Notes under the pieces: model-generated | Seen by the model: the letters and a program-made list of their open reading frames with translations, nothing else | Told to the model about the DNA's origin: nothing | The model's database searches: none | Assembly: GCA_028554795.2 (NCBI GenBank) | Contig: CM068830.1 | Span: 48,932,227-48,996,226, forward strand | Direction: 5' to 3' | Length of the DNA stretch: 64,000 nucleotides | Source: Sinohyriopsis cumingii | Lineage: Eukaryota; Mollusca; Bivalvia; Unionida; Unionidae | Part shown: positions 1 to 64,000 of the stretch, piece by piece | Numbering within the stretch: the first letter of the stretch is position 1 | Layout of the letters: each line of letters begins with the position of its first letter | Made by a program: the position numbers and the translations under genes

Positions 1-545
1 GCACCTCTGTGCTTAAATAGAGTGTGTAGAAGAAAATTGTACTTGTGTGGATTGTGTAGAAGAAAATTGTACTTATCTGGATTGTGTAGAAGACTGTACT
101 TATGTGGACTGTGTAGAAGATGATTGTAGTTGTGTAGTGTGTAGGCGAAGATTGTTTGTACTTGTATGGAGTGTGTAGGCAAAGATTTTCTGTACTTATA
201 TGGAGTGTATAGACGAAGATTGTACTGGTACGGAGTGTGTAGAAGAAGATTGCGTGTAAATTGTACAGAGTGTGTAGGTAAAGATTGTCTGTACTTATTA
301 TATAGAGTGTGTACACAAAGATTGTTTCTACTTGTCTAGAGTGTGTAGGCAAAGATTGTCTTTACTTATATGGAGTGTATAGGCAAAGATTGCCCGAACT
401 TGTATAGTGTGTAGGCGTAGATTGTTTGTATTTGTGTAGAGTGTATCCACGAGGATTGTCTATACTGGTACAGAGTGTGTACGCGAAAATTGTCTATACT
501 TTTATAGAGGGTGTACGCGAAGAGTGTCTTTATTGTCTGAATTTG
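1..545. repeat. Degenerate minisatellite
   Basis: Irregular tandem units of roughly 30-60 bp share a core like GTGTGTAGACGAAGATTGT followed by a TGTACTT block. The open frames across it are by-products of the repeat. No gene is seen. Confidence 0.8.
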
Positions 546-1074
546 AAAAGAATATTCGTATCCGGTAAAAGGGAAGGAAAGGTAAATTGTGTTCTTCGTA
601 CAAACACACAATCACACTTACAAAGAAATTAATAAGGGGTTAGTGGCTGAAAATTATGGTATTTTTTAATATAAAAAATAATGATAATCACATGTTGTCA
701 CATAATTAAGAGGGGAACATTATATTTTCAATACAGACACTCAATCACAATGCCATTTTTAAAAAAGGAGAACACACAGTCACACATACAAAATGATCTG
801 TGTAGTGTTGTGATAGTTATCCTTTAGCATCTTCCCTTGTCAGTCAACCACACAATTGCTCATATTAAAGCGGAAAAACGATGTTTCTTTTTCATACAAA
901 TACAGTCACCCATACAAAAGACGATTGTGGTACGAAGTTTTCGTACAAGCACACGATCTTACGTTAAATGTGGGTAGTGTATGATATATTTATACCAATT
1001 ATTTCTGTTCTTACAAACACACAAGTACAAATGAGGAGTACGATACGATAAGCACAAAAGCACATACTAATGAG
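546..1074. other. Host intergenic sequence, no gene seen
   Basis: AT-rich sequence with loosely repeated CACAATCAC and CATACAAA words. I see no convincing coding frame, RNA gene or promoter. Confidence 0.6.
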
Positions 1075-1335
1075 GGGCCCCGAGTGGCCGAGTGATCTAA
1101 AGCGCTCTCCGTCACGGATCACTGCCATCTCACCTCTGTCTGCGTGGGTTCGAGTCTCGGGCTCGGCCAGTGTGGATATGTGAGAAAGCTTGCCGATAGC
1201 TTCTCGTGGGTCGGTGGTTCTTTCCGGGGTTTTCCCGGGTTCTTCCTCCACTATTAACACTGGCCGCCATGTATAGCCTATCCTGTGCTGAAAAATGGCG
1301 TTAAACCCTATAACAACAACAACAACAACATACTA
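1075..1335 (+). mobile_element. tRNA-derived SINE, copy 1
   Basis: The head contains a pol III A-box-like TGGCCGAGTGATCTAAAG and a B-box-like GGGTTCGAGTCTC, as in Leu/Ser-type tRNAs. A conserved body follows (CCGGGGTTTTCCCGGG, then AAAATGGCGTTAAACCC), and it ends in an (AAC)n tail. Two more copies of the same family lie inverted at 19795-20040 and 54205-54455, which confirms a dispersed SINE rather than a functional tRNA gene. Confidence 0.9.
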
Positions 1336-1551
1336 ATGGGGTAGGTTATGATATAATTTTCATACCAATACTTATATAAATGGGGATACCTTTTTACAAA
1401 CACAAGTTCATATAAAACACAAAATATAAAAGCTGAAAATAATGATTAGTGTTCTATTTATGTAGAATGCTGGGTGGCGTTGAAGTGGACCGTTGCTTTG
1501 AGTAATGTGTTAGCTAAAGTTATTAACGTAGATGACATCTTTTGACTATTC

Positions 1552-1557
1552 TCCATC
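1552..1557. repeat. Target-site duplication, left
   Basis: TCCATC immediately precedes the left terminus. The identical hexamer follows the right terminus at 18822-18827. A 6-bp duplication is what Polinton/Maverick integrases produce. Confidence 0.93.
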
Positions 1558-2065
1558 AGTAGTGAAAGGGGTGAGATTAGCGTCAATGGGAATTAGCATT
1601 ACAAACACCCCCTGGGCGAGATTAGCGTCAATGGAAATTTAACATTAACCACCCTGGGCGAGATTAGCGTCAATGGAAATTTAACATGGGCAAAAAACCC
1701 TGGGTAAGATTAGCGTCAATGGAATTTAACATTGGAGAAAGGAAATAAAAGGAAATATTGAGATTAGCGTCAAAGGCATTCGAACAATGGAAAAAAAATA
1801 TCGATTCTAGGGACAAAGGCAATTGAACATGGGGAATAGAGTTTGGGTCTGTCTAGGGACAAGGGGAATTGAACATGGGAATAAAGTGTGGGTTTGTCTA
1901 GGGACAAAGGGGAATTGAACATGTTAGAAAAAAAAACTACTTTAGGGACAATGGGAATTGAACATGGGATTTTTTTTTTTTTTTTTAAATTTATAAAGGG
2001 GTAGGCAATTGAAAAGTCATTCTCTTTTCGAGAAATATGGCTGGCCCTGAAAAGGGCCTTTGGTT
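1558..2065. repeat. Left terminal inverted repeat
   Basis: It matches the reverse complement of 18312-18821 almost base for base over its outer 100 nt and with small indels further in. Inside are two sub-repeat families. Five copies of GAGATTAGCGTCAATGG lie near 1573, 1618, 1660, 1707 and 1760. Four copies of a GGGACAAGGGGAATTGAACAT-like unit lie near 1805-1960. The repeat extends inward to include the histone-like stem-loop of the adjacent gene. Confidence 0.95.
2043..2058 (-). terminator. Histone-type 3' stem-loop (module A)
   Basis: On the minus strand the transcript reads CCAAA, then GGCCCTTTTCAGGGCC (6-bp stem, TTTC loop), then AGCCA. About 14 nt later comes CGAAAAGAGAATGAC, a purine-rich block like a U7 histone downstream element. 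The stem begins 26 nt after the stop codon of the 2085-2465 gene. Replication-dependent histone mRNAs have this arrangement. Use by this element is inferred. Confidence 0.85.
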
Positions 2066-2084
2066 TCTTCTTCTTCTTCTGCTT

Positions 2085-2465
2085 CTAATTTCTTCTTTTT
2101 CTCCACCAACTTCTTATTTTCTCACCTACACTCTTTTTCTTCTTTTTTTTCTCCTCCTCTTCTTTCTTCTCTTCCTCCTCCTCTTCTTTCTTCCTCTTCT
2201 CATTTTCTTCTTCTTTTTCAATTTTTTCATTCCATTTTCGTATTCTTATCCTTTCCTCTTCATCCTCCTTCTCCTCCTTTATTTCCTTCATCACACCACT
2301 TATCATGTCCTTTGCTTTTCTTAAGTTGTTAATCTCCATTTTTACTCTATGCGGACTATAAGAATAGTGGTCTTCAATGAGTCGTACTAGCATTTGTTCT
2401 ATCATGCCCAAATTGTCAAGGACGTCTTGCAATGTTTGAAATTTATCGAGGTGGTTCGAAGCCAT
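2085..2465 (-). CDS. Charged coiled-coil protein, terminal cassette gene 1 (unknown function)
   Basis: A 126-residue frame starting at ATG 2463-2465. Residues 1-60 look like a compact helical region (MASNHLDKFQTLQDVLDNLG onward). From about residue 62 the protein is almost entirely Glu/Lys/Arg with runs of E and K, and it ends in a basic tail, WWRKRRN. I recognise no family. Support for its being a gene comes from its setting: an upstream motif shared with cassettes 2 and 3, a TATA-like GTATAAGAAC, and a histone-like stem-loop 26 nt after the stop. It sits at the inner edge of the left terminal repeat. The low-complexity tail could have grown by replication slippage. Confidence 0.7.
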   Translation of the reverse strand: MASNHLDKFQTLQDVLDNLGMIEQMLVRLIEDHYSYSPHRVKMEINNLRKAKDMISGVMKEIKEEKEDEEERIRIRKWNEKIEKEEENEKRKKEEEEEEKKEEEEKKKKKKSVGEKIRSWWRKRRN

Positions 2466-2503
2466 CTTCTCTGTAGAATGGTTTGAATGACGAATACTGT
2501 GGG

Positions 2504-2544
2504 TTCTTATACGAAAAGCGTGGACGTGAAGGAAAACATCCCCC
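2504..2544 (-). promoter_or_regulatory. Cassette 1 upstream motif and TATA-like box
   Basis: On the minus strand GATGTTTTCCTTCACGTCC (2521-2541) precedes TATAAGAAC (2504-2511), about 40-55 nt before the ATG. A second copy of the motif lies at 2589-2612. The same block recurs before cassettes 2 (3945-3968) and 3 (4824-4846), so it is a shared promoter element or shared 5' leader. Confidence 0.6.
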
Positions 2545-2639
2545 TAAAACATAAAATTGATATTACCTAGATCATGACCTAACATCGTGCGGACGTGAAA
2601 GAAAACATCCCCTACTTTTCTCATTTCATATAATATACT

Positions 2640-3290
2640 ATCCACATAAGTGAAGCAACAATAAACAAACCCCAAATCTACTATTTACACACGCAAATCA
2701 TTAAAACAAAATCCATAATCTACTATCCACACAATCGTACGTGAGCGGTTACAAAACCCAAACTATACTCTCCACATACACTAAGAAACAATAAACAAAA
2801 TCCATAATCTACTATCCACACAATCGTACGTGAGCGGTTACAAAACCCAAACTATACTCTCCACATACGCTAAGAAACAATAAACAAAATCCATAATCTA
2901 CTATCCACACAATCGTACGTGAGCGGTTACAAAACCCAAACTATACTCTTCACATACGCTAAGAAACAATAAACAAAATCCATAATCTACTATCCACAAT
3001 CGTACGTGAGCGGTTACAAAACCCAAACTATACTCTCCACATACGCTAAGAAACAATAAACAAAATCCATAATCTACTATCCACACAATCGTACGTGAGC
3101 GGTTACAAAACCCAAACTATACTCTCCACATACGCTAAGAAACAATAAACAAAATCCATAATCTACTATCCACACAATCGTACGTGAGCGGTTACAAAAC
3201 CCAAACTATGCTCTTCACATACGCTAAGAAACAATAAAGAAACCCATAATCTACCATTCACACAAACTTACGTGAGCAGTTACAAACACA
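2640..3290. repeat. 89-bp tandem array between cassettes 1 and 2
   Basis: About seven units, each with CGTACGTGAGCGGTTAC, CAAACTATACTC and CTAAGAAACAATAAAC blocks. Units start near 2737, 2826, 2915, 3000, 3090, 3179 and a diverged one near 3267. A single related unit reappears near 4205 upstream of the cassette 3 stem-loop. It is internal to the element and not related to the host minisatellites. Confidence 0.85.
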
Positions 3291-3351
3291 AACACACAAA
3301 CACATACCCTCGCACTATGAAAAAAGAGTGTTTATATTCACACTACTCTAC

Positions 3352-3352
<1 letters not shown>

Positions 3353-3394
<42 letters not shown>
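3353..3394. repeat. (CA)n microsatellite
   Basis: About 21 uninterrupted CA repeats in the 3' region of cassette 2. The corresponding place in cassette 3 (near 4300) has only CTACACACATTGG, so the expansion came after duplication. Confidence 0.95.
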
Positions 3395-3395
<1 letters not shown>

Positions 3396-3434
3396 TGGCA
3401 AATTGATGGTTATTTCTTTTCTAGAGTATTGGGT

Positions 3435-3450
3435 AGCCCTGAAAAGGGCT
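3435..3450 (-). terminator. Histone-type 3' stem-loop (module B)
   Basis: Minus strand: AGCCCTTTTCAGGGCT followed by ACCCA, the canonical histone 3' flank. A downstream block CTAGAAAAGAAATAACC starts about 10-14 nt later, then ATTTGCCAA. It lies 30 nt after the stop of the 3481-3879 gene. Confidence 0.85.
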
Positions 3451-3480
3451 GTTTTTTTTTGGAACTTCATGGACACCTGG

Positions 3481-3879
3481 TTAATGGTGGCACCTTCCAG
3501 GCCTGGCGCCACATACACATCTTGTTCCCCAGTTGCTTTTTACTTTTTTGGGGGAGAGAGCAGAGGCAGGATATGTGGCTTCAGAATCCCAATTTTCGGT
3601 TTCTGGGATTCTGAAATTTCTTCTTCTTTTCTCCTTTTCCTCCTCCTCTTCTTTGTATCTTCTCTCCTCCTCTTCTTTGTATCTTCTCTCCTCTTCTTTG
3701 TATCTTCTTTCCTCCTCTTCTTTGTATCTTCTCTCCTCCTCTTCTTTATTTCTTCTTTCCTCCTCCTCTCTCATTATTCCTTCTTCCACAATGGCCTCCG
3801 CGGCCAGTTAGTTCAACAGGCGCCTGGCATATTCCAGATGAACATGAAGTTCCAACAGTTTCGCCAGTCTCCTGTTCAT
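3481..3879 (-). pseudogene. Terminal cassette gene 2, interrupted by TAA
   Basis: The expected start is ATG 3877-3879, about 50 nt below a TATA-like TATAAATTG and the shared upstream motif. The first 23 codons (MNRRLAKLLELHVHLEYARR...) resemble the start of cassette 3, with the LAKL-E-V-L spacing. An in-frame TAA at 3808-3810 interrupts the frame. The same frame then runs open for about 108 codons of E/R/K/Y repeats (EEEERRYKE units) to a Cys/His-containing end, GTRCVCGARPGRCHH. The continued open frame suggests a recent nonsense change, a sequencing error or readthrough. Downstream GTG or internal ATG starts are possible but less likely. Function unknown. Confidence 0.6.
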
Positions 3880-3927
3880 TCTGGTGTTGATCAATCAACA
3901 AGGGTAGCTGGACTGCCGAACGAGTTT

Positions 3928-3968
3928 CAATTTATACTAAAACTGCGGACGTGAAGGAAAACATCCCC
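3928..3968 (-). promoter_or_regulatory. Cassette 2 upstream motif and TATA-like box
   Basis: GATGTTTTCCTTCACGTCC on the minus strand (3945-3965), then TATAAATTG (3928-3936). A decayed second motif copy lies at 4016-4038, matching the doublet at cassette 1. Confidence 0.6.
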
Positions 3969-4346
3969 CTAAAAAACATAAAATTGATCTTACCTAGATC
4001 ATGACCAAAAAACAACGCGCGGACCTAAAAGAAACACTCACTCACTTTTTTATACTACCCATTCCTATTCTAAAATTTTTTTTCATTAATCACTCCAATA
4101 TACTATTCACATACGCAAAGCAATTCAATCAACCCCCCCAAATCTACTCTCCCCACACCTCAAACAGCCAAAAAAAAAAACATGATCTTAATCTACTATC
4201 CACGCCAACGTACGTGAGATGTTACAAACACAAACACACAAACACATACCCTCAAACTATAAAAAAGAGTTAGTGTTTATATTCACACTACTCTACCTAC
4301 ACACATTGGCAAATTGATTGTTATTTCTTTTCTAGAGTATTGGGGT

Positions 4347-4362
4347 AGCCCTGAAAAGGGCT
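4347..4362 (-). terminator. Histone-type 3' stem-loop (module C)
   Basis: Minus strand AGCCCTTTTCAGGGCT followed by ACCCC, then CTAGAAAAGAAATAACA and ATTTGCCAA. It is nearly identical to module B, including about 150 nt of downstream sequence, so cassettes 2 and 3 share a recent duplication. It lies 31 nt after the stop of the 4394-4756 gene. Confidence 0.85.
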
Positions 4363-4393
4363 GTGTTTTTTTTTTGTTTGCTATGGCAATCTT

Positions 4394-4756
4394 TTAGTTT
4401 CTAAGAATGCGATGTCCTCTGAGGATAGACTTTCTGGCGATAGGTCTGCTTCTTCGGAAAGAGAAGAAGAACTCTTTGGTGTCGATACGACAATCGACAA
4501 AGCCTCTCTCAGGTTCAGGTTCCTGCTGCTGTTGCTGCTGCCGTTGTTGTTGTTGCTGCTGTCTCTGAAGTCTGTACTTCTCTGTCCATTCTTCTTTCTC
4601 CCTGTTCACTTCATCTCTGAAGAGTTCTTCTATCAAGTCTTCAGTGACTTTTAGCATTCTCACATTGTCTATCTCTTCTGGCTTCGGTATCAGACTGTGT
4701 CTGACCCTATGCAAATTCACGTAGGCTTCGTTTAGCTTAGCTAGTTTGGAGCACAT
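4394..4756 (-). CDS. Glutamine-rich small protein, terminal cassette gene 3 (unknown function)
   Basis: About 120 residues from ATG 4754-4756. The frame is open eight codons further, but only to a TTG, so the ATG is chosen. The N-terminus (MCSKLAKLNEAYVNLHRVRH) resembles cassette gene 2. A helical, acidic middle is followed by a Q/R tract near residues 65-80 encoded by CAG/CAA repeats. The end is Arg-rich (SFRRSRPIARKSILRGHRIL). I recognise no family. The upstream motif and histone-like stem-loop match its paralogues. Trinucleotide slippage in the Q tract may make length polymorphic. Confidence 0.7.
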   Translation of the reverse strand: MCSKLAKLNEAYVNLHRVRHSLIPKPEEIDNVRMLKVTEDLIEELFRDEVNREKEEWTEKYRLQRQQQQQQRQQQQQQEPEPERGFVDCRIDTKEFFFSFRRSRPIARKSILRGHRILRN

Positions 4757-4806
4757 CTTCGTAGGAGGATGAGTCGACAATGGATGGTTAGACTGGAAAC
4801 AACCCG

Positions 4807-4846
4807 GTTCTTAAAGTTAAAGCGCGGACGTGAAGGAAAACATCCC
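4807..4846 (-). promoter_or_regulatory. Cassette 3 upstream motif
   Basis: Minus strand GATGTTTTCCTTCACGTCC (4827-4845) followed at TATA-like spacing by TTTAAGAAC (4807-4815), about 50-60 nt before the ATG. Confidence 0.55.
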
Positions 4847-4849
4847 TCC

Positions 4850-5196
4850 ACGGTTTTCGAGCCGCAATGTTCAATGAGTATCATGAGAGGGATAGTAAGA
4901 AGTCAAAGAGCATGAATCAAACATTCTTATAGCCAAACAAATCACAAAGGCATTTTTTTCAAAACACATAATTTTTTATTCAAAAATCACTTAACACTAA
5001 CCAACAACTCTAACATTTTTTAACAATAATCCAACAATATAACATCAAACATTTTTTTCAATTTACACTCTACTTTAAACAGGGTTGGCAAAGTTGTGAA
5101 TGAAATTGTGATTTCCATTGTTGCAAGTCATTGAGTCATGGATGGACACTACGTTTCCTAGCTTAAGACAACAAAATAAGCATACTAGTCAAAAAA
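4850..5196. other. Intergenic stretch with possible poly(A) signal
   Basis: AT-rich sequence between the terminal cassettes and the central gene block. On the minus strand an AATAAA occurs near 4975, about 220 nt below the stop of the 5197-5679 gene. No histone-like stem-loop is seen here, in contrast to the flanking cassettes. Confidence 0.45.
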
Positions 5197-5679
5197 TCAA
5201 CGATTTACTTTCTCATCGTTTCTAGAAAAATCACGATCAAAATAAGTCACTAAATGTTCTTTTGCTGATAATAAGTGATCAGTTTCGATCTCGACTTTCT
5301 CTTTGAATTTGTCAAAGAGGGTTTTGATGTAATGGATGTCTCGAGTCGTTAATGGAGGACAGAAATATTCACGCAAGTCTTTATACCACCAACGTAACAC
5401 GTCTTTTTTAAACAGACTCCAAGCTTCGTCCAGATATTCGTTGAATTTTTCTTCTTCACTGATGTTTTGACATCCATAGTAATCATGCTTCATCCATGTC
5501 GTAATTGTGTCTGCCAGGTATGTAGCACAGTAGGGGACCAATTGCTGTTCTTGTTCTGGCCATCTCGACTTGATCACGATGTCCTTTTCGTCTTTGTGTT
5601 GGGATTCTCCTTCCACGGTCTCCTCACATTCCATCTTCAAAGCTTCTCCACTAGGTAAAGAAGGATAACAGTCTTCCAT
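5197..5679 (-). CDS. Unknown acidic protein downstream of the capsid gene
   Basis: A 160-residue intact frame from ATG 5677-5679, starting 5 nt after the stop codon of the capsid gene. It is acidic at the N-terminus (MEDCYPSLPSGEALKMECEE), then a helical region rich in W/Y/F (DEAWSLFKKDVLRWWYKDLR). I recognise no family. It has no G-x-HW or catalytic Cys context, so it does not look like the missing maturation protease. Tight packing behind the capsid genes suggests a structural or late role, which is inference only. Confidence 0.65.
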   Translation of the reverse strand: MEDCYPSLPSGEALKMECEETVEGESQHKDEKDIVIKSRWPEQEQQLVPYCATYLADTITTWMKHDYYGCQNISEEEKFNEYLDEAWSLFKKDVLRWWYKDLREYFCPPLTTRDIHYIKTLFDKFKEKVEIETDHLLSAKEHLVTYFDRDFSRNDEKVNR

Positions 5680-5684
5680 GGCTT

Positions 5685-6530
5685 CTAGTAATCTAGAATG
5701 ACTTCTCTCAAACTGTTGATTTCTATGGTATTATCGAATTCTGCATACAGGATGACGTTCAACGTTACATCATCATCACCGATTCTGTTTCCGAACTGAA
5801 TTTCCACACGAATCTGGCCGGATTTTATAGGGTGGAAATGTCCCTCGTCGCTGCCTTGGTCTGGAGTGAAATCAAAAGCCCACAAAGCATAGCCTCCGTC
5901 ATAATCGTCGTACGTAATGCCGTGACTGGTGTTGGTTCCTAACTGTCCCGTGGCTTCGTACAAAGACAAGTACGATCTCAAGTAATTCTTCTTCTCAAAG
6001 TCAGGTTCGAAAGGTCGGGTACACAAGGTCTTGCCATCGCGACTGACTTCAATCTTGGACACGTTGAAGTGATGAAAATTGAAAGGATTTTTAGTGATAG
6101 CTCCGTTGAAGGCTTCATTCGAGACCATACCAAGGATTAAACGTTTGGGTAGCTGTCCTTGGAACAGATGATCTTCGATCATGGATCGCTGTCCCCTAGG
6201 AATGGTGAAAGTTTTCACTTCTACGCGTCGGATCGGATACTTGGCGGTCGTTCTGCTCAACGTCTGACTGATGTCGTTACCTACTTTAGGTAACACTTCC
6301 ACACGACGTACGTAGAGTCTGGCTTCTTGGATTTTGGTTTTGTACTCGCCAGCATCAGCCAATAAATGGAAAGCGGTACTGCTCCGATTCAGTCTCAGGC
6401 GGACATCCAACCCGTTCAGCAAATATTTTTCGTGCAACCACATGTCCAAATGCAAACGATCCATCAGTTCTAAACTTTGGTTGGGTCCTATGATTCTCTT
6501 TCTTCGTTCTACAAATCCCTCATTGGTGGT
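5685..6530 (-). CDS. MCP: Major capsid protein (double jelly-roll), N-terminally truncated
   Basis: The ATG frame at 6464 gives 259 residues. Capsid-like coding continues in frame upstream to about 6530 (TNEGFVERRKRIIGPNQSLE) with no ATG. It matches the C-terminal portion of the Polinton capsid family widely annotated in invertebrates as F54H12.2-like. Recognisable landmarks are MDRLHLDMWLHEKYLLNGLD, KYPIRRVEVKTFTIPRGQ, NPFNFHHFNV and a C-terminal VILYAEFDNTIEINS. Family members are usually about 430 residues or more, so roughly 150 N-terminal residues are absent. The break coincides with the end of the minor capsid gene (stop 6548-6550). A GTAAGT sits at that junction on the minus strand. 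A deletion, a spliced exon or frameshift fusion are alternatives, with deletion simplest. Confidence 0.85.
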   Translation of the reverse strand, partial: TTNEGFVERRKRIIGPNQSLELMDRLHLDMWLHEKYLLNGLDVRLRLNRSSTAFHLLADAGEYKTKIQEARLYVRRVEVLPKVGNDISQTLSRTTAKYPIRRVEVKTFTIPRGQRSMIEDHLFQGQLPKRLILGMVSNEAFNGAITKNPFNFHHFNVSKIEVSRDGKTLCTRPFEPDFEKKNYLRSYLSLYEATGQLGTNTSHGITYDDYDGGYALWAFDFTPDQGSDEGHFHPIKSGQIRVEIQFGNRIGDDDVTLNVILYAEFDNTIEINSLREVILDY

Positions 6531-6547
6531 TGTTTTTGATACATGAC

Positions 6548-7462
6548 TTACGAGTCGTGAGAGAACCGTTTTCGAAAATGGAGTTTCACCGTGACTTTTC
6601 CTTTGGTGAATGGAATATTTTGTCCCAAATCTCCTTTTATAGCAATGTTGACAGTGTCCAAATACGACTTGCTGACAGGCAAATAATAAGGATGCACAAA
6701 TTCCCGGTGGACGTGATAGGTGTTTCCACCTTCCTGGTCACTGGTCGTGGTACTATCCACTTTGAAAGGAATGACACGCAGTAACGGTACGGAGGTGTGT
6801 CCCACCACGTTGTACTCCACCACATCGGAGTACACGAACATCAAATTCAGTCCTTGGTTCAGTTCTACAGGGAATCGAAAAAACTTGTAAAATTCCGTAT
6901 TGCTGTTGATCTTCGGTTTAAAATTTGCAGCCATTTTTGTGTCTCCACCTAAAATATCAAACAAGTCACGATTAAAACTGATGGACAACGTTTGGGTATC
7001 CTGAAATTTCATCAGTAAGCGACGAGCCACTTTATGGTACTCCAGGGTGACACTTTTTTTGACTCTGTTCAGGGCTTTGCCAAAGGCGAACTCGAACCTG
7101 GAAGTAATGGTGTCCACCAAATGTTGGCCACTAAAATAAAACCCTGCCGGAATTTTCAAGGTGTAGATATTGAAGGGTGAATTGTTGGATGGTCTTGTGT
7201 CCCCTGAAAACCCGATGTCATTCATGGCTTCTTGTAATTGTTGGTTCATGATTTCGACCTCAAAAGTGTTTTGCTTTTCGGTGATGTTTTGGATTTGTGT
7301 AGGGTGAATCATTTCTACTAAAGCCACTTCCCAATGCGCTTCGTGATCTAACTGGATGGCTTGAGGTAATTTAGCCGTGTAACAGCACAACGTGTTGTGG
7401 GGAAACACCTCCATGGAACTGTCACTGGGTAAGGTTAAGTAAAATTGGTTTTCGTGACTCAT
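6548..7462 (-). CDS. mCP: Minor capsid (penton-like) protein
   Basis: An intact 304-residue frame from ATG 7460-7462. The start (FYLTLPSDSSMEVFPHNTLC, then an ELDHE-type segment and WEVALVEMIHPTQ) is the typical opening of the Polinton minor capsid/penton family, a single jelly-roll vertex protein. The length fits. It overlaps the stop of the upstream membrane protein gene by 4 nt (ATGA). It ends immediately before the capsid frame, so the three form a tight virion block. Family assignment is from recalled patterns, not a search. Confidence 0.8.
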   Translation of the reverse strand: MSHENQFYLTLPSDSSMEVFPHNTLCCYTAKLPQAIQLDHEAHWEVALVEMIHPTQIQNITEKQNTFEVEIMNQQLQEAMNDIGFSGDTRPSNNSPFNIYTLKIPAGFYFSGQHLVDTITSRFEFAFGKALNRVKKSVTLEYHKVARRLLMKFQDTQTLSISFNRDLFDILGGDTKMAANFKPKINSNTEFYKFFRFPVELNQGLNLMFVYSDVVEYNVVGHTSVPLLRVIPFKVDSTTTSDQEGGNTYHVHREFVHPYYLPVSKSYLDTVNIAIKGDLGQNIPFTKGKVTVKLHFRKRFSHDS

Positions 7463-7878
7463 AATTCCAGAGTTCTGTGGCTGTCCGAGGGGTTAGTGGA
7501 TGTCAGAGGCGTGTCTCCGCCCAAAATGGGGTTCTGGTTGTGGTTGTTGTTGGAGTGGTGACTGGCACTGGCACTGGATACAAGGTTCCCGTGGTTCCCG
7601 TTCGAGGAGAATTTCAGGGAGGGATTGGGAAGCAGGTAACCGATGCAACTGCTCAATAAAATGGTCCACAATTGTTTGTCTCCTTGTTGCAAACTCAAAA
7701 TGGCAATGGCTGCCCCGATGACACAATACACCACGAAGATTTGGCAGAAAAAGACGATTTGCGTTTTAGGCACACGTTCTCCACACCACACCCACAAGGG
7801 TTGTTTTTGTAAATCTTGCACAGAAGAACTAGGTGAAGGAGGAGTGGTCGACGTAGCTGCGTCTGTGTGAAAGGGCAT
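7459..7878 (-). CDS. Two-helix membrane protein of the virion block
   Basis: 139 residues from ATG 7876-7878. The frame is open three codons further, only to a GTG. Two hydrophobic segments are visible: IVFFCQIFVVYCVIGAAIAI (about residues 42-62) and LWTILLSSCIGYLL (about 70-85). The N-terminus is Ser/Pro-rich and the C-terminus Asn/His/Ser-rich. Small two-span proteins next to capsid genes are common in Polintons and could act in an internal membrane or in entry. That role is inference. It overlaps the minor capsid start by 4 nt and begins 6 nt below the integrase stop. Confidence 0.65.
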   Translation of the reverse strand: MPFHTDAATSTTPPSPSSSVQDLQKQPLWVWCGERVPKTQIVFFCQIFVVYCVIGAAIAILSLQQGDKQLWTILLSSCIGYLLPNPSLKFSSNGNHGNLVSSASASHHSNNNHNQNPILGGDTPLTSTNPSDSHRTLEL

Positions 7879-7883
7879 GATGG

Positions 7884-8994
7884 TCACTTCTTTTTATAGT
7901 CGATGACTTGCGAAGCGTCGATCCAAGAATCAAAACTGGGTGGATATCCTTTCCAACGTACTTTGACTTCTTTGACACGTCGTTTGCCCACTTTACGGGT
8001 TCTGCGTTCGAGAATGCTTTCGATGTCGTACACGTCGTCTTCTTTTTTGGTCACACGTTGTAACTCGGGCAAATAAAACGTTCCTTTGAGCACTTCTCCG
8101 TTCATGTCTTCCAATTTATAGACGGCAGGATGACGGCCATGCACTCGTCCAGTGACGCGAAACAATTCGGTCGTCCAATTAGGTAAGTAACCTTTGTCGA
8201 AAGTGCGTTTTGGTTTTGCCAATGCGCACCCAATCTCCTACGGCCAACTCTCCACTTTTCTTGGGGACAGCCCTCGTCGGGGACGTACCGAACAGACGCT
8301 CAAACACCAACACTTCGTTGTCGGGAGTCACGTCTTGCGGGGCACGTCCGATGCTTCGATGGTAAGATTGGTTGTACGCTTGCACCAGGTGCGGTAAGAT
8401 GTCGATGTACTTCAGAGTGTGGTGATGCGTAAAATATTTCCACATGCGTTCTTTCAAAGTGCGTTGAAAACGTTCCACGATGCTGGCTTTGGTTTCGGGA
8501 TTCTCGGTGGTAAAAAAATGAATGTCACGTTTCTTTAATTCTTTTTGGAAAGCTTGGTTCAGAAATTCGGTGCCTTTGTCCGTTTGCCATCGAAGAGGGT
8601 GACGACCGCTTTGTTTCAACACCCGTTGCAGGGCTCGCACTAACTCGCTGCTCGATTTGGAAGTCAAGGGCACGACCCAGACAAATTTGGAAAAGACGTC
8701 GATGACACAAAACAAATATTTGTAGCCACGATTGTAGCTGGCCAAATAAGAGACATCGGCTAAATCGGCTTGCCATTGATGATCGATGCCTTCCACTCGG
8801 GTGCGACTTCTGGCAAACTTGCGTCGAATGGGTTTGTGTAAAGTGTAGGTAGCTTGTTCTTGTAACCATCGTTGCACTTGAGGTAAACGGAGACTTTTCA
8901 GTTGCGTTTTGGCAGCACGATACAATTTTTGAACTCCTGCGTAACCTGCAGGATGCGAGGGATCGTAGTAAATGCTGGCTAAGTCTTTTTCCAT
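7884..8994 (-). pseudogene. INT: Retroviral-type integrase with chromodomain, frameshifted
   Basis: The first frame starts at ATG 8992-8994, although it is open upstream to a GTG, and ends at 8179. A second frame from about 8222 to 7884 carries the C-terminus. The rve core shows D in WQADLADV, D in WQTDKGTEF and E in ASIVERFQ, with 34 residues between the last two, the D,D-35-E type. A chromodomain lies near the C-terminus (DVYDIESILERRTRK, VKVRWKGYPPSFDSWI). The two frames overlap over the same codons near 8213-8224 (a GGCAAAACC context). A single-base shift has therefore split one gene, or a programmed +1 shift is used. Its product would cut 6-bp staggered targets, matching the TCCATC duplication. 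Confidence 0.9.
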
Positions 8995-9014
8995 TTTTTG
9001 TGTTGGTTGGTGTG

Positions 9015-9653
9015 TTAATAAGGCACCCACTCTTGGAAGATGCTACTCTTTTTCTCTTGGGGTACTTTCTTGGATTGCAATGCTTTGCGTGTGCGACCAG
9101 CAATAGGTGTTGAAGAGGAGGATATCTGAGCGGGGGATATCGGTTCTTGTTTCACTTCTGTCTTCATTTCTGTCTTCACTTTCTTTTTCTCTTGTGATGC
9201 AGAAGGGGTGGCCATCACCTTTTTAATCCATCCAATTCTGGAGGTAGGTGGTGTTGTTAACTTGCGTACTTTTTCTGGTGGAGTTTGAAACCCTTCTTCT
9301 TCTTCTTCTCCTTTTTCTGTCTTGGTCACTGGTAGTGGTGGTACTGGTACTGGTACTGGTGATGGTGCTGGACTTTTCATCAAGGTCTTAAAATCTTTCA
9401 GAGTGGGTAGATCTGTTTCGTCTAAAGCTTTCTGGTGAAAGAGTTGCAGTCGTTGCAAGAGTTGACCGTACTTTTGCGATTTTTCTGTTTCGGACAAATC
9501 TTGGCGATCCATTAAGGACTGCAATTCGTGTTGTAACTGGGACATCTCGCTCAAATGGGGATTGGGAGGTAAATGCGGGGTGCGTTGTTCTTGCCACCGA
9601 TGGTATTCCATCCATCGTTTGTAAGGCACTAAAGCTAGTTTTCGTCCTTCCAT
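9015..9653 (-). CDS. Unknown Polinton protein with PP/E-rich centre
   Basis: 212 residues from ATG 9651-9653. An upstream TTG extension is rejected. The N-terminus MEGRKLALVPYKRWMEYHRW resembles a recurrent opening of a small Polinton-associated protein beginning with a basic residue, LALVP and W. A helical region follows (about 30-90), then a Val-Pro repeat (PVPVPVPPLP), an acidic run and a basic, Ser/Thr-rich tail ending EWVPY. A TATA-like GATAAAAAGG lies about 45-55 nt upstream (9698-9707). The stop falls 20 nt before the integrase ATG. Function unknown. A virion core or scaffolding role is a guess. Confidence 0.6.
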   Translation of the reverse strand: MEGRKLALVPYKRWMEYHRWQEQRTPHLPPNPHLSEMSQLQHELQSLMDRQDLSETEKSQKYGQLLQRLQLFHQKALDETDLPTLKDFKTLMKSPAPSPVPVPVPPLPVTKTEKGEEEEEGFQTPPEKVRKLTTPPTSRIGWIKKVMATPSASQEKKKVKTEMKTEVKQEPISPAQISSSSTPIAGRTRKALQSKKVPQEKKSSIFQEWVPY

Positions 9654-9697
9654 AGGGTTGTCAGGGGTCAATTCTGAGATCTTGGGACTTCTGAGGG

Positions 9698-9707
9698 CCT
9701 TTTTATC
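9698..9707 (-). promoter_or_regulatory. TATA-like box for the 212-residue gene
   Basis: GATAAAAAGG on the minus strand, overlapping the last codons of the upstream gene (stop at 9703-9705) and about 45 nt before the ATG. Confidence 0.45.
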
Positions 9708-10089
9708 TTGCTCCCACCAGTCCTCCCAACATAGTTCCCAAGACTCCTTTCAGTATGGGGCCTAACAAGAGAGGCAAAAACCTCCACGTTGGACCAACAT
9801 CTTCTTCTTTTGACGAATGGGAATTTTCTTTCGAACCATTTGGCGAAGAACGTGACGATGTTTGCTTAAGCATTGTTTCTGGTGTTTGGACAAAGGGATC
9901 GTGCCTTTCAAAACGTTCAAAACAACATTCGCACACGGTATCGATGACCTCTTTGGAGGCCGATTGAATGAGTTTTTTTCGTAGAGGTGAAGAAGCTTTG
10001 GACAGGACAGATAACATGTCCCCATGTTTGACTAAACGTGGTGGTAGTCCTTTTCTTTTCTTTCCTTGGGGTTTTCTGGAGGGTGACAT
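9703..10089 (-). pseudogene. pX-like virion core protein with two compensating frameshifts
   Basis: The ATG frame (10087-10089) is open for 128 residues, but its middle is out of register. The conserved Polinton pattern starts in this frame (HGDMLSVLSKASSPLRKKLI through CECC). It continues in another frame (LNVLKGTIPLSKHQKQCLSK and KKKMLVQRGGF), then returns to the first frame (LPLLLGPILKGVLGTMLGG). The switch points are an A4 run at 9919-9922 (one base too many) and an A5 run at 9776-9780 (one base too few). Homopolymer indels suggest sequencing or assembly error as much as decay. The basic N-terminus and RGG-hydrophobic-LPLL end resemble the adenovirus pX/mu and adintovirus core family. Confidence 0.75.
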
Positions 10090-10146
10090 CTTTGAGTCTT
10101 CAGGAGCACCAAAAAAACACTGATACCCCCGACTTGGTCACAGGTC

Positions 10147-10156
10147 TTTTTTATAC
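10147..10156 (-). promoter_or_regulatory. TATA box for the pX-like gene
   Basis: GTATAAAAAA on the minus strand, about 60 nt before ATG 10089. It overlaps the last codons of the basic protein gene, so this promoter is embedded in coding sequence. Confidence 0.55.
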
Positions 10157-11074
10157 TGGAACGCGTCTCCACTGATTGTCTTTACGGCGTATCAGTTTGA
10201 GGACAGGCATGACACGTCGTGCAGGGGTACGCAACGGACTAAATCGAGCCAGTTCTTGCTTGGACAAATCCAGTAAACTTTGTAACATACCCGATCTTTC
10301 ATGGACTTTGATTTTAGGAGAAGGTACTTTGTGAGCAGCAGCCACTGCCACTAAATTGGAGGGTCCTGCCACTGGGGAAGTTCTTTTTGGGGTCATCAAC
10401 GGAGAAGTTCTTGGTGTGATCAACGTCTCCAAGTACTCTTCAGTTCTTGGTGTCCTCAACGGAGAAGTGGATGAACGTGAGACTGCCGGAGATGCGGTCA
10501 CCGCCGTGGCAGGTCGTGGTTTGCGGGTGTAAGGTTGCGTCCTGGCCGAAGTGCCTCTCTTGCGACTAGTTTTCTTCTGTGGACTTTTCTTTTTCTGGGG
10601 GCTTCTTTTCTTTTCCCGGGGTGGTGTCTGGTAAGAGGAGGGTCCCGCCACTGGAGAAGTTCTTCTTGGGGACCTGGTCTTTTTCTTTTTCTTCTTGGGG
10701 CTTCGTTGGACTTTTTTCTTGGGGATAACTTTGGGGGCATTAGGATCCCATCTTAAGAGTGAGCGAATGATGACCCCTCCTAGAGTACCACTCTCTCCAG
10801 GTTTCAAAATGATTTGTTTTTTGGTTTGAGTGTCGATGCGGGGATCGGCCAGTTGGACCAAAGCGACTTTGTTTCGATCGAAAAAGCGTTTGGTTTGATG
10901 AGGAATCTGAATGATTCCTTGGAGTATTTGACGTGCCGTCACCGTGAACCATCGTAAGACTTCTTTGAGACTAGCTTCTAAGACACGAGCTCGTATTTGT
11001 GGATTTTTTTCTCGACTGATGCCATACAAGGTACGAATCAATTTGACCGGAAGATGCGACTGAAGGGATGTCAT
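10151..11074 (-). CDS. Highly basic, Ser/Pro-rich protein (possible DNA-condensing core protein)
   Basis: 307 residues from ATG 11072-11074. The frame is open 40 codons further without an ATG, so this start is chosen; a TATAAAAAC lies 42-50 nt upstream. Residues 1-110 look folded and helical (LPVKLIRTLYGISREKNPQI, then KKQIILKPGESGTLGGVIIR). Residues 115-260 are dominated by K, R, S, P and T, with a repeated RTSPVAGPS element and several SP/TP sites (PKKKKKKTRSPRR). The composition resembles protamine-like virion core proteins such as adenoviral pVII, so nucleoprotein packaging is inferred. SP/TP sites could be kinase-regulated. No homologue is claimed. Confidence 0.65.
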   Translation of the reverse strand: MTSLQSHLPVKLIRTLYGISREKNPQIRARVLEASLKEVLRWFTVTARQILQGIIQIPHQTKRFFDRNKVALVQLADPRIDTQTKKQIILKPGESGTLGGVIIRSLLRWDPNAPKVIPKKKVQRSPKKKKKKTRSPRRTSPVAGPSSYQTPPREKKRSPQKKKSPQKKTSRKRGTSARTQPYTRKPRPATAVTASPAVSRSSTSPLRTPRTEEYLETLITPRTSPLMTPKRTSPVAGPSNLVAVAAAHKVPSPKIKVHERSGMLQSLLDLSKQELARFSPLRTPARRVMPVLKLIRRKDNQWRRVPV

Positions 11075-11115
11075 GTTCGCACTGTGAGTGAGACAGACCA
11101 AAAAGAGTCTGAGGT

Positions 11116-11123
11116 TTTTATAG
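11116..11123 (-). promoter_or_regulatory. TATA box for the basic protein gene
   Basis: TATAAAAA on the minus strand, 42-50 nt before ATG 11074. It overlaps the last codon region of the ATPase gene (stop at 11118). Confidence 0.55.
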
Positions 11124-11873
11124 ATTTTTTTTATGTGGAGTGAAATGAAGTCGAGGACGGAGACGTGTACAGGACAGGCCCTCCGTCTTGGCACCAGTGG
11201 TGAAACAAGTGGGTACGAAATCGCAAATCATCGGGGTCGTAGGTTTCAAATCGACGAGTAAATAGGCGTGTGGAGTTTGAGTGGCATCGTCGTACGCCTG
11301 AGTCAGCCAAGGCGTTCCTAACTGTTTGGCTAAGACTTGCACTTGCGATTTATCTCGAGGGCTTTTAAACAAGACCACGTAATGCGCATTGAGACTGATG
11401 GTGCGATGGGCTTTACTTTGTTGAAACAAATTTTGGGTGATGTAAACGACACTGGCATTACGGTGATGCCCTTTGCGCGTAAACCACAGTTTAATTTCTT
11501 CTTCGTCTTCTCCTAACATGTCGTCGAAAATGACCAAATGGGTTTGACGGGAGTCAGAGACGATGCCGTCGTCTTCTTTAGGAATACCTTCCACAAACAC
11601 GATGGAATCGCCTTGACTTTCTCGCAAAAGGCTGTACGCCGATTGCCACTCTTTGTAACACCACACGATCCGCTGAGGTGGTCGATCGATCAAATGATGT
11701 TTATGTTCGATCAAACGTTTGACAAATTCGGTTTTGCCTGAACCGCTAGGTCCAGCAATGAGCATGTTAAAGGGATGGCGAAGATACAAAGCCTCCCAAC
11801 TGGCACGATCTAAGTGTTCGTCGATGACTTTGACAGTGGAGGAAGAGGGAGCAGAGACAGCAGAGGTAGCCAT
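11118..11873 (-). CDS. ATP: A32/FtsK-HerA type genome-packaging ATPase
   Basis: An intact 251-residue frame from ATG 11871-11873. Walker A is AGPSGSGKT near residues 40-48. Walker B is HLVIFDDML near 112-120. A sensor-like VVYITQNLF follows, in the expected order for the Polinton/adintovirus and poxvirus A32 family. The product would pump DNA into preformed capsids, matching the neighbouring capsid genes. A TATATAAA at 11920-11927 lies about 50 nt upstream, so it can be expressed from its own promoter. The C-terminus is basic (RLRPRLHFTPHKKN). Confidence 0.92.
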   Translation of the reverse strand: MATSAVSAPSSSTVKVIDEHLDRASWEALYLRHPFNMLIAGPSGSGKTEFVKRLIEHKHHLIDRPPQRIVWCYKEWQSAYSLLRESQGDSIVFVEGIPKEDDGIVSDSRQTHLVIFDDMLGEDEEEIKLWFTRKGHHRNASVVYITQNLFQQSKAHRTISLNAHYVVLFKSPRDKSQVQVLAKQLGTPWLTQAYDDATQTPHAYLLVDLKPTTPMICDFVPTCFTTGAKTEGLSCTRLRPRLHFTPHKKNL

Positions 11874-12327
11874 AGTGTGAGAAATGTCACTTGTGACACG
11901 AAAACAAACAAGACAAGAGTTTATATACTTTTTCTCAGAACACTTTCATTGAATGATTCAAACATGAATACGAAAGACAAAAATACATAAAAGTCAAAGT
12001 CTTAAGTATAAGGATAAAAGGCACATGATAACCATCAACGTGGAATAAACACAAGTGTCTGTACAACATGTTTTGGGTAATGTTCTAACCAGTTCTATAG
12101 TAGGGGGTAAGGTCACACAAGTGTCTCCCGAAAGGGTCTTTCAGGCCTGTCCACGACAGTCCAGTCCTGGGTGACGGGTTCTTCTGGCACCGTCACTAAC
12201 ACAGGTTGAAAAGTCGCAAGGCTCACAATTGCATTCCACTTCAGAAGCCCCACACTTTAATTGTGCCTGTCTAAACTTGTTTTGTGTCTCTCTGAAAGTA
12301 TTCATCTTGTTCGCTCGGTCTTGGTAG
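11874..12327. other. Gap between PolB and ATPase, with TATA box
   Basis: About 450 nt without a coding frame. A TATATAAA box on the minus strand at 11920-11927 serves the ATPase. No histone-like stem-loop follows PolB here. A partial GGGTCTTTCAGGCCT at about 12133 on the plus strand does not form the stem. Confidence 0.5.
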
Positions 12328-15300
12328 TCACAATGAACTATCGATCTTGCCTAGGGTTCCTTTTATATACAGACCAATACCGACATGTCCATACGGTAAG
12401 GTGAAATGATTGGGAAGTCGCACTCGCTTCTGGTACACGATTTGATAGACTTTTTCCAAGGGTCGACTGACGATGTGGTGAGTGGGTAAACGTACAATTT
12501 TGTTCGGTTGATAGGTGGTCACTTTAAAGTTTGCATCCTCTCCCGATTGCAAGGCTTCTTTCAATGCCCCAAAGTTCACCACACGACTGGTACGATAATT
12601 CAGAGTCAATCCTTTCACTTTACACGTCGTGTGCAATTCTCCTTGTGGGTCCCGGTATTCGTAGCCGTAATTTTTGGGACCACCACTGACGAAACTTAGA
12701 ATCTTGTCGTCGGGATGTTCGTCTGTCCAGGCTCCTAAACGGTCTCCTTCGATGTCAGGGTGCTGTTGACTCGGGTGATGGATGTAAATGCAACTGTCCG
12801 TGTCAAAGTACAGGACACGTTCCCCTAACAGTTCTAAAGCTTCGTACAATTTTAAGCGAGCATGAGCTGTCACGTAAGCCGCAATGATGACATTTCCAAA
12901 GGGGTCGTCTTGTACAAAGTCCAGATCTTCTTCGTAATTGACCAAGATCAAATCCTCGCGAACGACGTCCACGTGTTTGATGTATTTGGTTTTGTCGTGA
13001 ATCATCTGAAAGTAGCGGGAAGGTTCTGTCAAATATTCCGTCTTGGGTAAACACGGTCGTTGTGCCATTTTACCCCACAAGCAATTTAACATCACTTTGG
13101 CAAACGACCGCCTGCCTTCGTTTTTCTCGATGTGGTCTAAAGAGATGCCTTCTTGTTCATAGTATTTCTCTTTGAATGTCTTTTCGTCTTCGGAAGTGTG
13201 ACACCAGGAAGGATAGCCGCTGGCTTCTTGCTTCAGTTTCAAAAAGGCATCCACGTAGTCGGCGAAAATGCCTTTCTGACTGGGGTCACCCTTGTGGTAT
13301 TGTTGTGTCTTGGGAAAGTGGCAAATTTCGTACACTTCTAACAGTTGGTATCCCATGTCCAGAGCTTTGAACAATTCTACGCTGACCCAGGTTCCCGTCA
13401 AGGCCCGTTCTTCCTGGGTGTGCTGACAAGGTTGGTCTTGTTTGCACGTTTCGGCACAAGTACGACACAATGGAAACATCAGTTTGCCTTGGCAATGATG
13501 AGGTAAGACGGGATGGTATAGGTTCGTGGGAGGCAAAACTTTACACTTGATCAAGCCTTCGTATTGTCGAATGTTTTTCAGGTCGATGTGTTCCGTGAAC
13601 AATTGTGGGTGCCCTGCAGGAAAGGGACAATATTTGCACACGTAAGGATACAACGACCACACGTCCAAGTATTTGATTTCTTCTCCTTTCTCTTCGTCGG
13701 CTTGGTACAGCAAACAGGTGGCATTGGTCCTTCCTCCGTACAAACTATCCCTCGGGTTTAGGGGGTCCATCAGCTTGTAACTTTCCACGGCACGTTTAAA
13801 CTCGGGATCGGTTTTCATACGGTGATCGTACTCGTGTTCCCACATTTCCACCACTTGGTATCCTTGCTGTTCTAACTTTAGGCGTCGCTGACAAGTGTCC
13901 TGGTACAAGTCTTCCATGGTTCGTTGTAAAAACTGATTTTTAGTGCTACGATCAGGGTAACAGACGGGACATCCGTGAAATAAGCAACCGTTAAACTCGT
14001 ACACGATCTTGGGGTTTTCTAAGTCCCAGCCATCGACCGAATACGTTCCGATGGTCTTTTCGCCTCCTCCGTTGCGGGCATGCTGAATCCATTTGTCTTC
14101 CTTGTCGCACAAGTAATGTAACCAACGTAGGGCTTTGACCGAGTATTGACGTTTGACATAGTGGGTCGTTTGAGGACTGATGACAGCCACGGTCTTTTCA
14201 GGCATGAATCGTTGTCGATACACTAAGGAACACGCTTTGGCAATGGTGCAAGCTTCTTTCAAAGGATCGACCCCTCCGTGTTCCATGAACAGTTCTCGAA
14301 ATTTTCCACAGCAACGCCGTAAAATGTCCACGTCGGAACGACAATACTTTAGCATTTCTTCCTGAAAGTCGAAAGGGTCGGAGGCGTGAGTCTGGTACCA
14401 AGCGTAGAAAGCTTCTCATTGTTCGGTACGCATGTTGTCGGGGTCGTAATAGTGAGCCTCAGGCAAATGGGGTAGAACGGCGTGTTGATTGGCTTCCGTA
14501 TTGAAAAAGTGTGGAAAGTACCCTTTAGCCATTTCTGTCATTCCAAACGTTTTAGGCATTCGACTCAAAGGCAAGGCCAAATAGCTCATCGAATCTTTAA
14601 ACTGCACTTGTACACTTGCATGAAAATGATTTTGGCTCCGTTCAAAGTGACTTTAGGACGTTCGGTGCCTTGTTCCGTATAGTATCTGAGAAGAAACTGT
14701 CCATCGTATCCGGAGAAATTGTGAGCCATCACTGTGGCATGACGATGACAATCTCCGTAACGTTCGATGTCCTCTTGGCTCCACTTCTTGTCGATGGGAT
14801 CTAAGACCCATTGGGCAAAATCGGCTAACGTGTTCGGTCCTCGAAAGATTTTTTCACGCCCTCCGGGAATCTTGCTGCAGTGAGGGCAATGACTGAAGAT
14901 AGGTTCTTGAATGCACTTCTCGCACGCTCGATGAGCCACGCAGAAATTAGGAATGTGAATGCCAGTCTCTTGCATGCATTCGAAATCGAAAAAGATGAAA
15001 TTGCCTTTCTTCTTGTGAGCGTCCTCTTTCTCTGGTGGGGGTTGGTATTTTTGCACGTAGCATTCGTGTTTCAAGTCCACGATGTGGTGACAAATGTGAC
15101 ATTTTTTCTTTCCTGAACATACGTGTGCCTTGGCATTATTGTTACATAGGCCTTGTCGACACGTAGGGCACAGTCTCAGCAGTTGACAAGCACATTTCTG
15201 CTGTGAACCTTGCGTCTTCAGATGTTGTTGGTAACAGGCAGGGCTGACAAACGTGCGCAGACAAGCAGGACAATGTACTCTTTCTTGTCCTTCGCTCAGA

Positions 15301-16283
15301 CAGGGTGGAGAGGCCAAACATCCTGGGCATTTCCATCCGCAATGTTTGTGTTGCTCTCGATTGTTATAGCCATAGTCACATTTCTCACAGTAATAACTGT
15401 ATCCCAGGAATCCAGTGATAGTGGTAATGGTATCGAAATGGTCATCGTGATAATAGACATGAATGTATTTTCCGTCCTTAAAGTCTTTCCCTCGAAACAA
15501 CAGAGGCCCACGCACTTCTTGAGGGTGCACTTTCAAGGTGTAGCGTGGAGCTAGGACATCTTGCAATTTTTGCAATTCAGGAATGCCACAGGGTGTGTCT
15601 TTGGACAGGCCAGCTTGTTTCAACAGGAGTTCTGCTTCGTTTCGTTGTTTGGCTCGGTCCGATTGTTGAATAGTTTTCCAGGTTCTTTTCCATTCTGCCG
15701 TGTCGTTCTTGTTGGCATAGGTTCGTCCCACCACGATGGCTCGGGCTAAGCACATTTGGTCTTGAGGGTTGTTAATTTGGACGAGAATCTTTTTGGTGCT
15801 GCGAAGGTCGTTCACCAATAACACCTTATTGCGTTGTCCGGTCCCTTGAGGAGGAGAGACGTGGGCCATTTTCAGTGTGGCTTTACCATCGGTGATGTCA
15901 AACTGGTCATTAGATTGTTGTACGTGTTGAATCTTGTCCATGACTTTGGAAGGGGTTAGTTCTGCGGGTTTGCTAAACTCGATCCAAACAGGGGATTTCA
16001 AGCTGTCGTGATCTATGGATAGTGTCAAGCGATCGTCTTCTTTGGGTTGACATTGTCGCTTGAGTGCGGTGAGCAAAGAATCCCACATCTCGGTGATAAA
16101 CCCTTCTGCTTTCTCCAATGGTACGTCGGACTTGAAATCTTTAAACTTCACTGTGTAGGTGTAAGCCGTGGTTCTAAATTTTCTAGAGGAGCGCTTTTCC
16201 GTCTCTCGAATGGAATAGTACTTTTCAGGATTAACTAAGGGTGGTGAACTTTGTTTAGAGGGTTCGGATTCTGGTTCACTCAT
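12328..16283 (-). pseudogene. POLB: Protein-primed DNA polymerase B, broken by a frameshift and a TGA
   Basis: About 1,310 codons on the minus strand in three pieces. The first piece (ATG 16281-16283, ending 14586) has an N-terminal domain, a Cys/His-rich zinc region (many C-x2-C pairs) and exonuclease motifs FFDFECMQ and HNFSGYDGQF. A one-base shift near 14590-14605 moves to the frame of 14605-14416. A TGA at 14416-14418 stops it; the same frame continues immediately. The remainder holds YCRSDVDIL (Exo III) and palm motifs DVWSLYPYV, KVMLNCLWGK and FDTDSCIY. Length and order fit Polinton PolB, which copies the linear element with terminal-protein priming. Coding resemblance continues about 15 codons above the ATG (AEVLAQIHASDF), shared with the second copy at 32866. 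Confidence 0.93.
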
Positions 16284-16541
16284 GTCCTCTTCAAAATCAC
16301 TGGCATGAATTTGTGCCAAGACTTCAGCTCTGGTACGAGGCGATAGATCACGTTTCTACCTCTTACTTTCTTCTTCTTTCTTTTCGAATCAATAGGATCG
16401 TTTCATCTTGAGTGCAAAACGTCAAATGACTCAAGTTTAAACTCCATAGACTAATTTATAGTCATGACAAACCAGCGTATATAAAAAGGGTGTGTGTCTT
16501 GTCCTTTCACTGTTCATTTCACTCTCAAACCGAGCACAACG
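16284..16541. promoter_or_regulatory. Divergent promoter of PolB and the zinc-knuckle gene
   Basis: Two back-to-back TATA boxes lie about 25 nt apart: TATAAATTAG on minus (16453-16462), facing PolB, and TATATAAAAAGG on plus (16478-16489), facing the zinc-knuckle gene. The plus box is 64 nt before ATG 16542, a compact pol II layout. Confidence 0.65.
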
Positions 16542-16991
16542 ATGGAAGAGACTACCCAGATGGAACGTTTCATCAGAGCTTTGCGAGGGGTCATTAGAAA
16601 ATTCTCTTCAGACCAGCCGACGGACTACTCTCCTTCCTTTCGAGATAAAAGTCAAGATACTTGCTATATCTGTCAGAAGAAAGGGCATTGGTCTTCAGAG
16701 TGTCCAGACCGTCAAAAAAGAAAAAAAAGGGCTAGAAAAGACAAAAGTCAAGATACCTGTTATTATTGTCAAGAAAAAGGACATTGGTCTCAAGATTGCC
16801 CAAAAAAGAAACAAGAGGAGTCGGAAGAAAAGAGGGATTCTTCAGAAGAAGAGAGAGATTCTACAGAGGAAGAAAGCAGCCAGGTGAAGAAAAAGAAACA
16901 GGAGAAGAAAAGAAGAAGGGAAGAAAGTGAGGAGGAAGAGGAGGAAAAGACTGTGACGGTGAAGAAATTGAAAAAAAAAGAGAGAGTATAA
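16542..16991 (+). CDS. CCHC zinc-knuckle protein with acidic/basic tail
   Basis: 149 residues from ATG 16542. An upstream GTG extension lies within the leader and is rejected. After MEETTQMERFIRALRGVIRK come two zinc knuckles of C-x2-C-x4-H-x4-C form, CYICQKKGHWSSECP and CYYCQEKGHWSQDCP, separated by a basic linker. The rest is a long E/S/K/R-rich tail. Such knuckles bind single-stranded nucleic acid, as in retroviral Gag or CNBP, so a role in replication intermediates or RNA is plausible. It is transcribed away from PolB. A decayed homologue occupies the matching position in the second element (32278-32676). No histone stem-loop follows; the downstream sequence has a palindrome CACTTTATAAAGTG at 17017-17030. 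Confidence 0.85.
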   Translation: MEETTQMERFIRALRGVIRKFSSDQPTDYSPSFRDKSQDTCYICQKKGHWSSECPDRQKRKKRARKDKSQDTCYYCQEKGHWSQDCPKKKQEESEEKRDSSEEERDSTEEESSQVKKKKQEKKRRREESEEEEEEKTVTVKKLKKKERV

Positions 16992-17248
16992 AAGAAAGAA
17001 ACAGAAGAAGTGAATGCACTTTATAAAGTGTTCTGTTGTGAATTGTGAATTGGATTGTAACTATGGAGAAAAGAATACATTAATTATATAAGGTAAGTGT
17101 CTTTGAGTTTTGATTTTAAAATAAGAAGCTACACTCACGCACTCATACACAGACATGTACTATAAGGGTAAAATGGTTTTTTTTTTTTGTTGTTGATTTT
17201 TGAGTTATTGGCAAATTTAAAGGCTATCTCTTTTCGAGAGAAGTGGGT

Positions 17249-17264
17249 GGCCCTGAAAAGGGCC
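17249..17264 (-). terminator. Histone-type 3' stem-loop (module D)
   Basis: Minus strand GGCCCTTTTCAGGGCC followed exactly by ACCCA, then CTCTCGAAAAGAGATAGCC and AAATTTGCC. This is the closest match to a metazoan histone 3' end in the window. It lies 25 nt after the stop of the 17290-17841 gene. Confidence 0.9.
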
Positions 17265-17289
17265 TTTTTATTTTGGTGTAGGGGTGAGT

Positions 17290-17841
17290 TTAAGCAATCA
17301 ACTTTAACTGCCTTAAGCCTTTGCCACGGCCGAGGCCTACTTCTGATGATTGGATTGAAATCACTAAGGGTGGTACGATAGGCTTAGTCACAGGGTTGGC
17401 ATGTTTAGCTCGGGAAGGTCGTATTCTCTTCGGTCGTGATAAAGAAGTCTGATACATTTGTTTCAGACTTCTTAACTCCGCTAAAATGTCCAACAGTACC
17501 GTAGCCGTTTGATTTTCACCCTCTTGTTTCTTTGCTGCTACTTCTTCTTGTTGTTGTTTTTTTCTTACCTCTTCTTGTTGCTGTTGCTGTTGCTGTAGGA
17601 GAAAAGCTTGTTCCGCTTCCTTTTGTCGTTGTATAAATTTCTCCAATTCTTCTTTCTGTCTCTGTCTAAAATTCTCCACTTGTGGTAATGAAGAATGAGA
17701 CGAAGGTTCCGGAACAAATTCTTGCGAGGTAAGAAAATCCACAAAATCCCAATGTACCTCTTCTGAAAGTAAGTCCGGGTTCCCTTGGGTGGTCTCCACT
17801 GCTGGTGCACCCCAATGGATCGTTTTCTGAGTTTCCGTCAT
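17290..17841 (-). CDS. Glutamine-rich coiled-coil protein with histone-like 3' end
   Basis: 183 residues from ATG 17839-17841. The N-terminus is acidic (TIHWGAPAVET, then EEVHWDFVDF and SQEFVPEP). Residues 55-110 form a Q/E/K coiled coil (RQRQKEELEKF, then Q runs). A conserved segment follows (TATVLLDILAELRSLKQMYQ), then a basic patch (RPKRIRPSRAKHANP) that could be a nuclear localisation signal, and the tail GKGLRQLKLIA. A second, degenerate copy at 31411-32035 conserves both ends and the LLDILAELRSL segment, so the gene was under selection. The upstream region has TATATAGA (17888-17895) and TGACGTCA. A nuclear regulatory role is inferred only. Confidence 0.8.
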   Translation of the reverse strand: MTETQKTIHWGAPAVETTQGNPDLLSEEVHWDFVDFLTSQEFVPEPSSHSSLPQVENFRQRQKEELEKFIQRQKEAEQAFLLQQQQQQQEEVRKKQQQEEVAAKKQEGENQTATVLLDILAELRSLKQMYQTSLSRPKRIRPSRAKHANPVTKPIVPPLVISIQSSEVGLGRGKGLRQLKLIA

Positions 17842-18060
17842 GTTGAATCACTGTCGCATAGATTGACAGCACACAGGCGCTAGCGAATCTATATAGACCA
17901 CATGACGTCACAGACTGCTCTCTTCGGATTGGATGCGGACTGACTGAATTTTGTAACGCGTGTTCGGATTGGTGAATGGACTCAATCCGTTTCAATCCTT
18001 CCTCTACCTATAAATAAACGCAGTTCACTGCATTGATTCACCTGTTCTCGTCGCCTCACG
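17842..18060. promoter_or_regulatory. Bidirectional promoter with CRE, CCAAT-type and TATA elements
   Basis: Facing left it has TATATAGA (17888-17895) behind the ATF/CREB palindrome TGACGTCA (17903-17910). Facing right it has TATAAATA (18009-18016), 45 nt before ATG 18061. Between them are repeated GGATTGG/CAATCC boxes and a GTAACGCGTGTT block. The second element at 31182-31410 preserves the order, including AACACGCGTTAC, TATATAGA and ATTTATAG, which supports function. Confidence 0.75.
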
Positions 18061-18294
18061 ATGTGGACCACAGTTGAATCATCCACCCTTGTGTCTTCCA
18101 TGATGTTTAGGACGGACATGCTCATGTATGTCCGGTCCAAGTGGACTGTTGTTGATAGGACAGATACTAGTCTATGGATGAGAAGAGTTTACATAGAAAG
18201 ACAAGGATGTCTCAAGAGGGTACTTGTGTATGGACCTGCAGTTAGAAGGAGTTTAAGAAGAAGAAGAAGATGTGACAGATGCCGTCTATGTTAA
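18061..18294 (+). CDS. Small Arg/Cys-rich protein with histone-like 3' end
   Basis: 77 residues from ATG 18061. The conserved part is the C-terminal half: YIERQGCLKRVLVYGP, VRRSL, a run of five arginines and a C-x2-C-x2-C-type end, CDRCRLC. The broken copy in the second element (30944-31181) keeps a matching C-terminus with the same ERQGCLKR, YGP, RRSL and terminal Cys residues, so this is a true gene although short. It could bind nucleic acid or zinc. No known family is recognised. It starts 45 nt below TATAAATA and ends 24 nt before a histone-type stem-loop. Confidence 0.8.
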   Translation: MWTTVESSTLVSSMMFRTDMLMYVRSKWTVVDRTDTSLWMRRVYIERQGCLKRVLVYGPAVRRSLRRRRRCDRCRLC

Positions 18295-18311
18295 TATTAA
18301 TATTAACATAA

Positions 18312-18821
18312 ACCCAAAGGCCCTTTTCAGGGCCACACACATTTCTCGAAAAGAGATAGCCTTTCGATTGCCTACCCCGTTATAAAAAATTTTTTTAAAA
18401 CAAAAAAAATCCCATGTTCAATTCCCCTTGTCCCTAAAGTAGTTTTTTTTTCAACATGTTCAATTCTCCTTTGTCCCTAGACAAACCCAAACTCTATTCC
18501 CATGTTCAATTCCCCTTGTCCCTAGACAGACCCAAACTCTATTCCCCATGTTCAATTGCCTTTGTCCCTAGAATCGATATTTTTTTTTCCATTGTTCGAA
18601 TGCCTTTGACGCTAATCTCAATATTTCCTTTTTTTTCCTTTCTCCAATGTTAAATTCCATTGACGCTAATCTTACCCAGGGTTTTTTGCCCATGTTAAAT
18701 TTCCATTGACGCTAATCTCGCCCAGGGTGGTTAATGTTAAATTTCCATTGACGCTAATCTCGCCCAGGGGGTGTTTGTAATGCTAATTCCCATTGACGCT
18801 AATCTCACCCCTTTCACTACT
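18312..18821. repeat. Right terminal inverted repeat
   Basis: Reverse complement of 1558-2065, with the same five GAGATTAGCGTCAATGG and four GGGACAA...ATTGAACAT sub-repeats. It includes module E at its inner edge, so the two outermost genes of the element share an inverted 3' module inside the terminal repeats. Confidence 0.95.
18319..18334 (+). terminator. Histone-type 3' stem-loop (module E)
   Basis: Plus strand CCAAA, then GGCCCTTTTCAGGGCC, then ACACA. GAAAAGAGATAGC starts about 14 nt later, where histone genes carry the U7-pairing element. It lies 24 nt after the stop of the 18061-18294 gene. With modules A-D this is the fifth occurrence. Confidence 0.9.
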
Positions 18822-18827
18822 TCCATC
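18822..18827. repeat. Target-site duplication, right
   Basis: TCCATC directly after the right terminus, identical to 1552-1557. Confidence 0.93.
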
Positions 18828-18854
18828 TCAAACTATTTTGTACTAATGTACCAG

Positions 18855-18960
18855 AAGCCATGACGTCTTAGTGGCTATCGCTGCCAGACTCGCGACCAAA
18901 AGGGTGCGGGTTTGAATTCTGCCATCCTGTGTCAGCTGACCTAGTGTATCCTTACCAAGA
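18855..18960 (+). mobile_element. tRNA-like SINE fragment
   Basis: Contains AGTGGCTATCGCTGCCAGAC and a B-box-like GCGGGTTTGAATTCTG, the pattern of a tRNA-derived SINE head. It differs from the family at 1075. No tail was identified. Confidence 0.45.
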
Positions 18961-19794
18961 AACTTTACTCCAAATGTTTCAAGCTGAATAATCTATTTAT
19001 ATTGCTGTAAAGCATTACATTGTTTTCGAAAAGTCTTATCCCGATAATTGTACAATACCTGCAGTAATTAAAGTAGCAATTTATAGCCTATGAATAATTG
19101 TTTTAAGGCAGCATTATTAACTACTAAAAATTATTCTTTATTTATTTACTTGCCTGTACACTTGTCACTAAATAGTTTCTTATATGCATAAATCCTTAAC
19201 GTGTTCACTCCCATAGAACCTATCAGGGAATTTTACCTTGTATAGATATAAAAATGGACTGATAAAGAAAAATCAGCGCTCTACTGGTAGGCATTGCACT
19301 AAACGTACAGGCAGTATATGTACACTGCTTTTCATAATTGGATTTGAAAATGTTATAATAAAGACTCAAACTAAATGTCAAAAAGCGCCATTGATAATGA
19401 CAATAACGAGCACACAATATTCGCTGCCAAAATAAATATTACTGAGGTCTGGTGTATTCAAGCTAACAGTGAAAAAAAAATCAATACTGAACTAACGTAT
19501 TTTAAGGGTAGTTATAGTCTGAATATACCGCTCCATTTATTTGTAACCACCCCCTTATAGATTTAAATAAAGGAAATCTTTAATGTGATAAAAAGGTGTA
19601 CAGAACTGAGTCAATTCATTCTTTGATTTATAATCTGGGAAAATAAATGTCAGTGTTACATTAAAATTAAACTTTATGTATTAGCTCTAAATATTTTCAC
19701 TCGCAAAGTGTTGGAACACCCAGCTTTTAGAATACGATGGTTACAGTTTTGTAAAACAAAACAATCTCACAAGTCAGGTTTTATATCGAAAGAG
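18961..19794. other. Host intergenic sequence, no gene seen
   Basis: AT-rich with short open frames lacking any recognisable domain or splice context. Confidence 0.55.
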
Positions 19795-20040
19795 TTGTTG
19801 TTGTTGTGGGGTTTAACGCCATTTTTCAGCACGATAGGCTGTACATGGCGGCCAGTATTAATGGTGGAGGAAGAACCCGGAAAACCCCGGAAAGAACCAC
19901 CGACCCACGAGAAGCTACTGGCAAGCTTTCTCACATGCCCACATTGGCTGAATCTTAGACTCGAACCGCCGCAGACAGAGGTGAGATGGCAGTGATCCGT
20001 AACGAAGAGCGCTTTAGACCACTCGGCCACTCGGGGCCCC
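19795..20040 (-). mobile_element. tRNA-derived SINE, copy 2 (inverted)
   Basis: Starts with the (GTT)n complement of the tail, then GGTTTAACGCCATTTTTCAG and GTGGAGGAAGAACCCGG, and ends with the tRNA-like head (CCACTCGGCCACTCGGGGCCCC). Same family as 1075-1335. Confidence 0.9.
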
Positions 20041-20289
20041 TATATCGAAAGAGAAGCTAAATCTTAAGTTCATTGCTATTGAAGGTCGTACATTGAGTAT
20101 CCGTGCTTGTAAAGAAAATAATTCTTATGTTTTTAGCTAGGGAAAAAAAAGAGAAGTTAAAATATGGCCCACACAGTCACAGTTGTATGTATTGGTGAAT
20201 GAATGATGAAAAGAATAAATGAATAAATTAACGAACAAAGGACATTTGATTGGATCTTAAACCGACACTTTTGGGAACAATTACTCGTT

Positions 20290-20480
20290 CTTGTAAAGGG
20301 GATCCGCCTAACTAATAGAGCTTTGAACTTGTAATCCAAGGGCTGGGGATTCAATACCCACCCATTTCAGCTTTGGTCGGCCTCCTCAGCGTGTCCTTCG
20401 GAAAGATGCGCTGCATCTTCCTCGGCCTGTTGTAGTCAATAACATGTTAAAAATGCCGTTAAAACCACCTAAAACAAACT
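20290..20480 (+). mobile_element. Second tRNA-derived SINE family
   Basis: A head with GGATCCGCCTAACTAATAGA and B-box-like GGGGATTCAATACCC is followed by a body ending AAAAATGCCGTTAAAACCAC. It shares only the tail style with the 1075 family. Confidence 0.55.
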
Positions 20481-20837
20481 TGCAATTACAAACAAACAAG
20501 TGGCGCTGAATGGTAATATCCAATTTCAATGCTGTATGAGGCGAGTTGGTTCTTTACTTTGTAACAAATTCTTGGTTTTCATTTTGCCACACGAGATTTA
20601 ACACGTTCACTGACCTATTATCCACTGCCGCTTCGAGAAATATTGGCAGAAAGTGTGTTGCAAACACTGTTCATGACGTATGAAGCATGTTTGGTTCTCC
20701 GCTCTGTGAAATGTAATAGTGTTTGCTCTTGTCAAAATTAGAATGAGTTAATTTGTATCTGCGCAAGCTCGATAAATGACGAAGAAAACTTATTATTGCC
20801 ATACTCCGAGAACACACTTCTTGATATCCTACTTTCA

Positions 20838-21018
20838 AGCAGGGACGTCATCGGTGGGGGGGGGGGGACATTTGCCCCCCCCCCCCGGGTATTTTCCATG
20901 TACTGTAAAATTTCTGTAACCTATATATGAAAATTAACAAGCCAGTCAAGTTTTGCCCTCCCCCAATCAAGTTTTGTCCCCCCCCCAAAAAAAAAAAAAT
21001 TGAAGTGACGTCCCTGCT
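20838..21018. mobile_element. MITE with AGCAGGGACGTCA inverted ends
   Basis: AGCAGGGACGTCA at 20838-20850 is mirrored by TGACGTCCCTGCT at 21006-21018. The interior has poly-G/poly-C tracts and no coding capacity. The element is about 181 bp. Confidence 0.7.
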
Positions 21019-22003
21019 TTCAAAAAATTTTGATATTCAGTCAAATGATTATTCCATCAGAAGTCGTATTTTTCTGATGAATCATAACGCAGGTTTTGCA
21101 AATACTGTGGCGAAATTTGTATTGGAGTATTTTAAACTCACAAAACCGGGTTTTGGTGAACTTTCTTATCGAATGGGGAGTCACGTTTTTTTTTGTTTGT
21201 TGGTACAACAGCAAAAGTTGATGTGCACCCCTGTCGTGGTAAGTAGGTTTAGTTTCTGTGCTTGTACAGTAAAGAATAGTGTAATGAGAAAAACTCATGG
21301 ACAGTAATTTTCATTTAGTATAAGCTAATTTTCGTTTCTGTCACGGAATAAGGCAAGAAAATAATTTGGTAATGCCACAGACAAATTTGGGTACTTGGTT
21401 TCTAAGACGTAGGGTAGTTCTTTTTTATTTTTATAAAATAGTTTTCTTTTGGACCCGGGCAATACATCCCACCGTAGGTCGCTCGTGGTGAAATAACCAT
21501 ATAGCACGATGTGTATTTTTTGTCTGTGTTTATAGGAGACACATTGTTTTACGCGACACCGTGATCGCTTGGATCTTGTCAAGGTGTATCAATACACTTA
21601 CAACTTACTACAGCCATAGAGATAAGTAATACATAACATACAAGTCAATTTTGCAACTAGATATATGTGTCCCTTCAACATACTGTCTTTATTTTTCATC
21701 GTTCGAATTTAAAACACGGGGAAAAATAGTTGGTCTGTTACAATTTATCGCTAAGGGCTTTATTTTGACGCAAAGCAATGTGGTAGCATGTATTTATGGC
21801 TTTCCTCTTTGCATTTTGTGTATTTATTATGACCAGCTTGGTATATTTGTAGCTGGATGGCTGGTCTGGAATACCAGAATGGTGACGTGTTGTGTGTGTG
21901 TGTGTGATGTGATTTGGACTTTTAACGTAGCTTTAACAATATTTCAGTCATATCACTACGATGTCTGCAATGTGGCAGTTTATAGTGATGTTTTGCACTG
22001 GAG
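21019..22003. other. Host intergenic sequence, no gene seen
   Basis: Several short open frames overlap on both strands without domains. A short (GT)n lies near 21890. Nothing is supported. Confidence 0.5.
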
Positions 22004-22205
22004 CATCATGCCGCAGACATGTAGCATGATGTCTCACCCAGTCACATTATCGTGACACCAGGCCGACCAGTCCTAACACTAACCTCTTAATGCTGAGCGC
22101 CAAGCGAGTACCATTTTTGTAAGTCTTTGGTATGACTCGGCCGGGGATCGAACCCACGACCTCCCGCATCCGAGGCGGACTCAGCATGGTGACGGAATGA
22201 CCTGC
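22004..22205 (-). mobile_element. SINE family 3, copy 1 (inverted)
   Basis: Shares CCGCAGACATGTAGCA, GACACCAGGCC, CTAACCTCTTAA and TGCTGAG blocks, plus a tRNA-like GGATCGAACCCACGACCTC, with the copy at 47870-48095. The B box reads on the minus strand. Confidence 0.75.
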
Positions 22206-22461
22206 AGTGTGGCAGCGAAACCATTTAATTAATTCATGGTGTATATGTTACATGACTGGAATTGTAGGACATGAATTCCGAATTCTAGAAAAGGCCAAGG
22301 ACTTGTGATGTGAATTCCGAACCCTGAATAAAATCAGCATACACTGTATTGTGTTTACAAGGACATTTGATTGTGTGACCATGCTTATTTTTCTTGGTAT
22401 CATATGGTCGTGTGAACCATACTTATTTTTTTATTATTATATGATTCTCCGAATCATACTC

Positions 22462-22465
<4 letters not shown>

Positions 22466-22530
<65 letters not shown>
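22466..22530. repeat. (TA)n microsatellite
   Basis: About 32 uninterrupted TA repeats. Confidence 0.95.
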
Positions 22531-22533
<3 letters not shown>

Positions 22534-22825
22534 GATGCATGAAGCATATTCATATTATTTTTATACATGAATAGGTTTTCTTTTTATAACATGTTCGGTA
22601 TGGTAATCTTATTTGTAGTGGGTGGGCTTGTGAGTCTATTTGCGTATGTATTATCGTGAACATTTATTTTTCATTTCATAAACTTACATTCACTCACATT
22701 GTGTTATCTTTTCACTCAGTCCAAATATCCATTCGGTATCAATCCTATTACAGTTTCGTGTAAAGTTGGTTTGATTTTAAATGTTAGCGGGCTTTGGGGC
22801 ATCGTCTGGTGTCTAAGTGTTTTGA

Positions 22826-23350
22826 ATGGAGATTACCGCCATAATTCTATACATGTACTTTCTAATCTTCCTTGATGATCCATTGTAAATGGCTACTTGC
22901 GAGTGCTACTTTCATAATTCTATCAATGTATATTGTATTCTTCACTGATGCAGATAGTACGTGGCAGTTTGCAAGTGCTATTTTCCTTCTGCATTATTGT
23001 CAATGGCCGCTTGCAAGTGCTACATTCTTAATTCTATTCATGAATTTTCTATTCTTCATTGATGCAAGCTGTAAATGGCTGATTGAAAGTGCCTAGATCT
23101 ACTTTCCTCAGCGTCCTTGTATCTTGCAATTTGCCAACTTCTGAATTGATTATGTAGTTTGTCGTATGGCAAATGCTATGTCAGTTATTACAAGTTTTAA
23201 CATTCCATTTATAAACTTGCTATATCACAAGTTTCAAAAATTGCACCTTCCAAAATCATGACTATAATGTAGCATCAAGCACGTTGCAAGGTAGAATCAA
23301 GGACGTTAGCATACAATAATGCCTCATTATGACAACAGATGGCGATGTGA
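22826..23350. repeat. Left arm of a ~0.53 kb inverted repeat
   Basis: From GATTACCGCCATAATT to CATTATGACAACAGATGGCG this arm is the approximate reverse complement of 28225-28756. Each arm is built of about 65-bp units carrying GCAAGTGCTACTTTC, TAATTCTAT and TTCATTGATGCA. The 4.9 kb between the arms shows no transposase frame. Confidence 0.75.
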
Positions 23351-23516
23351 CACGTCAATGTCTGACAATACGACTCCCCTGACCCTAGTAACAAGTGGTT
23401 ATACCACTCTACGGCATATCTGGGCGTCTTATTTAAAATATCATTCGAATTAAATTCAGCAGTTGATGCGCAGAGTATTAACATTCGGAAGAGAGGTGGC
23501 CTGCAAGTAGCACAAA

Positions 23517-23677
23517 AGGGGCCATCCATAAATGACGTCACGCGATTTTGGCCGATTTTTTACCCCTACCCCCCTCGTCACACATTTTTTAAACAAATTC
23601 CTTCCCCTCGTCCCACATCGTGACAAATGTGTGACCCCCTCCCCTCCAGGTGCGTGACGTCTTTTATGGACGGTCCC
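23517..23677. mobile_element. MITE with CCATCCATAAATGACGTCAC ends
   Basis: GGGGCCATCCATAAATGACG at the left and its imperfect complement (GTGCGTGACGTCTTTTATGG, then ACGGTCCC) at the right form inverted ends of about 26 bp around a C/T-rich centre. About 160 bp, non-coding. Confidence 0.75.
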
Positions 23678-23689
23678 AAATAAATTAAA

Positions 23690-24004
23690 TGTACCAAATT
23701 GTATACAATTATATGTATTTACACAATGTTATATTTCCGCTAACCCTTCCCACCCCATTTTATTTGAACATTTTGTCTGTTTAATTTACCGCTGCCGCAC
23801 GGTGGCAGAATAGGGTAGCCGCTTTCAAGCAGGATTTAAGGTCCTAATTTGTTTATATATTCTCATTCACAATGTTATCAGTTTAGACCATATTTATTAT
23901 TTTAGAGTGCAGTGCAAATTCTGCTTTTTGTAGCAATAAAAACCTTATAAGGTTTGAGCAAAGTGCAGATAATTGCACCTCGAGGCCATACTTTCATTTC
24001 TTTA

Positions 24005-24043
<39 letters not shown>

Positions 24044-24100
24044 TACAGAGATGATGATTCTGTTTATTCTCTCAACCATATGTAATTAAATTTTACTGTT

Positions 24101-24167
<67 letters not shown>

Positions 24168-25775
24168 CAAGAAGTAATGTAAATAGTCAAATTATACCGA
24201 ATTCTTATATATGTATGGCATGGATGATTATGCAATAGCCAGCAAGTATTGTCACTAGTTGTCTGTGACAAGTATGTCATATCTCCAATTTCATTTTAAA
24301 TCTCCAATTCCGATACAACAGCAAGATGCAAATGACTTGAGACAAGGACGTCACATACAAAGCATATATGCTACTAAAATATGAACTTATTTCATTATAT
24401 AAGAAAAGAAATTCTTAGAGTATGAAATATATATTCTATATGTAAACATAAAGAACACTTCCATACAATTATGAGATACTTTATTTCGACATATCAAACT
24501 GGAAACTACATTTTTTATTATTTAAAACCATATTCTTCCATATACGAAGCGATATTTATTGTACAGGTAAGATGACTAATTGTATGGTACCTCACTGATA
24601 AAGCATCAGACTCCTTTTGGTAGCAATTATAAAAATATAATATATTGAATATAAATAACATTGCTACTGCTACCAGTAACCAGCTCAATTTGTTTGTATT
24701 ATTACTGCTACAGTACAGTATTAAAAGTGCTTGATACATTTGGATATGAAATTAATGTAGTAGTTAAAAAGATTAATATTTTTTTTTACATGTATCTTCT
24801 ACAGATGTGATTGTTTTCTGTTAGAAGAATAACACACACACACACATAATTTTCTAAAAACTTGTAAAGTTTTTAAGGCTAGTCACAGCTCAGGCTGTTG
24901 TAGCATCCATCATCCCCACCACCCCACATAAACATCTTCATTTGTCTGTGATTTTATCATTATTTTATCCTGTTTAAAATATAAGCTAATATTGTCATGA
25001 CACAAAAATATCAGCACAATACAACTATGCAATAAAGCAAAATAAATAAATAAAAACAATAAACAGTCCTATGTTTAACTTTTCATAGGAAATATAAGAG
25101 AAAAAAAAAGTTTAATTTAAACCGGCATTCATAAAAACAATATTGTTAGATGAATTAGTCTGAAGCAAAAATTATCATACATGTAGGCAATTATAAGGAA
25201 CAAATACCTGGATTGACTTGTTACATTGTTCTTATAGATTTATTTGCCAGTCCCTTTTGTTTTTCACTTTCACATGAATAAAACATGAATGAAGACAATC
25301 TTTTCACACAATCTGGCTTTTGGTTTGGACATACACTCATCATTGCAAATTCTGCGGAATTTAAACTGTAAATTCTGGATTGGCCAAGACACATTACCTT
25401 TTGTGTACAACATACATTTGTAAATTATGACTCAAGAATATTGTCTGTGTCAAGAATTAATCCCCAAAATCATTTCATTACTGGATCTGTATTCAATATA
25501 TATACAGTACAAACAGTACAAAAATGCTCACTTTTTGATGAATCTATTTTGTGGGCAATAAAAACAAGATGTTTGCACTTGCTATGAGCAAATAAACATG
25601 AAAAGGACTATATTTTATTTGCTGATTTGTTATTTCTGATACTTTGACCTTCACAAAACTATTATATTTATGAACCTGAGATGAAATTGTAAATTTGGCC
25701 TCTTATCCCTAATGTATGTACCTTGGAACAATGGATAAGGTAAATTCCATAATTTAAATGTCTTAATCACTCAGC

Positions 25776-25830
<55 letters not shown>

Positions 25831-27092
25831 GAGAGATTCATAAGTAAGTTAGTTTCTTTACAGAATAATAGAAACCACTAGCCAATTTCTGACTGCAGTT
25901 GTAAGATATCTGAGCAGAAAGTAACAGATACTTTATAAGCATGCAAGTCATTTTAATGTGAGTTATAGGCCCCCAAGTACTATTATTCCTCAGAGAAGAC
26001 ACAATACTGGGTTTTAGAAACAAAAGCCACACAAATACCAGTTTGTTACTTTGTGAAAATGGGGTCATTATGAGAAAATGGAGACACCTGGTGTACCTGC
26101 TGGTGATGAGTGGTCAGTGAGCAACAAATTGTTGTTCCTAAGTCATATAGACAGGAAATGTATAGTCTAGCCCATAAAACTCCGTAACTGGTCATCATGG
26201 TGTCAGTAAGACTTATCACAAGATCCTAAATCATCTTTATTTGCCGAAAATTAAAAGTGATGTTTATAAGTACCATAGATCTTGTCACACTTGTCAAATG
26301 GTAGGAAATCCCAATCAGAATATATCTAAGGCACATCTGTAACCTATTCTTGCATTTGACCATTTGACGAGCCATTTAACAGAAAAATAGTAGACTGTCG
26401 GTTCTTTACCTAATACCAAGTCAAGCAACCAATACTTGTTAACTATAATGTGTGCATCCTCAAGATTTTCATAGTCTATTCCTTTGAAGAATATTAAAGC
26501 TTAAACTGTTCTAAAAGTTTAGGCAGTGTTTTTAACACTTGTTTGCCTCCCAAAATCTGTCCAGCAAATTGTATGTTTGATTATTTCCAACAACTTGTAC
26601 ATGAATTAGACATCCACCAGTTTAATTTTTCTATCTGTCACCCTGAAAGTAATGGGGCTAGCTCAAGACTGTCCGAAAACACTCTCATCTACCCAGGATA
26701 CATGTATGCCATTATATTGAATCAAACCTTAAAAAGGACAGTGATCAGTAAAATCCTGCATTGTATAATTATCGAGTAAGATCAGGAGAGTTTTTTTTCC
26801 CCCATATTGATATTTATCACCAAATTAAAGACCCCATGACTACCCTAAAACAACAAAAGACTGTCCCAAAACACCCTCAACTACCCAGGATACATGTAGG
26901 CAATTAAATAGAATAAAACCAAATAAAAACTGTAAAATCTGTAAAATTCTACCCTGTATAATTATTGAGTAAGATCAGTAGAGTTTTTTCTTTTGTTGAT
27001 ACTCGCTGAAGACTGTCCAAAAAACACACTCATCAACCCAGGATACATGTATACAATTGCAATGACTTAATGAAATATGCAGTTTTGGTGCA

Positions 27093-27128
<36 letters not shown>

Positions 27129-28224
27129 TTCTTTGATCATATATAGTAAACTAAACTACTTTCATATTGCAAAGAGCAGCACAATTAACAAACCAGAATC
27201 ATGCGTCACTATATTCATATTTCAAAAATTCTGTAAAGCTTTTTTAAAAAAATCTTTTAATGTGACAAAGAGCAGCTGAATAATTAGAACCCAAGGGTGC
27301 TATATTTATAGTATTAAAATTCTTGAACCATGTTATTAATTTTAATTGGTTTGATAATTACAACAGATAAAAGTAAAATCTCCTGTAACATCTTTTGTCT
27401 CTGATTATTTCCACTTTTAGAGACACTAGTTTTAAAGGATGCAAACCAGTTTTAAAGCTGGTTTTTTGGTGTGTTTTTTATGATATAAATACATTCAAAT
27501 GTTGAGGTTCTGTACATTAATAATGCAAATAAAATATTGGAAAACAATTGTACACTAAATTTAATCTTTCTACTCGCAAGTAAACATTTTTATTATGATA
27601 CGATCATGATTTTCCTCAGTTTGATTATTTCGGTTTTTGCGGCAAAATATAATCCAGAATGAAGATCGTGATAAGAATAAGAATATCTTTAAGGAATACT
27701 TAATTTTTTTTTAATGTCATTTTACTTATAAACTTTTTTTTAATGTGCTATTGATGTTGCTCTGAAATATGTTATTTTCACGGCAGCTTATTATGTACAA
27801 GAGTATCACAGGAAAAGATAGACGTCTGTGAGGTGCGTCAAAATAGGTGACGTACAATACAATCCTTACAACCAGCGTTCGTCTGATAAAAGCTCGTTAA
27901 GAAGAGTACGAGGGAATATATCATTGTCATTTCTGATCCTTACTAAAATAACTAATGTTTCCAAAGTAATGAGAGATATCACTAAGAAGTAGATTTCTTA
28001 AACGGTGAAGGTAAATACTTAAGTGCGTCAAAACTGGGGTTGAAAAAGATGGACCACCTTGCTGTACTGTATGCGTTTTTGTTTTCGTAAAGTGCTATAA
28101 ATCACTTAGATCTTCGAGAAAGCATATGGTTTTAGAGACGATTAAAACTTTGTTGCTATAGACACAAAATGAATGTCCGTGGGGAGCATTCATTTTTTTT
28201 GGTAAAGGAAAAACTTTAGAAATT
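23690..28224. other. AT-rich intergenic stretch with microsatellites
   Basis: It holds (GA)n at 24009-24038, (TA)n at 24104-24166, (GA)n/(ACAG)n at 25774-25836 and (CT)n at 27091-27132. Between about 26620 and 27060 a loose repeat with CAAGACTGTCC...ACTCATC...CCCAGGATACATGTA occurs three times. No coding gene is supported. Confidence 0.6.
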
Positions 28225-28756
28225 TAGAGCGCCGTCTGTTGTCATAATGACATGCTAATCTCTAGTATGACATTATGACAACAGATGGCGACACGAGTTG
28301 AACAACAAAGACGATAGTGATAAAACTTAGTATTTACATTGTTGCAAGGCCAAATCTGCATGAAAACATCAGTTGGAATGATGTAATTGTAAAGTTTATA
28401 AACAGAATATAAAAAAACTTGTAATAACTGACATAGCGTTTGTCATAAATCGCAAGATACAATGACACAGAAGTAAAGTAGATCGAAAAACTTGCAAGCA
28501 ACCATATACAGCTTGGATCAATAAAAAAAAAATCATGACTAGAATTATGAATGTAGCACTTGCAATCAGTCATTGACAATAATGCAGAAGGAAAGTAGCA
28601 CTTGCAAACTGCCATGTCCAATTTACATCAATGAAAATACAGTATACATTGATATAATTATGAAAGTAGCACTTGCAAGCAGCTATTTACAATACTGCAT
28701 CACGGAAGATTGGGAAATACACGCATATAATTATGGCGGTAATCCCCTTCCATATT
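28225..28756. repeat. Right arm of the ~0.53 kb inverted repeat
   Basis: Reverse complement of 22826-23350. It begins with its own small palindrome (GTCTGTTGTCATAATG ... CATTATGACAACAGAT, 28231-28290) and ends at ATAATTATGGCGGTAATCCC. Confidence 0.75.
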
Positions 28757-30054
28757 GGGGTCAAGCAATTCCGCCTGGGTATAAATATATGCTAACTGTG
28801 GCTGTAATGGTGATATGTTATAAAGCAGTAATGTGTGGAGACGTCTTCTTGCAAGCAGGGACGTAGAGAGCGATCACGGTCCCTGGGGTAAGAAACACCC
28901 AGGCCTAGCCTAGTTCTTGTTCAAACAAATTGTTTCATTTATAAAATTAAAAAGTGATATTCGGCTTGGGCCACATTACGGGCCCGGCGCCTCGAAGATA
29001 TATCCCAGTTTGCCCCCACTCCCTCTTGTCGGCCATGCTTGCAAGTGATATCCTGGTTTGTCCTCACGGTGTGGGCAGGATCCAAACTGGATTGCTCGTT
29101 TCGATGGACGGCCTGGGGCTCATATTATGGATTTTATTAGATGTTTGCCTCATTTTAGACATTACCTGATATGGTGAGTTTTTCTTTTTAATTTGAGAGA
29201 AAAACATAGAACAGTTATCGCCCTAACTGATTGTTGTACAGCTTTAGAATTATTTCGTCTGGCTACTTTTTGGTGTCTCTTCAGTTTGCATTTGAGTGCC
29301 AGTCCTTACTCTAACAGGGTTGCCATACAACAAACATTTACAGCACCACACTAGGACATAAAATGACTCTGGCAAAGTAACCAACCCTTTCATAAATTTA
29401 AACAAAAGAAAAAAGGAGAGGAAACCAGCTCTTGGTTTTATAGTCCAAAGAGAGGGGAGTACTATCATAAGTTTCTATGCAGAAAGCGAGACACGGAAAT
29501 CAGGCCCACTGTCAGCCCTGGGCAAAGGGAAGGGAGTGTGATCTCACCCCAAGCTTGTTGGGATGGGATAACCGAACCTCTAAATTATTGATGAAACAAA
29601 GCAAAGATTAACCATGGCCAAATTTGTACCTTTATTACTTTTTATATACACAATGAAACCATTCACATAACAAGGGAGGACAGGGAAACACACATCAAAA
29701 CATTTAGAAAATCAGGGTGTCACTTCAAAAGCTTAACCAGCCATCTGTGTTGGGATGAGGCAAGAAGTGTCAACATTAAGTTACATAAGTTCTTGCAAGT
29801 GAAGCAGTATAACCACCCCGCCAGATCAAGCACATATATTCGTAGTTCGCCGAACAGGAAAGGGCCAGGCAGGAGAATCTAAAAATTGTACGAACAAGGT
29901 CTTTCGTCAGCCAGAATAAAAGCGCTACAAGGTTCGTCCAAGAAGCGAGAAAATCTTGGAATCGCGACCATGCGACCATACACGTTTTAACTGAAGATCT
30001 CTCCTCTCTCATCAATTCGCCTTGTTTGTCTCTCTCTCTCGATCTCGATCTCGA
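28757..30054. other. Host intergenic sequence, no gene seen
   Basis: Short frames without domains. Near 28855 there is GCAAGCAGGGACGTAGAGAG, resembling the end of the MITE at 20838. Nothing else is supported. Confidence 0.5.
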
Positions 30055-30388
30055 TCTTGAGCGAGTACCGACGCGCGAACACGACCTTTTCGACGACCCA
30101 GTCTGTGACCCAATCGATGAACCAATCAGCGACTCATAACGACGACCCTGTCGACGACTCAGAGACTCACTTTACAACACAGTCGGCGACCCAGTCAACG
30201 ACCCAACGACTCAGTCGACGACATGGTCAGCGACCCAATCGAAGACTCGGTGACCCAGAGGACGACGCTGTCAGTGACCAAGAAGGACGACCTGGTCGAC
30301 GAATCGGTGGCTCACTCTACATCTCAGTCGGCGACCTAGTCAGCGACCAAACGACTCAGTCGACGACATAGTGGCGACCCAGTCGACG
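30055..30388. repeat. GACGAC-rich tandem repeat
   Basis: Irregular units of CGACGACCCAGT, CGACTCAGTCGACGAC and related words abut the start of the second Polinton. The open frame across it is low-complexity and is not called a gene. Confidence 0.7.
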
Positions 30389-30697
30389 ACATGAGTAATA
30401 ATAGGGGGCTGTATAGCGTCAATGGAAAACCCAATCAAAAAGGTCGCGAGCACGCATTGCGACAAGGTTTTTAAACCTGCCCCCCCCCCCCCAAGCACGT
30501 ATAACGACAAGGGGCATTTAACATAAAGAATATTGGGTCTGACCCAATAACGACAAGGGAAAGTGAGGTTGTTGTATAAGGACAATAGGAATGGAACAGG
30601 TGAGGTGATGTCACGGTACTGAATATTGATAACAATGTAGCAAGGGGCTGACCTAAATAGGAGCTACTCTAGGGATAGACAAATACAGGAGAGCTAC

Positions 30698-30798
<101 letters not shown>

Positions 30799-30900
30799 TA
30801 TATACATAGATTGATGAAGATCAATCTATCATACGTTAACTATAAAATTGACTACAAAAATTGTTCGGCAAGAAAGCAAATCTTTTCGAGGCATATGGGT

Positions 30901-30916
30901 GGCCCTGAAAATGGCC
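30901..30916 (-). terminator. Histone-type 3' stem-loop, one mismatch (module F)
   Basis: Minus strand CCAAA, GGCCATTTTCAGGGCC, ACCCA, then CCTCGAAAAGATTTGC. One stem base differs from modules A, D and E. It lies 27 nt after the stop of the decayed Arg/Cys gene, so position and flanks are conserved although the gene is dead. Confidence 0.8.
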
Positions 30917-30943
30917 TTTGGTTTTTATGTTAACATCATTCCT

Positions 30944-31181
30944 TTAACATAGAGGGCATCGCATAGGTCTTCTCCTCTTCCTCAAACTTCTTCTGACTTC
31001 TGGACCATAGATGAGGATTCTCTTCAAACAGCCTTGTCTCTCCACATAAATTATTCTTTTCCAAACGCTCGTATCGATGATCCGGATGATTGTCCATTAT
31101 GATTTCACATACATGGGTAAGTGCGTACGGAACAGCGTCGACGATACGAGAGTAGATGATTCAACAAACATTAGTCCACAT
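30944..31181 (-). pseudogene. Decayed homologue of the small Arg/Cys-rich gene
   Basis: From ATG 31179-31181 the frame is disturbed after five codons (4 extra nt) and has an in-frame TAA in the middle. The C-terminal part remains recognisable: YVERQGCLKRILIYGP, VRRSL, an Arg run and a terminal CPLC. It aligns with 18061-18294 at matching positions and is followed by module F. Confidence 0.8.
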
Positions 31182-31410
31182 CTTGTGACGAGAACAGGGG
31201 AAGGGAATGAAATGAACTGTGGTTATTTATAGTGGAAAAGCGGATCGAAACGGATTGAGTTTTTTCACCAAACATAACACGCGTTACAAAATTCAGTCAC
31301 AGTGAGGAGTCTGTCTTTTAATCCGAAGAGAGTTGAATCTAACGTCACATTCCCTATATAGATGCGTTAGCGTCTGTACGCAGTGAATCAATACGACAAA
31401 GTTTTAAAAC
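31182..31410. promoter_or_regulatory. Decayed bidirectional promoter of the second Polinton
   Basis: Keeps ATTTATAG facing left, AACACGCGTTAC in the middle and CTATATAGATGCG (about 31352) facing right, in the same order as 17842-18060. The CRE palindrome is reduced to TAACGTCA. Confidence 0.6.
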
Positions 31411-32035
31411 ACGACGGAAACTAAGAAGACGATGAGTTGGGGTGCGCTGGCAGTGGAGACGAGAAGCGATGGTATAGCAGCGGCTACCAAAGTCAACACG
31501 ATCTTACTTCCAGAAGACATAGTTTAATTGGGATTTAGTCGATTATTTCTCTTCTTCGCAAGAATTTGTTCCGGTACCAGTACCTTCGTCACCTTCTCCT
31601 TTGCCACACGTCGAGGATTTTAAGCACAGACAGAAAGAAGAATTGGAGAAATTTTTACAACAGCAGAAAGAAGCAGAACAAGTTTTTCTCCTTCAACAGC
31701 AACAGCGAGAAGAAGAAGAGACAATAAGGAATCGACAGGAAGAAGCAGCAAAGAAGAAACAATGTCTGAGAGAGGAGGACAGTGCAAGTCAAACGGTGAC
31801 GATACTCTTAGATATTTTGGCAGAGCTAAGGAGTCTGTAACACATGCTACAGATTTCTTTATTACGACCCAAGAGAAAAAGACCTTCCCGAGCCAAACGC
31901 ACCAACCCTGCTGTTACACATGAGATAACACCCCTAGTGATTTCTACCAAATCATTGAAAGGAGCAAGCCCAGAAGTAGTCCTAGACCGTGGCAAATGCT
32001 TAGGGCAGTTAAAGCTGATCAAGTCCCGTTTCTGA
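31411..32035 (+). pseudogene. Decayed homologue of the Q-rich coiled-coil gene
   Basis: The position matching the start codon reads ACG. The sequence then aligns with the 17290-17841 protein (WGALAVET, then SQEFVP, KQEELEKF-like coiled coil, TVTILLDILAELRSL, RPKRKRPSRAKRTNP, LGQLKLI). There are frameshifts near 31530 and a TAA after LRSL. The best open piece is 31601-31840. Confidence 0.8.
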
Positions 32036-32049
32036 GTTTGGTTTTCAAC

Positions 32050-32065
32050 GGTTCCTTTCAGGGCC
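32050..32065 (+). terminator. Degraded histone-type 3' stem-loop (module G)
   Basis: GGTTCCTTTCAGGGCC followed by ACCCA and CCTCGATTAGAGATAGC. Two stem positions are now G-T wobbles and the loop-closing pair is lost. It sits 14 nt after the homologous gene end. Confidence 0.65.
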
Positions 32066-32277
32066 ACCCACTTACCTCGATTAGAGATAGCATTCATTTT
32101 GCCAAAATCAAATAAAACTCAAAATCCTTTTAAACCCCATGAAGTACGCGTGTGAATGCGTGGGTGTAGGTCCATATTCTAAAAAATCAAAACCAAGAAA
32201 CACTTATGTTTTTTGTCTGGTCTATCCTGGTCAAATTTTACAATCCAATTCACAAACAACACTTTAAAAGCTTTATA

Positions 32278-32676
32278 GACATCTGCATTGTTTTACTTTT
32301 ATAATTTCTTCCATTTCACAGGTTTTTTCTTTTGTTCATCATTGTTTCCTCGTCTTCTTTTCTTCTATCTTTTCTCTTTCTGGATGTGTTTGGGTTCTTC
32401 TTTTGGGAGATTACATGTTCTTCCTGTTCCGAATCCCTCTCTTCCGCTTGTTCCTGTATTTTTTAAACGGCATTCTGAAAACCAATTTCATATCTCTTGA
32501 CAATGATAACAATGTATCTTGAGTTTTGTCTCTTCTGACACCTGTCTTGCTTTTTTGACGGTCTGGACACTTTGTAGCCCAATGCCCTTTCTTCTTACAG
32601 ATATAGCAACTATCTTTTTTCGTATGACACCTTTCAAAGCTCTGATCAGAAGTTCGATCTGTATGGGCTCTTCCAT
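32278..32676 (-). pseudogene. Decayed homologue of the zinc-knuckle gene
   Basis: The minus-strand start MEEPIQIELLIRALKGVIRK matches the 16542-16991 protein. A frameshift then splits the first knuckle (CYICKKKGHW in another frame), and the second knuckle is partly deleted. The E/K/R tail is visible down to about 32290. Confidence 0.75.
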
Positions 32677-32865
32677 CGTTCTGGTCGGTTTGAGAGTGAA
32701 ATGATTACTAGGAGGGAAGATACAGACCCTTTATATAGGGAATACCCTGGTCTGACATGGATAGAGAGACCCGTGGCGTTTAAAATGTAGTCATTTGACT
32801 TTTTGCAGTCAATATGAACCGATCGCATCATTTCGTGGAGAAAGCGGAAGAAAGTAAGAGCCAGA

Positions 32866-34549
32866 AATGTGATGTATTGCACAGTAGCTGAAGTCTTAGC
32901 TCAGATTCATGCCAGCGATTTTAAAGATGACATGAGTGAGCCCGAATCCAGACCCAGAGACTCTACACCCAACCAAAGTTCACCAGTAAATCCTGAAAAG
33001 TTCTTTCACATTCGAGATAAGGAAAAGCGCTCCTCTGGAAAATTTAGAACTACAGCTTACACATACACGATGAAGTTTAAAGATTTCAAGTCCGAATTAC
33101 CATTGGAGAAGGCAGAGGGATTCATCACTGAGGTATGGGAATTTTTGTTAAGCACGCTGAAACGACAATGTGAAGCCAAAGAGACGATCGCTTGAGACCT
33201 TCCATTCATCACGATAGTTTGAAGTCCCTGGTTTGGATCGAGTTTAGCAGCTCAGCAGAACTGACACCTTCCAAAGTCATCAACAAGACTAAACACGTGC
33301 AAGAATCCAACATGTTTCTCATCACCGATGGAAAAGCGACACTGTTAATAACCCACGAGTCTCTTCGCCAAGGGACCGAACGCAAAAAGGCGTTATTGGT
33401 GGACGACCTTCCTAGCCTCAAGCGTAGCCTTGTCCAAATTAGCAAACCTCAAGACCAGATGTGTTTAGCCCGTGCTATCGTGGTGCGACGAACGTATGCC
33501 GACAAGAACGACACGGCAGAATGGAAAAGAGCCTGGAAAACAATTTAAAAATCAAACCGAACCAAACAACGATATGAAACAGAACTTTGGTTACAGCATG
33601 CGGAGATATCCAATGACGCACTCTGTGGAATTCCTGAAATGCAGAAATTGCAACACGTCTTGGCTCAACACTACATTTTGAAAGTGCACTCTCAAGAAGT
33701 GCGCGAACTTCTATTGTTTTGAGGCAAAAATTTCAAAGACGGAAAATACATTAATGTCTATCATCTTGATGAACATTTCGATGTCATTACCAGTGTCACT
33801 ACATTCTTGAGATACAGTTATTACTGTGAGAAATGTGACTATGGCTATAACAATCGAGAGCAACACAAACGCTGTGGATCGAAATGCGATGGATGTTTGG
33901 CCTCTCAGCCCTGTCTGGACGAAGGACAAGAACGGGTGCATTTCCCTGCTTGTCAGCACACTTGTGTCAGCCCTGCATGTTACTAACAACATCTAAAGAC
34001 GTAAGGTTCACAGAAGAAAAGTGCTTGTTCAACTGCTGAGATTGTGCCCTACTTGTAGACAAGCCATACGCACCAATAGTGTCAAGTTACAGGTGTGTTC
34101 AGGAAAGAAACTATGTCACATTTGTCTCCAAATCATATACTTGGAACACGAATGCTTTAAACGCATCGTGTGAAAGTTAAAAGCTGGTGGACCCTCTGAG
34201 CCCACGGGACAGTTTGCACGGAGGACTGACGAATGCCACCCGTTTGCTGTGCCACGCTGACGAGTGGAAAGGAGAAGAAATCAAATACTTGGATGTGTGT
34301 TCACTGTATCCTTACGTGTGCAAATATTGTCGCTTTACCGCAGGTCACCCGCAGTTGCTGACGGAACACATCGACCTGAAAAACATTCGACAATACGAAG
34401 GCTTTGAACAAGTGCAAAGTCTTGCCTCCCACGGACTTGTACCACCCCATTTTACCTCACCATTGCCAAGGAAAACTGATGTTTCCCTTGTGCCGTATTT
34501 GTGCCGAAACGTCCAATCAAGACCAGCCTTGTCAGAAAACCCAGGATAA
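32866..34549 (+). pseudogene. Decayed, internally deleted PolB of the second Polinton
   Basis: Begins AEVLAQIHASDFKDDMSEPE and tracks the N-terminal and zinc regions of the intact PolB through several frames (KFRTTAYTYTMKFKDFKSEL, then DQMCLARAIVVRRTYADKND). Near 34170 it jumps from the zinc region directly to the palm (SPRDSLHGGLTNATRLL, DVCSLYPYVCKYCRF), losing the exonuclease domain. It stops at 34549 within the thumb-side Cys-rich segment. Confidence 0.85.
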
Positions 34550-34679
34550 TATCTACATCGTGATAGATTATTAGATCCGGACACCGCCAGTGTTTCCAAA
34601 AACAATTGGGTTCGTTTTTTATTTCGAAAGTCTCATACTATATCTACAATCACTGGCGAATATAAGAATAAATTTGCAG

Positions 34680-35010
34680 AATTTGAGAAATAAGTCGAAG
34701 AGTTTAAAAGAGCACCCTTACCGGGAGATATATTATCCCCCTAAACATAGTGATTCAGACCACATCGTATTGGGGAAAGATTTGCAATTTGAAGATATTA
34801 GACGAAAGAGGAAATTACGTTCAGCAAGTAAGAAAAACAAACAGAAGAAACAGCAGAAGTGGTTTTGTTACTCGAGATAGTGACTTTATAACCCCATGCC
34901 CTAATAAAGTACCTGGAGATGTGAACAGACTAAAACTCCTCATTGACAGAAAAAGAACCGGTAATAATTCCCCAGAAATAATTAATGAAGCAGCTGATAT
35001 TTTTCAATGA
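34680..35010 (+). pseudogene. Unrecognised coding remnant
   Basis: Two overlapping frames share the reading HPYREIYYPPKHSDSDHIVL and GKDLQFEDIRRKRKL. The charged composition suggests former coding sequence. The family is not recognised. Confidence 0.4.
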
Positions 35011-35164
35011 TTATTTACAGGTGGTATCATGGATATTAATGCTTATCAGTCCCTCATTGATGAAATTGTTGATGATTCACCCAAGTGATTGAGATAAGTA
35101 ATTAGATACAATGACTAAAATAAGATGATTATACATAATGCTCATTGTGGACCTGTAATGATCA

Positions 35165-35475
35165 GGGTGATAACTTGGCGATTACCAACATATAAAGCGA
35201 TCAACGGAGATGGACTCGGTGATGTTCAGGGTCTATTTAGAAGGATATACCCAAAAGCGATACCGATTACAAAGTAACTGGGAACGAAAGCGATTGATGT
35301 TGTTCGTGATAAAGGTATTGGTGCTGTTGGTGATGTTGCTAGCAAAGCATTCTCAGCAATCAAGGTTAGACTAGCACGAGAAATGCAACGAAAACCTCAG
35401 ACAGTAAAATTGCCCAGCACTGAAATTATGCCCGCAAATGTCAGTAAAATAATAAATCAATTTGCAAATTAAAAC
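35165..35475 (+). pseudogene. Gly-rich small core-like protein remnant
   Basis: GDGLGDVQGLFRRIYPKAIP followed by a broken frame AIDVVRDKGIGAVGDVASKA. The GDGLG-x-GLFR-P pattern recurs in small Polinton proteins of this lineage with pX-like character. Stops interrupt it. Confidence 0.45.
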
Positions 35476-35539
35476 TAGCAGATTTATCTAATGTACCCAT
35501 GACAGAAAAATACAAAATAAAACTGCTAGTTTAATAGCA

Positions 35540-36975
35540 GGAAGTGGTCTTCGTGTTAGACTATAACAATTATAATAAAATGTTTAAACGTGTATTTGAT
35601 CCAGCATTTGACATGGACACACCAGTTCTCAAAGATGAATCGATACGTGATTATCAATATTATTTTTATGACGCAGACAGCCAAATCAGTGTGGGCGAAT
35701 TAAGTTGCAAGTTCAGGTTACAAGCATATATTTCTTACCCGATGAAGCATTTATTGAACTTGGAAGTGAAATTCTGAAAACAGATAATACTGAATATGGA
35801 GTTGATATTAGGGTTGGTGTTGTAAATAATGCCATTATAGCGTTGTTCGACAATGCTACGTATATCATCGACGGAAGAAAGATCGAATCAATTCATAAAA
35901 ACGTCGATGAGGCCACGACTATATTGGGCCTAGCAAGATAGTCCTATGATTTTTCAAGATCAGCTGGTCCGTCGATGATGTTTTCCAAAAACACTTTTGA
36001 CAACCTTAACAGCATAACAATATAAGACGACGAAGAAACAATGCCGACATCGGTGATGCTGATGTGTGGCCGGTGGTTCATGGTGCTAATCCAGAATTCA
36101 ACTTAGGATTAGCAGCATGTAGATCAATACTAAAGGATGGAATCAGAAGATTTTCATGTTCAATTCCACTGTCACATATCTTTGGATTTTGCAGAAATGT
36201 CAGAATGGCTATTTTCGTAACCAAACATGCAATTGCACTTGTAAGAAAGGCTAATGACGATATTGCAATCTGGCAAACTGCTGCTGTTGTTGATGCTGGT
36301 AAAGTAATACTAACAAAACTTTCATTGTGGATACCAATAATTATACCATCACTCTGAAGAACAACGGCTACTTTCTTTTATGCACTAGGGTGGTAAATCA
36401 ACATTATCATGGCTGACGATGACTACAGATAGTTTTCAAAGTACTTCTAATGGTTTATTCACATGGCAGATAGCATCACAACAAGGTGTATCTGTATCAG
36501 TACCGCGACATATATTTGTTGCTTTCCTAAATACTGAATGAGTAAACTCACAAACACACAGTATAATGTTATTTGACAAACTTGGTATTACTGAGTTTTC
36601 AATGAGAATAAATGGACATCAAGAACTAGCTGAGGATATATTACTGAATTTTGAAAATAATCATGTAGCACGTGCAACAGCGTTTGATAACATTCATGGG
36701 ACGTGATCAAACTATTGATTCCGGTCTGCATATATCACAACTAGATTTTACTATGCTGTATCCGATCTATTATGTTTCACTGGAACACTTGGATTTATTT
36801 GGACAATCAGTCGTTGATATACATTTTCGAGGTCGTGCGGCAAGAGGAGCTATTGCTAACTATAGAGCAACCACTGTCATACTCTCAGACAAAGCAATGT
36901 TGCTTGAAGGTGTTGGTGGAAGAATGAGAGTTATTGATGCCCCAGTAAAAAACATGTACTGTTTTCCAAACAGGT
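35540..36975 (+). pseudogene. MCP: Major capsid protein of the second lineage, heavily frameshifted
   Basis: Pieces in order: DPAFDMDTPVLKDESIRDYQ, LPDEAFIELGSEILKTDNTE and DNATYIIDGRKIESI (35544-35941); FSCSIPLSHIFGFCRN and VTKHAIALVRKANDD (36064-36357); and a C-terminal piece (36672-36977). The order and the SIRDYQYY, IPLSHIFGFC and ALVRK landmarks fit the capsid family of hydra/arthropod-type Polintons. At least four frame breaks are visible. Confidence 0.7.
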
Positions 36976-37006
36976 AATTAAATCACTCATGATATTATAA
37001 TGTCGT

Positions 37007-37228
37007 ATGTTAGGACTGGTCGGCCTGGTGTCAGGCGCCATTAAAGATATAGCAAAGACGGGTGCTATCTTTCCACTTCTTGCAGCTATACCAGCGTTAA
37101 TAGCCGCTGAAGCCCCAACTGTTGCAAAAGCAGCTGCACTTGATACTGTTGGAACTGTTGCTGGGATGACATTAAAGAAAGTAACAGGTCACGGAATAAA
37201 ACTTTCAATAAAAGGGAAAGGGGTCTAA
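37007..37228 (+). CDS. Small hydrophobic pX-like protein
   Basis: A 73-residue open frame: LGLVGLVSGAIKDIAKTG, then AIFPLLAAIPALIAAEAP, an Ala-rich stretch and a basic Gly-Lys tail. The G-x-I-F-P-L-L-hydrophobic core is the pX-type signature also seen in the intact element (9703-10089). It is the least damaged frame of this decayed element. ATG 37007 gives the full frame. Confidence 0.5.
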   Translation: MLGLVGLVSGAIKDIAKTGAIFPLLAAIPALIAAEAPTVAKAAALDTVGTVAGMTLKKVTGHGIKLSIKGKGV

Positions 37229-37294
37229 AACTGCCAGGAACCCCTCATTCGTAGTACTGAAAATGTCTAAGGGTCCCTGAGACACATCGTTGAT

Positions 37295-37690
37295 TCTTCC
37301 TATGTCCAAATTTGATTTACCTGATGCTGCTAAGCGATTAAATATAAAAAATATTCAGGCGTTGTATGCGTGATCAATTAGAAAAACAACAAAATATCCA
37401 GGAAACAAATGGTGTCCTTGATCTAGATAAAAACTCTGGAAAAGATACTCACTGGGTTGCATAGGCGGGGTGATCTACGTGGAATTGTTTATTTCGATTC
37501 GTATGAACTGGTACCACCAAAAGAATTTTTAAATATATCGGTGGGTTTCAAACTCCCGTTTGTTATCAACATTACTAACACAGACAATAACCGATCCGCC
37601 AATATGTGGCCGTGAGGTAATTGATGTATTCGTCGCCTTGTCAAAGTCCATAATACCACCTCATAAAGTTGTACACGAGTATACCACATT
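37295..37690 (+). pseudogene. PRO: Adenain-like maturation protease remnant
   Basis: In shifting frames: MSKFDLPDAAKRLNIKN, VLDLDKNSGKDTHWVA (catalytic His at about 37450), then GIVYFDSYELVPPKEFL. This matches the start and His/Asp regions of Polinton cysteine proteases. The Cys region is not recognisable and several stops intervene. The intact Polinton at 1558-18821 has no counterpart. Confidence 0.65.
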
Positions 37691-37715
37691 TTAAACAGAT
37701 CTTAGTTAATATACA

Positions 37716-37961
37716 ATGGTAGATATTTACCGACGATCTCGCCTGAGTAAGACTAAGCAAGGCAATTTATCCAAATATGCAACTTTTAACGAGGTCAAAA
37801 ATGAACTTGCTGGTCTTTTGGGTCTCGCAAATGTGGACCAAATTGAATTGGTTGTTTTTCAGGATCAACAAAGAAGATTAAATACGAGCAATATCCCGTT
37901 GACAAATATTATTCTGCGGGTTCCAGATGCAACAGAAGATAACTTAGCCGTATTTACTTAA
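37716..37961 (+). CDS. Unknown 81-residue frame in the decayed element
   Basis: MVDIYRRSRLSKTKQGNLSK, then LLGLANVDQIELVVFQDQQR. Intact but short. It may be the N-terminal piece of a longer protein broken near 37960. No family recognised. Confidence 0.4.
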   Translation: MVDIYRRSRLSKTKQGNLSKYATFNEVKNELAGLLGLANVDQIELVVFQDQQRRLNTSNIPLTNIILRVPDATEDNLAVFT

Positions 37962-38207
37962 AACGGTAAAATTAAAAAATCAGAGGAATCAGTCTTAACA
38001 CATTAATGAGATAGATTACTGGACGCATCATACCAATTGGAGATATTATGTATGGCGATCTCAATATGAGCACATGCACAATAATCAATGTGAGAGAACC
38101 AAATCAGACGATGATATGGCAACGAAAAGATACATATGTAATAGCACCAGCGATAGGAATCGGCGTCGTTGTTGTAACAAGAATTACTGATATTCTTAAT
38201 ATCATCG

Positions 38208-38209
<2 letters not shown>

Positions 38210-38302
<93 letters not shown>
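38210..38302. repeat. (TA)n microsatellite
   Basis: About 46 TA repeats interrupt a former coding region of the decayed element. Confidence 0.95.
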
Positions 38303-38305
<3 letters not shown>

Positions 38306-38533
38306 CGTGCGCGGTTGATAAGTACACGAGTATGCAGTAAAATTACATACAGCGACGCTAGCATACTCCAAATTATCTTCGTTTATACCATCAGGTCTCA
38401 GCGATGGAATAATATCAGATACTGAGTTCACACAAATGATTAATATTTACCGCGAATATACAAATGTACCATTGGGAATGACTGTGTCAGAATCTACGAA
38501 TGATTTAGGGTCAGGATTTAAAAAATAATAAAA

Positions 38534-39261
38534 ATGTCAACATCGAACGAATTACCACAACAGATCGTCACGAATACAACGCCGTCAAAAACAACAATGA
38601 TATCAGCAAGCTCAACCAATCCTGAGTTAAATGTTAACTTTCCAACTGCGATTCCAGCCAAAGAAGTTCCACTAGCACAATTACAAGCTGGCCAAATATT
38701 AGATCATATTCTTTCGGTGGGCTGCAAGCAAATAATTGACTTGTGGTTTCGTATAAAATAAAAACAGACGGAACACCAGACTAGAATGTCTTGAGTATGC
38801 CTACGGGTAGTAAACAGAGCGAACAAATGAACGATCAATTCCAGCATATAATCAAATCTATATATTCTTCATAGATCAGAACTGTATTAGGATGGCCTGA
38901 GGTTCCACCGGTTTATCAAGGACCACCAGAATCTAAACGAGTCAATTATCCCACGGACAAGAGAATATTTTTAAAACTTCCAGAATATATGAAAAGACAA
39001 TCATGGTTGAATATTGAATCACAGGTAGATAGTGAAAAACTTTATTTTACTACAGCTGATGGTGAAAGACTTCCTAACTTATCAAAATCTTTATATCATT
39101 TTAGCAAAGATGAAACTGATTATATCGATGAAGAGTATATTAACTCATTTTCCAAAGAAATTAATTCAGAATATAACCGAGTACACGGCGATCTACTAAA
39201 TCTATTTTCTTTTATATCACAACACTACAATGATAATACAAAACAACAGATCATTGAATAA
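38534..39261 (+). pseudogene. Unknown broken frames in the decayed element
   Basis: An open piece of 75 residues (STNPELNVNFPTAIPAKEVP) and one of 90 residues (KRQSWLNIESQVDSEKLYFT) are separated by stops. The second is preceded in frame by coding-like PPVYQGPPESKRVNYPTD. The family is not identified. Two neighbouring genes or one split gene are possible. Confidence 0.4.
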
Positions 39262-39299
39262 ATACAGCATCTAAACCAGGTTGCATCAGATCACAAGTT

Positions 39300-40110
39300 T
39301 CTTAATAGAGTAATCATTCAAATAGTAGCTTTCTACGGACATGGAATGTTGGTTCATTGTAAAAAAAAAAAACAATTATTATCACCCAAGGAAATTTGTT
39401 CTCGAACACTTTAAAATAACCAAACCAGACTTATCAATTTTTATGTACCAGAATTCAACGCCGATGATTTAACAAAATCAGTTGTTAATGTTATTGATGA
39501 TTATTTTTTTTCTCCAAAGTACTTGAAGCATGGAGCAAAATAGCCCCACCGGCAAACATCCTCAAGCACAACAATGATCCTTACGGTGGTTGTCGTCATA
39601 TATCACTAGGTGTTGTAAATATAACATCAACGATCGCATTTAGTCTTGTATGTGATGCAATTCATGTCAGCTATTAAGTAGATATTGAAAAATCCAGTCA
39701 GGCCCAGCAGAGATATATTTTATATACATTCACACCTCAAGCATCCCCTGGATTTTTGATTGTGTTAGAACCCGTTAATCCATTTTATCTGCAATGTCAT
39801 AATCGGCTATTGGCACGGATACATGTCAAGCTTCCTGACCAGACCGGATACTTGCTTGATTTGCGACATGAAGTTTTGAACATAAATATGTACGTGCGTT
39901 CGTAGAGGATTTTATAGAATCTGTTTCTGAGTCTACGAACTCACAATTATTTATGTGGTATTATATATGTACCAGCAGGCGAGAATTTTTATATACAACA
40001 AGGAGATACTTGAAAGTGCCGTCAGAACAATATTGACACTTCTAAACATAGAAAAATTTAGTGTTAATATAATTATTGATGAATAAGGTGATGAAGAATT
40101 TTTGTTAATG
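39300..40110 (+). pseudogene. Remnants of further structural genes
   Basis: Coding-like pieces in changing frames, e.g. RYILYTFTPQASPGFLIVLE and NPFYLQCHNRLLARIHVKLP, then a charged segment LMQEQLNELQREH. The first could belong to a minor capsid or penton-type protein. This is a low-confidence suggestion. Confidence 0.35.
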
Positions 40111-42143
40111 CAAGAACAGTTAAATGAGCTGCAGCGAGAGCATATTACGATTGTGTGCGATAGAGATCAGATTCTGAATTATGCACATTCTTGCAATGAA
40201 TTTGATCAGCTTAAAACTATCATAATCTGACTCTGAATAAATATCATTCTCAGAATAAAAAATATTATATTCTGATTCAGAATAAAAATCTAATTTAATC
40301 AAATTCATGGGTATATTACATATAATTATTCAGATCATCGAACAATTTAATCAATCGTTTGGCATAATACCACTAATTTTTCAGATTATCAAACAATTTC
40401 ATCAAATTGATGGGTATATTACCCATTTTAAATCAGATTATTAGTAAAATTCATTAACGAATTTATATTCAATGATTTTATCATTGATTTTATCGTCAAT
40501 GATTTTATCATTGATTTCAGATTTAATGATTTTATCATTGAGTTAATTTCACAGATTTGAAGGTAAATTGCCTAAATTAAATCAGATTATCAAACAATTT
40601 CATTAAATTGATTGGTATATTGCCCAAATTAAATCGGATTGTCAAACAATTTCATTAAAATGATGGGAATATAGTTCAAGTTTATTATGATTTCAGATTC
40701 AATGAATTTATCATTGTTATTAATATTTTTGATTATTGACTCAATGATTTTATCATCGCTATCAGATCTGACCCGTAATTATTATGATTATTGGTTAAAT
40801 TCTTCAGATTGATGGGTATATTACTCAAATTTATTAAGACTATTAGTCAAATTATTCAGATTATCGACCCCCCAAAAATAAATAAGTATCTTTGATAAAA
40901 TCATTGAATCCGATTCTGAATAAATATTATCATCAGAAATTAAAAAATAATACACTGTCAAGGATTTAATACGTTCACTTTGTTAAGCTGTTACTGACCT
41001 TTTCACTATTTTTACTGTCACAGTCACTGGTGACAGCGCTTTCATTTTCATTTTTACTATGAATCGTTGAAGTCACTGACATAATCTTTCTCAACCGTCT
41101 TACGCTAGCATTCACAATCTTTTTTGTTTCGTATTCGTGAAAAAAATCTGATCTAATTTGCCCAATCGCGCTTGCCAGTGAAACGAGTTGTTCAACTTGT
41201 GCGTCATTGACCGTCGCTGCGGATTCTAGCATCGATCGTTGAATCCACTTAATGACTCCATAATGTATTAATTGGATATTCGTTGTTGTAATGATTCAAA
41301 ATCACAAATAATTTTTACAGGATTAAGTTGACCAGAAATTTTTATACCATCATGAATTTCAGAAATAATAGCATTACTATTTTCGTAATTCATTATAAAA
41401 AAACAACAACATTTAAATGTATTTCTAAACAAAAATTAAGCAGTAGCATAGGACAATGATGAGCGGGTTCCTTCATTTGCCTTTCCCCTTTCCGTAGGAT
41501 CCTTTTGTGAGACCTTTCCGATGGGCACCCCATGAGGCTTTTTCTTTTCTTCTAACATTCTTTCTGAATGTTCTTGTGTGGGATATCATTCAGTGAGATT
41601 GAGAGCTCACATCACGCTACTGTTTATTTTTTTGAGGATCCACAAATACTTGGAAAGAGGCCCACCCCACCCAGCGGATCCCTAATCGAAACGAAATTTT
41701 TGAGATTCAGAGGGATGTCTAGGCCTTTCAATTTAATGTGCAAACACCCCAATATCAAACCTCGGGGAGAGTGCAACATGCATTCACCACGTTGTTTGAC
41801 GTGGTGTGGGGGTGCACATGAAATCACTTTGGGGCTGGAACCCCCACATTTTTAATGAAAAATTGGGATATATTCACTACCGTCGACATTCATCAGTTAC
41901 GGGATAGGAACTCCAGGCCTCGAGTATGAGAATCCGCCACGCTAACACTACCACGGACCCATCCATGCTGATATGTTTCAGAAATTATTATGCAGTTACC
42001 TACAAGTTATCATTTAGACTGAATAAATCACAATTATTATAAACTGCAACGTGGATTTATTTCAATTTCCAAACACACCGTATTTAATAATCGTACATAC
42101 ATTTCTGCCGGATGTCAGTGGGAGTTAAAATACATGAACAGCT
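40111..42143. other. AT-rich, internally repetitive stretch
   Basis: From 40200 to 40960 short words such as TGATTTTATCATTGA, AATTGATGGGTATATT and CAGATTATCAAACAATTTCA recur many times. At about 41790 CACCACGT-TGTTTG-ACGTGGTG forms a hairpin. A minus-strand frame at 40975-41232 (85 aa, helical) is possible remnant coding with no family. No gene is called. Confidence 0.5.
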
Positions 42144-42608
42144 GGTATAACGGTACCAATTGCACAAGTCCAGGTGGGCGGAGCTTAAGGTGTATGGAAC
42201 ATTGTATTCAGAATTAAAGAACAACTCTAGCTGTGATTGGTGCATTATGTAAGAGTTGTACTTTCTGTTTGGCTTAAAAAAAATGTTGAGCCTCTTGGCA
42301 ACATGTGAGTTTGTGTTAATTTCTATCTAGATCATATTTTGTATTTTTTATGATTTTTTAAAAATATGGTACACATGGCTGAAAATGTGCTTGTTGTGAC
42401 TAGATAACTCTAACCACTGTCTAGTTCCAGTAGAGTTATCTCTCTTAAATGCAATGGAGTACCTGGTTATGTCATTGTCAAATTGACAATCTAGCATTGT
42501 TTTATATGGCAGTGTGTGACATGCATGCCCAAGTAGGACAGAAAGTATATTTATTTCACAGAACATTAGCATTGAGGTATATGGAGAAACAATTGGTACC
42601 GTGATACC
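42144..42608. repeat. 465-bp repeat with inverted ends, copy 1
   Basis: Begins GGTATAACGGTACCAATTG and ends CAATTGGTACCGTGATACC, so it carries near-perfect inverted ends of about 19 bp. It is almost identical, in the same orientation, to 45058-45521. Confidence 0.9.
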
Positions 42609-42699
42609 TAAAGGAAAGAATAGCCTCACAGTGTATCCATAGAAACGCATACATGTGGGCGGCATTTATGAACTATACTAGTTTGATGTAGGAAAACAA

Positions 42700-43020
42700 A
42701 TGTGTGCTGAACAGTTTTGGTCAAATATTGAAAGTTCTTTAAGAATAAAATGTATGAAATCTTCAGAAAATAGCACAGGTTGGCTTTGGATGGGGACTTT
42801 TGATAACTATAGCTATGATAGATATAGACTTGTGTTACCTGATGCCTTTATGTATGTGCTGTTACCTCCTAGATTGGAATGCATGCAACAAAATAAGTTA
42901 TGGAAACATAATATAGTTGATTTTGGCCAAATATTGGCTATTTTACCTGCAAAAGATGAAAAATCATGTGTACAAAAACAGCTATCTTGTTCTTGTAAGG
43001 CATGCCATAAACCAGGATAG
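42700..43020 (+). CDS. Unknown 106-residue frame inside the 3.4 kb insertion
   Basis: MCAEQFWSNIESSLRIKCMK and a C-terminal Cys-rich SCSCKACHKPG. The composition looks protein-like. No family is recognised, and it may be an exon rather than a complete gene. Confidence 0.35.
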   Translation: MCAEQFWSNIESSLRIKCMKSSENSTGWLWMGTFDNYSYDRYRLVLPDAFMYVLLPPRLECMQQNKLWKHNIVDFGQILAILPAKDEKSCVQKQLSCSCKACHKPG

Positions 43021-44086
43021 AGAACACTCTAAGTACACTTGTAGAGAGATCACTTGTACCATGTGGGATGTTCTGGCATGAGTAACTTTTAGGTAATTTA
43101 TTAAGGATATGGTATTCCTTCACACTTTGATTTGAATCGTCCTGCTCTAATTGTCCTTTTTTTATTACACTTTCCTGCTTTGAAATTGTTCATGTAGTTA
43201 GTTCAGTTCTCTTGCATTCCCTTTTGTTGAAGTAGCAGTGAATACCAACAAACAAGAACAGTTTCCTTAAGTCATCATTTCCCATTGGCACTTGTATAAG
43301 CCCAATTATAATCTACTATTGACTTTCAATTAATCCTATTTCTTTCTGTCAAGCTGCTCTTGTGGAATTTCCATGTTTGGTCCAACATTACAGAATGATA
43401 ACCATTTTAGTCACACAGTGCGTATTCATTCCATTCAAATCCACACTGTTCTTGAAACTTTGCATCCCATCGCAAGAATCCAAATTGGCATGAGATGATA
43501 TCTGCATGGTTATGGAAGGCTGCACTCTACATGCCGGCATTGTAGAAAATATGAACTATGTGATATGAAAGAGCTGCGTCATCTTAGAAATTAAAATTAC
43601 ATGACTCTTGAGGTCTCCACTAAATATAGGAGTCTAAATGTTAGGTTCTCACTTTATCAGTAATGTATTTTAAGATAATTTAATTGCAATGAAGTTAATA
43701 CAGGTTGTTGATGAACTCATCTATATTACATGGATACTGTATTAGAGGTTACCACACCTTATGTATATCATTCAGTCATCTCCCTTACACCAGTCATAAC
43801 ATTTCAAGGAAATAAAATCTCACATTTTCAGTGACTGGTTATGAAAATAAAGAGAAGATTTGTGAAGTATTATATTAGCCCTCAATCGTGATGCAAATGT
43901 AAGTAGAAGCAATTTAATAATTTCTCACAGTAAAGTTTACAAGTTTAAAAACTGATAAGGTATGTTCTGCTTGGATCTGAGATAAGTTTATCTCTATCTT
44001 ATGCCAATTATTATTAAATTCTTATGTAGAAGAAATATATTTTATATGTATCTATATTATCTAAATTATTCACCCTTTTATATTAG

Positions 44087-44202
44087 ATGGAAATGAACAC
44101 AACTTCACTTGACATTTGGGTACCTGTAAGGGATGTTATAGCACAGTTGCCTTTGGGCTGTCCTTGGACCTGTTGGGCCCTGCCCCATATATTTGTCCAA
44201 GG
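44087..44202 (+). CDS. Possible exon inside the 3.4 kb insertion
   Basis: A polypyrimidine/TTAG boundary precedes ATGGAAATG, and the piece ends CCAAG followed by GTAAGG, a good donor. The frame reads SLDIWVPVRDVIAQLPLGCP. No domain is recognised. A captured or host exon is possible. Confidence 0.3.
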
Positions 44203-45057
44203 TAAGGTCATCAAACTTTCACTTCTCATTTCTCACATTGCTGATTTTGCCTCCTTTAATTCCTTTATCATAAGCTACCTCTCCCTTTTAGATAAACACA
44301 TTCCTCCTGTTTTTAACTCCATTTGATGTGCTATACTTAGTGTTTATATTTGGCATTTTTCTGTATTTTATTCCCCTAATTTCACCCCCCCCCCCAATCC
44401 AACATAACCACTTATAAGCTGTGATTTACTATATCTGGTGACTGATTGGCTTATTGAAACAATTTTATTCACATTACAAAGGAGGAAAGCTTACTATTTG
44501 TGTTACAATGAGGATGGGTAGGTGGACCTTTGTGTGAGGACTAGCTGGTGGTTAGTGACCTCTTGTATCTGCAGATAGTGTAAAGTGGTCAAAGCTTATA
44601 CTTTATAATAAGATTGGGTCATGTCCACCGGTCTCTGATGTTAAGTTCTGCACCTACCAAACAAATATAAATTCCTTTCTTTTAGGTGAATTGTACATTT
44701 TGAAGTAGGACAGGTACATACTATTTGGTACATTGACCTTTGACCTAGTTATTACATAATATGACATAATGTGATTTATCCCAGATCACCTATGTGAAGT
44801 TCAATAAGTGCTGATATGAGTAAGATACAACTCATAGTTGAAAGAATTCATTTTATTTCAAAAGATGATTTTGATGGTGAAGCAAAAGTATGAAAACAAT
44901 AGTTCAAACAGCTCAATGACATTTCTATACACATTCATATAAGACATAGGCTAGTACCTCATCAAATTGTTTTTCACAAGTGAGACTAAGTATATTTGTT
45001 ACTTATACAGTCCCGAACTATTTCACAGATTATTGGAAAAATTAAGGTTTGCTATAG

Positions 45058-45521
45058 GTATAACGGTACCAATTGCGCAAGTCCAGGTGGGCGGAGCTTA
45101 AGGTGTATGGAACATTGTATTCAGAATTAAAGAACAACTCTAGCTGTGATTGGTGCATTATGTAAGAGTTGTACCTTCTGTTTGGCTTAAAAAAAATGTT
45201 GAGCCTCTTGGCAACATGTGAGTTTGTGTTAATTTCTATCTAGATCATATTTTGTATTATTTATGATTTTTTTAAAATATGGTACACATGGCTGAAAATG
45301 TGCTTGTTGTGACTAGATAACTCTAACCACTGTCTAGTTCCAGTAGAGTTATCTCTCTTAAATGCAATGGAGTACCTGGTTATGTCATTGTCAAATTGAC
45401 AATCTAGCATTGTTTTATATGGCAGTGTGTGACATGCATGCCCAAGTAGGACAGAAAGTATATTTATTTCACAGAACATTAGCATTGAGGTATATGGAGA
45501 AACAATTGGTACCGTGATACC
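45058..45521. repeat. 465-bp repeat with inverted ends, copy 2
   Basis: Nearly identical to 42144-42608, with a handful of substitutions and one small indel, in direct orientation. Confidence 0.9.
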
Positions 45522-45863
45522 AGCTATCTTACCTGGAGAACTAAAAATAACTTAGCTGTATTACACACGCAAGCTGGAGGTGACGTACTATTTTTCTGAA
45601 TTTACCAGGGACAAAGTCAAAAGTGTAATGCCCTTTTACTAATTTGCATTGTTACAAATTATGCTGCTCCACTGACAGCTAATTGCCACACAGACAGTTA
45701 AGTAACTGAATATAACAGTAGCGAAAGTAAACAATACTTGGATTATCCGTGACAAACGTGAACCTGTTCGATTACATTTCACTGGAGATATTGTAAAGTT
45801 AAATAAAAATTCCAAACCAGGAATGCTGACTGCTATTGACCTTATTATGAATGAGAGTATAAT

Positions 45864-46675
45864 GTGACTGCAGTTGTTTATGCGATATATCCACTGCATG
45901 ATAAACCTAGCGTTAATGATCTCAAAGCGATGAAACTGTCACTCCTAAATTGCATAGCTGAGCGAATTAGAGAACATTTCACAAATGTGATATGTGGAAA
46001 CTGTTTAATGGATTTAGGACATGAAAAAATAAATGCGTGGGCAGAAACAGTTAAAGATACTGGAGCATCCATCAAAGAGGTCGCTGAACTGGGAAAGAAA
46101 TTAAAATTTCTAATAATGGTAAAAACAATAACCAGAGAGATTTTGTATGAATCGAAATATAAATTGAAAGGAGCTCCAATAAATATTATTGATTATAATG
46201 TGCATGCATGGACTTCGGTTATAAAACTATTTACACGAAATTGAACTGTTAAGTTCTATAATGGTGATATGCTTGATTTTATCAGAAATATCAGTAAAAG
46301 CAATCCTGTATCCATGTGGTTGATTCAAAGTTCCAATGATGGAAACTATTATCAATATGTACGACCTAATGGATATATTTACTGTGCACAATCTCTCCAT
46401 GATGAAATGAAAAATCTTGCATTGAAATACACCTACGATGCTAAACAATTACTGAGTAATTATTTTTCTGTTCCATTGCTGCTGATCATTTTGCTCAGAA
46501 GGAAAATTCATGGAAACCAACACGGTTGAAATTTCTTGAAGACATGCAATGCAGTTGTATCAAATATGGACACGGCAGATTGTGAAATACTAAATACGAT
46601 TATAAGGATGTTATCTCAGTTGATATGGTTGCATGTTACCCACAAAGTTTTCTTGGAATTGGAGAGTGATCTGCG
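45864..46675 (+). pseudogene. POLB: PolB of the second lineage, fragment
   Basis: AIYPLHDKPSVNDLKAMKLS and TGASIKEVAELGKKLKF, then YKLKGAPINIIDYNVHAW, open over 45864-46244. A shifted frame 46269-46529 (VSMWLIQSSNDGNYYQYVRP) follows, then DVISVDMVACYPQSFLG near 46605-46655, which is a family-B motif A (D-x2-x-C-YP). The rest of the palm is missing. The type resembles PolB of hydra/arthropod Polintons and related fungal copies. Confidence 0.65.
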
Positions 46676-47041
46676 TATTTTATGAGATTTGGACATCCAA
46701 CACATGAGATGACCAGAGTTGTGATTGTGACCTGACTGGATTCACCTGTATCGAGTCGTTGGAATTTGCACTGACAAACCATCAGATTGTCGCTGTTTGG
46801 TTTGGAAAACATTATAGTGAACGCGGTTGGGCTCCAATAGTTTTATAACATTATATGCTTGTTGTGAAAATATTAATATCGTTCGTTTTAAGTGAGCAAT
46901 TATATCATATCATCCACAGAAACAAGTTTGGTTACTACAACAAAATAAATATTTTGATGATCGAAATACTGAATTTTGAAAATAAACTCGCAAAAGATCT
47001 TGGCAGAAAAATAATCAGTAAATTCATCCAAGGAGGATCGT

Positions 47042-47464
47042 ATGATCATAAACGATATTGTACAAATGTTATACGATGCCGAACTTGATTTTATAATTGC
47101 TGATACAACGGAGTTAAACACATTTGTAAGTCAAAGTAATGTTAATTTATCAGACGGAACTAAATTAGGTACAATGCAGTTAATCTACTGGTGGGGGTGG
47201 GTGCTCTGCATCGAACCAAATTCTATCAGAGCAATTATCATAGGTCCACCTGGGCCTGGTAAGACACAATTGTTGCTTAATCTAACAATGAGATGGCTCA
47301 AGTGGGATATGTTATATTTAGCTGCACCATCTGTAGATGATCAGAGATGCTACGATGTGCTTATAGATTTTAATGAAAATGCAAAATTGTTGGATGAGGA
47401 TGGTAACGATATTATTGATTTTATCACCAAAATTGATGCAAAATATTCACCAGACTTGGTGTAG
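47042..47464 (+). pseudogene. ATP: Packaging ATPase of the second lineage, N-terminal fragment
   Basis: 140 residues with Walker A IIGPPGPGKTQLLLNLTM near residue 70, preceded by a typical leader (LDFIIADTTELNTFVSQSN). It ends at a TAG before Walker B, and what follows is out of frame. The GPPGPGKT variant differs from GPSGSGKT of the intact element, consistent with a separate lineage. Confidence 0.6.
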
Positions 47465-47869
47465 TGGGGATATGGACATGATTATATTCAAAAATTTCTT
47501 TTCAAAAGTACAATCAATCTACTCTGCATGGATTCATAACAATACATTTACACGATCCCAGAACAAGATATAGTGTAGGTCTTGATAAAATATTTGGTTG
47601 ATATAATAATGATTTAATTATAGCAGCAGAGATGGTGCGACCTCATTGAAACATCCGCTGGGTAAACAGAAACAATATATAAATTTAGATAAAGTAACAA
47701 AATAAACTAACCCAATTAGAGAAACTCTAGGTAAAGTTAGATGCTTCTGTTTGGTTTTATTACACTTATATTTTTTATTTTTTTCATACGAGGTTTTAGT
47801 TTTTAAAATGACATTTCAGCAAAAGGTCTTTTCACCCTCTCAGCTGCTGCTTGTAGTTATTTCTAGCAC

Positions 47870-48095
47870 TTGCACATCATGCCACAGACATGTAGCACCA
47901 GGGTCAACCCAGTCAAATCTTCCTGACACCAGGCCAACCATTTCTAGCACTAACCTCTTAAATGCTGAGTGCCTAGCATGGCAGCTGCTGGTTCCAATTT
48001 TAAGTTTTATCATGACTCGGCCCAGGTTCAAACACGCGACTTTCTGCATCAGAGGCACATGCTCTAACCATTTAGGCCACCAGAGCAGTATGTTG
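47870..48095 (-). mobile_element. SINE family 3, copy 2 (inverted)
   Basis: Shares blocks with 22004-22205 and ends in a tRNA-like head read on minus (CTCTAACCATTTAGGCCACC and CAGGTTCAAACACGCGACTT). Confidence 0.75.
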
Positions 48096-48099
48096 GCAA

Positions 48100-50090
48100 T
48101 TATACCCTTAGTTGACATGCATAAATAGCAAGTGCCTTGATTACAATTATCAATCCACCTTTCTAATATATGCATAAAGAAATATCATAAAAAATATTAA
48201 ATGCTTTAGACTTGACATAAATTCATGTAATTTGTATCTGATGCCATCAAAGTGTACATAATGTATGCATTGTAAGATTTCCTTTCTATCGAAAGAAGCT
48301 GTCAAAAACAAATACAATGACTTACATGAGAAATATCAAAGGTGTATATTTATATAACGTCAGTGACACCACAGATAATGACAACACCACAGGTTGAACA
48401 TAAACTTTCTGGCACTTAATGAAGGTTATCTAGCACAAAAAAATCCCACCCCAATGTTTTAAGACTTTTATTAATTAAGGAAAAGTGAGATATAAAATAA
48501 TTTATATGATAGCCAAAAATTCATTTAGCAAAAATCTTTATCTCTAGTAAAAATAAGGTTGACTTTCTAAATGATCCCAGTTGTGTGCAATCTACCACAG
48601 AGAAAGAGACAGAGTGATCATAAATGAACCCAGTTGTGTGCAATCTACCAGAGAGAGAGAGAGAGAGAGAGAAAGAATACACAAATTCATGATCTATTGA
48701 GCAAACTGAAACAAGTCCACACACAAAATTTCTCAGCTCATTTATTCCAATTATATTTCCATAAAATATGCAAAGTAAAAATATATATTAAAGTGTTATG
48801 CATTCTTTAAATGTTTTGTACAGTATCAAGAATTTATTTTATTTTATTTTAGGCATATTATACTTATACTGTAAATGAAACTTTATAATCTATAAACACA
48901 GCATACATTTTTACAAAGAATATATGTACAAAAGTTTAAAAAATGTAAACAGAAAAAATGTAGCCATTTCAATTTAATAAGAAATATTTGAAACTTAACT
49001 GTAAACATGGTATAGAAATGTTCTCCTGCAGTGACCTAAATGAAAAACAAAATATTCAAAGAAATGATTGGCAAGGATAACATTCTCGGTAGAACATACA
49101 TATAGAGAATGTAAGACTAGGCATATGGTACGGTTGAACACTCTTTTTGATTAAAATACACTGAAGACAAGTGAAGATATCAAACTAATTCAAGCAATAA
49201 TAGAAAACTTGTATAGTAAATTTGTTTGCTTCTAGTAACAATAATAATAAACAATAAGGCTGATTATTAAAATGTAACCTGTGGTGTGCATCCTGTCATG
49301 AGATTAAGGCATAAAATATTCAAATTCATGATCACCACAGTAAAATACTTTACACCTGTAAAATAAAAATTCTTCTAAAGTATTTTATTATTTGTTTCTC
49401 CATATAACAGGCAAAGTAAAAATATATATTAAATGTTTTACATGAAAGCTTTGATTGTAGGCATAATCGTACCCAGATGACAAAATGAAATGTATAATAT
49501 CTACGAATACAGTATAAATGTTTACAGGTAAATGTAGAAAAAAGTAAATGTTGCCTTTTCAATTCCTAAGAATATGTACACAATTGCTATGCCACAGTGA
49601 CCTTAATCAAAAAAATGAATCAGAGAAACAAGGCAAGGATAACATTTACATTCCATCATATAATATGGACATACAAAAACTTTGTTGGTAAGATCTGGAA
49701 TATTGGCATCTGTATTTTGAATGCACCAGATTAAAGAAAAGAATCATATACCATATATACTTGCTTAAATGTACAGTCTGATAATGAACAACACAGACCA
49801 TTGCAGTTAACCTTGTGCCTAACTTGTTAAGCTTGTTACCACTCCATTTACCCCAATCAGCATAATGCGCTGTGGATGATATCTGGATTTATGTTGTTTG
49901 TTCTACTAATTACTCCTGACAACTGCAGTTTATGGTTTGACTTGATTTATATGTATGTAATACAGTAATTCTCAGATCTAAATTGGCAAACAAAGTATGG
50001 GACTTAACATATTCATACTTTTTATATGTAGATGTATTCATGGGAATGTTTGTTTGGTTTCTAATGGCACTTTGAGCACACTATTATCAC
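48100..50090. other. AT-rich host sequence with a diverged tandem duplication
   Basis: (GA)n at 48650-48672. Segments around 48740-49060 and 49380-49640 share GCAAAGTAAAAATATATATT, CCTAAATG..AAAA and GGCAAGGATAACATT, so an approximately 0.65 kb unit was duplicated. No gene is seen. Confidence 0.55.
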
Positions 50091-50092
50091 CA

Positions 50093-51697
50093 AGATACTG
50101 AGTAAATGGGGGCTAAACGGATTTCACAGCATATACTGAGTAAATGGGGGCTAAACGGATTTCACAGAATATACTGAGTAAATGAGTAAATAAGGGCTAA
50201 ATGTATTTCCCAGAGTATACTGAGTAAATGATTTCACAGCATATACTGAGTAAATGGCAGCTAAATGGATTTCACACAGCATATACTGAGTAAATGGGGG
50301 CTAAACAGATTTCACAGCATATACTAAGTAAATGGGGGCTAAACGGACTTCACAGCATATACTGAGTAAATGGGGGCTAAACGGATTTCACAGAATATAC
50401 TGAGTAAATAAGGGCTAAATGGATTTCCCAGAGTATACTGAGTAAATGGGGGCTAAACGGATTTCACAGCATATACTGAGTAAATGGGGGCTAAACGGAT
50501 TTCACACAGCATATACTGAGTAAATGGGGGCTAAACGGATTTCACAGCATATACTAAGTAAATGGGGGCTAAACGGACTTCACAGCATATACTGAGTAAA
50601 TGGAGGCTAAATGGATTTCACAGCATATACTGAATAAATGGGTGCTAAATGGATTTCCCAGAGTATACTGAGTAAATGGGGGCTAAACGGATTTCACAGA
50701 GTATACTGAGTAAATGGGGGCTAAATGGATTTCACAGCATATACTGAGGAAATGGGGGCTAAATGGATTTCACAGCATACACTGAGTAAATGGGGGCTAA
50801 ACGGATTTCACAGAATATACTGAGTAAATGGGGGCTAAACAGATTTCACAGAATATACTGAGTAAATGGGAGCTAAACCAATTTCGCAGCATATACTGAG
50901 TAAATGGGGGATAAACGGATTTCACAGAGTATACTGAGTAAATGGGGGCTAAATGGATTTCACAGCATATACTGAGTAAACGGAGGCTAAATGGATTTCC
51001 CAGAATATACTGAGTAAATGGGGTCTAAATGGATTTCACAGCATATACTGAGTAAATGGGGGCTAAATGGATTTCACAGCATATACTGAGTAAATGGGGG
51101 CAAGATGGATTTCACAGCATATACTGAGTAAATGGGGGCTAAACAGATTTCACAGAATATACTGAGCAAATGGGGGCTAAACCAATTTCACAGCATATAC
51201 TGAGTAAATGGGGGCTAAACGGATTTCACAGAGTATACTGAGTTAATGGGGGCTAAACAGATTTCACAGCATATACTGAGTAAATGGGGGCTAAATGGAT
51301 TTCACTGCATATACTGAGTAAATGGGGGCTAAATGGATTTCACAGCATATACTGAGTAAATGGGGGCTAAACGGATTTCACAGCATCTACTGAGTAAATG
51401 GGGGCTAGATGGATTTCACAGCATATACTGAGTAAATGGGGCTAAACAGATTTCACAGAATATACTGAGTAAATGGGGGCTAAACCAATTTCACAGCATA
51501 TACTGAGTAAATGGGGGCTAAACGGATTTCACAGAGTATACTGAGTAAATGGGGGCTAAACTGATTTCACAGCATATACTGAGTAAATGGGGGCTAAATG
51601 GATTTCACAGAATATACTGAGTAAATGGGGGCTAAATGGATTTCACAGAGTATACTGAGTAAATGGGGGCTAAATGGATTTCCCAGAATATACTGAG
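50093..51697. repeat. 38-bp satellite array
   Basis: About 42 copies of ATACTGAGTAAATGGGGGCT followed by AAACGGATTTCACAGCAT. Variants with AATGG and CAGAGT repeat in higher-order blocks. No coding potential. Confidence 0.97.
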
Positions 51698-52164
51698 GCA
51701 GCAAACTCTGGCTGGCCCGATCTGATATGAAATGAATAACTCTTGGATTAAGCATTTAATGCTCTACCAAGTGAGATAATGAGAATGTAATCCCGACATG
51801 TTACTAGAGACACTAAATATGTGGAAAAGAACCTTTACAACATCACAAACTTCACACATGATAATGAAACCTGACACAGTCCAGAACCAAACAGTGTTAC
51901 ATATAATATCCTCAATTATTATTTAAGGAGAAGTAAAGCCAAATGCTTGATTCAAGACTATTAAACAACAACTTTTGATTATAGTATGGCCACCTAGACC
52001 CATGAACATGAAAGGTAAAATGTTGAGTTTCAACATCATTAGTTTGATTGCTGTGAATTAAATTCTTAATAAAAAATAAAATTCCAGTAGCTAATTATCA
52101 CTTGTTCTACATATCTGCATAACTTCACTCAAAAAAATAAATTGGCTTCTACTTTGAGTCAGTG

Positions 52165-52990
52165 ATAAGCGAGTTTGATACAAGCAAGTGCTACAGTAAT
52201 TCTGTGATTGTGGGTCAATGACTGGTATCTATTCATTAGGTTAATGCTATTGATGTTACAACAATACTGTCACTGGGGTGATTGGTATATATTCACTACT
52301 GGTCAATGCTATTGGTGTTACAACTATACTGTTACTGGGGGGTGATTGGTATCTATTGACTAGGTCAATGCTATTGGTGTTACAACAGTACTGTCACTGG
52401 GGGTGATTGATATCTATTCACTAGGTCAATACTATTGGTGTTACAACAATACTGTCACTGGGGGGTGATTGGTATCTATTCGCTAGGTCAACACTATTGG
52501 TGTTACAACATGCTGTCACAGAGGGCAATGACTGGTATCTATTCACTAGGTCAATGCTATTGGTGGTACAATAATTCTGTAACAGTGGAGCAATGACAGG
52601 TACCTATTCACTAGGTCAACAATATTGGTGTTACAACAATACTGTCACAGTGGGGCAATGACTGGTATCTATTCACTAGGTTAACAATATTGGTGTAACA
52701 ATAATTCTGTCACTGTGGGGCAATGATTGGTATCTATTCACTAGGTCAACAATATTGGTGTTACAACAATACTGTCACAGTGGGGCAATGATTGGTATCT
52801 ATTCACTTGGTCAATGCTTTTGGTGCCACAGTAATTTTGTCACTATGGGGCAATGACTGGTATCTATTCACTAGGTCAATGGTTTTGGTGCTACAATAAT
52901 TCTCAGTCACTGTGGGGCAATGACTGGTATCTATTTACAAGGCCAATGCTATTGGTGCTACAATAATTCTGTCACTATGGAACATGGACT
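52165..52990. repeat. ~65-bp minisatellite
   Basis: About 12 units of GGGGCAATGACTGGTATCTA, TTCACTAGGTCAATGCTATT, GGTGTTACAACAAT and ACTGTCACTGT blocks with small indels. Confidence 0.93.
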
Positions 52991-53650
52991 GGCATCTGGT
53001 CAGTAGTAGCTCAATGCTTGCTGTTATGCCTTTTTGACTGGCCATATCTTCTATTCTTGAACCATTCTGACCAAGACACTCAAATCCTAAGTCTGACAAG
53101 TTTTACATTATTACAAGAACTTACTCAAATATAGAATTTTTTAACTTAAGGTTTTCTTATTGTTAATTCCTTTCATAGATTTCTAAATTTCACTACCTTG
53201 GCTTAACAAAAAATATCTTAAGAATATTGGGGTGAGGGGGGTTTGAACTGGAATGTTGTGCTCAAAAAAGTTTTCAATATATAAAATGATTTTTGCATTG
53301 TCATAAAATTTAGCAATTTTGTCCTTAAATGTGGCTTTTTAATTTTGACTGTGAATATACAGCTGACTGCTGATATAGTGAGTTTATGATACATGAAATG
53401 GTAAATTCTGACACCATTTTCTTTGTGTGACAATTCACATGTGGACCACTAAATTGCTCAAGTTTCTCCTCCAATAAAAATGCAAGCTAAAAGGTATATG
53501 TATATATATATAATAAATGTGATCAACATCATCTTATGAAGTAAAATATGATGGCATACAAGCAGAGGGTTTATTGGCACCTCAGCACAATCCTGGCTTT
53601 TTAGCAAGTTTAGCTATCCACACAAAAAGGATGCAAAAGGTCTTCATCAT
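52991..53650. other. Host intergenic sequence, no gene seen
   Basis: AT-rich with a short (TA)n near 53500. Nothing is supported. Confidence 0.5.
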
Positions 53651-54204
53651 GGGACATATTCCAGGCTAAAATGGTTGCCTCCATCAATCAGTTCTTACTG
53701 CATGCAGAAAGGTATATCAGGACTATTTTATGAGAACAGGTATTCTTTTCATGGAGATTATTTAACCATTGTCTTACTGCATGCTGAAGTCCATCTGGAC
53801 TATTCTATAAGGACAGGTATCCTTTTCATGAAGATTATTTAACCATTGTCTTACTGCATGCAGAAAGGTATATCAGGACTATTTTATGAGAACAGGTATT
53901 CTTTTCATGGAGATTATTTAACCATTGTCTTACTGCATGCAGAAAAGTCCATCTGGACTATTCTATAAGGACAGGTATCCTTTTCATGAAGATTATTTAA
54001 CCATCGTCTTACTGCATACAGAAAGGTCCATCTGGACTATTCTATAAGGACAGGTATCCTTTTCATGAAGATTATTTAACCATTGTCTTACTGCATACAG
54101 AAAGGTCCATCTGGACTATTCTATAAGGACAGGTATCCTTTTCATGGAGATTATTTAACCATCGTTTTACTGCATACAGAAAGGTCCATAATAATAATAA
54201 TAAT

Positions 54205-54455
54205 TGTTGTTGTTGTTGTTGTTGTTGGGCTTAACGCCATTTTTCAGAACACAATATGCTATACATGGTGGTCAGTATTAATGGTGGAGGAAGAACATGG
54301 GAAAAGCCCCCGGAGAGAACCACCAACCCACAAGAAGCTAATGGCAAGCTTTCTCACATACCCACATTGGCTGAATCCGAGACTTGAACCTACGCAGACA
54401 GAGGTGAGATGGCAGTGATCCATAACGGAGATCGCTTTAGACCACTCGGGGCCCC
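54205..54455 (-). mobile_element. tRNA-derived SINE, copy 3 (inverted), inside the 79-bp array
   Basis: (GTT)n, GGCTTAACGCCATTTTTCAG, GTGGAGGAAGAAC and the tRNA-like head ending CCACTCGGGGCCCC. It is flanked by (ATA)n tracts. Same family as 1075-1335. Confidence 0.88.
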
Positions 54456-55587
54456 AGTAATAATAAGAATAATAATAATAATGAGGATTTTGTATAGTGC
54501 CCAATCTTTAGAAGCTCCAAATGATTTACAATATTAGACAACACGTATAACATACAAAAACATATATAATGATATTATTACAAAAAACAAACACCATGAA
54601 ATTAAAAAACATAAAAAACATGCTGAAAATATTTAAGGTAGGGAACATTATTAGGTCTTTAAGTTCTTGCAGTCAAAATAAGTGAGTTTTAAGAGCACTC
54701 TTGAATGGGATCTGGACTATTCTATAAGGACAGGCATCCTTTTCATGGAGATTATTTAACCATCATCTTACTGCATACAGAAAGGTCCATCTGGACTATT
54801 CTATAAGGACAGGCATCCTTTTCATGGAGATTATTTAACCATCATCTTACTGCATACAGAAAGGTCCATCTGGACTATTCTATAAGGACAGGTATCCTTT
54901 TCATGAAGATTATTTAACCATCGTCTTACTGCATACAGAAAGGTCCATCTGGACTATTTTATAAGGAAAGGCATCGTTTTCATGGAGATTATTTACCCAT
55001 CATCTTACTGCATACAGAAAGGTCCATCTGGATTATTCTATAAGGACAGGCATCGTTTTCATGGAGATTATTTAACCATCATCTTACTGCATACAGAAAG
55101 GTCCATCAGGACTATTCTATGAGCTTCATCATGGGACATATTACAGGCTAAAATGGTTGCCTCCATCAATCAGTTCTTACTGCATGATGAGTCCAATTCT
55201 ATGAATTTTACGGATTTTCTGCAATATGATTTGATGTAAATGGTCACATGATACTGATCTGGAATTTTTTACACTTCGATAAATTGTGGGACTACTTTCG
55301 GTTTGCAATATAAATAAACACTGCAGACACGTCATTGTGAAACGATTGTTTCATCTTTTATATTTTTAATTCAGCAAATAAGTATAACTTATACCCTTTT
55401 TATACATTTTCCAATATTCTTTGATTAATATTCATCATTAACTATACAATTTAGCATTTGTCTGCTACATATTATGAGGCGATGTGAAGCAGTTAATGAA
55501 AGGAAAGTATGCGCTACTTAAATTTGAATGCATTATTGATGGAATAAGTTAATTTACGGTAGAAAGGATGAAATTGGAATTATAATG

Positions 55588-55731
55588 ATTAAATGATCAT
55601 GGTTGTGTATTTATCGATGTGTAGATTTTACCTAATTACTCACAAACATAAAGTCCTTCAGACTTTATTTACTTTATGAGTGATAAGGTAAAAAATACAC
55701 ATCAATAAATACCCAACCATGATCATTTAAT
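55588..55731. mobile_element. Fold-back MITE
   Basis: ATTAAATGATCATGGTTG at the left and CAACCATGATCATTTAAT at the right are exact complements. The complementarity continues inward (TATTTATCGATGTGTAG against TACACATCAATAAATA, and TTACC...ACTCA against TGAGT...GGTAA). Confidence 0.75.
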
Positions 55732-56590
55732 CCTATAGAGAAAGGTGTATCAGGACTATTCTATAAGGACAGGCATCATTTTCATGGAGATTATTTAACC
55801 ATCATCTTACTGCATACAAAAGGTCCATCTGGACTATTCTATAAGTACAGGCAACGTTTTCATGGAGATTATTTAACCATTGTCTTACTGCATACAGAAA
55901 GGTCCATCTGGACTATTCTATAAGGACAGGCATCCTTTTCATGCAGATTATTCAACCATCATCTTACTGCATACAGAAAGGTCCATCTGGACTATTCTAT
56001 AAGGACAGGCATCATTTTCATGGAGATTATTTAACCATCGTCTTACTGCATACACAAAGGTCCATCTGGACTATTCTATAAGGACAGGTATCCTTTTCAT
56101 GAAGATTATTTAACCATCGTTTTACTGCATACAGAAAGGTCCATCTGGACTATTCTATCAGGACAGGTATCCTTTTCATGAAGATTATTTAACCATCATC
56201 TTACTGCATACAGAAAGGTCCATCTGGACTATTCTATAAGGACAGGTATCCTTTTCATGGAGATTATTTAACCATTGTCTTACTGCAAACAGAAAGGTCC
56301 ATCTGGACTATTCTATAAGGACAGGTATCCTTTTCATGAAGATTATTTAACCATCATCTTACTGCATACAGAAAGGTCCATCTGGACTATTCTATCAGGA
56401 CAGGTATCCTTTTCATGAAGATTATTTAACCATCATCTTACTGCATACAGAAAGGTCCATCAGGACTATTCTATAAGGACAGGTATCCTTTTCATGAAGA
56501 TTATTTAACCATCATCTTACTGCATGCAGAAAGGTCCATCTGGACTATTCTATAAGGACAGGCATCGTTTTCATGGAGATTATTTAACCA

Positions 56591-59286
56591 TTGTATGTTG
56601 CATGCCCCAGTCTAACAAAATCCGGTTTTGTTCTTTTGGACATTAACCCTTCTGCAAAATTATTGAATTTAAGCTCACAATGATGGCAAATGTAAAATAT
56701 CAATGAACTTTGCTTACAATTCCAAAAATTGCTGCTTCTTTCAATGCAAGAATGTTCTATTTGCCATTCATTTAGCACTTCCTTACCAACAGAATAAACA
56801 TTTATAGCAAGGCTCCCTTACTGGTGAAGAAAACATTTTAGCCCTCCCTAAATACCAGCAAAGAGAACAACCAAAGCACTCCCTTACCAACAAAGAAAAC
56901 AGTTGTAGAAAACTATCAATCTGATACCAAGAACTCTCTTGACAAGGTCTTTATTTCATCTGTAAGCCTTCAATGACCTGAATATTAAATTTTTCCATGT
57001 GAACTTACCAACCTAATCTGATGATGATCACAGTTTGCAAATAAACAAAACACTGAAAAAGTTTTTTGCCCGCTATACAGAACTAATGGCACAGTTACTG
57101 TAACAATTCACTTAACACCAGCTACAACATTTTTCACAGACATGAAATAAAATTATTGCCATTTCTTGATTATGTACCATTTTTCTTCTCCTTCAATATA
57201 ACAAATAAATTTGCATCCGGAATATAAGCAAGAAGATAAAGAGACATACAGACAAAACAATCTATGATTCTGATTAATAAAAGCTGAAGAGATTCAATGT
57301 TTCTGACTACTATATATTATTTTTGTAAAATATCAAATATACTTCATGTGATAATCAGCAATATATTATAGAATTTATTTTGGTAAAAACAGGAAATATG
57401 AATTAGAACAGCAAATATAAAAAGATGTTTATTTAACTGTATATCCAGGTTGACCTGATGTAAATCTGAAGGAGAGATGGAATAACAAAAATGAAATCAA
57501 TGTTTAATGATCAATCAAGTGTTTTAAAAAATCCATTTAATTTCTTGTGCTGGCAGATGATGCACATTTTCATAGAACTGATACTGTTCAAAAGAGCAAA
57601 ATACTACTTTACAATATAATTTCATAGCATAAGGTCAAATAAAGACGGATTTAAAATATACTATTCGATTTTGAAGATTCTGGCACAGTCTCATGAACTA
57701 CAAATAATCAATTACATTAAACAAATTCTTCTTTTCTAATCCAGTAGAATAACACAATTTACAACACAAGCTTATACAAGAGGTCCAAAATGGCTTGACA
57801 TTGGTCAGACAGCTGACATCTGCCCCAAAACAACAAATGTCTGAGAAGATGATAAAGCAATCTGAATCAGTAGTCTGTTACAGATGTTTTCTAAAGAAAT
57901 TTCCTCCAGTACATTTGGTAGCAAATGTTACGAAAACATGTTTTAAGGTTTCCCTCTGTTATATATTTCCATCAGATTTAGGTTTGCCCATTATTGAAAA
58001 GCCTCAATACCAAGATATTTTCTGTAAATGTTGGTCATATTCTTAAATTTTCTGAGATAAAGTTGTTGGCATGTTATTCAACTTTTTGTAAAGGCATCCC
58101 TATTCCACAGTGGACTGGTATAGTTTGTATAAATCTAAGAGGCCTACAAAACAGGACGTTTTCTTTCAATTTGGGTTAAATTCTGATCAGCAGTTTTGTG
58201 AGAAGTTAAAGTTATAGCAGCCATATTTGCACAAACTTAAAAGCACTTTATGCCAAGACTCTACCAAATTTTGTAAAATTCTGTCCAGTGCATTTGGAGA
58301 AGGAGTTGTTTAAAAAATCTTCTATTTTTTGTCATGCTGACAATATCTGATAGCAAATCAGTATCATCTGTATGAACTTAAGGTCAAATTCTGCAGTTGT
58401 TACTGAGAAGATTTTAAAGTGCATTTAGCAATAGGAGCCATATTTGATCACCTACCAGCATCAATGTGCAAACTTGCAAGTACTTGATGATCGGGTGCTC
58501 TCTTGTCATATTTCTGGACAAATTGTGTCAAGCATTTTTGTGGGAAATCATTTATAGATTTTTCTGTATTTAGTGACAGTGACAATATTTAAAGATGGCA
58601 TCATCAGAACAAACTTAAAGAACCGTCATTCTGGCGTGCTATTTCTCAAATTTCACCAATTCGTTTATGCAGTTTTTTGAGAATAAGTCCCTAAGGTTTT
58701 TCCTATTTTTACTACTGTTGGTTTGAGTTTGATGGCAGATTAGCATCATTCCTACAAGCTTTAAAGATATACAGCAGGATACATTGTCACATTTGGTCAA
58801 ATTCTTTACGGTTAGGTATCTTAGCTAACATTATTGCTATGGCTTTCACAATCAAAGTAGTGACCTTGACTGCAAGATCACCAGGTAGGGTCACAATGAA
58901 TCAGCCAAGTTTCTCAATGATTCATCCAAAGTATGAAGAAAATCAATCATTGATTTTAGGAAAGACGCAAATAAAAAAACTCAACCAAAATGTTAATGGA
59001 AATTTTTTTATTACTGTGACACTGACTAAAAGGAAAAAATGTTGTTCAAGACATTGAATAAGCTTCATGAAGAGTCTTGCCATATATTATGAGAATCTGT
59101 CAAGAGGTTTAGGAAATACATATGCAAATAACAACTTAAATTCATGCCACTGCCAGAAACAGTTATGGCTTGCCTCACACTCAAGTGAGTTTGACAACAA
59201 ATTAAAATTAAAAATCAAAAGTTTGTCATTCTGTGATTTTTCAATAATTCGTTTAGCTAACAATTCAATGCTCAATGGTTTAAATT
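56591..59286. other. AT-rich host sequence, no gene seen
   Basis: Probably 3' flank of the membrane-protein gene on the minus strand. Short frames at 57795-58046, 58839-59057 and 59067-59297 lack domains and splice context. Confidence 0.5.
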
Positions 59287-59528
59287 CTATTTTATGAGAG
59301 ATTCCTCCATTGAATTTTCTTCCATTTGTATGTTTTCAAATCTGGCCTGTAGCTTGATTTTTTGGAGAAGCATGGCGAAATATCCAACCAAAATGATGAG
59401 GGTGAAGAAACTGGACAATCCATATAAAACTAAGCTCCAAGGGGTCTGAATATTTGAGTACACCAGGTAATGTGCATGTACTGAACTCATACCAGTAGAA
59501 GTCACTGTCAATGAAAACTGCAGTGTGG
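59287..59528 (-). CDS. Last coding exon of a multi-pass membrane protein gene
   Basis: Preceded on the minus strand by a pyrimidine tract ending TTATTATAG (acceptor at 59529-59530). It reads TLQFSLTVTSTGMSSVHAHY, a loop, then the membrane span LVLYGLSSFFTLIILVGYFA and a cytoplasmic tail ending NSMEESLIK with a stop. Its phase joins exactly to the exon at 61734-61886. The topology suggests the C-terminal half of a claudin/PMP22-like or similar four-span protein. The family is not established. Confidence 0.65.
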
Positions 59529-59789
59529 CTATAATAAAAAAGAAAAGAAAAGAATTTTAATTGGTCATCTGACAAAATGTTTACCTAAATGTGTAAGCTG
59601 CTTTGTATTTTGATCTTTGACCTAAAAATCACTTGTAATATTCCTTGTGTCTTAAGTCCTTTTCCATGACTGCAAGAGAGAAAGCCAATTCTTTTTAATT
59701 TTTAAAAGCTGGTGCAACCTGGTCAAATGGGTGACAAGTGGTCATGCCTTATCTTTCATATATTTTGCTAAATTTCAAAAAATACCTGA

Positions 59790-60450
59790 CAGCTAAACAT
59801 GAATGATGAAGTGATATTTCACTGTAACAATGAAACCTTCCAAATAAATGCAAACATGAATAATGAAGTATCATAATTTCACTGTAACAATGAACCCTTC
59901 CAAATAAAAGTAAACATGAATAATGAAGTGATATTTCACTGTAACAATGAACGCTTCCAAATAAAAGTAAACATGAATAATGAAGTGATATTTCACTGTA
60001 ACAATGAACCCTTCCAAATAAATGTAAACATGAATAATGAAGTATCATATTTCACTGTAACAATGAACCCTTCCAAATAAATGTAAACATGAATAATGAA
60101 GTGATATTTCACTGTAACAATGAACCCTTCCAAATAAATGTGAACACGAATAATGAAGTGATGTTTCAGTGTAACAATGAACCCTTCCAAATAAATGTAA
60201 ACATGAATAATGAAGTGATATTTCACTGTAACAATGAACCCTTCCAAATAAATGTAAACATGAATAATGAAGTGATGTTTCAGTGTAACAATGAACCCTT
60301 CCAAATAAATGTAAACATGAATAATGAAGTGATGTTTCAGTGTAACAATGAACCCTTCCAAATACTGTAGCAATGAACCCTTTCAAAACAATGTAAACAT
60401 AAATGATGAAGTAACATTTCACTGTAACAGTGAACCCTTCCAAATAAATA
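59790..60450. repeat. 57-bp minisatellite in an intron
   Basis: About 11 units of AACATGAATAATGAAGTGAT, ATTTCACTGTAACAATGAAC and CCTTCCAAATAAATGTA. Because 57 is divisible by three, several long frames stay open on both strands. They are not called as genes. It lies in the intron between the exons at 61734 and 59528. Confidence 0.95.
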
Positions 60451-61733
60451 TATATTTTATGAATGGGGATGACTTATTATTTCAATACAATTCTAGATCT
60501 GTGACTGCAGGTACACATATTCTAAAATGACTTTACACATAACAGGAAACTAAGCTAAGTCAAGGCAGGTAATACAGTCACAACAATCCAAGTTTAATGG
60601 TAAATTTGGAGTATTTTGTTGGAGTACATCTTACTGGAGAAACAGACTTGTAATCTACAGATAATATTCTCCAGAAAGCATGAAAAATGATACACTTTGA
60701 GTATTTTCTACACATTTGATCATTAATGGGTTACATGATGTCACAAAAGAGTGTATAACTGATGCTTCCTGTCAATATTTTACTACTTCCTTGTCAGTGG
60801 ATTTATTTTACACAATTAAAGAATTTAAATAATTATCAGACCCACAAACTGAAGATTAAAAACATTTACATTTAAAAGAACTGTAGCATTAATATCTCTG
60901 TTGGTGCAGTGACAAGGGAGTCTGCCAATTCTTAATTTCAAAAGGTTTTGGGAAAATTTTTTAAGTAAATTTTTGAATGCTTAAGTTTTAGGACAAAGAA
61001 AACAAATGTTCTATGCTGAAAATAAATGCTAATTATGGTAAACTTTATCAGATATAGAGTGTTGTTCTCTATTCTCCCTACATATCACTGTTAGGTGAAC
61101 TTAAGTCCTTACTGACTAACTGTTAACTACTGAGCAGTGGGTTTTCATACAATTCAAACACAGTCCCAATGCTATTTATATATGAATGTTTATTTGTGTT
61201 AAAAAGGGGAGAGTTTTGAGACTAGTTTCAATGAATTTTGAAGGGGCTCTTCCAAGGAGGTCACAACAAATCCTTGTGTTCTATTTAACCATCAAACTAA
61301 AATAGCTGTTTGAGGAAAATATGAATTTATATTTCCAACAAATCATTACTGCATCAGCCAACAGTGACAGTTACATTTCAATTGATGAAGTCAGAGAACA
61401 GTAAACAGACTGTATTTCAATGTGAAAAAAGTGAATAAAAGAAAATATTGACGTTACTTAACAATCTGATTAAAGTCACAGCTCCAAAGTCCCACATGGA
61501 GATCTCACAGACACCAATAAAAAAAGGTCATGTTCTGGTGACCTTCCCAGTCCATTTATTTTTAGCATACTATCAGATAAAGCATTATAAATTCATATGA
61601 GAAGAATTATCATCAGTAACAATATGTTCCAAATGACACATGTAAATTTAAAAACTTTGAAAGTTGTAATTGAACAGAACATGACTTCTTACTGGTATCC
61701 ATCAGATCTCCACTTAAGATTTTGGCTACTTAC
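60451..61733. other. Intronic sequence, nothing further seen
   Basis: AT-rich intron of the minus-strand membrane-protein gene (donor GTAAGT read on minus at 61728-61733). Confidence 0.5.
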
Positions 61734-61886
61734 AAGCCACAGCAAGAGAGACTGTCCCCACAGGGTAGAGGTACAATCGAGCCATACGATTCCAAATGGA
61801 GAATACATGAACAATGAGGACCATCAAACAAAACGCTATGGGTACCACAATTGTAACGAGAGTGCTGATCATTTGGAACATTTGCA
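61734..61886 (-). CDS. Internal coding exon of the membrane protein gene
   Basis: 153 bp bounded on the minus strand by TTTTTTTGCAG and GTAAGT. It reads QMFQMISTLVTIVVPIAFCL onward, giving one strong membrane span, then HVFSIWNRMARLYLYPVGTV and the start of a second span. It leaves one base that the next exon (59528) completes in frame. Upstream exons are not in the window or not recognised. Confidence 0.65.
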
Positions 61887-62084
61887 CTGCAAAAAAAGGT
61901 ATTACAGTTAACAACTTTATACAAATATTTATTACATACAAGCAGAAGCTATTTGAGTTATGTTACTGCATTAATAATAAAAATGTATTACACTATTTTA
62001 TTTCATTCCATATCATGTACTTCAGCTTCAAATATTTAACAGGTGTGCTTTAGCTTGTACGTTTTAACGTAATGAAGCATTTAC

Positions 62085-64000
62085 ATATTCATGCAAACCC
62101 TCCTGTATCCCCTAGTCTTATGTTGTCATGCAAATCATCCTGTGTCTCTAGTCTTATGTATTCATGCAAACCCTCCTGTATCCCCTAGTCTTATGTTGTC
62201 ATGCAAATCATCCTGTGTCTCTGGTCTTATGTATTCATGCAAACCCTCCAGTATCCCTTAGTCTTATGCTGTCATGCAAATCATCCTGTGTCTCTAGTCT
62301 TATGTATTCATGCAAACCCTCCTGTATCCCCTAGTCTTAAGTTGTCATGCAAATCATCCTGTGTCTCTAGTCTTATGTATTATCCAAACCATCCTGTGTC
62401 CCCTAGTCTTATGTTGTCATGCAAATCATCCAATGTCCCCTAGCTTTATGTATGCATGCAAATCATCCCATGTCCCCTAGCTTTATGTATGCATGCAAAC
62501 CATCCTGTGTCCCCTAGTCTTATATTGTCATGGAAATCATCCTGTGTCCCCTAGCTTTATGTATTCATGCAAACCAACCCGTGTCCCCATGTCTTGTGTT
62601 GTCATGCAAATCATCCCGTGTCCCCTAGTCTTATGTATTCATGCAAACCCTCCTGAGTCCCCTAGTCTTACATCTTCATGCAAATCATCCAGTGTTCCCA
62701 TGTCTTATATTGTCATGCAGATCATCCAGTGTCCCCTAGCTTTATGTATTCATGCAAACTGTGCTGTGTCCCATAGTCTTACATATTCATGCAAACCATC
62801 CTGTGACTCTAGTCTTACATATTCATGCAAACCATCTTGTGTCCCCATGTCTTATGTTGTCATGCAACTCATCCCATGTCCCCTAGCTTTATGTATTCAT
62901 GCAAACTGTGCTGTGGTCCATTGTCTTACATATTCATGGAAACCATCCTGTGTCCTTAGACTTAAATATTCATACAAACCATCTTGTGTCCCCTAGTCTT
63001 ACGTTGTCATGCAAATCATCCCATGTCCCCTTGATTTATGTATTCATGCAAACTGTCCTGTGTGCCATAGTCTTACATATTCATACAAACCATCCTGTGT
63101 CCCCTACTCTCATATATTCATGCAAACCATCCTGTGTCCCATAGTCTCATGTTGTCATGCAAATCATGCCATGTCCCCATGCTTTATGTATTCATGCACA
63201 CTGTCCTGTGTCCCATAGTCTTACGTATTTATGCAAACCATCCTGTGTCCCCTAGTCTTATGTTGTCATGCAAATCATCCAGTCTCCCCTAGCTTTATGT
63301 ATTCATGCAAACTCTCCTGTGTCCCATAGTCTTACATATTTATGCAAACCATCCAGTGTCCCCTAGTCTTACGTATTCATGCAAATCATCCAGTGTCCCC
63401 TAGCTTTATGTATTCATGCAAACTGTCCTGTGTCCCATAGTCTTACATATTCATGGAAACCATCCTGTGTCTTACATATTCATGCAAATCATCCTGTGTC
63501 TCTAATTTTACATATTCACGCAAACCCACCTGTGTCCCATAGTCTTACATATTCAAGCAACCATCCTGTGTCGCTTTGTCTTACATATTCATGGAAACCA
63601 TCTTGTGTCTCTAGTCTTACATACTTATGTAACCCTCCTGTGTCCCATAGTCTTACATATTCATGAAAACCATCTTCTGTCTCTAGCCTTACGTCTTCAT
63701 GCAAACCATCCTGTGTATCTAGTCTTACATATTCATGCAAACCCTCCTGTGTCCAATAGTCTCAGGTATTCATGAAAACAATCCTGTGTCCCCTAGTCTT
63801 ACATATTCATGGAAACCATCCTGTGTCTCTAGACTTACATATTCATGCAAACCATCCTGTGTCTCATAGTCTTATGTATTCATGCAAACCATCTTCTGTC
63901 TCTAGTCTTACACATTCATGCAAACCCACCGGTGTCCCATAGTCTTACATATTCATGAAAACCATCCTGTGTTCTCTAGTCTTACTTATTCAGGAAAACC
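62085..64000. repeat. ~37-bp minisatellite running off the window
   Basis: About 50 units like CATGCAAATCATCCTGTGTC followed by CCCTAGTCTTATGTATT. Two alternating subtypes occur (TGTTGT and TGTATTC ends; AAATC and AAACC). Open frames across it are repeat artefacts. Confidence 0.97.

Follow-up and report, generated by a model that had tools for sequence, protein, structure and literature searches.

Histone-type stem-loops and downstream boxes follow the terminal genes of a Polinton family in Sinohyriopsis cumingii

Two described systems come closest to the locus considered here. The first is the 3' end of replication-dependent histone mRNAs (Rfam RF00032), for which an SLBP/U7 processing mechanism is described in part of PMC7026596. 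Our locus resembles it in its 6-bp stem, 4-nt loop and short A/C-rich flank, as well as in a purine-rich box with an AAAAG core that lies at the distance found in the host H1, H2A, H2B, H3 and H4 genes. The second comprises the Polintons/Mavericks and adintoviruses, with which it shares terminal inverted repeats (TIRs), a 6-bp target-site duplication, a DNA polymerase B, an rve integrase with a nearby chromodomain, an A32-like packaging ATPase and a penton-like protein. Our main reading, to which we assign a probability of roughly 0.84, is that the signals closing the terminal accessory genes in this Polinton family are true histone-type signals for 3' processing by SLBP and U7.

The Polinton and its terminal genes

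The window, a 64-kb stretch of S. cumingii DNA analysed as a whole, contains an element of about 17.26 kb (1558..18821) with the ends AGTAGTGAAAGG.../...CCTTTCACTACT. It has the TIRs of a Polinton (left copy 1558..1992, right partner 18387-18821, repeat blocks 91-100% complementary) and is flanked by a 6-bp target-site duplication, TCCATC, at 1552..1557 and 18822..18827. The Polinton gene set is present on its minus strand. An A32-like packaging ATPase lies at 11118..11873 (PF04665, 7.5e-8) and an rve integrase at 8179..8994 (PF00665, 7.6e-15), the latter adjoined by a chromodomain ORF at 7884..8105 (PF00385, 1.1e-8). The DNA polymerase B region (12328..16283) is divided between separate ORFs at 12328-14355, which carries the PF03175 match (1.3e-28), and at 14416-14589 and 14586-16283, which are assigned by position only and lack a Pfam polymerase match. 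A putative penton-like (minor capsid) protein at 6548..7462 is assigned by fold only, with TM values of 0.40-0.52 (mavirus penton 6g41: Foldseek E 6.7e-10, TM 0.40). Among the remaining ORFs no Pfam match to a major capsid protein or a maturation protease was found, and these may be present in unrecognised form. None of the core genes (polymerase, integrase, penton, packaging ATPase) has a downstream hairpin.

All five terminal genes, in contrast to this core block, are followed by a histone-type stem-loop, at the positions and in the orientations that an earlier, sequence-only reading of the window had given. On the left, three genes are read from the minus strand: g126 (2085..2465; 126 aa, Lys/Glu-rich), with its stem-loop at 2043..2058; g97 (3481..3774; 97 aa, with the C-terminal end GARPGRCHH), with the stem-loop AGCCCTTTTCAGGGCT at 3435..3450; and g120 (4394..4756; 120 aa), with the same AGCCCTTTTCAGGGCT at 4347..4362. 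On the right, g183 (17290..17841, minus strand), which encodes 183 aa with a Q/E-rich middle and a basic C-terminus and has 20 homologs, is followed by GGCCCTTTTCAGGGCC and then ACCCA (stem-loop at 17249..17264, minus strand). Its neighbour g77 (18061..18294, plus strand; 77 aa, with an Arg/Cys-rich C-terminus) is followed by GGCCCTTTTCAGGGCC and then ACACA (18319..18334, plus strand). Between these two genes lies a putative divergent promoter region of 219 bp (17842..18060) with two CCAAT boxes and a TATAAAT on the g77 side. On the g183 side we spotted CTATATAG by eye, and a script search of the g183 strand in the same interval returned no TATA match.

The stem-loops begin 26, 30, 31, 25 and 24 nt past the stop codons of g126, g97, g120, g183 and g77, respectively, which bears out the range of 24-31 nt proposed earlier. 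The purine-rich box that had been placed about 10-14 nt further downstream is found as GAAAAGA after every hairpin, starting 13 nt past it at four sites (2023..2029, 3415..3421 and 17229..17235 on the minus strand, 18348..18354 on the plus strand) and 14 nt past it after g120 (4326..4332, minus strand).

When the RF00032 model was run over the 64-kb window, the five sites scored between 26.6 and 41.8 bits (E-values 5.6e-9 to 0.0029) against a curated cut-off of 34 bits. The score that the sequence-only reading had expected from an SLBP-type model was thus obtained, with two of the five sites over the cut-off: 18319 (41.8 bits) and 17264 (38.4 bits). The sites at 2058, 3450 and 4362 fall below it with 33.9, 31.0 and 26.6 bits (E 5.1e-6 to 0.0029), their stem and loop being unchanged except for the outer pair. 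None of the five terminal proteins has a Pfam histone match, nor does any of the 24 ORFs scanned (a subset of those in the window) match a Pfam histone family, in keeping with the earlier statement that no histone gene is present.

The window also holds a second, truncated relative at about 30.9-34.5 kb, whose proteins are 58-67% identical to those of the first and which retains remnants of both signals in unchanged places. Two further sites, absent from the sequence-only reading, belong to it. A damaged stem-loop with box (30877..30921, minus strand; RF00032 28.7 bits, one broken pair) follows a g77-like remnant, and a decayed stem-loop (32050..32065, plus strand; no RF00032 match) follows a g183-like remnant of 58% amino acid identity.

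Agreement with the host histone genes

The histone genes of the host were located in the same genome, and in the one repeat that was read H3, H4, H2B, H2A and H1 all carry a hairpin of the same kind, that of H2B being identical to the Polinton hairpin. The AAAAG core follows the hairpin by 14 nt in H3, H4 and H2B and by 15 nt in H2A and H1, and four of these five histone types share the downstream element CTAGAAAAGA. In the mobile element the core stands 14 nt past the hairpin in 60 of 62 cases, so the Polinton box equals the host downstream element in core and position, while the flanking letters differ in part: the letters before the core are CTCG or CTAG in the window boxes and CTAG or CCCG in the host histones. 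The 3' flank of the hairpin differs too, being ACCCA in 51 of the 62 element hairpins and ACACA, ACAAA, ATACA or ACTTT in the host histone genes. The claim that these genes have histone-type 3' ends with U7-like elements is therefore supported, as the host's own histone genes show a hairpin of this kind together with an identical core at the corresponding distance.

The two trans-acting partners were sought in the host. Neither RF00066 (U7; 65 of 801960 candidates scored) nor PF15247 (SLBP; six frames) gave a match, and since the controls were equally silent both searches are uninformative on the presence of U7 and SLBP. A U7-like pattern gave 58 matches, compared with 34 in a reversed control. 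Fourteen of the 58 share a length of 20 nt, three of these, among the matches listed, reading TCTTTTCTAAATTTGTCTNG, and these 20-nt matches offer a lead towards a candidate host U7.

Placement, conservation and abundance across the genome

Within the one host genome searched, a hairpin within two mismatches was found at 108 of 112 distinct Polinton gene ends, the ends being placed by protein similarity and L029, which duplicates the window, being left out; four ends have no recognisable hairpin. Split by the way in which the loci were chosen, the counts are 54/57 in loci chosen by g183 protein, 48/48 in those chosen by RF00032 and 6/7 in the window. Among the 108 hairpin-bearing ends, the box reads exactly GAAAAGA in 100 and starts 13 nt past the hairpin in 104. 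With L029 included, 111 of 115 hairpins lie downstream of a gene of one of six types, in the sense orientation, and none is antisense, a placement in related copies far from the random one that the sequence-only reading had named as evidence against itself.

This orientation also bears on the idea that the hairpins are terminal palindromes whose role lies at the DNA level, be it replication, packaging, recombination or the termination of transcription, and not in the processing of RNA. Two of the five window hairpins do adjoin the TIRs on their inner side and mirror one another. However, the other window hairpins are internal, the orientation follows the gene, and the asymmetric loop, 3' flank and box agree with those of the host histone genes; we therefore regard a DNA-level role as very unlikely.

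The exact pattern of hairpin, flank and box has 40,613 matches in the genome, none in its reversed control and none in 31 histone loci. In the RF00032 genome search 75 of 75 scored matches passed the cut-off, and all 28 that were inspected lie in relatives of the element. A wobble form of the hairpin has 127 matches. Chance hairpins were dropped as an explanation because of the RF00032 E-values, the fixed place after genes and the empty reversed control; contamination was dropped because g183 copies occur on each of contigs C1-C19 of the assembly, in which the histone arrays lie as well. With 114 genome matches for host H4 and five genes in one repeat, element sites outnumber histone genes by an estimated 70:1. 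If transcribed, they could burden the histone supply, a form of host-element conflict. This excess invites the suggestion that the sites, once transcribed, act mainly as decoys, sponging SLBP or U7 and disturbing the supply of histone mRNA while bringing their own genes little advantage. A decoy would, however, have no need of gene ends and fixed spacing, to both of which the sites are tied, and we consider this the most improbable of the alternatives.

The hairpins also vary in a manner that preserves their structure. A G-C pair is replaced by A-U on both sides of the stem in 14 of 62 hairpins; in the stem alignment 98.5% of cells are paired, and two pairs show changes of both partners, seen in 11 rows, so that the 6-bp stem and 4-nt loop are kept by compensatory change. 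Across 46 g183 and 41 g77 ends, a set in which some loci were chosen by hairpin score and L029 is counted besides the window, the spacer and the distal flank both vary more than hairpin and box do. Protein-chosen, near-identical copies show no clear extra constraint (hairpin pi 0.004 for g183 vs 0.050 for g77).

The latter result would sit well with simple hitchhiking, in which a captured histone 3' end is no longer used and is merely inherited by copies, the real mRNAs being polyadenylated. Several other features point the same way. The hairpin modules are probably copied from one another, and so would not be independent acquisitions. In three of the five window modules the stretch 3' of the box resembles host H2A (shuffle fractions 0.003, 0.006 and 0.013 in 25 comparisons), whereas the other two lack this likeness (0.36 and 0.82). 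Moreover, 26 of 113 hairpins, among them that of g183 in the window, have an AATAAA in the 12 nt preceding them, so that use of a poly(A) site is conceivable there; under this reading g183 mRNA would perhaps be polyadenylated at that AATAAA. Downstream, AATAAA occurs within 200 nt of only 8 of 115 hairpins; as A[AT]TAAA is found within 300 nt of just 2 of the 13 hairpin-free window ORFs listed, this rarity is no special mark of the hairpin genes. Against hitchhiking, the signal is kept at a short distance after six gene types and in the relative with 58-67% protein identity, and the hairpin persists where both partners of a pair have changed. On balance we consider it unlikely that the signals are unused relics.

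A possible S-phase route and its relation to known systems

The hairpin, its spacing and orientation, its agreement with the host histone signals and its abundance suggest that the element uses the S-phase histone mRNA machinery of the host instead of poly(A) tails. In the model that we favour, of true histone-type processing, host SLBP would bind the hairpin of the transcribed terminal genes, and host U7 snRNP would pair with the GAAAAGA box and direct a cut a few bases past the hairpin. The resulting short mRNAs would end in a hairpin, lack a poly(A) tail and go through synthesis, export, translation and decay in the manner of replication-dependent histone mRNAs, and so mainly during S phase. 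Polymerase, integrase, penton and packaging ATPase, the genes of the core block, lack the signals and would be expressed by another route. We infer that the signal probably originated in a host-type histone gene and then spread between element genes as a roughly 50-bp module.

A broader proposition is that a virus-like transposon family, with histone-type gene ends numbering in the tens of thousands in a single animal genome, has placed a whole class of genes under the replication-dependent histone pathway, giving poly(A)-free, SLBP-dependent accessory genes timed to S phase and the early embryo, with a separate core block and possible titration of SLBP and U7. To this we give slightly better than even odds. 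If true, it would add a large class of non-histone genes to that pathway and offer a straightforward way to link the expression of transposon or virus genes to replication of the host DNA. The Polinton hairpin and box sites likewise offer a natural test bed for the specificity of SLBP and U7.

An open-access, non-exhaustive literature search found no prior report of histone-type ends on Polinton genes, and no match came from viral_contigs when polB, the ATPase, the g183 family alignment and two stem-loop patterns served as queries. Compared with replication-dependent histone mRNAs, the 17.3-kb element differs in that its signals, seen here at the DNA level, stand on the non-histone genes of a mobile element; compared with Polintons/Mavericks and adintoviruses, it is distinguished by the histone-type ends of its accessory genes. 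A further point of reference is the adomavirus Histoid, a virus-encoded histone-like gene described in part of PMC11071296. Both cases involve borrowing from histone biology, with the difference that in the adomavirus the protein is histone-like, whereas in the Polinton the likeness is confined to the 3' end of the mRNA.

Histone-type hairpins at the ends of terminal Polinton genes

The Rfam histone 3' stem-loop model (RF00032, cut-off 34 bits) matches all five of the 16-nt hairpins that the sequence-only reading had placed after small terminal genes of the Polinton, two of them above the cut-off, with E-values from 5.6e-9 to 0.0029 in the 64-kb window. The highest score belongs to the plus-strand match after g77 (18314-18359, 41.8 bits; genes are named by protein length), followed on the minus strand by those after g183 (17269-17224, 38.4 bits), g126 (2063-2018, 33.9 bits), g97 (3455-3410, 31.0 bits) and g120 (4367-4323, 26.6 bits). 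Measured distances from stop codon to hairpin were 24, 25, 26, 30 and 31 nt, in line with the 24-31 nt claimed. Down to E 10, a scan of the entire window lists nothing from the histone stem-loop model in the stretch from 4367 to 17224, and the core genes (polB, integrase, penton and packaging ATPase) are therefore without a hairpin. A zinc-knuckle gene with two CCHC motifs at the right end (16542-16991, plus strand) also has no histone-type hairpin, in contrast to its neighbours g183 and g77. None of the five terminal proteins matches a Pfam histone family.

The same gene ends were followed through the 2.9-Gb host genome, where 75 RF00032 hits were scored among 589,472 first-look candidates and 28 of these (ranks 1-22 and 70-75) were inspected. 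All 28 fall in relatives of this Polinton, and no hairpin after a histone ORF was found in these loci. A regular expression recovered 62 hairpins from the 28 loci and the window (GGCCCTTTTCAGGGCC 37 times, AGCCCTTTTCAGGGCT 14 times, other forms 11 times), with ACCCA as the next five bases in 51 and the AAAA core of the downstream box, GAAAAGA, 14 nt past the hairpin in 60. A further 30 loci were picked by g183 protein similarity, independently of the hairpin, and six gene-end types, five from the window and g182 from another host locus (L004), were placed by tblastn over the 58 loci and the window. This gave 110 hairpins at 114 gene ends when L029, the second copy of the window element, was included. 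On a recount without L029, and excluding 22 hits that end short of the C-terminus, a hairpin with at most two mismatches stands at 108 of 112 gene ends (54/57 in protein-chosen loci, 48/48 in RF00032-chosen loci and 6/7 in the window); the box is exact in 100 of these 108 and begins 13 nt past the hairpin in 104. Random placement in related elements, which had been named as evidence against the claim, was not what we observed: 111 of 115 hairpins (two of the 115 being L029 repeats) stand downstream of one of the six genes, in sense orientation and no more than 150 nt away, and not one is antisense, the remaining four following damaged reading frames (two) or lying at locus edges (two). Hairpin loss is rare: at locus L055 the g77 hairpin is missing and the g183 one is damaged, and at L047 the g77 hairpin is missing. 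Evidence for constraint on the hairpin among recent copies is mixed.

The exact pattern GCCCTTTTCAGGGCYANCCAN{6,12}GAAAAGA has 20,126 + 20,487 = 40,613 matches in the genome and none for the reversed control. It matches three of the five window sites and none in 31 histone loci, and therefore undercounts element sites and excludes these histones. At three to five sites per element, an estimated ~8,000-13,500 element equivalents are suggested. Five g183 copies at a regular spacing of ~11.85 kb (G000:C7:136329944-136377886) look like a tandem array of elements.

Correspondence with host histone genes

An H4 query returned 114 matches in the host genome, most of them 100% identical and with a period of ~8.27-8.29 kb, and one histone repeat (from host loci L074, L089 and L075) contains H3, H4, H2B, H2A and H1. 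The hairpin of host H2B is GGCCCTTTTCAGGGCC, identical to the element hairpin; those of H3 and H4 are GGCCCTTTTTAGGGCC, that of H2A GGCCCTTTTAAGGGCC and that of H1 GGTCCTTTTCAGGACC, with RF00032 scores of 35.0-39.4. An AAAAG core follows 14 nt past the hairpin in H3, H4 and H2B and 15 nt past it in H2A and H1, set in CTAGAAAAGA in four of the five genes and in CCCGAAAAGG in H2A. The left inner modules (hairpin plus box) of g97 and g120 contain exactly the host CTAGAAAAGA, and those of g77, g183 and g126 contain CTCGAAAAGA. In 11 aligned rows, element and histone sites share without exception the loop T's, the majority of stem positions, the A that follows the stem and GAAAAG; 98.5% of stem cells are paired and two pairs are altered on both sides. 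In both core and position, the claimed U7-like block thus matches the downstream element of the host histone genes, an agreement that is independent of finding U7. Repeated 20-nt U7-pattern matches occur at 14 places in the host assembly (e.g., C1:179822481-179822500, minus strand) and are candidate host U7 genes or pseudogenes; the three with letters displayed read TCTTTTCTAAATTTGTCTNG, complementary to TAGAAAAGA, and are joined to a U7-like Sm site.

Proposed processing of the terminal-gene mRNAs

As described in PMC7026596, CPSF73 cleaves between the stem-loop, to which SLBP binds, and the downstream element, with which U7 snRNP pairs; the upstream product is the mature mRNA. The element has these cis parts in place. 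We consider it probable (about 0.84), judging from sequence, that the terminal-gene ends are true histone-type 3' processing signals used via host SLBP and U7. AATAAA occurs within 200 nt after 8 of 115 hairpins, a scarcity that lends weak support since other window ORFs are rarely followed by AATAAA either. Within 12 nt before the hairpin it occurs in 26 of 113 cases, including the g183 of the window, and this counts against a simple histone-end reading. It would fit a captured histone 3' end that hitchhikes, no longer used, on polyadenylated mRNAs, an explanation we regard as improbable. These AATAAA sites and the recount without L029 made us very slightly less confident of histone-type processing and gave the hitchhiking alternative very slightly more weight. 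Some histone 3' ends are also able to recruit the poly(A) machinery, according to PMC9756948, so the hairpin ends may serve both histone-type processing and polyadenylation.

Origin of the signal and setting in the element

A second Polinton relative (30881-34550), truncated, damaged and inverted in arrangement, shares 72-86% nucleotide identity in pieces and holds g77-like (67% protein identity), g183-like (58%), zinc-knuckle-like and polB-like remnants; a sixth RF00032 match lies at 30921-30877 on the minus strand (28.7 bits). Because this relative keeps damaged versions of both signals at matching places, the hairpin arrangement probably predates its split from the element. The stretch after the box resembles host H2A in g97, g120 and g183 (shuffle fractions 0.003, 0.006 and 0.013 in 25 comparisons) and shows no such resemblance in g77 and g126 (0.82 and 0.36, same 25 comparisons), at most a hint that the signal derives from a host-type histone gene. 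Short contigs from other sources carry 20 homologs of g183 (57-86% identity), so this gene is probably not private to the genome. Among the open-licence PMC matches listed, none links histone 3' ends to Polintons or adintoviruses in its title or the opening of its abstract; in the one adintovirus paper searched for the word, PMC11071296, "histone" refers to histone-like proteins.

Long inverted repeats and a 6-bp duplication, TCCATC (1552-1557 and 18822-18827), delimit the element at 1558-18821, which encodes an rve integrase, an A32-like ATPase, polymerase B over several ORFs and a chromodomain ORF; Pfam recognized no major capsid protein or protease among the element ORFs scanned. A tandem array between g126 and g97 (2712-3243) holds six copies of TCCATAATCTACTATCC spaced 87-89 nt apart, and two copies of a short tRNA-like repeat in inverted orientation, possibly a SINE (by eye), lie outside the element at 1073-1323 and 19794-20041. 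Environmental protein sets contain 63 homologs, at 25-78% identity, of the penton-like ORF (6548-7462, minus strand, 304 aa), and its structure model (pLDDT 92, from a 44-sequence alignment) matches the mavirus penton 6g41 with E 6.7e-10 and TM 0.40, and adenovirus penton bases with TM ~0.5. The hairpin genes are small and lie outermost: g126, g97 and g120 on the left, and the divergently oriented pair g183 and g77 on the right. The 219-bp divergent region common to this pair has two CCAAT boxes, TATAAAT toward g77 and, on the g183 side, CTATATAG, found by eye and outside the TATA pattern searched; no E2F-like site was found. We take this layout to resemble that of divergent histone gene pairs.
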